Virus record (IMG/VR): IMGVR_UViG_3300032053_000198
Span: 1-39,264 of that record
Source of the DNA: a virus
Strand: one strand, 5' to 3'
DNA: 39,264 bases
Shown here: piece after piece, positions 1-39,264 of the stretch
Numbering within the stretch: the stretch's first letter is position 1
Layout of the letters: each line of letters begins with the position of its first letter
Notes under the pieces: generated by a model
Database searches by the model: none
What the model saw: only the letters and a program-made list of their open reading frames with translations
What the model was told of the DNA's origin: nothing
Translations under genes and position numbers: made by a program

Positions 1-2
1 CA

Positions 3-893
3 AATCTATGTGATAGAACTGAGTTTAGCTGGGCATCAAACCACTGCCGCAACGAAGGTGACGCTCTCGCAGTAGCAGATGGATTGATTTCTAAATTAGG
101 ATATGCAATGCCATTCTCAGGAAATGTTATTGGATTTTCTTACAGTGCAAATAAATTGCCTTGCTGCACCATGGGTGAAAGACTAGTTCTTCAAATTAAT
201 GGTCAAGATGTAAGTGGATTTGATATTGAAATTACTTGCGATTCTGACTATACTGGATGCTTTACTCACCTTAAGATTCCTTTCTGTCATTGTGATTCTA
301 TCAACATAGTTAGTAGAAAAATAATCAACAGCGCTGGTCAAGAACTTGAATATGATTCTGCTTGTGGAATTTTAGTAACCGCTATTGTAACTTACAAATG
401 TGATGTAAAACCACCAAAACCAAAACGCCCACAAACTGCTGTATTAGAGCTATATGACGTAATTGGCGACCGCCCAGTCCTATTAGTTCCAAGTACACAA
501 GCATTTGATACTGTACGCTTAGAAATTGACCCAATGAACAAAATGAGTGTTAATGGTGCAATGGACGAAGTAACTCTTCTCGATGGTGTTTATGCGATTA
601 GCTATAGAAGTGGTGTTGATACTCAAACGTCTTCTAACTTATTTTATACACAATATCTTGAAGTTGACACTGGCTCCGGATTCGCTCCATATCCAGGAAG
701 CACAAATATCACGCATGACCTTTCTGCTGCTGGTGGTAACGCTTCTTTAACAGGACGCGTGTTAATTAAAGTAGAGCGCGGTGATTTCGCTGTAGTTCGT
801 ATTGCTCACTTCCATAATCTTGATAGTTTCACTATTGATACTACGCCAAATGCTGCAAACATAGTATTTGAGCGCTTGGATTTCCGAGTTTAA
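3..893 (+). CDS. Virion or adhesin-like protein, 5' end cut off by the window
   Basis: The reading frame is open from the first bases of the window, so the true start lies upstream; the TTG at 84 is internal. The visible part (about 296 residues) is rich in beta-strand patterns. The first half has several Cys residues (PCC, CFTH, CHCD) and phrases such as SGNVIGFSYSANKLP that resemble repeated beta domains of phage tail-fibre or adhesin proteins. The last 150 residues alternate hydrophobic and polar residues with the phrase LLDGVYAISYRSGV, which suggests a C1q/TNF-like jelly roll. A strong terminator follows the stop. Its coding G+C looks higher than that of neighbours, common for structural genes. 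I do not recognise a specific family; a virion surface or receptor-binding role is inference. Confidence 0.6.
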   Translation, partial: NLCDRTEFSWASNHCRNEGDALAVADGLISKLGYAMPFSGNVIGFSYSANKLPCCTMGERLVLQINGQDVSGFDIEITCDSDYTGCFTHLKIPFCHCDSINIVSRKIINSAGQELEYDSACGILVTAIVTYKCDVKPPKPKRPQTAVLELYDVIGDRPVLLVPSTQAFDTVRLEIDPMNKMSVNGAMDEVTLLDGVYAISYRSGVDTQTSSNLFYTQYLEVDTGSGFAPYPGSTNITHDLSAAGGNASLTGRVLIKVERGDFAVVRIAHFHNLDSFTIDTTPNAANIVFERLDFRV

Positions 894-912
894 TATCTAT
901 AATTCAAAACAT

Positions 913-943
913 AAAAAACTCCAATTTCGATTGGAGTTTTTTT
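913..943 (+). terminator. Rho-independent terminator after the virion-like gene
   Basis: The arms AAAACTCCAA and TTGGAGTTTT flank a short loop and are followed by a T run. It ends the transcript of the preceding plus-strand gene. Confidence 0.85.
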
Positions 944-948
944 ATTTT

Positions 949-955
949 TATAAAC
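949..955 (+). promoter_or_regulatory. Candidate late promoter box TATAAAC
   Basis: TATAAAC sits directly after a terminator and 29 bases before the ATG at 978, with AGGAGA as ribosome binding site in between. It is one of a recurring set of such boxes placed before virion-like genes in this window and differs by one base from the T4 late core TATAAAT. Confidence 0.55.
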
Positions 956-977
956 ATTAAGTATAGGAGATATTATT

Positions 978-1112
978 ATGATTATCACAACACCACAAGC
1001 TCAAGATTTTTTAAATCCATTAGACCCAAGAAAACCTGTATTAAAAGAAGGTGAAAAAATTATCACTGAAGAAGTCAAGAAAAATGAAACTCAAAAAAGC
1101 ATTCTAGGTTAA
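978..1112 (+). CDS. Small hypothetical late protein (44 residues)
   Basis: A 44-codon frame starts at ATG 978 behind AGGAGA (7-8 base spacing) and a TATAAAC box. The product starts MIITTPQAQDFLNPLDPRKP and has a charged Lys/Glu-rich second half. No domain or membrane segment is visible. Its stop overlaps the 3' end of the convergent helicase gene by 9 bases. The isolated position between a terminator and its own promoter-like box plus a good ribosome binding site supports a real gene. The function is unknown; a minor virion protein is possible because of the late-type box. Confidence 0.6.
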   Translation: MIITTPQAQDFLNPLDPRKPVLKEGEKIITEEVKKNETQKSILG

Positions 1113-3011
1113 AAATTTAGATTCACTTCCCTTTCCCTTAACAGCAACTTTTTTAACAGATGCTGTTTTTTTATTAGCCTTTTCTTTTTTATCAGCAGCT
1201 CTCTCATCAGCAGCTTTCTTAACAGCAGCCTTTCTTGCTTTCACTGCATCAAAATCAATATTACCCTCATATATTCCTGTAAAATCAAATTCAGTAACAG
1301 GAATTTCATCTTTAACATAATAACTCAATCGTGTGCGATAATGCTTTACTGAATAATTTTCAATTAATTTAGAATACGCACTAGCACTTCTTGGCTTCGT
1401 CATATAAGAGCAATCATCAAATATATCATAAACAGTTGCTAAATTCTTTTCTGGATGCTTCCTAACGATACGACCTATACTTTGCATCACCTCATACATC
1501 GATTTAGAAAATTCAGCAAATACCAAATTGTGTAATAATTTAATATTCACCCCTTGCTTCATTGTTCCATATGTAGCAATGATAATATTGCCTGTACTTT
1601 TTTCCATCAACTTGCGAATATCATCGCGCTCAATCGCAAGAACATCTCCAATTATAATATGATATTTAAACTCAGGGTATTTCTCTTTTAGAAATTCATG
1701 CATTTCATGAAGTGTTGACTTATTCTTAAATAAAATAACCGTATTTTGCTCCATATTTATTCTACCAGCATCTATCAACAACTCCATCACAGCTTGGCGA
1801 CTAGAATTATTTGTCAGTAATGAGTATTCAGCTTGATAATTCTCCCTACAAATAGCAGCGCGAATTTCTTTGCGATATGGAATTCGAATAGCACATACTT
1901 CCACTGGAGTCAAAATACCTAATCTAACCAAATCTTTTAATCTAACAATTTCCTCTTTACGACCCAATGCCCCCTCAATCCATGCAGCGTCAAGACCATC
2001 ATCTGGCAAAGTTCCTGACAAACCAATTTTAAAATCAATTGCATTTGTACACTTGTCCAATATCTGTCTTAATATAGGTCCACGAGTTCCATGCGCCTCA
2101 TCAACAATAACAGCTGTAAATGATTTAAAAAATTGCTCGCCTTTTCGCACAAGCTCTGCACAATCCGGACAATTAAAAACTGGCTTCCTTTTATTTTTGA
2201 TTAATAACTTACATGAGGGGCATACTGGACTTAATTTACCTTGAAGACTTTGCCATGTTGAAATTGCAATAGGCTTCAACATACTTTCTTCGCCCAAATT
2301 TAACTCATCTAAATAACGCTTTTGCTTTGCTGTCAATTTATCTTCAGATTCACCATAAATTAAAGTGCAACTTTTAGCGGCATCTTCCCAGCCATAATCT
2401 TCGTAGAAATCTGAAAATAACTGTATTACCAATGCCGATGAAGGGGTAACTATTAAAATTCTTTTCTTTTCAACATTCATTAAGTAACGCGCAAGAATAC
2501 ACATTGACAAAGATTTTCCAGCTGATGTACATGCCATCAACGAAATTCTTCTACCATTAAGCGCTCGTTCAACAAGTTTTATTTGATGGTCATATGGAGT
2601 GATATTAAAATTATCTCTAGCATTATATAAATTCAAAGTATCTGCATATGCTTTAATAGCATTAGCATTCATAACTCCATTAGGATTTTTGTAAATTTTA
2701 TTAATCGAGTCGCTGACTTTTATTTTAAGATTTGGATTTCGTTCTTTCAAATATGAAGTAGCTCTCGGAATTAATCCAATTGGCATCGTCTGTGACACTT
2801 TATTAAATACATATTCAACTGGGTCAACAAACCCTTCTTCACATTCCCAGCTATAAGCTAATTTGCTATTATAATAAGAAAGCCCTACATACAACAAACT
2901 TCTAATGCTAATGATATCTTGTTTGGTAGGGGCATGAATTTCAACTATAGCATCTGTATCGCTATGTTGATTAAAAATAACTTTATAATCTTCTGATAAA
3001 TAATTTTTCAT
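1104..3011 (-). CDS. uvsW: UvsW-like SF2 DNA/RNA helicase with a Cys4 insertion
   Basis: Superfamily 2 helicase of the T4 UvsW type, which in T4 unwinds branched DNA and R-loops and moves the phage from origin- to recombination-driven replication. Numbering from the upstream TTG at 3056: Walker A CTSAGKS at 176-182, DEAH at 319-322, motif III SGT at 347-349, motif VI QSIGRIVRK at 525-533. A CPSC...CPDC pair at 279-282 and 296-299, between motifs Ib and II, looks like a zinc knuckle; I do not recall it in T4 UvsW. The tail is rich in Lys and Ala. The start is uncertain: ATG at 3011 fits the T4 N-terminus better, while TTG 3056 would sit 7 bases from the previous stop; neither has a clear ribosome binding site. 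It is the last gene of a minus-strand unit behind a late-type box, in keeping with late expression of T4 uvsW. Confidence 0.9.
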   Translation of the reverse strand: MKNYLSEDYKVIFNQHSDTDAIVEIHAPTKQDIISIRSLLYVGLSYYNSKLAYSWECEEGFVDPVEYVFNKVSQTMPIGLIPRATSYLKERNPNLKIKVSDSINKIYKNPNGVMNANAIKAYADTLNLYNARDNFNITPYDHQIKLVERALNGRRISLMACTSAGKSLSMCILARYLMNVEKKRILIVTPSSALVIQLFSDFYEDYGWEDAAKSCTLIYGESEDKLTAKQKRYLDELNLGEESMLKPIAISTWQSLQGKLSPVCPSCKLLIKNKRKPVFNCPDCAELVRKGEQFFKSFTAVIVDEAHGTRGPILRQILDKCTNAIDFKIGLSGTLPDDGLDAAWIEGALGRKEEIVRLKDLVRLGILTPVEVCAIRIPYRKEIRAAICRENYQAEYSLLTNNSSRQAVMELLIDAGRINMEQNTVILFKNKSTLHEMHEFLKEKYPEFKYHIIIGDVLAIERDDIRKLMEKSTGNIIIATYGTMKQGVNIKLLHNLVFAEFSKSMYEVMQSIGRIVRKHPEKNLATVYDIFDDCSYMTKPRSASAYSKLIENYSVKHYRTRLSYYVKDEIPVTEFDFTGIYEGNIDFDAVKARKAAVKKAADERAADKKEKANKKTASVKKVAVKGKGSESKFLT

Positions 3012-3063
3012 AATTGTAGGACACAAGGTTTGCTTATATCCTATAATATACACCAAATTTTAA

Positions 3064-4113
3064 TTATATCCGACCTAACACCTTAGATGGATTCTGAGTA
3101 GCTAACGATTCTGAATCTTTTTTATCTTTTTCCAATTCAACTGGTAATTCAGGATTAACAACTGATGTAACAACCGGATTAGTTTCCTCTGAAACAGTTT
3201 CTTCAGGTTCCGCTTCAACTGCTTGATTCTTCTCATCAATCAATGATTGAATATTTTCATTATTTTCTTCAGCATGCAAAGCGTCTTTATTTTCAGTTGA
3301 TATCAATTCCTCAGCACCAGTTGTCATTTCAGCATCAACTTCAGGAGCTTGCGCATCTTGATTTTCATCTTGAATAAGCTCATCAACTCCTTCTGGTGAA
3401 ACATCTTTACTCAATTGTTCAGAAGCAGCTGTTTGAATTGAATCCATTATTACATCTTTTTGCTCTGGAGTTACTGAAACAGTTTCAATATCTTTTTGTA
3501 ATGGTTGCAATCCATCATCCAAATCTGCTGTTATCTCCGGATTAGTTTCAATTTGAACTTTGAATTTTCTAGCACTAGAAAATATATCGCTTGCATTAAA
3601 TGGAAATACTTGTATAACTGATAATAAATGTTTACAAAGAACGTGTTTTCGTTCAGGGTCTCTTATATTTGGAGGAAGTATTGATGAAGATGCATTTACA
3701 TTTGAATCTTTATATTTTCCATTAGGCCCTAAATTATAGGCCATTCCACTCCAATGAAAATCTGGGCAATTACAATAAACTTTAACATCAGATTTTTTTA
3801 ATATTTCTGAATATTTTTTAGGGTCCCATTTTCCTTTGGCTAATCCAAACAAACCACCCGATGTAGGAACAACAATTTCAACTATAGGCTGATAATTCAC
3901 ACCTCTACTACTTTGACTAGGTACTTTCCAATGAGTTCTTGCCTGTCCATCCGGACCTTGACTAATTCCAGTATAAAATGCCGTCATACTTTTAGACCGT
4001 ATTTTTCTAGCAGAATCCGACATAGTCGATAGCTGAGAAGCATTATATTCAAACAATGGTTCACTCGGAGCTATCCTTGCTAAATTCTCTAATAATTTCT
4101 TTTTATTTATCAT
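3064..4113 (-). CDS. SWIM zinc-finger protein with acidic C-terminal tail
   Basis: From the ATG at 4113 the product has 349 residues. A SWIM-type signature CxC...CxH is visible: VYCNCPDFHW (Cys 114 and 116) and VLCKHLL (Cys 160, His 162). SWIM fingers bind DNA or proteins in, for example, MuDR-type transposases and RAD51-associated proteins. The last 150 residues are rich in Glu, Asp and Gln and probably disordered. The ATG at 4113 is preferred to the TTG at 4125 because GGAA lies 7-9 bases before it and it follows the upstream stop by one base. It is the middle gene of a three-gene minus-strand unit behind a late-type box, between an unknown protein and the UvsW-like helicase. Exact role unknown; either a virion protein or a recombination partner of UvsW would fit. 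Confidence 0.8.
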   Translation of the reverse strand: MINKKKLLENLARIAPSEPLFEYNASQLSTMSDSARKIRSKSMTAFYTGISQGPDGQARTHWKVPSQSSRGVNYQPIVEIVVPTSGGLFGLAKGKWDPKKYSEILKKSDVKVYCNCPDFHWSGMAYNLGPNGKYKDSNVNASSSILPPNIRDPERKHVLCKHLLSVIQVFPFNASDIFSSARKFKVQIETNPEITADLDDGLQPLQKDIETVSVTPEQKDVIMDSIQTAASEQLSKDVSPEGVDELIQDENQDAQAPEVDAEMTTGAEELISTENKDALHAEENNENIQSLIDEKNQAVEAEPEETVSEETNPVVTSVVNPELPVELEKDKKDSESLATQNPSKVLGRI

Positions 4114-4114
4114 T

Positions 4115-4972
4115 CTAGTTTCCAAAAAATGCGTTAAACCTATCGTCCTGTAAAGACACTAAAAATGAACCTTGCTCACCAGGTATAGTTAATGCAATAG
4201 CCCATCTATCTCCTAAATGTAAACCTTTAATTTGATTTGGACCAGCAGTACTTTGCATTGGCACAACATTAGAACCATCATGAGGAGAAACTTTAGCTCT
4301 CACACGTCCTTCATCACTTCTAGTATACAAGCTATTCACCCATCCATATGGCATTTTAGCATAATATTGACCGGCATCATCAAAATAAATTGTAATTGGA
4401 GAGTTCACTTTATTAGCAGATTTCAACCCTTTTTCTGTAACATATATTTGTTTTGGGTCCAATGTATTCCAATTACTCGGTGAATCAGAATAAATTTTTT
4501 GAATCTGCTCCGGTGAAAACAATTTTGACAATCCTTTTAATTGAGCGTCTGACAATTGATTATATTCTTGATTCGTAAATGAAATTGCTGGCATTCCCAA
4601 TCGTTGAGAATAATTCGCACCTTGACCTTCGTTTTTATTTTTAGATTGGCCTTGATTACTTCGTGGCTTACCTTCGCTAATAGCTTGTGAGTCTTCATGA
4701 GCTGTTTCAGCATTCATAAACCCCAAACCCGGTTTAATTTTATAACCTTTATCACTCATATCCCTAGTTTTAACAAAATCTACTTTTGGAGCTGACCCAA
4801 CCATATCTACCATTGTAGTGACATTCATTGGATTATGTGCATTAGGATTAGCATTTTGACCCTGTTGTTCAATAAGACCTATAATTAAATTCTCTTTAGT
4901 TATGTAATTAGATATTTTAATGTTTCTTTCAACAAGGCTGTTTAGATAGTTCTCTAATATAATCTTTTTCAT
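4115..4972 (-). CDS. Hypothetical late protein, first gene of the uvsW unit
   Basis: A 285-residue protein that I do not recognise. The N-terminus (MKKIILENYLNSLVERN) is an amphipathic helix, followed by a Gln/Asn-rich linker (residues about 36-50), a Ser/Asn/Gln-rich charged stretch near 95-120, and a C-terminal part with more ordered alternating strands (GQYYAKMPYGWVNSLYTRS, LHLGDRWAIALTIPGEQG). The start follows a purine-rich AAGAGA by about 8 bases. The TATAAAC box 27 bases upstream on the same strand suggests late expression, so a virion component is the most likely role. No signal peptide or membrane segment. Confidence 0.75.
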   Translation of the reverse strand: MKKIILENYLNSLVERNIKISNYITKENLIIGLIEQQGQNANPNAHNPMNVTTMVDMVGSAPKVDFVKTRDMSDKGYKIKPGLGFMNAETAHEDSQAISEGKPRSNQGQSKNKNEGQGANYSQRLGMPAISFTNQEYNQLSDAQLKGLSKLFSPEQIQKIYSDSPSNWNTLDPKQIYVTEKGLKSANKVNSPITIYFDDAGQYYAKMPYGWVNSLYTRSDEGRVRAKVSPHDGSNVVPMQSTAGPNQIKGLHLGDRWAIALTIPGEQGSFLVSLQDDRFNAFFGN

Positions 4973-4998
4973 CTTTGTCTCTTAGTAGATATTAAACA

Positions 4999-5005
4999 GT
5001 TTATA
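4999..5005 (-). promoter_or_regulatory. Candidate late promoter box TATAAAC (minus strand)
   Basis: The plus-strand text GTTTATA reads TATAAAC on the minus strand, 26 bases upstream of the ATG at 4972. It would drive the three-gene minus-strand unit that ends with the UvsW-like helicase. Confidence 0.55.
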
Positions 5006-5008
5006 TCC

Positions 5009-5030
5009 AAAAAGATAAACATAATGGTAT
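5009..5030 (+). repeat. Direct repeat copy 1 (22 bp)
   Basis: A perfect 22-base direct repeat, core AGATAAACATAATGGTAT, whose second copy lies at 5117-5138. Both copies are followed within about 6 bases by CTACTATT. It lies in the divergent region between a late minus-strand unit and the polymerase gene at 5232, so an operator or activator site is plausible. Confidence 0.8.
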
Positions 5031-5116
5031 ACTCTCTACTATTGCATTCGTAATACCTTGTCTTTCTTTTGTTTATGTACAGGATTTAAAAACTATATTT
5101 AAACTAAACATTCTTT

Positions 5117-5138
5117 AAAAAGATAAACATAATGGTAT
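5117..5138 (+). repeat. Direct repeat copy 2 (22 bp)
   Basis: Second perfect copy of the 22-base repeat found at 5009-5030, 108 bases away (about ten helical turns), again followed by CTACTATT. It lies about 80 bases upstream of the TATAAT box of the following gene. Confidence 0.8.
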
Positions 5139-5217
5139 CTCCTACTATTTGATTGACTTTCTTAGAAGCTTTTTAAAACCTTTTTTTCTTTTCTTCACTT
5201 ATTTTTGAAAAAAATGT

Positions 5218-5223
5218 TATAAT
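5218..5223 (+). promoter_or_regulatory. TATAAT box close to a start codon, possibly leaderless
   Basis: TATAAT ends 8 bases before the ATG at 5232 and no Shine-Dalgarno sequence is visible. A transcript starting the usual 7 bases downstream would begin one or two bases before the ATG. A weak -35 candidate, TTCACT, lies about 18 bases upstream. Confidence 0.5.
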
Positions 5224-5231
5224 TAAATCGT

Positions 5232-6644
5232 ATGAAACAAACTGTAAAACACATCATCTGCAAACTCCCTGTTAGTCTTATAGAAAAATTACGGGTAAGT
5301 CTTGAAATATCACCTCCGACATGTGATGTTAAATTGCATTTAGATTATTTCATATACTTTCTTAGCAAGGTTGCCACAATACCTATAACCAATAATAAAT
5401 TCAAGAATTTACGCAAAGTTCCAGTAAGCAGTGTTATACTGCTAAATGAGATGGGTAAAAACTATAAAAGGTATATTGAATACTTAATTTTACATAAATT
5501 TATACAATGTGATAATCACTACATTGTCGGTGACAAAGTGGTTAGCGGTAAGTGTAAATGTTATTCCATTACTAATAGAATAAAAATGATTAATTATGTA
5601 GATTACAAAATATCTAATAAGTTCCTATTAAGTAAAATATTATTGTGGCGTAAACAACGCTTTGGTAGTGATTCCAATGACCCTCTTGTTTCTAAAATTT
5701 ACAATATGATAGGAAAATTCCATATCGATATTGAGTCTGCTGACGCGCATCTAGAAACCTTGGTTAAAAACAAGGCAATATCCAGACGAAGTAAACAGCT
5801 CGAAATTGATAAATGCATGCGCATTAACAATAAAGATAACAATACTTTAGAACATTTTGTGATAAAAGACACATATAATCGGATTCATTCCAATTTTACC
5901 AATTTGTCAAAAATAATACGAGAAAATTTCTTATATATTGGCGATAAAAAAGTAATATCTATTGATGTACAGACATGTCAGCCAGCTTTACTGTATTCTT
6001 TGTATACAGATTATTACAATCAAGCTAAGCAAACGCTGGATAATCCATTTGTTGTAGAAGAACATTTTTTAAGAAAAGATGTAAGGGCTAAATATGTCAA
6101 TAAGGAAAACTCTTTTGATGGTGAATCTTGCTATGGTCATCAAGTTAATTTTGAGTTTTCTACATTTGGATATTCATTATCTGAATTTGTGTCCAAGTTG
6201 AAAATTGAATTAGGCTGTTATGAAAGGGCTTTATACAACGATATTTATGATTTCTTTTCTGAGCAGTGGTTCATGTTTTATGATGATAGTAAAACTAGAA
6301 ATGAGATTAAAAAAGAATGGGTGAGTTATGTTTTTGGAAATAAAACCAATAATAATACAATACGCATTGAGAAAATATGGGAATTTAATTTTCCTTTAAT
6401 GACTAAACTTATGAGGCATTTCAAAAAAGATGATTACCGCACTTTAGCACACTCTCTTCAACGTAGTGAATCAGCAATTATGTATGATAATTTGTTTCCT
6501 CAATTGGAATCAAAGATTAATTGCTTTACAACAGTACATGACTGCATCTTAGTTTCTGAGGATGATGTAGATGAAGTGGCATCTATTTTTGAAAATGTTT
6601 TGATTAATAATTCTATAAAGACAGGTATATCTATATCTATTTAG
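5232..6644 (+). CDS. Divergent polymerase with family A/T7 RNA polymerase-like motifs
   Basis: A 470-residue protein whose C-terminal half carries what look like the three palm/fingers motifs of the Pol I/T7 RNA polymerase superfamily. Motif A: VISIDVQTCQPALL with Asp245. Motif B: R356-NEI-K360 followed seven residues later by FG (368-369), exactly the R-x3-K-x7-(Y/F)G spacing of Pol I. Motif C: FTTVHDCILV with His436-Asp437. Upstream, RIHSNFTNLSKIIRENF (217-233) resembles a signature I recall from uncharacterised phage and plasmid proteins with a following SQP or CQP motif. No 3'-5' exonuclease or zinc finger is apparent, and at 470 residues it is much shorter than Pol I. The phage already has a family B replicase at 34058, so this may be a specialised DNA or RNA polymerase or primer-maker. 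Function is inferred from motifs only. Confidence 0.65.
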   Translation: MKQTVKHIICKLPVSLIEKLRVSLEISPPTCDVKLHLDYFIYFLSKVATIPITNNKFKNLRKVPVSSVILLNEMGKNYKRYIEYLILHKFIQCDNHYIVGDKVVSGKCKCYSITNRIKMINYVDYKISNKFLLSKILLWRKQRFGSDSNDPLVSKIYNMIGKFHIDIESADAHLETLVKNKAISRRSKQLEIDKCMRINNKDNNTLEHFVIKDTYNRIHSNFTNLSKIIRENFLYIGDKKVISIDVQTCQPALLYSLYTDYYNQAKQTLDNPFVVEEHFLRKDVRAKYVNKENSFDGESCYGHQVNFEFSTFGYSLSEFVSKLKIELGCYERALYNDIYDFFSEQWFMFYDDSKTRNEIKKEWVSYVFGNKTNNNTIRIEKIWEFNFPLMTKLMRHFKKDDYRTLAHSLQRSESAIMYDNLFPQLESKINCFTTVHDCILVSEDDVDEVASIFENVLINNSIKTGISISI

Positions 6645-6697
6645 TTTAAACCATGAAATAAAAAGTTTATCTTATTTATAATAAGGAGACCTTTTTT

Positions 6698-6988
6698 ATG
6701 AAAGTAATTGGTTTAATTGAAAATTTACCAAATAATGAATTTAAATTTATTGGATATGGTGAATATTTTGAAAATGATATAGAGTTGGACGACCCTGAGT
6801 ATGGAGAGTTTTTTGATATGGGATTGAAAGCTCCTATGGTTAAATTCTCTGATGGGTCAATTGAATCTATTTTGAAATATCAATGGGGCGATATTGAGTC
6901 AATTAATGATACATTGAAAAATTATATTAGTAAAAACTATAAAATTTATTACCCATCAAATAATAGAATGATTATACCTTCGGTATAG
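6698..6988 (+). CDS. Hypothetical acidic protein (96 residues)
   Basis: A 96-residue acidic protein beginning MKVIGLIENLPNNEFKFIGYG. It starts 9 bases after a strong AAGGAG ribosome binding site (TAATAAGGAGACC). Predicted strands at the N-terminus and an amphipathic helix near 62-85 give a small alpha/beta impression, but I do not recognise a family. It lies between the polymerase-like gene and a coiled-coil protein on the same strand, probably co-transcribed. Function unknown. Confidence 0.6.
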   Translation: MKVIGLIENLPNNEFKFIGYGEYFENDIELDDPEYGEFFDMGLKAPMVKFSDGSIESILKYQWGDIESINDTLKNYISKNYKIYYPSNNRMIIPSV

Positions 6989-6997
6989 AGGCTATAT

Positions 6998-7273
6998 ATG
7001 AGAAGCATAAGTTGGTATGAGTTGGCGGTTAGATTTAAAGGTAATGAGTCAGAAATAATTGAAAAGAAAGTTAAAGACGGGAAATATGGTCATCGAAGAG
7101 AAGTTCAGCCAATTATTTATAGATTAGTCAAACAAGAGAAAGAAATTAAAAAGCAATTGAAGACTATTTATAAAGAAATTGATGATATTCGACTTCATTT
7201 TAATAAAAATAATGATGCGACTAATACTGAAAAATGCCTTGAGATACTGCAAAAAATTAAAAACAATATGTGA
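6998..7273 (+). CDS. Hypothetical basic coiled-coil protein (91 residues)
   Basis: A 91-residue Lys-rich protein. Residues 30-70 form a long charged helix (IIYRLVKQEKEIKKQLKTIYKEIDDIRL) with heptad-like hydrophobic spacing, so it is probably a coiled coil. The start (ATG 6998) is preceded by GAGGC, 9 bases from the previous stop. Unknown function; size and charge would suit a nucleic-acid-binding or adaptor protein. Confidence 0.55.
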   Translation: MRSISWYELAVRFKGNESEIIEKKVKDGKYGHRREVQPIIYRLVKQEKEIKKQLKTIYKEIDDIRLHFNKNNDATNTEKCLEILQKIKNNM

Positions 7274-7285
7274 ATTGAGTGAACA

Positions 7286-8362
7286 ATGATTGGTACAATT
7301 ATAATTCCACACAAAAATGGAAATCAATTTAGACAGAGAAATCTTCTTTATACAGTTAGGTATTATTTAGATAACCTAGCTGATATCGAAGTAGTTATAT
7401 CCGAACAAAATGGAAATAATGATTCAACTTTTGAATTGAGAAAAGAGTTCGGCAATCGTTTAATTCACATCAATACTGAAATTGATGAGGGCGTAGATTG
7501 TTTATTTAGCAAAAGTATAATGATTAATGTGGGGGTATCTAATTCTCACAATGAAATGATTGCAATGATTGATAATGATTGTATTCTACCACCTAATGAA
7601 ATATATAAAGCATTTGAAACTTATTTATCAAATGATTGTAGTGTGTATCAGCCATTTAGTTACATTAATTATTTAACTGAATCTCAAACACGTCAGTATA
7701 TTAAGCAAGGTAATTTATCTCAATATCAAATGAGTGATATAATGCCTATTCAGAAATATACAGGTGGTGTTAATATATTTTCAAAATTTAATTTCAATAA
7801 AGTTTCTGGATTTGATGAGGATATTGTTGGCTGGGGCTCTGAAGATGATGCGTTTTTATCAAAAATGAAACGCATTGTTGGTGCTGTAAAATGGAGTTCC
7901 GAAACGGTTACTTTGATACATTTGTGGCACCCCAAGAGCAATACTATGGATTATCTTAATAGCGCTCAATATATTAAAAATAGAAAATTATCAGCATGCA
8001 TTCAAAGGATGAACGACTCTGAATTAAATAATTACATAGCTGAATGTAAAAATAAATCGTCATCATATTTACCTCTTAAAGTTTGTGAATATGAATCTAA
8101 AGGATTACTGCATCTTATATGTAAAATTCCTGTTTCTGGTTCTTTTATCACAGTTGATAGTACAACTTATGCGATTAATTTTAATGATAAAGGCGTTGGT
8201 ACTTTTGAAAACTTCTGTGAAACCTTTTTATTAGAATCATCTTCAGAAGAATTATTAAAAACTCTTTTGAAATTACCTAATATAATTAACAATTTAACTG
8301 ATGAAGATAAATCAGTTTTGTTAAAATTAGTTGACAATAGATTATTAATCAATATTTTATAG
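7286..8362 (+). CDS. GT-A fold glycosyltransferase (galactosyltransferase-like)
   Basis: A 358-residue GT-A type glycosyltransferase that should move a sugar from a nucleotide sugar to an acceptor. The N-terminal TIIIPHKNGNQFRQRNL is the usual nucleotide-binding strand and loop; MIDNDC at 95-99 holds the DxD-type metal site (Asp96, Asp98); GFDEDIVGWGSEDDAF at 175-190 is the GWGxED acceptor/catalytic motif of beta-1,4-galactosyltransferase-like enzymes; HLWH follows at 212-215. Residues from about 230 form an additional C-terminal region that I cannot assign. It lies 12 bases after the preceding gene. Likely targets are phage DNA, virion protein or host glycan; the sequence does not say which. 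Confidence 0.8.
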   Translation: MIGTIIIPHKNGNQFRQRNLLYTVRYYLDNLADIEVVISEQNGNNDSTFELRKEFGNRLIHINTEIDEGVDCLFSKSIMINVGVSNSHNEMIAMIDNDCILPPNEIYKAFETYLSNDCSVYQPFSYINYLTESQTRQYIKQGNLSQYQMSDIMPIQKYTGGVNIFSKFNFNKVSGFDEDIVGWGSEDDAFLSKMKRIVGAVKWSSETVTLIHLWHPKSNTMDYLNSAQYIKNRKLSACIQRMNDSELNNYIAECKNKSSSYLPLKVCEYESKGLLHLICKIPVSGSFITVDSTTYAINFNDKGVGTFENFCETFLLESSSEELLKTLLKLPNIINNLTDEDKSVLLKLVDNRLLINIL

Positions 8363-8411
8363 TTAAATACTATTAACATTTTATTATTATAATACCTATA
8401 ATAGAAACTAA

Positions 8412-8421
8412 ATTCTATATT
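8412..8421 (+). promoter_or_regulatory. ATTCTATATT promoter-like motif, possibly leaderless
   Basis: ATTCTATATT recurs exactly at 28348 and 34023, each time upstream of a gene. Here TATATT ends 6 bases before the ATG at 8428 and no ribosome binding site is seen, so the transcript would start at or next to the ATG. A TATAAT lies a further 20 bases upstream. Confidence 0.5.
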
Positions 8422-8427
8422 GTACAT

Positions 8428-8916
8428 ATGAAAAATATGTTTTATGCTGGTATAGGCTCAAGAGAAACTCCTTTAGAAATAAAAGAGATTATGACTAAAA
8501 TTGCAATTAAATTGGAATTACTTGGTTATATACTTCGTAGTGGAGGTGCTATCGGAGCTGATAGTGCATTTGAATCCGGCGTATCGAATGATGTTAATAA
8601 AGAAATTTTCAAAGCATTTGATGCTACTCCAGAGAGTATTGAAATGGCAAAGCAGCATCATCCTAAATGGGATGCGTGTATGGATTATGTTAGACATCTT
8701 CATGGGCGTAATTGCATGATACTTTTGGGTCAGGAATTAATAGTTCCTGTTCGATTTGTCATTTGCTGGACAGTTGACGGTAAATCCACTGGTGGTACTG
8801 GACATGCAATGCGGTTAGCTACTCACAATAATATACCAATATTCAATCTACATGACTCAATGACGCATAAGCGTTTATTTGATTTCATAGACCAATCACA
8901 ACCCAATCTATTTTAG
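8428..8916 (+). CDS. SLOG/DprA-like Rossmann-fold protein
   Basis: A 162-residue protein with the DprA/SMF-like SLOG nucleotide-binding pattern: AGIGSRETP at residues 7-15, helix, then ILRSGGAIGADSAFESG near 35-51, and a second half with VICWTVDGKSTGGTGHAMRLA near 111-131, where the TGGTGHA stretch should contact a phosphate. Stand-alone proteins of this kind are frequent in phages and are usually of unknown role; related SLOG domains bind nucleotides or DNA and some serve as sensors in conflict systems. The product is shorter than DprA and has no added winged helix. It starts with ATG next to a TATATT box and lacks a visible ribosome binding site. Confidence 0.8.
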   Translation: MKNMFYAGIGSRETPLEIKEIMTKIAIKLELLGYILRSGGAIGADSAFESGVSNDVNKEIFKAFDATPESIEMAKQHHPKWDACMDYVRHLHGRNCMILLGQELIVPVRFVICWTVDGKSTGGTGHAMRLATHNNIPIFNLHDSMTHKRLFDFIDQSQPNLF

Positions 8917-8924
8917 GAGTTATT

Positions 8925-9482
8925 ATGTCAAGCAATCTTTCCCCATCATGTTTAGAATTAATCATGGAGAGCTATCCGGAATTAGAATCTAAATTGGAAT
9001 ACGATGAAGTCATTCGAGATTTCAAAAATCCATATAAAACAGCTGTCGTTGGTGTTATTGATAATTTCACTGAAGAACCTATGTTGATTTATTCAGAAAC
9101 CCTTTTGAAGGCACATACATCAATTGATAATTTGCCAGGGTTAATTCTTAGTAGTGAGAATAAAACTCGTGAATATTTTGATATGTTGGCTGATAGCGTT
9201 ACGCCCGACTCTACATTTGCAAAACTATTATTTGCTGATGGGTTTGATGAAGCTATTGTTGGTATTGTTTTTGAGGCTCGGCCTAATTCTCCAATGGTTG
9301 TTGCGTATAGTGAATCTAAATGCATTGATATACTTATGAAGGGATTCTCCGAAGAAATTAACCCATTGGGAGACGATGAGGATGATGCATATTTAGTAGC
9401 ATATGAATATTATCAATATAATGTTGTAGGTAGTTATGTAGGTCCTTATACTCCAGTTTTTATTTCTGAATTTCAGTCATAA
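8925..9482 (+). CDS. Hypothetical acidic protein (185 residues)
   Basis: A 185-residue acidic protein starting 6 bases after a clear TAGGAGT ribosome binding site. There is a hydrophobic strand pattern around residues 44-60 (KTAVVGVIDNFTEEPMLIYS) and another near 112-128 (AIVGIVFEARPNSPMVVAYS), which look like two versions of the same beta hairpin, so an internal duplication is possible. No known catalytic motif is visible. It lies between the SLOG protein and DnaJ on the same strand. Function unknown. Confidence 0.65.
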   Translation: MSSNLSPSCLELIMESYPELESKLEYDEVIRDFKNPYKTAVVGVIDNFTEEPMLIYSETLLKAHTSIDNLPGLILSSENKTREYFDMLADSVTPDSTFAKLLFADGFDEAIVGIVFEARPNSPMVVAYSESKCIDILMKGFSEEINPLGDDEDDAYLVAYEYYQYNVVGSYVGPYTPVFISEFQS

Positions 9483-9500
9483 AAATTTATATTATTGTTT

Positions 9501-10520
9501 ATGCAAGACTATTATAAAATCCTAGGCGTTTCACGCACATCAACACAAGATGAAATTAAAAAAGCTTATAAAAAATTAGCATTTCAATTCCATCCTGATA
9601 AAAATCAAGATAATGCAGAAGCTGAAGAAAAATTTAAAGAGATTTCTGAAGCATATGAAAATGTGGGTGATTCTGGTAAGCGAAGCGCTTATGATTCTAA
9701 AATGGCGTGGGGTATGGATTTTAATAGATGGGGACATGCGTTTGGAACATCCGAAGCTGCCTCTGGATTTTCTAAAGCTGCTCGTCCGGAGCCACCAAAG
9801 GGAAGTGATATTATTGAAGAAATTAATGTGACTCTAGAAGAAATAGCGATTGGCTCTGAAAAGGTTGTTAAAATTTCTAGAATGGGTGGTTGTTCTGTAT
9901 GTGATGGTGTTGGAGCTAAAACCACTAAAACATGTTCTTTGTGTAATGGTCATGGTGTTGTTAGGAAAGTTCAAAAAGTATCTATGTTTGCCAATGCAAT
10001 AACCACTGAATCATGTCCAAATTGTTGGGGTTCTGGTGTTGAGGTTGATTCGCCATGTATGTCTTGCAATTCAACAGGTTTGATTAAAGAAGAAAAAAAT
10101 ATTAAAATAGCAGTTCCTATTGGATTTCATGATGGAGAATCATTACGAGTGTCTGGTATGGGGAATTGTGGCCCAAAAGGCGGTCGTTCTGGTGATTTGT
10201 ATATAAAAATTCGACAGATTCCTCATAAGATTTTTAAACGAGATGGTAAGAATCTTTTTTGCTCTACCGCGTTATCCTCTATTGATTTGATATTGGGTGT
10301 CAATAAAAAAATTAACACACTATTTGATACGGTAGAATTTAAAGTACCTGAAGGCACTCAGCCTAATAGTAAGTTTAAAATAAAAGATAAAGGTATCAAT
10401 GGTGGCGCTTTATTTGTTGAAATTCAGTGTCAGATACCTACTGGATTGACTTATGAACAAAAAAAACATTATGAAGAGTTGAAAATTTTAGAGAAAGAAT
10501 TTGAATTTGATATTGAATAA
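9501..10520 (+). CDS. dnaJ: DnaJ-type co-chaperone (type I, zinc-binding)
   Basis: A 339-residue Hsp40. J domain at residues 1-63 with HPD at 31-33, needed to stimulate DnaK ATPase; a short linker with few glycines in place of the usual long G/F region; four zinc-binding repeats CSVCDGVG, CSLCNGHG, CPNCWGSG and CMSCNSTG, the last deviating from CxxCxGxG; then the two beta-barrel substrate domains. No DnaK or GrpE is seen nearby, so it presumably recruits the host DnaK, perhaps to aid replication complexes or virion folding. ATG 9501 is chosen over TTG 9495 because the J domain starts directly there; TATATT at 9488-9493 lies 7 bases before it and no ribosome binding site is visible. Confidence 0.92.
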   Translation: MQDYYKILGVSRTSTQDEIKKAYKKLAFQFHPDKNQDNAEAEEKFKEISEAYENVGDSGKRSAYDSKMAWGMDFNRWGHAFGTSEAASGFSKAARPEPPKGSDIIEEINVTLEEIAIGSEKVVKISRMGGCSVCDGVGAKTTKTCSLCNGHGVVRKVQKVSMFANAITTESCPNCWGSGVEVDSPCMSCNSTGLIKEEKNIKIAVPIGFHDGESLRVSGMGNCGPKGGRSGDLYIKIRQIPHKIFKRDGKNLFCSTALSSIDLILGVNKKINTLFDTVEFKVPEGTQPNSKFKIKDKGINGGALFVEIQCQIPTGLTYEQKKHYEELKILEKEFEFDIE

Positions 10521-10565
10521 AATATTTTAATAATACGAAATAAAAGTTTAACTAAAGGATTTGCT

Positions 10566-10895
10566 ATGTCAATTCAATTATCCCTAGAAGATAGATACTA
10601 TCTCAGCATGTACACTCGCAGATTGCCATGCACTCTGAAACTTAGATTTGCAGTTGATGCATTTCTTGAGAGTATTGATATTAAATCAGATGAAGCTACT
10701 AAGTATGAAGTATCTATCAATCAAGAAACTTATCAATTTAAATGTAATGACTCTAATTATAAAGTTGTATACGATGACTTTCCCGTTGAGGTGACTGACG
10801 CAATGCGCAGCTATATTAGCTTATATGACCATGAGCAAAATAAAAATAATGTCTTACTTCACAATACGATTGATTCTTTTAAAAAGGTAATTTAA
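10566..10895 (+). CDS. Hypothetical protein (109 residues)
   Basis: A 109-residue protein starting after AAAGGA (8-base spacing). An N-terminal helical part (LSLEDRYYLSMYTRRLPCTLKL) is followed by strand-like alternation (YEVSINQETYQFKCNDSNYKVVY) and a C-terminal helix. No recognised family. One base separates it from the next gene, so the two are probably co-translated. Upstream, GAAATAAAAGTTTA resembles a similar text before the gene at 6698. Confidence 0.6.
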   Translation: MSIQLSLEDRYYLSMYTRRLPCTLKLRFAVDAFLESIDIKSDEATKYEVSINQETYQFKCNDSNYKVVYDDFPVEVTDAMRSYISLYDHEQNKNNVLLHNTIDSFKKVI

Positions 10896-10896
10896 A

Positions 10897-11556
10897 ATGA
10901 TTGACCACGGCATAACAGCACTTTGGCAAGATGATTTAGACCTTTTGAGAGAAGAATTTAAAGAAGAATTTAATGATATTACTAATGCTGCCGATGGTCA
11001 AGGTTTGGGGTTGCATACCTTTATATTCTCAAGTTATCATGACTATAAAATATATACAGAGGTATTCTATGTGCAAGTATTTGAAAATTGTGCGATATTT
11101 TTATGGGCACCATTTAGCCTCATATTAAATCTTGACGATGAATTGCAGGTTGTAAGTGGAGATTTTATTCCCGATGGAAATTTATTTCTACGCACTATGT
11201 TTGGTGATATTAATGAGCTTGAACATATTGGGCCTATAACAGATTACATGGGAAATTGTTATGAGGTGTTCTCACTTAGATATGACGCTCCATTACAGGC
11301 TGTTAAAAATCTTTATGAAGATGATAAAATTGTATTGACTAATATGATAATTGATGATGATATTATTATGGATGCAGCTATGAAATTCCTAGAATATAGA
11401 ATTGAGTTATTTGCAGTACAGGTTGAATCATCTATTAATAATGATGAACCAAATGCAGCGATTGATGAGAATCCATTTCAAAGCATGTATTTTGACCGCG
11501 AAATACATACTAAAATGCTAAGAGATAAACGAGCATTAGGTCAGGAAGATGTTTAA
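10897..11556 (+). CDS. Hypothetical acidic protein (219 residues)
   Basis: A 219-residue strongly acidic protein beginning MIDHGITALWQDDLDLLREE. The middle is hydrophobic and strand-rich (VFENCAIFLWAPFSLILNL near 64-82) but too broken for a membrane segment. No motif is recognised. The start follows AAGG by about 8 bases, and the end overlaps the next glycosyltransferase by 8 bases, so it is coupled to that gene. Function unknown; a role with the glycosyltransferases is only suggested by position. Confidence 0.6.
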   Translation: MIDHGITALWQDDLDLLREEFKEEFNDITNAADGQGLGLHTFIFSSYHDYKIYTEVFYVQVFENCAIFLWAPFSLILNLDDELQVVSGDFIPDGNLFLRTMFGDINELEHIGPITDYMGNCYEVFSLRYDAPLQAVKNLYEDDKIVLTNMIIDDDIIMDAAMKFLEYRIELFAVQVESSINNDEPNAAIDENPFQSMYFDREIHTKMLRDKRALGQEDV

Positions 11557-12292
11557 AATAAGCATCTTCGTTCCTATTTATTATCGAGATGAGTTGGTTA
11601 AACATTGTTTAACATCTTTGAAATATACTGATACTAAAGATTTACATGTCACATTGAATTTAGGATTAAATGGAGCTCGCCAAAGCTTTATTAAAGATTT
11701 TTTAGAATCATATATTTCAGAAGTTAAAGGAACGGTGTTTGCGGATGTAAATGTATTTGACCCTGGTGAAAATATTGGTAAAGGTAAAATTGTCAATCAT
11801 ATGGCAAGAACTCTAAATGACTTTGATTATCTTGTGAGTATTGATTCGGATATGGAAATGATTGATGGGGGTTGGCTTAAAAATTTCATTAATATTTTTA
11901 CACACGCGGACATGAAAATTGGCGCATTGTGTTCAAATCAAATTAACAATTCATTTCATAAAATATCTGACTGTAAAAAAGTAGTTATCGAAAAATTTTC
12001 AGTTGTGTGTACACCAGGGAATATTGGTATTGCTGGTGGTGTTATGATTACACCATTCGCTGTATGGGCCAATATAGGTGGTTATAAGGCTAATAAAATT
12101 TTTGGTGATGATGACACTACATATGCTACAGATTGCTTTATACGCGGCCTTGTAATGGGGTATGTGGACGAGATAGAATTCTTTCATCCAACAGATGATG
12201 ATATTGATTATTTACATTGGAAAAGTAAAGCAAAATCCAATAAATTAGATTATTATGAAAATGATGGTTATTATGAGGTTTCGAGGTATTAA
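11549..12292 (+). CDS. Family 2-like glycosyltransferase
   Basis: A 247-residue GT-A glycosyltransferase. KISIFVPIYYRDELVKHCLTSL at 3-24 is the classic family 2 N-terminus; GENIGKGKIVNHM at 73-85 is the conserved helix after strand 3; YLVSIDSDMEMIDGGWL at 94-110 holds the DxD metal site (Asp99, Asp101); a GGYKANKIFGDDDTTYATDCF stretch near 180-200 gives the acceptor-side acidic motif. It overlaps the upstream gene and is two bases from the next glycosyltransferase, so these form one unit. The acceptor (DNA base, virion protein or cell-surface glycan) cannot be told from sequence. Confidence 0.82.
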   Translation: MFKISIFVPIYYRDELVKHCLTSLKYTDTKDLHVTLNLGLNGARQSFIKDFLESYISEVKGTVFADVNVFDPGENIGKGKIVNHMARTLNDFDYLVSIDSDMEMIDGGWLKNFINIFTHADMKIGALCSNQINNSFHKISDCKKVVIEKFSVVCTPGNIGIAGGVMITPFAVWANIGGYKANKIFGDDDTTYATDCFIRGLVMGYVDEIEFFHPTDDDIDYLHWKSKAKSNKLDYYENDGYYEVSRY

Positions 12293-12294
12293 TA

Positions 12295-13125
12295 ATGGAT
12301 GTAGTTAAAGTTAATGATGTTTTTAGTCATGTTGAGTCTATGTTGTATGAGTTGTATAAAGATGACCCAAATCATGAAAATACTGTTTTTGTATTAGGGT
12401 ATCATTTATTGAAAACATTTAAATCAATTAGGGATGCAAAGCCTAATTGTAAAATAATCATATTTCAACTTGAACAATTCTATAATGGAACCCCATGGGC
12501 TCAAAGTAAAATTAGTAATCTCTTAAGAGAAGCTGATGAGATATGGGATTATGATGAGGATAATGTTAATTGGTTAAGGGGTAATTTTGGTGTATCCGTT
12601 AAATTACACCCAATTATTTTTACTAATTCTTTGAAGAAAATGCCTACGGTAAATGAAATGTCTAATGATGATTTAGATATAGATTTACTTTTTTATGGAA
12701 TGCTTCATGAAAAGCGCGCTAGACTTCTTTCGGCAGTTCAAAGTGCAATGAGAGGTCATGGCAAAGTAATTGACCTTTGTGGCGTATTTGGTGATGAATT
12801 GGATGGTTATATCAAAAGAGCTAAGATAATTTGTAATGTTCATTTTGCTAATCATCATAGACAAGAGCAAGTAAGAATGTTTTACCCAGTAATAAATGGT
12901 CGATGTGTTGTTAGTGAGGTGAGTCCAAAAAGTTATATGGAAAAATCTATAATAGAAGTTCCATATGAAGATATGGCTGGTGCTATTGTAACATTAATAA
13001 ATAATGGAAAATGGAGAGACCAGGCTTCGCATTGTTCAGAAACATTTAGAAATATCACATCTAAATACACACAACTACCTTTAGATGTAAAACGCGCTGT
13101 ATCACAACCTTTGTTTCCTTGGTAA
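12295..13125 (+). CDS. GT-B fold glycosyltransferase-like protein
   Basis: A 276-residue protein resembling a compact GT-B (CgeB/family 1-like) glycosyltransferase: an N-terminal Rossmann-like part (TVFVLGYHLLKTFKSIRD, CKIIIFQLEQF), the phrase EADEIWDYDEDNVNWLR near 79-95 typical of the inter-domain region, then DIDLLFYGMLHEKRARLL near 128-145 and a C-terminal half with NVHFANHHRQEQVRMFYPVI near 180-200, where the nucleotide-sugar-binding Glu/Arg of such enzymes are expected. It is shorter than typical GT-B enzymes. It follows the family 2-like gene directly and ends its unit before the late box at 13129. Confidence 0.65.
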   Translation: MDVVKVNDVFSHVESMLYELYKDDPNHENTVFVLGYHLLKTFKSIRDAKPNCKIIIFQLEQFYNGTPWAQSKISNLLREADEIWDYDEDNVNWLRGNFGVSVKLHPIIFTNSLKKMPTVNEMSNDDLDIDLLFYGMLHEKRARLLSAVQSAMRGHGKVIDLCGVFGDELDGYIKRAKIICNVHFANHHRQEQVRMFYPVINGRCVVSEVSPKSYMEKSIIEVPYEDMAGAIVTLINNGKWRDQASHCSETFRNITSKYTQLPLDVKRAVSQPLFPW

Positions 13126-13128
13126 GCA

Positions 13129-13135
13129 TATAAAC
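13129..13135 (+). promoter_or_regulatory. Candidate late promoter box TATAAAC
   Basis: TATAAACTA directly follows the stop of the glycosyltransferase gene, 31 bases before the ATG of the giant baseplate gene at 13160. It shares the extended form TATAAACTA with the boxes at 28067, 29277 and 33219. Confidence 0.6.
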
Positions 13136-13159
13136 TAAACATAAAACTGTGGCTATCTA

Positions 13160-16100
13160 ATGGGACTAAAATTATTCGTTCGTCAAAATGGAGTTGACTA
13201 TAATCCATCTACACCGAGTATGCTTACTAAATATAACGGGGAATTTCGTTTCGTTTTAACTGGCATTGATTCATATCTATGGTCTGATTTAAGAGTACGT
13301 TCCTTTTGGTATCATCACTTTGCATTACCAACAGACTCTTCTGTTGGTGGATTTTTCAACACATCAATGACGACATTAAATTGGGATGGAGGCATTGTAG
13401 ATGTTACCGAATCGTATCAAAACTGGAAAAATGACATTTATCCACCTAGGGTAACTAATAATAAATTTTGTAGCGAAGTTTCATTTTATTTTAAATCAGC
13501 TAACCCAACTGATGCTATAAATCCATTACAACCTAATGCTAATGATGCATCATTTGTACTTCAAGGTGTTTATGGTGCTGATAAATATAATAACTATTAT
13601 GATACTGAAAATAGCTACTCATACATTTCATCACCTACATTCATACAAAGCCCACTAAACTATTTATTGGAACATAAAATCTGGACTAAGGGTGTATCTA
13701 ATTTATCATTAATTGGCAATACACTTACGATACAAACAAGCACTCCTCATGGATTAAATTTAGGAGACGCTGTTAATTTAAAGGTATCGTTTATAGCTCA
13801 AGATTATAATAGCAATTTTAGAACAACTGCAATTATTAATGCTAATACATTTACCGTTAGTATAAAAGCATACACTCCTATACCAAATAATTTTTCAGCA
13901 GTGATTGAATATTGGGTTGTACTTAACGGACAAGCTCCTAGCTCAGCAATTGCTTATAATTATAATAATTCTGTGTATGTCAATCCTAATCCAAATCTAG
14001 ATAATCACATTGATTATACCTGGTTAGTTTATGCGAATAAAGATACTGCAATTACAGCTACTAATGGCGTTCCAGATGTTATCAATTACGCAACCTCATC
14101 AGTTATACCCATACAAAATTATACACTAGGAGCCACCTATGTGAAAAAAGGTGTATTTAGATTTCCTGTAAATGCAATAGGAATACCTACGGCATCAGCT
14201 CCATTTTATGCTGAAATGAATATTCAGAATTGGAGCATGTATAGTGGTAATTCAATATTTAAACTATATCAAATGAGTAGTGATTTATGGAATGTTAATG
14301 ATACTTGGAATTCAATTAATCCATACATAACATCAAATTCAATATCTTCACAAACAACAAATTCAAGTTTTAGCAATCAATCGCTTAACACATATATGAA
14401 ATTTGATGTAAGTAATAGTATTGGGTCTTGGTTAAATGATTTAATGGTTCCTGATGTTGCTATGGTTAAAAATTCCGATACTGATTTTGCAGATACATAT
14501 TGGGTTACATCGAGTGCAAATACTAGTCCATCAGTTGAAGAATGGCCTTTTGTTGTGGTAGTTGGTAGTTCTGCGCCTCCTGATGTTACACCTCCAATCG
14601 TTACTCTAATTAATGCTTCGAATTCTGTAGATGTGTTTAATATTATTGGTAATGGTTCTGGGCTCATAACTGTACAAACTGCTTCAGCGCATCATTTGAG
14701 TAATTCGGAAATTATTCAGATAACTGGAACAATAAATTATAATGACTTTTCAACTGCCGTTACTGTAATTAACCCTACAACCTTTTCATATAATCAATTA
14801 GGGAATATCGCAGTCTTAGTAGAGACTACCGGGGTGATTATTAGAAGTGAAACTGTATCATGTCAAGCCAGAGCTGCTGATAATGTTTCTATGTCTACCA
14901 ATCCATCTAATTTTATGGTTAAAAAAAGTAATTCGTTAATCACAGTTCCTGTGAGTAATATCACTCCAATTGCTATTACAACGATTGATTTTGATTTCGC
15001 ATTATCAGGCATTGGTGATGGATATTATCAAATACAAGTAAAAGACGCGGCTGGAAATTCTAGCGCGGTAATTACACCCCCTATCATCACTCAATATTTA
15101 AAATTAACACCTTCATTAAATTATGAAATATTCCCAGCTATTTTTCGCCAAGGAGATGTTTTATTTAATCGCGGATTCAATGTAGAATCATTTGCATCTA
15201 GCTTTCGATTGATAATGGGAGATGCGAATGATGGTGGGTTGATTTACGGAGGGATTAATAACTCAATTAACGATATTGATACTAACTTAAATCAGTTTGG
15301 AATTGCGATTCCATCAGCATTAAGTAATGAATGGATTTTAGGTGATGTTGATTATACTTTAAATACAATTGAATTATTGAATTCAATTAACATCCAGGTT
15401 GGATTGGCTATTGTCTTTAATATTAATGGCAATGGAATTCAGCCATTAGAAGTGGGTAGAATTTATTATGTGAAAACCGTTTCTTATAGTGGAGCATCAA
15501 CTATAGTTACATTATCAGAAACGATTAATGGAGCTACAGTTGACCTAACTCCTCCAGTTGGAACTCCTGGAATTATTAAAGCATATAATAAGTATTTCAC
15601 CACTCATGTTGAGAAAGATGGTATTTCGTCAGCATCTTATTCTAATATACTATTAATTCCAATAGATGATTTCGCTCCTTTCATTAATTTGCCATTCGTA
15701 TCATCTCCTGGTGATACCGTAAATGTTACCATATCTGACCCATCCGGAGTTGATTTAAGTCGATTAACAGTCACTAATGCTATTATAAATGGAGCTCCTA
15801 TTGATGTGTATGGTGATGGTACTGTCATAGAAATTAATATAACATCAACATCAGCAGGTAATTTAATTGTTGCATGCGCTGATATGGCTGGTAATTTAGG
15901 CTTTGTCGTGCAACTTGTTGTATCATCAATTATACCAACTATATCTATAATTAATTATCAAATATTATCACCAACTAAATTTATTTTAACCGTTAAAGTG
16001 TTTGATAATAATGTGCCGGCAATTGTGGCTTCTAGTAATTCTGGATTTGGTATATATGTTGAAAGCGTTATTCCTAATATTCCTTATGGTACTATAACAT

Positions 16101-17458
16101 CTATTAATTCAGTTTCTGATGGAGTTGTTTTTATTTTGTCTGTCAATAGTTTAGGTGCTGGATATATGAAAATTTATGCCAGGGATTTAGATGATAATTC
16201 AGCTGATATAACGCCACCAGTATTAACTGATATATTACCAAAATGCGGTCAAACAGGCTCTATTGTAGCTGTTAAGGGTGTTAATTTAGGGTTTAATCCT
16301 GAAAATTTTCCTACATATGAAATAATTAAATCAACAATCAGTAATACTGGATTTAAATTATCTGTATTAGCGCCAGCTGATGGTATTTATCTTATAGCTG
16401 TTAAAGAATCTATAAATGGTCGTGATTTTATTAGTAATACATTCCCATTTAGAGTTGATAATATACCACCTACTATAAGTATTAATGGGCTTCAAGTTGT
16501 TTCAGTGGTTCAATTCTCAGGTCCATATATTGATTTAGGTGCTACAGCTAGTGATAATTTTGTTGATTTAACAAGTAGGATAGTTACAACTGGGATTTCA
16601 GGTGTAAACACATCTGTTATAGGAAATTATGTTATTAATTATTCAGTTACTGATGATTGTGGCTTATCTAATTTAATATCAAGGACAGTTAGGGTTGTTT
16701 CTGGATGTGAACTTCAAATAGAATCAATTCCTAATACAGGCAGAGTTGGTGATTTAATATCAATCAATGCTACTGCTGGTGTTTTCAATGCTGATTATAC
16801 AAAAAATGTTGTTACGTTTAGTGGTATTATTGCTGAAATTATATCTGGAACCATTTCATCATTAGATGTAATTATTCCAGTTGGAGCAAGTACAGGTGTC
16901 ATCACAGTGGAAACTTTTGAAGGTTGTGGTTCTGCAAATACTAATCCAGCTGATGAATTCGTTGTGATATACGATGATATATCTTTTGATACATTGCAAA
17001 TAGAATATACTTTGAATAAAAGAAGGTCAACAACAGCTGAAACATTTAGTGTTTTTCATCCGGAAGTAATGACAAGTCCGATATATAATATTGACTATTC
17101 ATATAGTTATTTTACGCCAATTGTTGATGAAAATAGTATGGTCCAAAATGTAATATCAATTGTATTGACTGGAGTTGGTGAGAGAATATTTAATCCTAAA
17201 TTTGGAACCACTCTTAGGAATCGTTTATTTAATCTTGTATCTAATCCTGATGGAATAGAATTTGATATATTGAAGGAAATTAAAGACGCAGTTGCCCGTT
17301 ATGAATCTCGTGTTTCAATTTTAATACCTCAAAGTTTTGTATTTTGGGATGGCGATTATAATGATTTGCGAATTGTATTAGCTATAGGAATGCCAACAGG
17401 TACTGTAAAAAAGGTGGGATTGTCTTTGAAAAATTTTAATAACGGAGGTTCATTATGA
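13160..17458 (+). CDS. Giant multidomain baseplate protein with C-terminal gp25 domain
   Basis: A 1432-residue protein. Its last 160 residues match the GPW/gp25 baseplate wedge family: strand-rich lead, then ISIVLTGVGERIFNPKFGTT and LRNRLFNL near 1330-1358, a helix with AVARYESRVSIL, and the closing strand pair. In T4, gp25 is a separate 132-residue protein that joins the wedge and the sheath-initiating part of the baseplate. Upstream lie beta-sandwich domains: Ig-like near 473-560 (starts TPPIVTL), an IPT/TIG-like domain near 1018-1100 (PPVLTDILPKCGQTGSIVAV), a DUF5011-like domain at about 1101-1180 (PPTISINGLQ...GNYVINYSVTDDCG), and another TIG-like domain to about 1270. The first 470 residues are beta-rich and unassigned. 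Preceded by a late box; its stop overlaps the next start (ATGA). A fusion of surface-type domains to gp25 is unusual. Confidence 0.8.
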   Translation: MGLKLFVRQNGVDYNPSTPSMLTKYNGEFRFVLTGIDSYLWSDLRVRSFWYHHFALPTDSSVGGFFNTSMTTLNWDGGIVDVTESYQNWKNDIYPPRVTNNKFCSEVSFYFKSANPTDAINPLQPNANDASFVLQGVYGADKYNNYYDTENSYSYISSPTFIQSPLNYLLEHKIWTKGVSNLSLIGNTLTIQTSTPHGLNLGDAVNLKVSFIAQDYNSNFRTTAIINANTFTVSIKAYTPIPNNFSAVIEYWVVLNGQAPSSAIAYNYNNSVYVNPNPNLDNHIDYTWLVYANKDTAITATNGVPDVINYATSSVIPIQNYTLGATYVKKGVFRFPVNAIGIPTASAPFYAEMNIQNWSMYSGNSIFKLYQMSSDLWNVNDTWNSINPYITSNSISSQTTNSSFSNQSLNTYMKFDVSNSIGSWLNDLMVPDVAMVKNSDTDFADTYWVTSSANTSPSVEEWPFVVVVGSSAPPDVTPPIVTLINASNSVDVFNIIGNGSGLITVQTASAHHLSNSEIIQITGTINYNDFSTAVTVINPTTFSYNQLGNIAVLVETTGVIIRSETVSCQARAADNVSMSTNPSNFMVKKSNSLITVPVSNITPIAITTIDFDFALSGIGDGYYQIQVKDAAGNSSAVITPPIITQYLKLTPSLNYEIFPAIFRQGDVLFNRGFNVESFASSFRLIMGDANDGGLIYGGINNSINDIDTNLNQFGIAIPSALSNEWILGDVDYTLNTIELLNSINIQVGLAIVFNINGNGIQPLEVGRIYYVKTVSYSGASTIVTLSETINGATVDLTPPVGTPGIIKAYNKYFTTHVEKDGISSASYSNILLIPIDDFAPFINLPFVSSPGDTVNVTISDPSGVDLSRLTVTNAIINGAPIDVYGDGTVIEINITSTSAGNLIVACADMAGNLGFVVQLVVSSIIPTISIINYQILSPTKFILTVKVFDNNVPAIVASSNSGFGIYVESVIPNIPYGTITSINSVSDGVVFILSVNSLGAGYMKIYARDLDDNSADITPPVLTDILPKCGQTGSIVAVKGVNLGFNPENFPTYEIIKSTISNTGFKLSVLAPADGIYLIAVKESINGRDFISNTFPFRVDNIPPTISINGLQVVSVVQFSGPYIDLGATASDNFVDLTSRIVTTGISGVNTSVIGNYVINYSVTDDCGLSNLISRTVRVVSGCELQIESIPNTGRVGDLISINATAGVFNADYTKNVVTFSGIIAEIISGTISSLDVIIPVGASTGVITVETFEGCGSANTNPADEFVVIYDDISFDTLQIEYTLNKRRSTTAETFSVFHPEVMTSPIYNIDYSYSYFTPIVDENSMVQNVISIVLTGVGERIFNPKFGTTLRNRLFNLVSNPDGIEFDILKEIKDAVARYESRVSILIPQSFVFWDGDYNDLRIVLAIGMPTGTVKKVGLSLKNFNNGGSL

Positions 17459-18381
17459 TAATACAGCAAATCGATAGTAATTATTATACTTATGTTTCGG
17501 ATAGAAGCTCAGCGCTTAAATCGGTTTTGGATTATTTTGGATTAATTGGAAAAAATGGAGCGCCATTTAAATATGTACAAGTACAGAATAACGGCAATCA
17601 TTTTCCAAAAGGTGGAAATGTTACATTACCTGCGACAATAATATTAGCAAAAGATAAAGTTATTTTTATTTTAAATGATTCATATAGTTTTCCGGTTTAT
17701 AGAAGTAATACAAACTCTCTTGTCAATGGTTTAAATCATTTTGGCGCTCCATCAATTATTAATTTTGGAAAAACACCATTATCTAGTCCATTTAATAGTC
17801 GCGATGCTCGTCATTTAAATAGCAATAACGGAAAAAAAATATCAGTTGGTAATTTTCTAAATGACAATATGATTAATAAGTCTGATGAGTTTGTTCAAAA
17901 AATGAGAATTGATAATGGTCGCATGGTTTTACCTATAGCTAGAAAATTTCATGACATGCTTCATTTGATGGGCGGTAACAGAAATAAGCTGACTGGTTAT
18001 GTTGATTTAAATTTATATCTAAGAATGATAAAACAGCCATCAATGGTTATGAATAATATGGCTGATGATATTGATAAATCAAATTATGTTTTAAATATTC
18101 CGGATGAGCAGGTGCAATCAGTTGTAAAAGTATCTGGAGTTGAAGGAAATGTATTGTCAATTGATTTTAAATCATCCGCTGAATTAATACCATCATCAGC
18201 AACTATATTGCATCCAACTCCATATTTAGTATTTACATTGAAGCCATTATCTATCTTAAATCAAAGATTTCCATTTTTCATAACATCTGTTAAGCAGTAT
18301 AGAATTTTTGTGAGCGTCATTTTATTAGATGAATCCACTCCGTTGGATACAATTGCCGGTGGAATAAATCTTTTAAAATAA
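17455..18381 (+). CDS. Hypothetical virion protein next to the gp25-type gene
   Basis: A 308-residue protein that I do not recognise. Its ATG overlaps the stop of the giant gene as ATGA, and GGAGG lies 6-9 bases upstream, so it is translationally coupled. A basic, Gly/Asn-rich N-terminal half (NGAPFKYVQVQNNGNHFPKGG) is followed by a helix-rich middle and a C-terminal strand-rich part (ATILHPTPYLVFTLKPLSIL, QYRIFVSVILLDEST). The coupling suggests that it binds the gp25-type protein in the baseplate or tail. It does not resemble T4 gp53 as I remember it. Role inferred from position only. Confidence 0.65.
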   Translation: MIIQQIDSNYYTYVSDRSSALKSVLDYFGLIGKNGAPFKYVQVQNNGNHFPKGGNVTLPATIILAKDKVIFILNDSYSFPVYRSNTNSLVNGLNHFGAPSIINFGKTPLSSPFNSRDARHLNSNNGKKISVGNFLNDNMINKSDEFVQKMRIDNGRMVLPIARKFHDMLHLMGGNRNKLTGYVDLNLYLRMIKQPSMVMNNMADDIDKSNYVLNIPDEQVQSVVKVSGVEGNVLSIDFKSSAELIPSSATILHPTPYLVFTLKPLSILNQRFPFFITSVKQYRIFVSVILLDESTPLDTIAGGINLLK

Positions 18382-18399
18382 ATTGGTTTTTCTTTATTT

Positions 18400-18441
18400 C
18401 ATGACGTACATTTTATAATGTAAACAGAGGTATACGTCATG
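18400..18441 (+). promoter_or_regulatory. Inverted repeat enclosing the uvsX ribosome binding site and start
   Basis: A perfect 9-base inverted repeat, CATGACGTA at 18400-18408 and TACGTCATG at 18433-18441, encloses a TATAAT box (18414-18419) and the AGAGG ribosome binding site. The right arm includes the uvsX ATG. If transcription starts upstream of the left arm, the RNA hairpin would hide the start codon; if it starts at the TATAAT box, the arms can act only as a DNA operator. Confidence 0.5.
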
Positions 18442-19710
18442 GTACGAAAAGTTAATACGAAAGCAAAAATAGAAGACGAAGATTTAACCGAGAAGTTTTC
18501 ATTTTTTAATGATATGAAAACTGGTAATAAAAGAGCCGATAGTGGCAAAGAAAAAGAAATAAATACGTACATCGATACAGGTGCATACTCATTCAATGCC
18601 ATTATTTCTGGTGATATGACAAAAGGTTTCCCTGGAAATCGCATCACAATGTTAGCTGGTGAAGAAGCGGTTGGTAAAACGTTTTTTGCTTGCTTTGGGT
18701 TTTGTAAGCCATTGACTGATATGGGTTATTTCATTTATTATATTGATACAGAAAACTCTGTCACGGATGAGCAGTTGATTGGATTTGGATGCAATCCTGG
18801 TCAATATAAAATTATGGATATTGATATGGTTGGTGATTTAAAAGGCCAAATGAATACTATTTTGAATAAAGTAACAGAATCAATGGGCCGTTCAATGGTT
18901 AATAAGCATAAAGTTGCTTTTGTAATTGATTCTCAAGGTATGTTAGATAGTGGTAAAGCTCGCGCAGACCTTGATAAAGGTGTGGTAGTTAAAGATATGA
19001 CACTTCAACAAGAGTTGAAATCATTTTACAAAGCTGTTACTAAAAGACTTGGCGATATGGATATCCCAATGTTAGTTACCAATCACGTTTATGCAAATGT
19101 AGGTGGTTATGGCTCTCCAACTAAAGTAGCTGGTGGTAAAGGTGCTCTTTACGCATGTTCAGTAATTCTTTATCTAAATAAAAAACAATATAAAGAGGGT
19201 GAAGTTCGTAAAGGAACTATTATCACTGCAAAAAATACCAAATCTCGCTTATCTCGCGAAGGCCTTGAAGCATGCTTCTATATGAATTGGGATAAGGGAT
19301 TTAATAAATGGTATGGTGTTCATATATTTGCTACTGAAGCAAATCTTATTGAAAAATATGTAGCGTCAAAATTTGATAAAAAAGGTGTTGTAGGCCCTGA
19401 AAAAGCTGGTAATTCTACTTTTTATGTGATTAAAGACCCTAAAATAACTCCAGATAAATGGATTGTATGTAAAGAAACTGAATTGCACAAACAATCTACT
19501 ATTGGTACAATTTTTGAAGAAGTTAATGAGCATGTGAAACTCAAATTCAAACTTAAACGCCCTATTGATTTCAGTTATGATGATTTGGATGAGGAAGAAG
19601 ATTTGGATGTTGATGATGATTTACTTGTAGATGCGGAAACAGCAGCCGACAGAGCACGTTCATATGTGAAAACTCCTGTTGATTTAGATGAAGATGCATA
19701 TGTTGATTAA
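18439..19710 (+). CDS. uvsX: UvsX-like RecA-family recombinase
   Basis: A 423-residue strand-exchange protein, slightly longer than T4 UvsX (391). Walker A GEEAVGKT at 74-81, catalytic-strand YYIDTENSV at 100-108 and Walker B FVIDS at 161-165 are all intact; loop L2 falls in the GGYGSPTKVAGGKGALY stretch near 222-240. A charged N-terminal extension of about 40 residues and a very acidic tail (DDLDEEEDLDVDDDLL) frame the core; acidic tails in UvsX and RecA modulate DNA binding. It forms filaments on gp32-coated ssDNA and feeds recombination-dependent replication with UvsW. It is a monocistronic-looking unit, with a TATAAT box before it and a strong terminator after it. Confidence 0.95.
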   Translation: MVRKVNTKAKIEDEDLTEKFSFFNDMKTGNKRADSGKEKEINTYIDTGAYSFNAIISGDMTKGFPGNRITMLAGEEAVGKTFFACFGFCKPLTDMGYFIYYIDTENSVTDEQLIGFGCNPGQYKIMDIDMVGDLKGQMNTILNKVTESMGRSMVNKHKVAFVIDSQGMLDSGKARADLDKGVVVKDMTLQQELKSFYKAVTKRLGDMDIPMLVTNHVYANVGGYGSPTKVAGGKGALYACSVILYLNKKQYKEGEVRKGTIITAKNTKSRLSREGLEACFYMNWDKGFNKWYGVHIFATEANLIEKYVASKFDKKGVVGPEKAGNSTFYVIKDPKITPDKWIVCKETELHKQSTIGTIFEEVNEHVKLKFKLKRPIDFSYDDLDEEEDLDVDDDLLVDAETAADRARSYVKTPVDLDEDAYVD

Positions 19711-19748
19711 TTAATTAATCCATTTACATTATGAAATAAAATAAAAAT

Positions 19749-19776
19749 AAGAGTAGCATTATTGCTACTCTTTTTT
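19749..19776 (+). terminator. Terminator after uvsX
   Basis: A perfect 10-base stem AAGAGTAGCA/TGCTACTCTT with a TTAT loop and a T run. It separates uvsX from the gp41-like helicase gene. Confidence 0.9.
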
Positions 19777-19809
19777 GGTTGTTGTTATATTAAGTTTAGG
19801 AGAAAATCC

Positions 19810-21345
19810 ATGGCTAACCCAATTAAAATTGAAGATATTACCCCTGAAGAAGTTGTTATAAGAAGGATTTTTGAAGATTCAATAGTTCAAAATAGAGTAT
19901 TACCATATCTAAATCAAAATTTGTTTGATGATGAAGTAAATAAGAGTATTGTTAGAATTATAAAGAAATATCATTCAAAATATAATATGTTTCCTACTGC
20001 TCAGACTTTAGTATCTACACTACCATCGTCACAGGAACGAACGCAAATATTGAAAATTTGTAAGGCAAATCTTGATGATATTCATCGAGAGGCATCAGTT
20101 GACCTTATAACTAATTTCTTTAAGCAAAAACGAGTCAGACATATTTTGACTGAAGCAGCATCTTCTATTTATGAGGGTGATTTTACCAATATAGAATCGC
20201 TTGTAAAAGATTTAGAGGATTCTGTAAAATTTAATTTGTTTATTGACATTGGTTTAGATTGCGTAGAAGACACACCGGATGCCCTACAGAGGCTTAATGA
20301 AACTCTGGTAGCCATTCCATCGGGTATTGATGAAATAAGGGGATATACGTCCTCTGGGACTGATAAAGGTGGTGGTTGGTATCGTAAGTGTTTGTCGGTA
20401 TTTTTAGGTATGCCGAATGTTGGTAAATCAATTTTATTATGTAATGAAGCTGCATACGCGTATCAAATGGGATATAACGTACTATATGTAACTATGGAAA
20501 TGGCAGAGGAGTTAATTTGGGAAAGATTAGCGGTTAATATCACTAATATTCCGTTGAATAAAATTAGAGGTTCAGACCCAGCCTATGTTAAAGAACTTAT
20601 TAGCTCTAGAACTGAAGAGGGTGCTTCTGATTGTGGGAATCTTTTCGTTAAATCATTACCATCAACCACTACAGTTGTTGAAATTGAATCATTATTACAA
20701 GAAATAAAAAGAACTAAAGGTATTTCAATTGACTTATTGGTAGTGGATTATCTTGGAATTATGAAACCGGCAAAGCGTGTTAATTCATATACTGATGGTA
20801 ATCTATATACTATGGGTAAAGAAGTTGCTGAGCAGTTGCGAGATTTAGCTAGATACCATGAAATTGCCGTACTGACTGCATCTCAATTAAATCGTGACGG
20901 GTATGATAACACCAACTCATCTATGAAAAATACCGCTGGTAGTGCTGGCCTTAATGATACTGCTGATATTATGGTTACAATTACATCAGATACTATATTA
21001 AAACAGAATTATTTATTCTTACACACAATCCTTAAAAATCGCTTTGGACCTAATATGGTTATGTTTTTGAGTCAATGTGATTATCCTCATATGCGCGTTC
21101 GCTCAGCATCACCAGAAAAAGTAAAGCAATATAGTGATTCCCAGGCGAATCAAACTACTACAATAGAGGGATTTAATGGTGATAGTAAACCAAAAGCAAA
21201 GCGAAATGAAGATATAAAAAGAGATAAAGAATCTAAGAAAGCAAGTAATACATCAAACTATTCTAAACCTAATGTAAAACAAAATATATTAGAAAGTAAG
21301 GAAAATCAAGACATACATCAATCTCCAATTAATGTATTCTCATAG
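19810..21345 (+). CDS. 41: Replicative DNA helicase, DnaB/gp41-like
   Basis: A 511-residue hexameric 5'-3' helicase (T4 gp41 has 475). The N-terminal helical domain spans about residues 1-150. The RecA-like motor has Walker A GMPNVGKS at 200-207, MEMAEELIWERL at 229-240 (the DnaB H1a region), Walker B LLVVDYLGIM at 309-318 and the ASQLNRDGY sensor near 370. A Lys/Ser/Asn-rich tail follows residue 440 and probably binds primase or loader. The ATG at 19810 is chosen because TTTAGGAG lies 7 bases upstream, whereas an upstream in-frame ATG falls inside the terminator. In the cell it works with the gp61-like primase encoded at 23863. Confidence 0.95.
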   Translation: MANPIKIEDITPEEVVIRRIFEDSIVQNRVLPYLNQNLFDDEVNKSIVRIIKKYHSKYNMFPTAQTLVSTLPSSQERTQILKICKANLDDIHREASVDLITNFFKQKRVRHILTEAASSIYEGDFTNIESLVKDLEDSVKFNLFIDIGLDCVEDTPDALQRLNETLVAIPSGIDEIRGYTSSGTDKGGGWYRKCLSVFLGMPNVGKSILLCNEAAYAYQMGYNVLYVTMEMAEELIWERLAVNITNIPLNKIRGSDPAYVKELISSRTEEGASDCGNLFVKSLPSTTTVVEIESLLQEIKRTKGISIDLLVVDYLGIMKPAKRVNSYTDGNLYTMGKEVAEQLRDLARYHEIAVLTASQLNRDGYDNTNSSMKNTAGSAGLNDTADIMVTITSDTILKQNYLFLHTILKNRFGPNMVMFLSQCDYPHMRVRSASPEKVKQYSDSQANQTTTIEGFNGDSKPKAKRNEDIKRDKESKKASNTSNYSKPNVKQNILESKENQDIHQSPINVFS

Positions 21346-21354
21346 GTGTAATAA

Positions 21355-21777
21355 ATGGCTTTCAAAAATAATTATGCAAATGACATCAACAGAATTCTCT
21401 TAACAAAGAGAAGTTCTGATGATGATTCATTTACATTGACAATACCAGAACATAAGTTCAAAAAAAACGCTGAGAAATTTAATTTTGCACTCAGACAGGT
21501 TTATGACTCACATACACCAAATGACATTAAAATGTTTCACATAATTTTATCACTAACTCAATTTTTTGATATGGATTGGCTTGTGAAAAATGTATTGGAC
21601 CGTAGAAATAAAGCTCTTATCAAACAAGAAATGCAAGATGAATATAATGTTAAATTAATTACTCGAAAATCACATATAAAACCCAAAGATATCGATGATG
21701 AGCAGCTTGAATTTGAAAAATCCGATTCTGATATTGTTTTAATTGATGATGATGATGATATAGATGAGGGTATTTAA
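21355..21777 (+). CDS. Hypothetical acidic-tailed protein between helicase and gp32
   Basis: A 140-residue protein beginning MAFKNNYANDINRILLTKRS. The first 110 residues are basic and helical; the last 20 are almost all Asp, Glu and Ile (DDDDDIDEGI). It follows the helicase by 9 bases and abuts the next gene, which starts at the base after its stop. Position between gp41- and gp32-like genes would suit a helicase-loading or gp32-binding factor (T4 gp59 is encoded just upstream of gp32), but I see no convincing gp59 resemblance. Function unknown. Confidence 0.65.
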   Translation: MAFKNNYANDINRILLTKRSSDDDSFTLTIPEHKFKKNAEKFNFALRQVYDSHTPNDIKMFHIILSLTQFFDMDWLVKNVLDRRNKALIKQEMQDEYNVKLITRKSHIKPKDIDDEQLEFEKSDSDIVLIDDDDDIDEGI

Positions 21778-22386
21778 ATGAGAAAAGTTGTAATTGATAA
21801 ACGAGAAGAATATATAAAAGTAAAGCAATTTAACATTAATTTAGAGACTGATTTAAAAGATAGTATGCCTGATATAGTTCAAAGTACAGGTGGCTCAATT
21901 AATAATCTTCCAGTTAAGACAAAAGAGTTTGATAGTTGGCTTGCAATACATCAAAGTAATAACCCATTCATCGGAAAGCATGTTACTTCGGCCCCCGAAT
22001 ATAACGTATCACAAACTGATTTGGGGTCAAGTATATCGGATAAGCCAAACGAAAAAGATTCAAACGCTATATTATTTGAAAAAATTAAAGCCAATATACC
22101 AGCCTTTGATGTTGAAGTTGATATTGAAAATATTTGCGAAGCACCTAAACTTAATCAAAATCAAGATAAGAAATTTATAGATATGTTACTAGTTGAAAGC
22201 TCTGCTAAAAAATTAGTATCTAAATCAAATGAAGAGATAAAAGATTATTCAATACAGTTGATGAAATCTTATCACGATGATTCTAACTACAATACAAGCA
22301 TAGACTTAGATATGGTTGTTGAGCAAAGTAAAGTGCTGGCGATTGAGTCAAAAAAAGATGAAAAAAAGCTTATCAAATCGTATTAA
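21778..22386 (+). CDS. Hypothetical protein upstream of gp32
   Basis: A 202-residue hydrophilic protein, MRKVVIDKREEYIKVKQFNI at the N-terminus. Most of it (residues 35-110) is rich in Ser, Asn, Pro and Asp and looks disordered; residues 115-200 form likely amphipathic helices (FIDMLLVESSAKKLVSKSNEEIK). It starts at the base after the stop of the preceding gene. Like that gene it lies where T4 keeps its helicase loader, but no family was recognised. Confidence 0.6.
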   Translation: MRKVVIDKREEYIKVKQFNINLETDLKDSMPDIVQSTGGSINNLPVKTKEFDSWLAIHQSNNPFIGKHVTSAPEYNVSQTDLGSSISDKPNEKDSNAILFEKIKANIPAFDVEVDIENICEAPKLNQNQDKKFIDMLLVESSAKKLVSKSNEEIKDYSIQLMKSYHDDSNYNTSIDLDMVVEQSKVLAIESKKDEKKLIKSY

Positions 22387-22410
22387 ATATTGTTACCTTA
22401 AGTAGTGATG

Positions 22411-22444
22411 ACTTATATTAAGTTATGAACCTTTGTAGAAGGTT
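22411..22444 (+). promoter_or_regulatory. Tandem hairpins in the gp32 leader
   Basis: Two small inverted repeats stand directly before the AAAGGA ribosome binding site of the gp32-like gene: ACTTA/TAAGT at 22411-22423 and AACCTT/AAGGTT at 22428-22444. T4 gp32 represses its own translation through a leader pseudoknot, so these may be a comparable operator. Confidence 0.4.
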
Positions 22445-22456
22445 AAAGGAAACAAT

Positions 22457-23521
22457 ATGAAAACAAATTTAAATAGCCTATTGAACGTATCGATTGATGA
22501 TGCGTATGAAAGTACTAAGCCTCAAGTGACTTCTGGTAATACCCGTAAGAAAGATGAGCGCTTTTGGAAGCCTACACTAACAAAAGAGCGTAAAGAATAT
22601 CAAGCATGTGTACGCATGCTACCTAGAGGTTTAGCAGGCCTCGAAAACAAACTATCACCAACTTTGGAGCAACATACTCATTATATTAAAGAGCGTGTAG
22701 GAACTAAGCCTGATGGTTCTCCAATTTTTATGTCATTGACCGTTAAATGTCGTAAATCTCTTGGAAAAAATGAAAAATGCCCTATTTGTGATGCAAACTG
22801 GCTTATGTATAATACTCAAGTTAAAGAATTGAAGGATAAAGCATATGCTCGTAGAAATGTAATTTCTCACGTTGGTAATTTTTTAATTCGCAATGATTTG
22901 ATTCAACCAGAAAATAGCGGTACGGTGAGACTTTGGGAACATACTGATAAAATGAATACTCGTTTATTAGACCCAATTCGCCCAGATGTTTTAGATGATG
23001 CGGTAAAAGGTTTTAAAAAGAAAAAAGAGCGCTTCGCTCCTTATGCTCCTTATAATGGTCGTGATTTTTATACTATCGTGACTGAAAATCCATCTAATGG
23101 TATTGCATCATATGATGGCTCTTATTGGGATGAAGAGGGGTTGACAGACCTTGCGCCTTCTGAAGATGAAATTATGGCAATTCTTGAACAATGTCACGAC
23201 TTAAGTGAATTCATTCAGAATGTACAAAGTCCTGAAGAATTATCAAAATTGTTTAATGATTTCATGGCCAAATTAGATGAGAAAACTCAAACTTCAAATC
23301 AAAATTTTGGCGCTCCAACTCCTATGTATGTAGGTGGATTTCAGACTGAAGCTGTTATGGCTACACCTGCGGTAAAAGGAAATGCTGCTGACCTTGTAAA
23401 AAAAGTAAAAGCACCAAATCCTTTGCTAAATGTGGCAATTGAAGATGATGAAGAACCTAAACAATATTCATCAAATGATTTATTAACAAGCGATGACGGC
23501 GATGATGAGTTGCCATTCTAG
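22457..23521 (+). CDS. 32: Single-stranded DNA-binding protein, gp32-like
   Basis: A 354-residue homologue of T4 gp32 (301). The zinc site is recognisable: Cys98-x9-Cys108-x2-Cys111 in VKCRKSLGKNEKCPIC, the same spacing as T4 Cys77/87/90, with His73 or His75 as probable fourth ligand across a longer loop. The FWKPT and RMLPRG phrases before it belong to the OB-fold core. The end is acidic (SDDGDDELPF), the usual docking tail for other replication proteins. The N-terminal LLNVSIDDAYE is echoed by LLNVAIEDDEE near the C-terminus. Start ATG 22457 lies 6 bases after AAAGGA. It coats ssDNA for replication, recombination and repair. A terminator follows. Confidence 0.93.
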   Translation: MKTNLNSLLNVSIDDAYESTKPQVTSGNTRKKDERFWKPTLTKERKEYQACVRMLPRGLAGLENKLSPTLEQHTHYIKERVGTKPDGSPIFMSLTVKCRKSLGKNEKCPICDANWLMYNTQVKELKDKAYARRNVISHVGNFLIRNDLIQPENSGTVRLWEHTDKMNTRLLDPIRPDVLDDAVKGFKKKKERFAPYAPYNGRDFYTIVTENPSNGIASYDGSYWDEEGLTDLAPSEDEIMAILEQCHDLSEFIQNVQSPEELSKLFNDFMAKLDEKTQTSNQNFGAPTPMYVGGFQTEAVMATPAVKGNAADLVKKVKAPNPLLNVAIEDDEEPKQYSSNDLLTSDDGDDELPF

Positions 23522-23533
23522 ATTATAAACAAT

Positions 23534-23562
23534 AAAGAGGAAGGGTAACACCTTCCTTTTTA
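23534..23562 (+). terminator. Terminator after gp32
   Basis: AGGAAGG/CCTTCCT stem of 7 bases with a short loop and a T-rich tail; the flanking A and T runs extend the stem with one mismatch. Confidence 0.85.
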
Positions 23563-23576
23563 TTTTAGAGGTTATC

Positions 23577-23873
23577 ATGGAATATATTGATGTGTTGAAA
23601 TTAGAGTTAAATGTATCAACTAAAGAATCTGAATTTTACAGAAAACTAAATTCTACTATGCTGTTAACTGAATCTATCACTAAATCTCGTAGGTATGGCA
23701 GAGATTTTTATATTAAAAATTATTTAAAAAATAGTGACTCAAATATAACCTCATACATGAATACCTTCGTATATTTAAGAGATGCTGAATTATCAGCAAA
23801 TCAAATTAAAAATGATGCTATAAAAGAATTGAATAAATATAAGAAAATGAAAGAAACTATAAATGTCAAATAA
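23577..23873 (+). CDS. Hypothetical helical protein upstream of the primase
   Basis: A 98-residue Lys/Asn-rich, mostly helical protein (MEYIDVLKLELNVSTKESEF). The start lies 8 bases after TTAGAGG. Its 3' end overlaps the primase gene by 11 bases, so both are probably translated together. No motif recognised; a small partner of the primase or helicase is possible from position alone. Confidence 0.6.
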   Translation: MEYIDVLKLELNVSTKESEFYRKLNSTMLLTESITKSRRYGRDFYIKNYLKNSDSNITSYMNTFVYLRDAELSANQIKNDAIKELNKYKKMKETINVK

Positions 23874-25086
23874 TGATTTTGAAGAAATTCCTGATTATGT
23901 ATTTCATGAAGCTGTTTCAGATACGCTGGGCGGTCAAGGACTCGAAGGTGGTACTGGTACCAAGCCTTATAATTTTAGATGCCCTATTTGCGGTGATTCT
24001 AAAAAAAACTCAAACTTAAAACGTGGTTACGTTTTGCATGAGGCAGGTAGATGGACTTATGTGTGTTTAAATGAATGCGGGTATATGTCATTCATTTCTT
24101 TTTTAAAAAAATTTCATCCAGATGCTCATAGAAAATTATGCTTTAATGGTTTGAAAGGTAGAAAATCTCAGAAGAAAGCTACTGATACTAGAACTGACGC
24201 TGAAAAATCATATAAAGCAAGTGATTCTTATTGTTTTAAAAAAGGTGAATTGGTTAATGTATATGACACTCATCCAACTGCGAAAATAGCGCTTGATTAT
24301 TGTATTTCAAGGAAGATACCAGAATCCATTTATGAAAAATGGTTTGTATGTATTCGCGATACTAAATTCCATGATAGAAATTCGGATGGGAGCTTCATAC
24401 TTAATGACAAAGGATTCCCTCTTGGAAATGAATATGGTGATAGGCTTATAATCCCGTATTATCGCTATGGAGGCACATGGATTCAATTTGATGCTCGCGC
24501 ATTGAGTGATAGCGCTTTCTTGCGATATAGGAATCTAGAGGGTGCTGAAAGGCAAATGTATAATATCGATTGGCTTGATACATCTAAACCATTTTATCTA
24601 CTAGAAGGCTCTATAAATAGTTGTTTCATAAAAAATTCAGTAGCGTTTGGCGGCACCAAACATCTTATGCAATTTTTAAAACAATTTCCACAAATAATGC
24701 AAAATGTTCATAATGGAGTTTTCATTTGGGATAATGACGATGCTGGTAAGGATGAAATGATTAAAACTATTAAAATGGGATTTAAATGGTTCGACTGGTC
24801 TGGAGTTAAGGTAAATCCAGAATTTAAATTCAAGCCAGATGGCTCACTTCGAACTCTTAATGATATTAATGATATTGTAAGATTTGGAAATGATTTTATA
24901 GTTGATGCGGATGGTTTTTTACAAATTGACTGTTTAAAAAAATATATTAAAGAATCAGATGGTGGTATATTGGTTACTATGATGTATGGCGACCGAGAAA
25001 AGATGCGCAAAGAAAAAGTCAAAAAAATTTTTGATGAAATGCATAAAAAACGCAAACCAAAAGAAGTAAATTTATTACTAGGATGA
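23863..25086 (+). CDS. 61: DNA primase, gp61/DnaG-like
   Basis: A 407-residue primase (T4 gp61 has 342). The N-terminal zinc-binding domain has CPIC at 40-43 and CLNEC at 68-72. The TOPRIM catalytic domain has the Glu of YLLEGSINS at 248, then FGGTKHL near 262-268 and the metal-binding VFIWDNDDAGKDEM (Asp290, Asp292) at 286-299. A basic tail closes it. It makes the short RNA primers for lagging-strand synthesis together with the gp41-like helicase at 19810. The start overlaps the preceding gene by 11 bases. Confidence 0.93.
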   Translation: MSNNDFEEIPDYVFHEAVSDTLGGQGLEGGTGTKPYNFRCPICGDSKKNSNLKRGYVLHEAGRWTYVCLNECGYMSFISFLKKFHPDAHRKLCFNGLKGRKSQKKATDTRTDAEKSYKASDSYCFKKGELVNVYDTHPTAKIALDYCISRKIPESIYEKWFVCIRDTKFHDRNSDGSFILNDKGFPLGNEYGDRLIIPYYRYGGTWIQFDARALSDSAFLRYRNLEGAERQMYNIDWLDTSKPFYLLEGSINSCFIKNSVAFGGTKHLMQFLKQFPQIMQNVHNGVFIWDNDDAGKDEMIKTIKMGFKWFDWSGVKVNPEFKFKPDGSLRTLNDINDIVRFGNDFIVDADGFLQIDCLKKYIKESDGGILVTMMYGDREKMRKEKVKKIFDEMHKKRKPKEVNLLLG

Positions 25087-25089
25087 AAT

Positions 25090-25704
25090 ATGGGAACTAT
25101 TGCTGGATTTTTTAATAATTTAAATGTTGATGATTTGTGTAAAAAACACAATATTCAATATATGGTTGAAACTGGAACTGGATTTGGTGATAGTGTTGCG
25201 TGGGGAGTGGAACAACCATATTTCAAAGAAGTTTATTCAGTTGAAATCCATAAACAAACATATGATAATTGTGTCAAACGATTTGAATCTAATTCAAATG
25301 TAAAAATTATAAATCAAGATTCGATTTCATTTTTAACTGAAATATGTAAACTAGATGGTAATATTTTATTTTTTTTAGATGCTCACTTTCCGGGATGTTA
25401 TCATGCTGATAATGATGGAAACCTTTATGTATCAATTGACATTGATGCAAATCCAGAAGAATTGAATTGGCCTTTGGAGCTAGAAATACCTTTAATACAA
25501 AGATTGAGACAAGGTAAATCAGACTGTATAATTATTGATGATTTAAGAGTTTATGAGTATGGTATATTTGATGGTCCATGTCCATCTAATCTTATGAGAT
25601 TAAACCCAATTAATGAAATGGGAAAATGTTTTCTTGAAACTCATGATTTGTTTAGATTTTATAATAATGAAGGTTACGCAGCCTTTATACCTAAAGACAA
25701 CTAA
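25090..25704 (+). CDS. SAM-dependent methyltransferase-like protein
   Basis: A 204-residue class I methyltransferase-like protein. Motif I is MVETGTGFGDS near residues 22-32 (ExGxGxG type); the acidic residue that binds the ribose follows in VYSVEIHKQTYDNC near 48-61; INQDSISFL near 77-85 is the motif III region; ILFFLDAHFPG near 95-105 replaces the usual post-strand-4 motif. Such stand-alone enzymes often sit in polysaccharide or sugar-modification clusters and methylate sugars or peptides; the neighbour on the 3' side is glycosyltransferase-like. The start lies 3 bases after the primase stop, so it is likely co-transcribed with the replication genes. Confidence 0.7.
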   Translation: MGTIAGFFNNLNVDDLCKKHNIQYMVETGTGFGDSVAWGVEQPYFKEVYSVEIHKQTYDNCVKRFESNSNVKIINQDSISFLTEICKLDGNILFFLDAHFPGCYHADNDGNLYVSIDIDANPEELNWPLELEIPLIQRLRQGKSDCIIIDDLRVYEYGIFDGPCPSNLMRLNPINEMGKCFLETHDLFRFYNNEGYAAFIPKDN

Positions 25705-25718
25705 AAAAAGGAGGGTAT

Positions 25719-26693
25719 ATGAATTTATTTGCAAATAAAAAAGAAATTATTGAAGATGATTTTTTTGAAGGCGATGGTGTTATTGGAGATGCATTAGATG
25801 AAATAATTAATCATACTAATGATGTGAAAAATGCCAAGCAAAGTGATTTAATGGAAAGAGCTTCTAAAAATAGAAAAGAACTTAATGAATCTAAAAAAGA
25901 ACTGGGTATTAGGCGTGGGAAGCAAAGTAAATTTCCAAATAGGTCTCATAATTTCTTAGCAGAACCATCTGCTGATAGAGCCGTGCATTTTATACTTAAT
26001 CATCACAGAAGTGAAGCTTATAAAGATGGCGCTGATTTATGTCCACGTATTCTAATGGGAATTCCGGCATACAATAAACCCAGTAAGAAAAATGCATTTG
26101 AACATTTGATTGATGTGCAGGAAAAACTTCGCGAAGGTCGTGAGGGGCTTAGTTATCCAAAATGGATTATTATAAGTAATGATACATCAATGATAACTGA
26201 CCGAAATTTAATTACAAGGCTTGAAGAATTAAAGCCAACTACTCATGCAGCTGCATCTTATGGATTTGAAAGTATTCGATTAAATGGTCGATGGTTTGAT
26301 ATTTCTGAAAAAGACCAGGTTAATCTTAGGGGTTGCTATACTCAAGGAAGTATGAATAGTACTGATTGGGATTTTATAATAGGTAGTCAATTTAAAGAAT
26401 CTCCTCGATGGAGAATACTTATTGCACATGGGCCTTTTATAGCGGTCCGTGGCGATACTTTTATGGATATTGATTTTACATATATGGCGCAACACTCTAA
26501 AAAAGGTTTTTATCATTATATGGCACATATATCGATGGAATGTATGACAAGAAAACTTATGGTAGCGCAAGTAAAAACAAATGCAATGCAATTTGATAAC
26601 ATGACCAATCATAGAGGTCAATCTGAATTTGAAAATGACCAATCCGTCTTCACTTCTAAATGGCAAGATGTATTACCAGCTTCATTTAGGTGA
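25719..26693 (+). CDS. Putative glycosyltransferase-like protein
   Basis: A 324-residue protein behind a strong AAAGGAGGG ribosome binding site. The first 95 residues are charged and helical. From RILMGIPAYNKPSKKNAFEHL near 107-127 the text reads like the first strand and helix of a GT-A enzyme, followed by PKWIIISNDTSM near 145-156 and a later HGPFIAVRGDTFMDIDF near 240-256 that would suit the acceptor-site region. No clear DxD is seen, so the assignment is weak. It follows the methyltransferase-like gene by 14 bases, and both may modify the same glycan. Confidence 0.5.
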   Translation: MNLFANKKEIIEDDFFEGDGVIGDALDEIINHTNDVKNAKQSDLMERASKNRKELNESKKELGIRRGKQSKFPNRSHNFLAEPSADRAVHFILNHHRSEAYKDGADLCPRILMGIPAYNKPSKKNAFEHLIDVQEKLREGREGLSYPKWIIISNDTSMITDRNLITRLEELKPTTHAAASYGFESIRLNGRWFDISEKDQVNLRGCYTQGSMNSTDWDFIIGSQFKESPRWRILIAHGPFIAVRGDTFMDIDFTYMAQHSKKGFYHYMAHISMECMTRKLMVAQVKTNAMQFDNMTNHRGQSEFENDQSVFTSKWQDVLPASFR

Positions 26694-26713
26694 TATAAAC
26701 TTATAAAAAGGAG
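26694..26713 (+). promoter_or_regulatory. Orphan late box and ribosome binding site at the TnpB insertion
   Basis: TATAAAC at 26694-26700 is followed by AAAAAGGAG at 26705-26713, the layout seen before other late genes here, but no gene with a normal start codon follows. The TnpB element begins a few bases later. This looks like the left half of a gene start cut off by the insertion. Confidence 0.4.
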
Positions 26714-26781
26714 TTCTCCATAGGTATTGATTAAGTGAATAAAAGTGTGTAGATATGTTCAAAGCTATGTATATTTAAGTT

Positions 26782-28032
26782 ATGATAATAGGTCAAAAGA
26801 TATGTATTGCTCCTGATAAGGAGCAAATCGAGGTGTTTCGTAAGGCTTGCGGAATTGCTCGTTATACATATAATTGGGCTTTGTGTGAGTGGAAGCGTCA
26901 GAAATCACTAGGAGTGACGAAAGTCACTCGTAATGATTTAAAGAAGTTATGGAATGCAACAAAACCCGAATGGGTTTATGAAGCTCCAAAAGACGCTAAT
27001 CAACAACCATTCACGGATTTGTATAATGGATTAAATCGTTATTTTAAAAAACAATCTAAGTTCCCTAAAATGAAAAAGAAAGGGAGGTGTAAAGATTCGT
27101 TTTACATTAGCAATGACAAAGCAAGTATAGATGACTTATATATTAAGTTGCCGTTTGTCAGTAAAGTCCGTATGGATGAACGACTTAAACATAAAGTTAG
27201 AGACATTAAGATTATGTCATGCACCGTTTCGGCTCATGCTGATAAGTGGTATGTATCAGTTAATTATGAAATTGATGATTCACTAATACAAAAAGAATCA
27301 TTAATCAATATCGTTGGTATTGATGTAGGATTGAATGATTTTGCTGTGGACAGCAATGGAAATTCAACTAAATCGCCAAAACCTCTTAAAAAATATAAAG
27401 ATAAATTAGCTAAGTTACAAAGATGCTTATCTAAAAAGAAACGTGGTTCAAAGAACCGACAAAAAACCAGAAAGAAAGTTGCAAAATGTCATGCTAGGAT
27501 AGCAAATATACGCAAAGACTTTCTGCATAAATTGTCAACCGATTATGTTAAAAATAACAAATTGATTGCAATTGAAGACTTAGATGTAAAGCAGATGCTT
27601 AAAAACCACAAGTTGGCTTTACATATTGCAGATGCAAGTTGGGGTGAGTTCAAGCGTATGCTTGAATACAAATCCAAAAAATATAACAGTATTCTCATTA
27701 AAATCGACAAATATTTTGCTTCGACAAAAACTTGTTGTGAATGCGAAACAGTAAAAGACAAAATAGGCCTCGGTGACCGAGAATATATTTGTCATGTATG
27801 TGGTTCTTGTATGTCAAGAGACTATAATGCTTCCATTAATATACTTGCATATGCACTTAGAATTTTAATACCCAGAGCCTCTGGGGTTATGCCTATGGAG
27901 TTGGTGTCACTGGCGAAGCGAGCAATCGCTTCGCTAAACAACAACGATGAAGTACCCTTCGGGGATAACGATTCGTTTATCGAATCGCTAGGGAATCAAG
28001 TGTTGGTTTACGCTAACAACATGAATCGTTAA
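26782..28032 (+). CDS. tnpB: TnpB RNA-guided nuclease (IS200/IS605 OrfB)
   Basis: A 416-residue TnpB. The N-terminal helix-turn region (KACGIARYTYNWAL) is typical. The RuvC site is intact: Asp181 in IVGIDVGLNDFAVD, Glu265 in LIAIEDLDV, Asp347 in SRDYNASINI. The zinc ribbon CCEC...CHVC at 318-321 and 337-340 is complete. TnpB uses an omega RNA made from the element's 3' end to cut DNA next to a short TAM, which retains the element at its site. The last 55 codons overlap a hairpin-rich stretch likely to be that RNA. No ribosome binding site is seen before ATG 26782. There is no tnpA beside it. Confidence 0.93.
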   Translation: MIIGQKICIAPDKEQIEVFRKACGIARYTYNWALCEWKRQKSLGVTKVTRNDLKKLWNATKPEWVYEAPKDANQQPFTDLYNGLNRYFKKQSKFPKMKKKGRCKDSFYISNDKASIDDLYIKLPFVSKVRMDERLKHKVRDIKIMSCTVSAHADKWYVSVNYEIDDSLIQKESLINIVGIDVGLNDFAVDSNGNSTKSPKPLKKYKDKLAKLQRCLSKKKRGSKNRQKTRKKVAKCHARIANIRKDFLHKLSTDYVKNNKLIAIEDLDVKQMLKNHKLALHIADASWGEFKRMLEYKSKKYNSILIKIDKYFASTKTCCECETVKDKIGLGDREYICHVCGSCMSRDYNASINILAYALRILIPRASGVMPMELVSLAKRAIASLNNNDEVPFGDNDSFIESLGNQVLVYANNMNR

Positions 28033-28064
28033 TAATTGTGTAAAAGTATTTGACACTTCGGTGT
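27865..28064 (+). ncRNA. Probable omega RNA (reRNA) at the 3' end of tnpB
   Basis: Several perfect hairpins follow each other: CCCAGA/TCTGGG (27871-27885), GCGAAGCGA/TCGCTTCGC (27913-27934), CCC/GGG (27955-27963), CGATTCG/CGAATCG (27969-27987) and ACAC/GTGT with a TTCG loop (28053-28064). The stretch is richer in G+C than its surroundings and overlaps the tnpB 3' end, as known omega RNAs do. The guide would be the bases that follow the right end of the element, near 28065-28085. Confidence 0.65.
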
Positions 28065-28066
28065 TA

Positions 28067-28073
28067 TATAAAC
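28067..28073 (+). promoter_or_regulatory. Candidate late promoter box TATAAAC
   Basis: TATAAACTA directly to the right of the TnpB element's last hairpin, 46 bases before ATG 28113. It would drive the small gene there and lie inside the presumed guide segment of the omega RNA. Confidence 0.5.
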
Positions 28074-28112
28074 TATATTCACATTTATACACTTTTTATG
28101 AGGCAGATTATT

Positions 28113-28301
28113 ATGAGAATAAGTTCATTTAACAATGTTTTTGATAAAGCTAATTTAATTGAAGATAGTACCACTGGAGAGGAAGTCAATGCATTGGGTA
28201 ATAACTATCAAGATTATGGCGATGACGATGCGCATTTAAAGGCATTTAACCAAGGGTTAGATGTTATGGAGCGGTTTAAAAATACTCATGTTGGTTATTG
28301 A
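28113..28301 (+). CDS. Small hypothetical late protein (62 residues)
   Basis: A 62-residue acidic protein (MRISSFNNVFDKANLIEDST). ATG 28113 is favoured over the in-frame ATG 28098 because GAGG lies 9 bases before it. A terminator starts 2 bases after the stop. A TATAAAC box upstream suggests late expression. No domain is recognised. The TnpB element lies immediately upstream and may have separated the gene from part of its original control region. Confidence 0.6.
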   Translation: MRISSFNNVFDKANLIEDSTTGEEVNALGNNYQDYGDDDAHLKAFNQGLDVMERFKNTHVGY

Positions 28302-28303
28302 TT

Positions 28304-28327
28304 AAAGGCTGTTATCAGCCTTTTTTA
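28304..28327 (+). terminator. Terminator after the small late gene
   Basis: AAAGGCTG/CAGCCTTT, an 8-base perfect stem with a TTAT loop and a T run. The same TTAT loop occurs in the uvsX terminator. Confidence 0.9.
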
Positions 28328-28347
28328 TTTCATATTTATTCCAAATA

Positions 28348-28357
28348 ATTCTATATT
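28348..28357 (+). promoter_or_regulatory. ATTCTATATT promoter-like motif
   Basis: Exact repeat of the motif at 8412 and 34023, about 30 bases before the clamp-like gene and just after a terminator. It would place the transcript start near 28364. Confidence 0.5.
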
Positions 28358-28386
28358 TTAATTTAACATCTAATCTCGGACACATC

Positions 28387-29256
28387 ATGGCTTATTCAAT
28401 AATATTTTCAAAACCCTATATCGATGTTTTAAAAAAAATATCAAGAATTCTTAAAATTTGTCAGAGAAATCATATTTTACTATTTCAAGATAAGGGATTG
28501 AGTAAGATATCACTTATGGATATGAATGTAATTATTCATATAAAAGCTGATTCAACCCACGCTAACATTAATTCTGAAGAGCTTGGAATAACTAATTTGG
28601 ATGTATTTTTAAAATACCTAGACGCGGTTAATTACCCGGAGGGTAAAACATCTATTAATTGTTCTGTAGAGCGTAGTACAAAAGGTAAAGATTATGAATC
28701 GTTAGTGATAAAGGGTTTGTATGCAACTTATCGCATGGTTGTTGCTACACCAACTATATTTATCCCCAGATATGATAGGAATATTATTTCAGAACGCGGT
28801 AGTGATGTCCTTAAGTTAGTGTCTCAATTTTATCTAGATAAGGATGACGTTAATAGATTGGAAGAGGATATTAGATTAGTTGGTGGTGCCGATTTATTTA
28901 CTTTAATGGTTGACTCTGGTGAAATTCATTTATTCATGAGAGGACTTCAAAATGAGCAGGTTACTAAAAAAATTGACCCATTAAAGGTTAGAGTATTTGA
29001 TGATTATACCACTAAAGGAGTTCCAGGGGAAGACCCATTTCGAATATTTCCATCTCGTTTTTTTAAATATATGTCACAGTTTAATTGTGATTTTGATGTT
29101 GAAATTAGGGTTCTTGAAAGACTTGATGGTAATATAGTTGCAATCAAAGCATATGGTAAAATCGAAATAGTTGGACAAGCTCCAATTGATATAATGATAG
29201 GTACTCAAGAAAGTAGTGCGGCAGTTGTTATGAATAGCTTTGAAGTTATTGAATAA
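28387..29256 (+). CDS. 45: Probable sliding clamp, gp45/PCNA-like
   Basis: A 289-residue protein with the repeated pattern of a two-domain clamp subunit. Domain 1: helix KPYIDVLKKISRILK, strand HILLFQDKGLSKISLMDMNVIIHIKA, then NLDVFLKYLDAVN and the strand pair ending TYRMVVATPTIFIPR. Domain 2: DKDDVNRLEEDIRLVG, LFTLMVDSGEIHLFMRG, RIFPSRFFKYMSQF, NIVAIKAYGKIEIVGQAPIDIMIG. The order of features follows T4 gp45 (228 residues), which forms a trimeric ring around DNA and also activates late transcription. Identity is low and the call rests on fold pattern, size and company of clamp loader genes. Promoter-like ATTCTATATT lies upstream; the ribosome binding site is weak. Confidence 0.6.
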   Translation: MAYSIIFSKPYIDVLKKISRILKICQRNHILLFQDKGLSKISLMDMNVIIHIKADSTHANINSEELGITNLDVFLKYLDAVNYPEGKTSINCSVERSTKGKDYESLVIKGLYATYRMVVATPTIFIPRYDRNIISERGSDVLKLVSQFYLDKDDVNRLEEDIRLVGGADLFTLMVDSGEIHLFMRGLQNEQVTKKIDPLKVRVFDDYTTKGVPGEDPFRIFPSRFFKYMSQFNCDFDVEIRVLERLDGNIVAIKAYGKIEIVGQAPIDIMIGTQESSAAVVMNSFEVIE

Positions 29257-29276
29257 ATATTAAGGAACTCGTTGTT

Positions 29277-29283
29277 TATAAAC
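29277..29283 (+). promoter_or_regulatory. Candidate late promoter box TATAAAC
   Basis: TATAAACTATTAT, nearly identical to the box at 33219 over 13 bases, 40 bases before the ATG of a virion-like gene at 29317. Confidence 0.6.
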
Positions 29284-29316
29284 TATTATCAATATTAGTA
29301 AGCAGCGGGTTACCCA

Positions 29317-31125
29317 ATGAAAATTAGAAGAGATGAATTATTAAAACATCTGACTGAAGCAGTGTCTCCACGAACAAAATCTGATGGCGTTTTTAGCAAA
29401 TCAAGCGTTTTAGAGTCATTACAGCCACACATATTAAAGAACACCGAACAATCAAAAAAGTTCAATGATGTACGCCAGAAATTACAAGAGAGTGCTATTA
29501 AGAATCCTGCTAAAGGAATTGTGAGTCCTACCCTTGAATCCGTTACTAAAGTATGGCAACCCAAAACAAATGTTACAAATATTGTTAAACGAGTATTGGT
29601 AGAGGCTGCGCTGGATGCGCGAGAAAATCCTAATGCATTTAGATTGGATTTAAAATCTATTGTTATGGACAAATGTCACGCAAAATTCTCATTAAAAAGA
29701 GCCAATCAAGTTGCTGTATGTGAATTGCTATATCCAAATGCAAATGATAAAATTACTATAAAAGTTTCGGCAGATGGATTTGATGATGTTTTGGAAGAAA
29801 TAGGTCTTGAGGATGAGCAGTATGTAAATAATTTTGGTGATTATATACTTCAAATGGTGGATGAGTCTATTCTTGGGGATGTACAATCTAAGCAAATTGG
29901 AAGAAACGCACCACAAAGAACTCAATTAATGGTTGGTAATAAAAGTGGTGGGTTAACTGGCTATCCAACTACCTGGGAAACTGGTTCTGATTTGTGGGAA
30001 TCTGATATGAATACATTCGCCAATTTAATGCCAATAGTTGAAGAAGTGGAAGATGATTTTTATGAGCCAATTTCATTCAGCACCCCTCAAAATAATTTTA
30101 CTAAATCCAAAAAATCTAAGGAGCCAGCATGGGTTATGGAATCGTTTCCGTCATCTGATATGCACTCTGATATAAAACAATTTAAAGACCTAATGAAACT
30201 CATGGAAGCTGGCGCTCCTCTTGGACCAGCTGATGTAAATGCAAATGATAGTGAAGATGATGTATCTATGGCTGGTGAAGGACCGGCAGACCCAGGCTTA
30301 GATGCTGGTGGAGGTATGGATGATGTATTCGGTGATACGTTCGGTGCGGATGATTTTTCAATGGATAATGGCGCTAATGCAGATGTTGGCGATTTTAGCG
30401 CTGATTTCGGTGGTGGTTTTGGCGGTGGTGGTGAAGCTGGTGGTCTTGACGCTGGTGGAATTAATGCAGATGAAGGTGGATTGGCTGAGGGCGATGAAGA
30501 AGAGGAATTTCTGAATTTTAGTGATAAAACGGATTGGTTGAATAGCTCTTTAGATACAATGCAAAAATTAACATCAAATTCAGTAGCTCAACAAATGCAA
30601 AAAGGCTCCGGCGTTATTTTAACATCTGATGAAATTCTCAGTGGTACACAAGGTATTAAAAATGATATGCCTGGTGATATTGTTAATAAATTCTTAAAGG
30701 TATATCCAGAGCTTGATACTGAATTAACTGTAACGCAACTCGATGAAATCGAAGAGAAATTATCACTAGATGATGGACAATTTGATTCATGGTTACAGCA
30801 AAAACTTCCAGAATTTACTGGAACTCAAGAAGTTGATGATACCCTTAATAATGAAATGTTCATGCCTTTTGAACCTATGGGTGGAGAGGCTGAAATGGGT
30901 GGAGAAGTTGAAATGGGTGGAGAACCATTTGATGACGGAATGGGCGATGAATTTGGCGCTGTTCCTGAAGAAAGTGAATTTAATGACTTGCTTGATGATT
31001 TTTCAGAAGAAAGTTCAACTCCAGAATACATGCAGGCAGAGAAGGATGTCGTTGGCCCTGAGCTTAATGAGTTTCCAAATGTCGATGAAGGCGCACCTAT
31101 TGAGAATAAACCTCCTCGTAGATAA
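29317..31125 (+). CDS. Large acidic, Gly/Asp-rich late protein (probable virion component)
   Basis: A 602-residue protein. The N-terminus (MKIRRDELLKHLTEAVSP) is a basic amphipathic helix of the type seen on proteins packaged into T4 proheads. Residues 1-260 look folded; residues 300-400 are a low-complexity stretch of Gly, Asp, Ala and Glu; 405-510 form a helical region; then comes a short tandem repeat (EMGGE, three times) coded by an imperfect 18-base repeat near 30886-30930, and an acidic tail. A late box precedes and a terminator follows. Charged low-complexity composition suits a scaffold, core or internal head protein. No catalytic motif. Role inferred. Confidence 0.6.
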   Translation: MKIRRDELLKHLTEAVSPRTKSDGVFSKSSVLESLQPHILKNTEQSKKFNDVRQKLQESAIKNPAKGIVSPTLESVTKVWQPKTNVTNIVKRVLVEAALDARENPNAFRLDLKSIVMDKCHAKFSLKRANQVAVCELLYPNANDKITIKVSADGFDDVLEEIGLEDEQYVNNFGDYILQMVDESILGDVQSKQIGRNAPQRTQLMVGNKSGGLTGYPTTWETGSDLWESDMNTFANLMPIVEEVEDDFYEPISFSTPQNNFTKSKKSKEPAWVMESFPSSDMHSDIKQFKDLMKLMEAGAPLGPADVNANDSEDDVSMAGEGPADPGLDAGGGMDDVFGDTFGADDFSMDNGANADVGDFSADFGGGFGGGGEAGGLDAGGINADEGGLAEGDEEEEFLNFSDKTDWLNSSLDTMQKLTSNSVAQQMQKGSGVILTSDEILSGTQGIKNDMPGDIVNKFLKVYPELDTELTVTQLDEIEEKLSLDDGQFDSWLQQKLPEFTGTQEVDDTLNNEMFMPFEPMGGEAEMGGEVEMGGEPFDDGMGDEFGAVPEESEFNDLLDDFSEESSTPEYMQAEKDVVGPELNEFPNVDEGAPIENKPPRR

Positions 31126-31128
31126 CAT

Positions 31129-31160
31129 AAAAAAAGAGTCATTTTTAAATGGCTCTTTTT
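31129..31160 (+). terminator. Terminator after the acidic late gene
   Basis: AAAAAGAGTCATT and AATGGCTCTTTTT pair (one G-T pair) around a TTTA loop and run into T-rich sequence. Confidence 0.85.
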
Positions 31161-31171
31161 GTTTTTAATAA

Positions 31172-31177
31172 TATATT
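31172..31177 (+). promoter_or_regulatory. TATATT promoter-like box before the second clamp-like gene
   Basis: TATATTTTG, also the core at 34027, directly after a terminator and 35 bases before ATG 31212. Low information content on its own. Confidence 0.35.
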
Positions 31178-31211
31178 TTGACATTAAATACTAATTAATC
31201 TAGGTGGATAT

Positions 31212-32423
31212 ATGTCAGAACTTAAAACAATACAAACTCCAACAGTAATGACTGTCAGTGCATTTAGTGGGATATCACAAAAATTAAATTTTTTAGCACA
31301 AGCTATAAGAAATGAATCCGATGCTGAAGGTAGAAAATTATATATAGAATGCTTTAATGAAGACCGTAAAATAAACGGCGCATGGGAGCCTGTTAATGTA
31401 ATTAGACTCAGTATCGATTGTGATATATGGACAGAGATTCATCCTTATGATAAAAAAGATGGTGATATTTTACCCAAAAACATATCAGTCAATTTATTTG
31501 ATTTTTTCAATATAGTAGATAATTGTAAAGATGATATGATTAGCTTTTGGATTGATGAAGATGGCGAATCTCCAGAAATAGTTATCAATAGTTTTTATAA
31601 TGAGCATCGTAATCAAGATGAGTTGGAAGTTCGTATGCCAATTCATGATATTGATTTCCCTATAAGGGATTTGGTTAATGAGGACCCCGATGTGGTATTC
31701 ACATTTGAACTAGCTCCAATCGTTTTATACACTGTTATGGCTGAATTAAATATTGAAAATAGAACTGAGGGATTGTCAATTATTATTGATAATGGAAAAT
31801 TAAAATTCCAATCAAACTACAATGGATATAAAGTTCATCTGGATTTTAATGAGCATGCTGATATTAATTATTTCATTCAAAATGCATCTGTATTTATTCC
31901 TTTTAATATTATGTCTCTGATATCTGGTAGTGGAAGTATATCTAGTTTGAAATTTATTGTAACCGATACTCATGTAATTGTAAATACTGATGATTATAAA
32001 TTTTCATATAAATTAGAAAAAATGGCTAATAAATTTTCAATAGATGTGGAAGCGGAAGACTTCCTTGTATGTGAAAGCGAATTGATGCAGCATGTTGGTG
32101 GGTTGATAAATAGACTTAACAAGTCATCTAATTTTGGTGAGTTAGTTATATCTAAAATTGATGAATTTACAGCAGAAATCACATGCCACAATAAAGATAG
32201 ATATAAAATTAGTGTTTATAGTGATTTTGCAGTTCTATCAGATAATAGTTTAACAATTGATAGTAGAATTTTTGAGCGTATTTTTACTAAAAATATGGTT
32301 GATGCAGTTGCCGTTCAAATTTGTAAAAATGGTGATGCCTTTATCAAGATTGTAACGCCAGTTTATGTTAAAGTTTTAATGTATAATAACGAAGAGTTTA
32401 GTAATTATAGGGAGTCACTATGA
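31212..32423 (+). CDS. Second clamp-like protein, resembling three-domain beta clamp (DnaN)
   Basis: A 403-residue protein whose strand and motif order resembles the bacterial beta clamp. Domain 1: helix FSGISQKLNFLAQAI, then IRLSIDCDIWTEI, and LPKNISVNLFDFFNIVDNC like the DnaN segment before its first helix pair. The phrase IHDIDFPIRDL matches the conserved DFP turn of DnaN. Domain 2: VFTFELAPIVLYTVMAELN, EGLSIIIDNGKLKFQ, NASVFIPFNIMSLISGSG, YKFSYKLEKMANKFS. Domain 3: LMQHVGGLINRL to the end. Length fits DnaN (about 370). Identity is low; no search was possible. Start ATG follows AGGTGG. The next gene overlaps by 4 bases. Alternatives: another replication or late-transcription accessory protein. 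Confidence 0.45.
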   Translation: MSELKTIQTPTVMTVSAFSGISQKLNFLAQAIRNESDAEGRKLYIECFNEDRKINGAWEPVNVIRLSIDCDIWTEIHPYDKKDGDILPKNISVNLFDFFNIVDNCKDDMISFWIDEDGESPEIVINSFYNEHRNQDELEVRMPIHDIDFPIRDLVNEDPDVVFTFELAPIVLYTVMAELNIENRTEGLSIIIDNGKLKFQSNYNGYKVHLDFNEHADINYFIQNASVFIPFNIMSLISGSGSISSLKFIVTDTHVIVNTDDYKFSYKLEKMANKFSIDVEAEDFLVCESELMQHVGGLINRLNKSSNFGELVISKIDEFTAEITCHNKDRYKISVYSDFAVLSDNSLTIDSRIFERIFTKNMVDAVAVQICKNGDAFIKIVTPVYVKVLMYNNEEFSNYRESL

Positions 32424-32617
32424 GTAAAGTTTTATTTTGTGCAGATGGATTTGATGATAGCGGTAACGCATTAACCTCTAGGATTGAAACTTTAACTGTT
32501 CAGCAATATACTACAACTAAAGTTATTGCGAGCGATGCTAATGGAATGTTAAGGGCTCTTCATTTAAATAGATGTAAAGTATTAGCTGAAGAATCAGCAG
32601 CGTTTTTATATGGATGA
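32420..32617 (+). CDS. Small hypothetical protein coupled to the clamp-like gene
   Basis: A 65-residue protein (MSKVLFCADGFDDSGNALTS) whose ATG overlaps the stop of the clamp-like gene as ATGA; GGGAG lies 6 bases upstream. No motif recognised. Its TGA stop is at the first base of a bidirectional terminator. Tight coupling suggests a joint role with the clamp-like protein. Confidence 0.6.
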   Translation: MSKVLFCADGFDDSGNALTSRIETLTVQQYTTTKVIASDANGMLRALHLNRCKVLAEESAAFLYG

Positions 32618-32648
32618 AAAATAGGCGATTAATCGCCTATTTTTTTTT
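32617..32648. terminator. Bidirectional terminator between convergent genes
   Basis: A 28-base perfect palindrome with arms AAAAATAGGCGATT and AATCGCCTATTTTT. It contains the last base of the plus-strand stop (32615-32617) and the whole minus-strand stop (32637-32639), so it ends both transcription units. Confidence 0.9.
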
Positions 32649-33170
32649 CTTCTTTTTCTTTTTTGGCTCTTCTTTTTCTTCTTCTTCTGGAAACTCATCT
32701 ATTTCAGCAAACATATCCTCTTCTGGTTCTTCGTCTACATCAACTTCTTCATTTTCATCAAACCCCTCTGGTATGAAATCTTCACCCTCTTCTTCCTCTG
32801 GTAATTCCATTGGACTGAATAAGTCTTCTAATTCATCGACTATTTCATTTTCAGGTACCGATTCCGGTCCAAAATCAAGGTCTGCTTCAGCTTCTAATCC
32901 AAACTCCTCTTCAGCTGGGACAGCCATTAATGCATCAAGTTCTTCTTGTTCTTTTTCAGGACCCGTAGTTAAAGTTTCTTCGAATTTACGTTGAACTTCT
33001 TGTGATATATCTCCACCAGCTATTCGCTCATATTTGCTAGGCTCAAACATTTCATCATAATTAACCTCATCAAAAGTTCGCTTCCATAAAGCTTCGAGCT
33101 CTCGATATGTTTTTCCGCTTTGGTCAGCCCATCGTTTTATATAAGATGAGTGTAGTATAGGTCTTTTCAT
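32637..33170 (-). CDS. Late virion-like protein with acidic middle and poly-Lys end
   Basis: A 177-residue protein. The N-terminus, MKRPILHSSYIKRWADQSGK followed by TYRELEALWKRTFDEV, is a compact helical motif (aromatic plus WA..GK...LW) that I recall from small phage structural proteins. Residues 75-165 are overwhelmingly Glu, Asp and Pro. The last eight residues are Lys, coded by the A-rich flank of the terminator. A TATAAAC box lies 30 bases upstream on the same strand. Internal head or scaffold-type protein is the best guess. The Ser-rich frame on the opposite strand is its complement and not a gene. Confidence 0.65.
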   Translation of the reverse strand: MKRPILHSSYIKRWADQSGKTYRELEALWKRTFDEVNYDEMFEPSKYERIAGGDISQEVQRKFEETLTTGPEKEQEELDALMAVPAEEEFGLEAEADLDFGPESVPENEIVDELEDLFSPMELPEEEEGEDFIPEGFDENEEVDVDEEPEEDMFAEIDEFPEEEEKEEPKKKKKKKK

Positions 33171-33199
33171 ATTTATTTGTCTTTTAAATGATATTTACT

Positions 33200-33225
33200 G
33201 TTTATAATTTGAGTCATGTATAAAC
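33200..33225. promoter_or_regulatory. Back-to-back late promoter boxes
   Basis: TATAAAC on the minus strand (33206-33200) faces the gene starting at 33170, and TATAAACTATTAT on the plus strand (33219) faces the gene starting at 33260. They are 12 bases apart, forming a divergent late promoter pair. Confidence 0.65.
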
Positions 33226-33259
33226 TATTATAAATCAATTAAGATGAAGAGGTCCTGTT

Positions 33260-33958
33260 ATGGATATGTTCAACTTGGAAAAGCTGTTAGAACAAGCACA
33301 AATAGCCGAGAAGATATCAAATGGTATTGTTGACGACCAAGCCTATAATGTAATAACTAAAGCCATCAATGAGTCCGTGTTAATGGAAGCGCATGATGAA
33401 GTAGAAGGCATTTTAAGTAGAGGTCGCAGAATTAATAAAGTTGTTGATTTATCACAACTTGAGTCACAGGTCAATAAAGCATTTGGTATAAATGAATCGG
33501 TACAATCTACACAGACTAAAAAGGAACCAGTCACTATGAAAAAATCAATGAATGAAGGAGTTTCTGCTCCTAAACACACAGCCGCTGCTCTTGGCGTTAA
33601 TGACGCAAAGAAATTTCAAAAAGCAGCAGCAACATCACAAACAAAATTTGTAGATGCAAATACAGCAGCTGTCAACAAAGTTGACGCAGTAAATGCCGCT
33701 GGATTCAAGAAAGTTGAATCTAAAGGTGTTGCTAATGCTGGTGAAAAAAGAGGTTTTGCTGATAAGCAAAAAGGTAAATTTCAAGCTAATGCAGCTAAAC
33801 AAGAAGTGCCTGATGTATTAATACCTAAGAAACAAGTTGTTACTGAAAGTGCTAAAAAATACGTATCTTTTGTTAATTCTCTAAAAGATGTAGATAATGC
33901 ACCATTGATTGAGGCGATTATTCAAGGATTCAAATTATCTTATAAAAGTGGATTTTAA
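33260..33958 (+). CDS. Late virion-like protein with C-terminal SLK-NA-EA-G module
   Basis: A 232-residue protein. The N-terminal 80 residues are helical (MDMFNLEKLLEQAQIAEKIS). The middle is rich in Ala, Lys and Gln and probably disordered. The C-terminus, YVSFVNSLKDVDNAPLIEAI then IQGFKLSYKS, matches the N-terminus of the minus-strand protein at 37511 at about a third of positions (see findings). A late box precedes and a strong terminator follows; AAGAGG is the ribosome binding site. The composition suits a prohead core or internal virion protein. Not recognised by name. Confidence 0.65.
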   Translation: MDMFNLEKLLEQAQIAEKISNGIVDDQAYNVITKAINESVLMEAHDEVEGILSRGRRINKVVDLSQLESQVNKAFGINESVQSTQTKKEPVTMKKSMNEGVSAPKHTAAALGVNDAKKFQKAAATSQTKFVDANTAAVNKVDAVNAAGFKKVESKGVANAGEKRGFADKQKGKFQANAAKQEVPDVLIPKKQVVTESAKKYVSFVNSLKDVDNAPLIEAIIQGFKLSYKSGF

Positions 33959-33983
33959 TATTAAATCTAAATAAAACCTAAAT

Positions 33984-34013
33984 AAAAAGCATTCTCAAAA
34001 GAGAATGCTTTTT
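33984..34013 (+). terminator. Terminator before the DNA polymerase gene
   Basis: A perfect 13-base stem AAAAAGCATTCTC/GAGAATGCTTTTT with an AAAA loop. Confidence 0.93.
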
Positions 34014-34022
34014 GTATTGATA

Positions 34023-34044
34023 ATTCTATATTTTGTTATATAAC
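34023..34044 (+). promoter_or_regulatory. ATTCTATATT promoter and palindrome before DNA polymerase
   Basis: ATTCTATATT at 34023-34032 is the third exact copy of this motif. It is followed by the 10-base palindrome GTTATATAAC at 34035-34044, which ends just before the CAAGG ribosome binding site. In T4, gp43 represses its own translation at a leader hairpin, so the palindrome is worth noting. Confidence 0.45.
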
Positions 34045-34057
34045 CCAAGGCAATTCC

Positions 34058-36898
34058 GTGATTGAAAATAAAGTAATGTATTCGTCTATTCATCATGACC
34101 GAAACAACGAATTGATGTTTGTTTGGTATAATGATGGCAGTCGAATGGTGTATAAGACGAAGCATAAATTTTACACTCCTAATCAGGGAGAGTATGGTGC
34201 TCGTCCATGCGGCATGAAAGATATTTATGGAAAAGACATGTTTGAGGTTATCACTGATGGCAAAAAAGAAATGGATTTGCGTGCGCGTCACAACGGCCCA
34301 AGCAACTATCTTGCCGAACTTGATATTGATTTTAGAACTCGTTGGTTGCAGCAGGATTATCAAGATGTAGATGATTTGCGATTCTCAATGAAAGATTTCA
34401 ATATATGCTTTCTTGATATTGAAGTCGCAACAAAAGGAAAATTTCCAGTTGCATCAAAAGCTGAATATCCAGTAAATTGCGTTACGGTGCATTTTAGTAA
34501 AACTAATAATTATTTTACATTTGGGTTAAATAGAGAAATATCAGAAGCGATGACTGAAAAGTTATCAAATGCCAATTGTGAATATATAAATTGTCGCACT
34601 GAATATGAATTACTTGAGCAGCTATTCACTAAAATTGGTGATAATAATGTAGATATCTTAAGTGGCTACAATAGTTCGTTTTTTGATAATCCTTATTTGA
34701 TAAATCGAGCCCAAAAATTAGGCGTAGATATTAGGCTTTTAAGTAGACTTCCTACTAAATATAAAAGCGTATATGTTAGCAAAAGAGACGACTCTCTTAA
34801 AATAGCCGGTACTGAAGTAATTGATTATCTTCAATTATATCGTAAGTTTACAACATCAGAGCGCGATAATTATAAATTAGATACTATTGGCTTTATCGAA
34901 GTGGGTGAGCGCAAAGCTCCATTGCCTGATGGGTATATGTCGTATATAAATCACTGGGATGATTATGTATGGTATAATTTTAAAGACGTTGAATTAATTA
35001 AGCAGATTGATAATAAGCGAAGAATGTTCGAGACTACCATTGGCGCTTGTGCTGAGGCTAGAGTTCCATTTGGCTCTATTTTTGAAGCCAAAAAAATGCT
35101 AGTTGGTTTTATCGTTAACATTTTGCATAAAAAGAATCTCACTATGCCACCTCTAAAAGAGGCAGAGCGCGAGTGGTTTCCTGGTGCGTATGTATATTCA
35201 ACTCCGAACTATTATGAGTGGTTAGTCTCATATGATTATCGCTCAATGTATCCATCTATTATGATGGGCGCAAATATATCACCTGAAACCAAAGTTATAT
35301 ATCCTGTCGGAGAAGTTGTCCCAGAGCATATACTAAAAAATCTCGTGAAAAGCCCTTGGACTGCAAATGGAAAACGACAGGTATTTTATCGTAAAGATAA
35401 AGTAGGCATTGTTCCAGAGGTAGTTAAAATCTTATTTGATGGTCGTACTGAGTTAAAAGAGATGATGAAAGCATCTAAAAAACTTGGAAATTATGATGAT
35501 GTTGCTTATTATAATATGAAGCAAAATGCATATAAGTTATTTGGTAACTCACTTTACGGTCTACTTGGTAATCCATATTTCCAATTATATGACATTGATA
35601 ACTCAGCCTCAGTTACAGCCCTTGGTAAAGAATTGATTCAAACTACAACTAAAGACCTAGTGAGTTATTTTGATAATGAATTGGAATTTGACCCTAGATA
35701 TAAAGCGGTTTTTGGCGAGGCCCCACGATTATCTAAAGATTTAGCTGGTACTTTTGTAAATGAAGATGGTGAGACTTGTTATAAAAGATTGTCGCATGGC
35801 GATACTGATAGTTTCTTCGTAAGATATGAAGATATTTATGACTCATGGAAAGATAAAGTTGAAAATGAAGTTGGTGTATTGATATTCAATGGTACTGAAT
35901 GCTTTGTCAATGAGAAATTTACAATTTCAAATGAAATAGATGCTAAAAAGTTATTTAACAAAGCATGTAAAAAATACATAAGTTATTGGGATTCACTTGA
36001 TGACGAGAAGAAAAAGGATGCATTTTTTGAGGGATTGGTTACTGATGGCAAGATTCGAATAATATACAATCGTTATTTATTAACTGACTATTGTCGCATA
36101 TTTGATTCCGTGTTGCTGGAAGATAAATTAGCTGAAATTATGTTAAATTTCTCCAATTGCTGGAATTTCTATGAAAATACTTTATATCTAAAGCGAGAAA
36201 AATGCATTAGACAAGCAATTGTTACGGCTAAAAAGAAATATATATGCTTTGTTGAGAGTAATGAAGAGGTTAAATATTTTGACATAAATGAATATGGTCA
36301 AAAATATGTATCTCCTAAATTTGCTGTGACCGGTCTTGAAATTGTTCGTAGTTCTACTACACCATTTGCTCGTGAACGCATTCTTACTTTGATAACCGAG
36401 TTGCTTAAAAATAAAGATAAAAAACATATACGCAAAGAGTATCTGAATTTAAAACGCGAATATTATCAATTGGTTCATAGTGGTGATTGGTATAGTATTT
36501 CAATTCCATCCGGAGTTAAAAAAACACCACCACCGTATCTTGAATATATAGAATGGCCCGAAGAACTGAGGAAAAAAGTTGATTGGCGGCTTAGAGCTGG
36601 TTCTGTTTGGAATCATTTACTTGATACTGACCCAGTACTTAAGGATATGGGTTTAGAGCCTATTTTTGAAAGCTCTAAAGTTAAATTCATTAAAGTGGCA
36701 CCCAACACCTATAATATAAGCACTATTGCGTATGTTGGTGATAACTGTCCAGAGCGCATGTGGGAAATATTCATTCCTGATTGGGATTTACAATGGGAAA
36801 AAGTTTTGAAAAAAACAATGGATAGAATGTTTAATGCTATTGGATGGGGTATGGATGTAGAGAATGATGACCGCGAATTGATGCTAGAGTTATTTTAA
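34058..36898 (+). CDS. 43: Replicative DNA polymerase, family B (gp43-like)
   Basis: A 946-residue family B polymerase with proofreading exonuclease (T4 gp43 has 898). N-terminal domain includes GMKDIYGKDMF as in T4. Exo I is CFLDIEVATKG with Asp120 and Glu122. Polymerase motif A is YDYRSMYPSI (Asp393), motif B is NAYKLFGNSLYG at 490-501, motif C is HGDTDSFF with Asp582 and Asp584. All catalytic residues are present and there is no intein or split. It copies the genome with the clamp, gp44/62-like loader, gp41-like helicase and gp32-like protein. The GTG at 34058 is preferred because AAGG lies 7 bases upstream; ATG 34076 is the alternative. Confidence 0.96.
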   Translation: MIENKVMYSSIHHDRNNELMFVWYNDGSRMVYKTKHKFYTPNQGEYGARPCGMKDIYGKDMFEVITDGKKEMDLRARHNGPSNYLAELDIDFRTRWLQQDYQDVDDLRFSMKDFNICFLDIEVATKGKFPVASKAEYPVNCVTVHFSKTNNYFTFGLNREISEAMTEKLSNANCEYINCRTEYELLEQLFTKIGDNNVDILSGYNSSFFDNPYLINRAQKLGVDIRLLSRLPTKYKSVYVSKRDDSLKIAGTEVIDYLQLYRKFTTSERDNYKLDTIGFIEVGERKAPLPDGYMSYINHWDDYVWYNFKDVELIKQIDNKRRMFETTIGACAEARVPFGSIFEAKKMLVGFIVNILHKKNLTMPPLKEAEREWFPGAYVYSTPNYYEWLVSYDYRSMYPSIMMGANISPETKVIYPVGEVVPEHILKNLVKSPWTANGKRQVFYRKDKVGIVPEVVKILFDGRTELKEMMKASKKLGNYDDVAYYNMKQNAYKLFGNSLYGLLGNPYFQLYDIDNSASVTALGKELIQTTTKDLVSYFDNELEFDPRYKAVFGEAPRLSKDLAGTFVNEDGETCYKRLSHGDTDSFFVRYEDIYDSWKDKVENEVGVLIFNGTECFVNEKFTISNEIDAKKLFNKACKKYISYWDSLDDEKKKDAFFEGLVTDGKIRIIYNRYLLTDYCRIFDSVLLEDKLAEIMLNFSNCWNFYENTLYLKREKCIRQAIVTAKKKYICFVESNEEVKYFDINEYGQKYVSPKFAVTGLEIVRSSTTPFARERILTLITELLKNKDKKHIRKEYLNLKREYYQLVHSGDWYSISIPSGVKKTPPPYLEYIEWPEELRKKVDWRLRAGSVWNHLLDTDPVLKDMGLEPIFESSKVKFIKVAPNTYNISTIAYVGDNCPERMWEIFIPDWDLQWEKVLKKTMDRMFNAIGWGMDVENDDRELMLELF

Positions 36899-37046
36899 CC
36901 TTTTTGGTCAAAATTTTGTCCAAGATTTGTTGAGCAAATAGACTCTATTTTCCTATGCGATTCATATTCATTAATTATTTTTATTTGTCGAATCATTTTT
37001 GGTTTCAAAAAATAATATAAATAAGGATTTGAGTATTGTTGTATGT

Positions 37047-37511
37047 TCACGCACCACCCGCGTCAGTTGCATACCCTAAATTAACACTACCCCCACTACC
37101 AACAGTTGGACCAGCTCCGTCCGGAGCATTATTGGAATTTCCTACTCCTAAATTGCGTCTTGTAAATGGATTTTGCATAGAATCAGAATCTCTTCCGGCA
37201 GGAGGATATGTCATTGTGCGACCACCTTTAACTCCGGATTGACTTTTATTTACCATATCTAATGACTTATCTGATAGTGTTTGTGAGAAAAATTGATTAT
37301 CTCTGTTTGGTGTATAATTTACGGTACTTCCTGGCTTTTCTTGTAAATTATTTTTATTATATTCAGAAAAGTACATATCCAATCCACCGAAACTAGCCAA
37401 AGGCGCTGATTCATAAAATATATGCATATAACCAGTTTTCACCGCCTCTAATACGGATGCATTTTCAGGTGTTTTGAGGGATTCTAAAAAAGTGTTAAAT
37501 GTATTTTTCAT
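37047..37511 (-). CDS. Late virion-like protein with N-terminal SLK-NA-EA-G module
   Basis: A 154-residue protein on the minus strand between the polymerase and clamp loader genes. The N-terminus, MKNTFNTFLESLKTPENASV then LEAVKTGYMHIFYES, shares its pattern with the C-terminus of the protein coded at 33260-33958. The rest is rich in Gly, Ser, Asn and Pro (GGRTMTYPPAG, GPTVGSGGSVNLGY) and probably disordered. A TATAAAC box lies 28 bases upstream on the same strand. No ribosome binding site is evident. A head-associated protein is likely from its promoter and composition; the name is unknown. Confidence 0.65.
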   Translation of the reverse strand: MKNTFNTFLESLKTPENASVLEAVKTGYMHIFYESAPLASFGGLDMYFSEYNKNNLQEKPGSTVNYTPNRDNQFFSQTLSDKSLDMVNKSQSGVKGGRTMTYPPAGRDSDSMQNPFTRRNLGVGNSNNAPDGAGPTVGSGGSVNLGYATDAGGA

Positions 37512-37538
37512 GAATTAGTTTTTAATTTGTTTATTCAA

Positions 37539-37545
37539 GTTTATA
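37539..37545 (-). promoter_or_regulatory. Candidate late promoter box TATAAAC (minus strand)
   Basis: GTTTATA on the plus strand reads TATAAAC toward the minus-strand gene starting at 37511. A TATATT box for the plus-strand gp44-like gene lies beside it at 37554-37559, so this is another late/early divergent region. Confidence 0.5.
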
Positions 37546-37588
37546 TATTTCTATATATTAATACATACATAATCATCAAGAGACTTAT

Positions 37589-38620
37589 ATGAACCTTTTT
37601 TCAGACGATAGTGAAATATTGATAGCTAATGAACGGCATAATCAAGCAATAACAGAAGTTAGAAATGAGATTAATGGCGCTTGGCCTAAAAAATATGAAC
37701 CAAAATGTATTGATGATGTGATATTACCTCAACACATCAAAAATACTGTATCGTTCGCATTAGAACATAATCAATTTCAACACATGATTTTCCATAGTGG
37801 AAAACCTGGAACTGGAAAAACAACTCTCGCAAGAGTTATTCCAGAAGAATTTAAAACAGATAGTATTTTCTTGACCGTTTCTAAGCACTCAATGGATATT
37901 TTAGATGTTATTCAAAATTATTCAATGCAAAAGTTGACTGACGGAAAACCTCGATTCGTTATCATTGATGAAGCCGACAGGCCATCACCAACAATTGCCG
38001 CTAATTTTTATAATGGGCTGCAATCAATAATGGATAATGCTACGGCAACTATTCGTTTTATTTTTACATGTAATAATCTTTATAAAATACCAGAACCAAT
38101 TCGTGCATCGCGATGCGCTCCTATTTCATTTGCACATCGCGATGATGTAGAAGTTAAAAAAGCGCTTTTTAAAAGAATGATTCAAATAGCCGAGATTGAA
38201 ACTGGTAAAGTCGGTGGTACATTTGATAGAGAAACATTGAAAGAAATAGCTCGGTTTCACTATCCCGACATGAGAGCTATTATTGGCGCAATGCAATCTT
38301 CATTTTTAGAGAATCTAGGTAGTATTATTGGGGTTCCAACATTCTCTGCTAGTGATTATGTTGCTAAAATGTGGGAGTATATTGAATTATTTGATGATGA
38401 GGGTTTAAGGTTATTCACAACAGAGCATATAGTCGATTATAGCGCCGTTTACAGCCCGTTTGGTAGTTACGTAATGCAACGCATCGACAAGAAGCATAGA
38501 CTGGATTTTGCGGTATTATTGGGCTATTATCAATCACAGTCTGCAACACAAGTTGTTGACCAAGAAATTAATTTAGATGCATTTATGTGTCGCATAATAC
38601 AATTGATAAAAAGCAAATAG
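37589..38620 (+). CDS. 44: Clamp loader large subunit, gp44/RFC-like AAA+ ATPase
   Basis: A 343-residue AAA+ clamp loader subunit (T4 gp44 has 319). Walker A GKPGTGKT at 71-78, Walker B FVIIDEADR at 123-131 (T4 has a DEFDR form), sensor 1 FTCNN at 159-163, and the SRC arginine-finger motif at 174-176 in IRASRCAP. The C-terminal third is helical as in RFC collar domains. In T4, four gp44 and one gp62 open the gp45 ring and place it at primer ends. A purine-rich AAGAGA lies 8 bases before the ATG. The following gene is a likely gp62. Confidence 0.93.
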   Translation: MNLFSDDSEILIANERHNQAITEVRNEINGAWPKKYEPKCIDDVILPQHIKNTVSFALEHNQFQHMIFHSGKPGTGKTTLARVIPEEFKTDSIFLTVSKHSMDILDVIQNYSMQKLTDGKPRFVIIDEADRPSPTIAANFYNGLQSIMDNATATIRFIFTCNNLYKIPEPIRASRCAPISFAHRDDVEVKKALFKRMIQIAEIETGKVGGTFDRETLKEIARFHYPDMRAIIGAMQSSFLENLGSIIGVPTFSASDYVAKMWEYIELFDDEGLRLFTTEHIVDYSAVYSPFGSYVMQRIDKKHRLDFAVLLGYYQSQSATQVVDQEINLDAFMCRIIQLIKSK

Positions 38621-38627
38621 GTAAAAA

Positions 38628-39050
38628 ATGGCTAGATTCGACTCATTTGAATTTCTTAAAGAACGCGCCTTAAGTATAGAGCCAACTGAAAGTCAATTAG
38701 ATTCATTTGACATCTTTATGACTCAAATGGCCCTATCTATGGTTCATAATCAAAAACACTTATGCGAAAAAATTAATTCACATGATTTTTTTGCACTACC
38801 AAAACCAATTCAATGCATGGCATTAACTTCATTGGATGGAAAAAATTTATATGTTAAGTGGAATAAGTCAAAAAAAACAGCATCCCAAGAGCGAGAAGAT
38901 ACCATTGAGAAGGTTATGAAAGTGTATGATTGTTCACGAAATGAATCTCAAAGCTTTCTCGCAAATGGCATTATAAATCTAGAAAAACTAGAAGACCTTT
39001 ATGCGAGAATTTATGCGCCAAATGATATCAAGTTTAGGGTTAAAAAATGA
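38628..39050 (+). CDS. 62: Probable clamp loader small subunit, gp62-like
   Basis: A 140-residue helical protein directly after the gp44-like gene (7-base gap, AGG in the ribosome binding site). It is shorter than T4 gp62 (187), but the second half, with YVKWNKSKKTASQEREDTIE, KVMKVYDCSRNESQSFLANG and NLEKLEDLY, parallels the T4 segment holding KW, a helix ending in a Tyr, and a following KSILTKNGK...L helix. The resemblance is partial and the call leans on synteny. Its end overlaps the next gene by 4 bases. Confidence 0.55.
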   Translation: MARFDSFEFLKERALSIEPTESQLDSFDIFMTQMALSMVHNQKHLCEKINSHDFFALPKPIQCMALTSLDGKNLYVKWNKSKKTASQEREDTIEKVMKVYDCSRNESQSFLANGIINLEKLEDLYARIYAPNDIKFRVKK

Positions 39051-39238
39051 ATAATATTGAATATATAATGGATTTATTTGTGGTGAGTAAAGAGAAAGCC
39101 GAAGAGCTAATTGCCTCCGGCTTAAATGTTGACGCTATGCGACAGGGTTGGTCTAAAGAGCTTAATGCTGAATTAACTGAAATTGATGTTAAATTAAAGA
39201 CGGTCGTTGAAACCTTCTTCTCTGAGGAGTCCTCTTAA
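39047..39238 (+). CDS. Small protein sharing a helical module with the gp62-like protein
   Basis: A 63-residue helical protein whose ATG overlaps the preceding stop (ATGA). The first 26 residues, with IMDLFVVSKEKAEELIASGL, follow the same pattern as VMKVYDCSRNESQSFLANGI in the preceding protein (pattern M..(Y/F)..S(K/R)...A.G(I/L)) and look like a UBA-like three-helix fold. T4 has regA next to gp62, but this is far too short for RegA. Function unknown. Confidence 0.6.
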   Translation: MNNIEYIMDLFVVSKEKAEELIASGLNVDAMRQGWSKELNAELTEIDVKLKTVVETFFSEESS

Positions 39239-39264
39239 GGCATCCCCATCATCATCGTCAATCG
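39194..39264 (-). CDS. Possible 3' end of a minus-strand gene leaving the window
   Basis: On the minus strand a frame enters from the right edge and ends at a TAA (39194-39196), reading IDDDDGDALRGLLREEGFND before the last two residues. The acidic lead and charged helix resemble ends of the virion-like proteins in this window, and minus-strand late genes recur between replication genes here. It would overlap the plus-strand gene by 45 bases. Evidence is short, so this is tentative. Confidence 0.3.
   Translation of the reverse strand, partial: IDDDDGDALRGLLREEGFNDRL

Follow-up and report, generated by a model that had tools for sequence, protein, structure and literature searches.

Complete absence of GATC from a 39-kb fragment of an uncultured T4-type phage, probably purged under host Type II restriction

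The stretch of DNA analyzed here (the window) comprises 39,264 nucleotides, i.e. the complete virus record IMGVR_UViG_3300032053_000198, and is totally devoid of the tetranucleotide GATC. The most probable explanation, to which we give a probability of about 0.82, is that GATC has been purged from a lytic T4-type lineage under host Type II restriction of the MboI/DpnII/Sau3AI specificity. This reading draws on the specificity of the loss, on the synonymous codon choices by which it was reached and on the words kept or purged by related phages.

A machine count found no GATC in the 39,264 bases, as a preliminary description had stated, against expectations of 117.7 from base composition and of 134.9 (~135) from a second-order Markov model. 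The codon-shuffle null (500 shuffles of synonymous codons preserving the proteins and the codon usage) gave 81.8±6.6 GATC (range 61-104) in the 37,056 coding bases and, with the most conservative null, the Poisson probability of zero is ~3e-36. The depletion is confined to GATC, since the next lowest 4-mers by Markov observed/expected ratio, ACGT and CATG, only fall to 0.60 and 0.64 and no other 4-mer comes close. Other palindromes do occur, as already noticed (27 GGCC, 60 GTAC and 29 ACGT). AGATC, GATCA, GATCC and CGATC are each absent, showing that the loss is independent of the flanking bases. By the definition used in a survey of restriction-site avoidance (observed/expected <0.1 with expected ≥15), GATC is eliminated from the window, in which 2,074 positions are one mutation short of this word. 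GATC is a palindrome within the 4-6 bp range that is recognized by known Type II enzymes and avoided whatever its flanks; it is the specificity of Sau3A (PMC6532042).

The synonymous route of this avoidance can be read directly from codon choice. Although GAT is used for 714 of the 874 Asp codons of the window, the Asp codon preceding a C is GAC in 50 cases out of 50. Likewise, Ile following a G is never encoded by ATC (0/117), compared to 83 ATC elsewhere, and a codon of the form xGA is never followed by TC. Six places had been proposed as examples of the Asp codon choice: GACC lies at most 8 bases from all of them and, at five, it forms part of an Asp-Pro or Asp-Gln pair read in frame (Table 1), but the one near 1022 is intergenic and provides no codon example.

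Table 1. Features of the window, with their positions, strand, basis of assignment and GATC content.
Feature	Position	Strand	Basis	GATC observed; expected
Whole window, GATC-free on both strands (palindrome)	1..39264	.	window = complete virus record	
Synonymous avoidance, Asp-Pro = GAC CCA	528..531	+	sequence check	
UvsW-like DNA helicase	1104..3056	-	PHROG 16 E=2e-63; PF04851/PF00270	
DnaJ-like chaperone	9495..10520	+	PF00226/PF01556/PF00684	0; 2.3
Synonymous avoidance, Asp-Pro = GAC CCA	12364..12367	+	sequence check	
Large protein, C-terminal gp25-like baseplate wedge domain	13160..17458	+	PHROG 261 E=1e-10	0; 7.3
UvsX-type recombinase	18439..19710	+	PHROG 97 E=1e-44	0; 4.4
gp41/DnaB-type replicative helicase	19762..21345	+	PF03796; PHROG 19 E=2e-74	
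gp32-type single-strand DNA-binding protein	22457..23521	+	PHROG 224 E=3e-24	
DNA primase	23863..25086	+	PHROG 47 E=3e-35	
Synonymous avoidance, Asp-Gln = GAC CAG	26313..26316	+	sequence check	
TnpB (IS200/IS605 OrfB) gene	26782..28032	+	PF01385, PF07282, PF12323	0; 2.4
Synonymous avoidance, Asp-Pro = GAC CCA	28975..28978	+	sequence check	
gp43-type family B DNA polymerase	34058..36898	+	PHROG 262 E=3e-135; PF00136/PF03104; 60% aa to G046 and G047	0; 6.1 (codon shuffle)
gp44-type clamp loader subunit	37589..38620	+	PHROG 168 E=8e-50	
Synonymous avoidance, Asp-Gln = GAC CAA	38558..38561	+	sequence check	
gp62-type clamp loader subunit	38628..39050	+	PHROG 225 E=9e-5	

The window carries a T4-type myophage gene set (gp43, gp44, gp62, gp41, gp32, UvsX, UvsW and a gp25-type baseplate protein) and represents part of the genome of a T4-type phage from a new uncultured group. 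Its polymerase shares 48-61% identity with those of 13 distinct members of the group and ~25-30% with those of isolates. These members were recovered using the helicase, the ORF at 25719 and a three-member polymerase alignment; single-protein scans with UvsX and gp44 recovered no close relatives, and two other loci considered as relatives (L002 and L003) proved distant (27-29%). According to the relatives, the full genome probably reaches 160-260 kb, of which the window represents 39 kb. Within these 39 kb, which carry a T4-type replisome, neither an integrase gene nor a DNA methyltransferase gene was found, nor were any Rfam families or tRNAs. The name of PF04851 could suggest a restriction subunit for the UvsW-like gene on the minus strand, but the product of this gene belongs to a DNA helicase family and is no such subunit.

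The preliminary description had proposed a comparison with related phages. The three nearest relatives (G045, G046 and G047, the last two with 60% polymerase identity) retain GATC, and the gene order of the window is matched in G046. The latter has 348 GATC for 449 expected but has purged CGCG (0/34), GGCC (4/48) and CCGG (8/56); G047 has 582 GATC for 750 expected but has purged CCWGG (0/114), GGWCC (0/46), GCSGC (0/23) and CGSCG (0/20). GATC was lost independently in a separate branch of the group, where it is absent from the 260-kb contig of G058 (0 for 1,082 expected) and nearly so from the 171-kb contig of G049 (3 for 563 expected). Their G+C content is ~50-55%, compared to 33% in the window, and base composition is therefore not the cause of the loss. 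This single uncultured T4-type group, with one gene backbone, thus includes phages that purged GATC, phages that kept it and purged other Type II words, and phages that purged none. More broadly, among 159 T4-like loci, near-total 4-mer loss mainly concerns palindromes: GATC (32 loci), AGCT (26), ACGT (24), CATG (20) and CCGG (17).

Since GATC persists in the nearest relatives, which have lost other words, its loss in the window reflects neither a mutation bias nor a general property of these phages. Furthermore, the purging of different Type II-like palindromes in each lineage argues for host Type II restriction and against mutation bias or Dam/MutH alone. As for its mechanism, we infer a host Type II enzyme as the agent, cutting of the unmethylated form of the site and a lytic phage. 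The lineage would have long been exposed, in most of its hosts, to an orthodox Type II enzyme cutting unmodified GATC, so that, on entry, every GATC in unmodified phage DNA would represent one chance of being cut. For nearly every site, some mutation would remove it while leaving the protein unchanged (GAC C for GAT C, G ATT or G ATA for G ATC, a different Arg/Gly or Ser codon in xGA TCN) and selection could therefore remove every site; it would have cleared all GATC and would still clear newly arising ones. The survey reported such elimination almost exclusively at orthodox Type II sites, chiefly in non-temperate dsDNA phages; it was complete or nearly complete in about one tenth of viral genomes and, where GATC enzymes are encoded by the host, GATC was below expectation in 46 of 46 phages (PMC6286503).

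The distribution of methyltransferases in T4-like phages is suggestive of a link between Dam carriage and GATC retention. None of the 20 loci with a Dam-like gene is GATC-depleted, compared to 36 of the 145 loci without it (Fisher p = 0.008), but this correlation is not independent of phylogeny (a sign test on independent tree pairs is not significant), and some loci of the set are overlapping records of a single phage. Dam carriers that are never GATC-depleted are what would be expected if unmethylated GATC is the dangerous form. Among the relatives, no C5-methyltransferase was found in the 15 searched and no N6/N4-methyltransferase in the two searched; a D12 (Dam-like) methyltransferase is encoded by one of them, G054, that has 393 GATC for 1,104 expected.

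The preliminary description proposed evasion of either a GATC-specific restriction or a Dam/MutH-type host system. The first half is well supported by the other palindromes purged in the sister phages; the second, which we regard as unlikely, supposes a host with methyl-directed mismatch repair, in which phage DNA replicates fast, is undermethylated and is nicked by MutH at unmethylated GATC, so that this word is counter-selected without any restriction system. GATC is the exact MutH site and this mechanism is documented for enterobacterial phages: GATC is the depleted tetranucleotide in both T7 and phiX174. The 5.4 kb of phiX174 contain no GATC, and the mutation rate of this phage fell eightfold, without obvious loss of short-term growth, once 20 GATC had been restored (PMC5014478). 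However, it requires a MutH in the host, and depletion is strong yet incomplete in T7 (6/143) and incomplete in T4 (49/139 in the 40 kb checked). Furthermore, it predicts the loss of GATC only, whereas the two nearest sisters have lost CGCG and GGCC or CCWGG and GGWCC, so that at least one further agent of the same kind must act in the group. For the window phage taken alone, a long-lived selective agent other than a restriction-modification enzyme is possible.

It is very unlikely that the loss reflects systems of the DpnI type, by which some hosts methylate GATC and others cut GmATC, leaving the site-free state as the only safe one. The DpnI, DpnII and DpnIII cassettes alternate within streptococcal populations (PMC12707154) and both forms of GATC can thus face attack, but modification-dependent enzymes generally cause little avoidance (PMC6286503) and phages with a Dam-like gene retain GATC. 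Equally slender is the chance that, instead of or besides evasion, the absence of GATC is a self-mark, an unrecognized enzyme destroying the GATC-bearing DNA of the host and of competitor phages while the sisters use other words; if true, this would be a restriction system run by a phage without methylation. A slightly smaller chance still goes to a GATC-specific nuclease encoded by the phage, that would shred host DNA and spare its own site-free genome. Host DNA degradation is known from large phages, self-protection would fit zero GATC over the 260 kb of G058, and the window covers only a minor part of its genome. However, no match to the MutH/Sau3AI family (PF02976) was found in any of 65 scans of T4-like records, the GATC-free relatives included, the proteins common to G049 and G058 and absent from six phages keeping GATC amount to one family without Pfam match and one doubtful ORF, and each sister would need its own nuclease for its lost palindromes. 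Lastly, composition, codon-pair preference or mutation bias without any enzyme has a negligible probability: we found no evidence favoring it, and it is refuted by the codon shuffle (82 expected, 0 observed), by an effect limited to the exact palindrome, by equal loss at 33% and ~55% G+C and by the GATC retained in the nearest relatives of the same composition.

Restriction-site avoidance is already known and the window phage adds another case. The large lytic staphylococcal phage K (Kayvirus) likewise has no GATC (0/155 in the 50 kb checked), a loss attributed to Sau3A in its host (PMC6532042); it is an unrelated SPO1-type phage whose host and enzyme are known. The survey mentioned above (PMC6286503) also reported the elimination of Type II palindromes in dsDNA phages; here, it concerns a T4-type group that is uncultured and whose related members have each purged a set of their own. 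Among marine T4-like phages, Pelagibacter phage Mosig (GATC 8/149 and ACGT 0/63 in 50 kb) and Methylophilales phage Melnitz (GATC 23/~516 in the whole record) are also depleted, but they are distant (~27% polymerase identity for Melnitz), their loss is incomplete and several palindromes are gone together. T4 itself has replisome genes homologous to those of the window but encodes its own Dam.

The preliminary description also considered that the accessory genes have long been in this lineage. This claim is weak for each of them taken singly, as only ~1-3 GATC are expected per gene (1-2.6 for the glycosyltransferase genes; Table 1 for TnpB and DnaJ), and the lack of GATC in the TnpB gene (P0 = 0.09) is not informative alone. 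No TnpB gene lies at the syntenic place in the relative (G046/L210). Furthermore, GATC-free and GATC-bearing T4-like phages alternate in the UvsX tree at distances of ~0.1 substitutions/site, indicating that GATC loss can be fast.

The absence of GATC was also presented as a clue to the host. It is one in a generic sense, pointing to hosts among which GATC restriction is frequent, but it does not name any host. The TnpB is of no help, its best match (49% identity, in a Desulfovibrio MAG) being too distant and the element too mobile. Shine-Dalgarno-like start sites precede 35% of the ATG genes of the window, compared to 5% in the background, and the only hosts that they speak against are those making no use of such sites. 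Avoidance is usually judged phage by phage, and this group offers a clean natural experiment on one gene backbone. It opens the questions of how fast words are purged, whether the host enzymes can be predicted from the words lost and whether carrying Dam replaces purging. Overall, the purged words would constitute a fingerprint of the hosts, and GATC restriction should be widespread among the bacteria that the window phage infects.

A machine count found no GATC in the 39,264 bases of the window, compared with 118 sites expected from base composition, 135 from a second-order Markov model and 82±6.6 (minimum 61) from 500 codon shuffles that kept proteins and codon usage and concerned coding bases only. 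The complete absence claimed by the preliminary description is therefore confirmed under three nulls, with a Poisson probability of about 3e-36 on the most conservative one. Since all flanked forms are also at zero, the avoided word is plain GATC. The depletion is specific to this word: no other 4-mer is eliminated, the next lowest relative to the Markov expectation being ACGT (29/49, observed/expected, as in all following pairs) and CATG (112/174). Synonymous codons pay for this loss: Asp before C is encoded by GAC in 50/50 cases, ATC is never used for Ile after G, and no codon ending in GA is followed by TC. The examples previously located are correct apart from the one near 1022, which lies between genes. 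CGWCG (CGACG/CGTCG; 0/~10) is a possible second purged palindrome, of 5 bp; its loss is weaker than that of GATC and many words were tested.

The window is an entire virus record and, judging from its gene content, a fragment of a T4-type phage. It carries T4-type replisome genes (gp43 polymerase, gp44 and gp62 clamp loader, gp41-type helicase, gp32, primase), UvsX, an UvsW-like helicase and a gp25-type baseplate domain, besides DnaJ, a DprA-like protein, glycosyltransferase-like proteins and a TnpB gene. Searches of the window revealed neither a DNA methyltransferase nor a restriction gene. Its polymerase is only about 25-30% identical to those of isolates. IMG/VR scans revealed 15 related loci (13 once two near-duplicates were removed), with polymerases 48-61% identical to that of the window and records reaching 259,974 b. 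One purged member comes from sample 3300033463, a rumen dataset (PMC12149495). The purged relatives cluster in a single branch of the polymerase tree (six rows, support 100/99), and the window lies apart from it, with three members that keep GATC; the simplest reading of this separate position would be at least two GATC losses in the group. One of the purged relatives (G058) shows the largest complete site elimination met in this analysis (260 kb).

GATC counts (observed/expected) and located features in the window and related records
Record	Position	Feature	GATC	Remark
Window	5232-6644	470-aa protein, no Pfam or PHROG match		Matches uncultured huge phages only, weakly; homologues in six group members
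Window	13160-36898	Gene order conserved in L210 (locus of G046)		Polymerase and UvsX of G046 each 60% identical to those of the window
Window	26782-28032	TnpB
Window	32637-33170 (-)	Glu-rich, very acidic low-complexity protein, Lys run at end		Homologues in G046 and G047
G045			293/344	Kept
G046			348/449	Kept
G047 (IMGVR_UViG_3300009081_000009, 164,708 b; L247-L255)			582/750	Kept
G050			592/1,066	Partly depleted
G054			393/1,104	Partly depleted
G056			273/819	Partly depleted
G049 (L238-L246)	62134, 62299, 67590	Sole three GATC of 171 kb, spanning <5.5 kb	3/563	Purged; two sites within one ORF without Pfam match, one in a nicotinate phosphoribosyltransferase gene; may mark recent import
G058 (IMGVR_UViG_3300031993_000006, 259,974 b; L256-L268)			0/1,082	Purged; ACGT 115/628
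Pelagibacter phage HTVC008M (L164)	70000-119999			20/20 remaining GATC listed precede C (GATCC); TCGA 1/44, CGCG 0/25

Sister phages have purged other words. G046 has lost CGCG (0/34), GGCC (4/48) and CCGG (8/56), all retained by the window (35/37, 27/32 and 33/23, respectively), in which other palindromes do occur, as initially described. G047 keeps GATC while four 5-bp palindromes are totally lost: CCWGG (0/114), GGWCC (0/46), GCSGC (0/23) and CGSCG (0/20). A change of host restriction systems would be expected to leave just such a switching between Type II-like palindromes on a shared gene backbone, and this comparison would be the deciding evidence for host restriction over bias or mismatch repair. 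The GATC signal is real and very strong, and putative Type II restriction site elimination is its ordinary explanation. According to a survey, elimination of sites is nearly confined to orthodox Type II systems, chiefly in non-temperate dsDNA phages, and GATC is below expectation in 46/46 phages infecting hosts that encode GATC enzymes (PMC6286503). Phage K also has zero GATC (0/155 in the 50 kb checked), a loss that a review ascribes to Sau3A (PMC6532042). Unlike the complete loss in the window, that of T7 is strong but incomplete (6/143), and T4, which has its own Dam, retains 49/139 in the 40 kb checked.

A phage-borne nuclease, for which the genome would be site-free, was looked for and not found: MutH/Sau3AI-family matches are absent from the T4-like records searched, and the proteins that the purged G049 and G058 share, and that six GATC-keeping members lack, amount to one Pfam-less family and one doubtful ORF. 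Since most of its genome lies outside the window, such a nuclease is best called improbable. Mismatch repair, to which the GATC loss of phiX174 has been linked (PMC5014478), concerns GATC only and does not predict the loss of other palindromes by sister phages; of the two agents initially proposed, restriction and a Dam/MutH system, the switching thus favors the former. Mutation bias or codon preference does not predict this switching either. Base composition is not the cause, since GATC was purged both at 33% G+C (window) and at about 50-55% (other branch).

A wider set of 159 T4-like loci was gathered among the matches listed, mostly by polymerase and UvsX scans; many span only short stretches, and some show different parts of the same phage. 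Losses (observed/expected <0.15) mainly affect palindromes: GATC (at least 32 loci), AGCT (at least 26), ACGT (at least 24), CATG (at least 20) and CCGG (at least 17). At least 26 loci, window included, lack GATC entirely where 8 or more sites would be expected. Among the matches listed, the UvsX tree implies 14-16 changes of the GATC-purged state, and the distance between purged and unpurged loci can be as small as 0.10 substitutions per site, suggesting that purging, or regain, can be quick. Among the same matches, 0/20 loci with a Dam-like gene are purged versus 36/145 without (Fisher p=0.008), but this association is not significant on the tree; it is therefore only suggestive of unmethylated GATC as the dangerous form. 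GATC and ACGT (sometimes TCGA) are lost jointly in L094, L108, L111, L123, L136, L141, L148, L156 and L161; this joint loss is frequent in aquatic T4-like contigs, as if two pressures travelled together. In the Pelagibacter phage, avoidance looks as if it were limited to GATC without C next.

A long residence of the accessory genes had also been proposed. The absence over the whole window is overwhelming, but these genes are short, each being expected to carry only ~1-2.6 GATC (TnpB 2.4, P0=0.09; DnaJ 2.3; glycosyltransferase-like 1.0-2.6), so that no single one can be dated. They fit either purging or derivation from other GATC-poor phages. Distant TnpB homologues contain 5-10 GATC in 3/4 cases. 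The two genes flanking TnpB are only 0.8 kb apart in L210, which lacks it there, and TnpB is thus likely an insertion in the lineage of the window. Overall, the kind of explanation is already known; its novelty lies in where it occurs: an uncultured T4-type group in which different members have purged different words.
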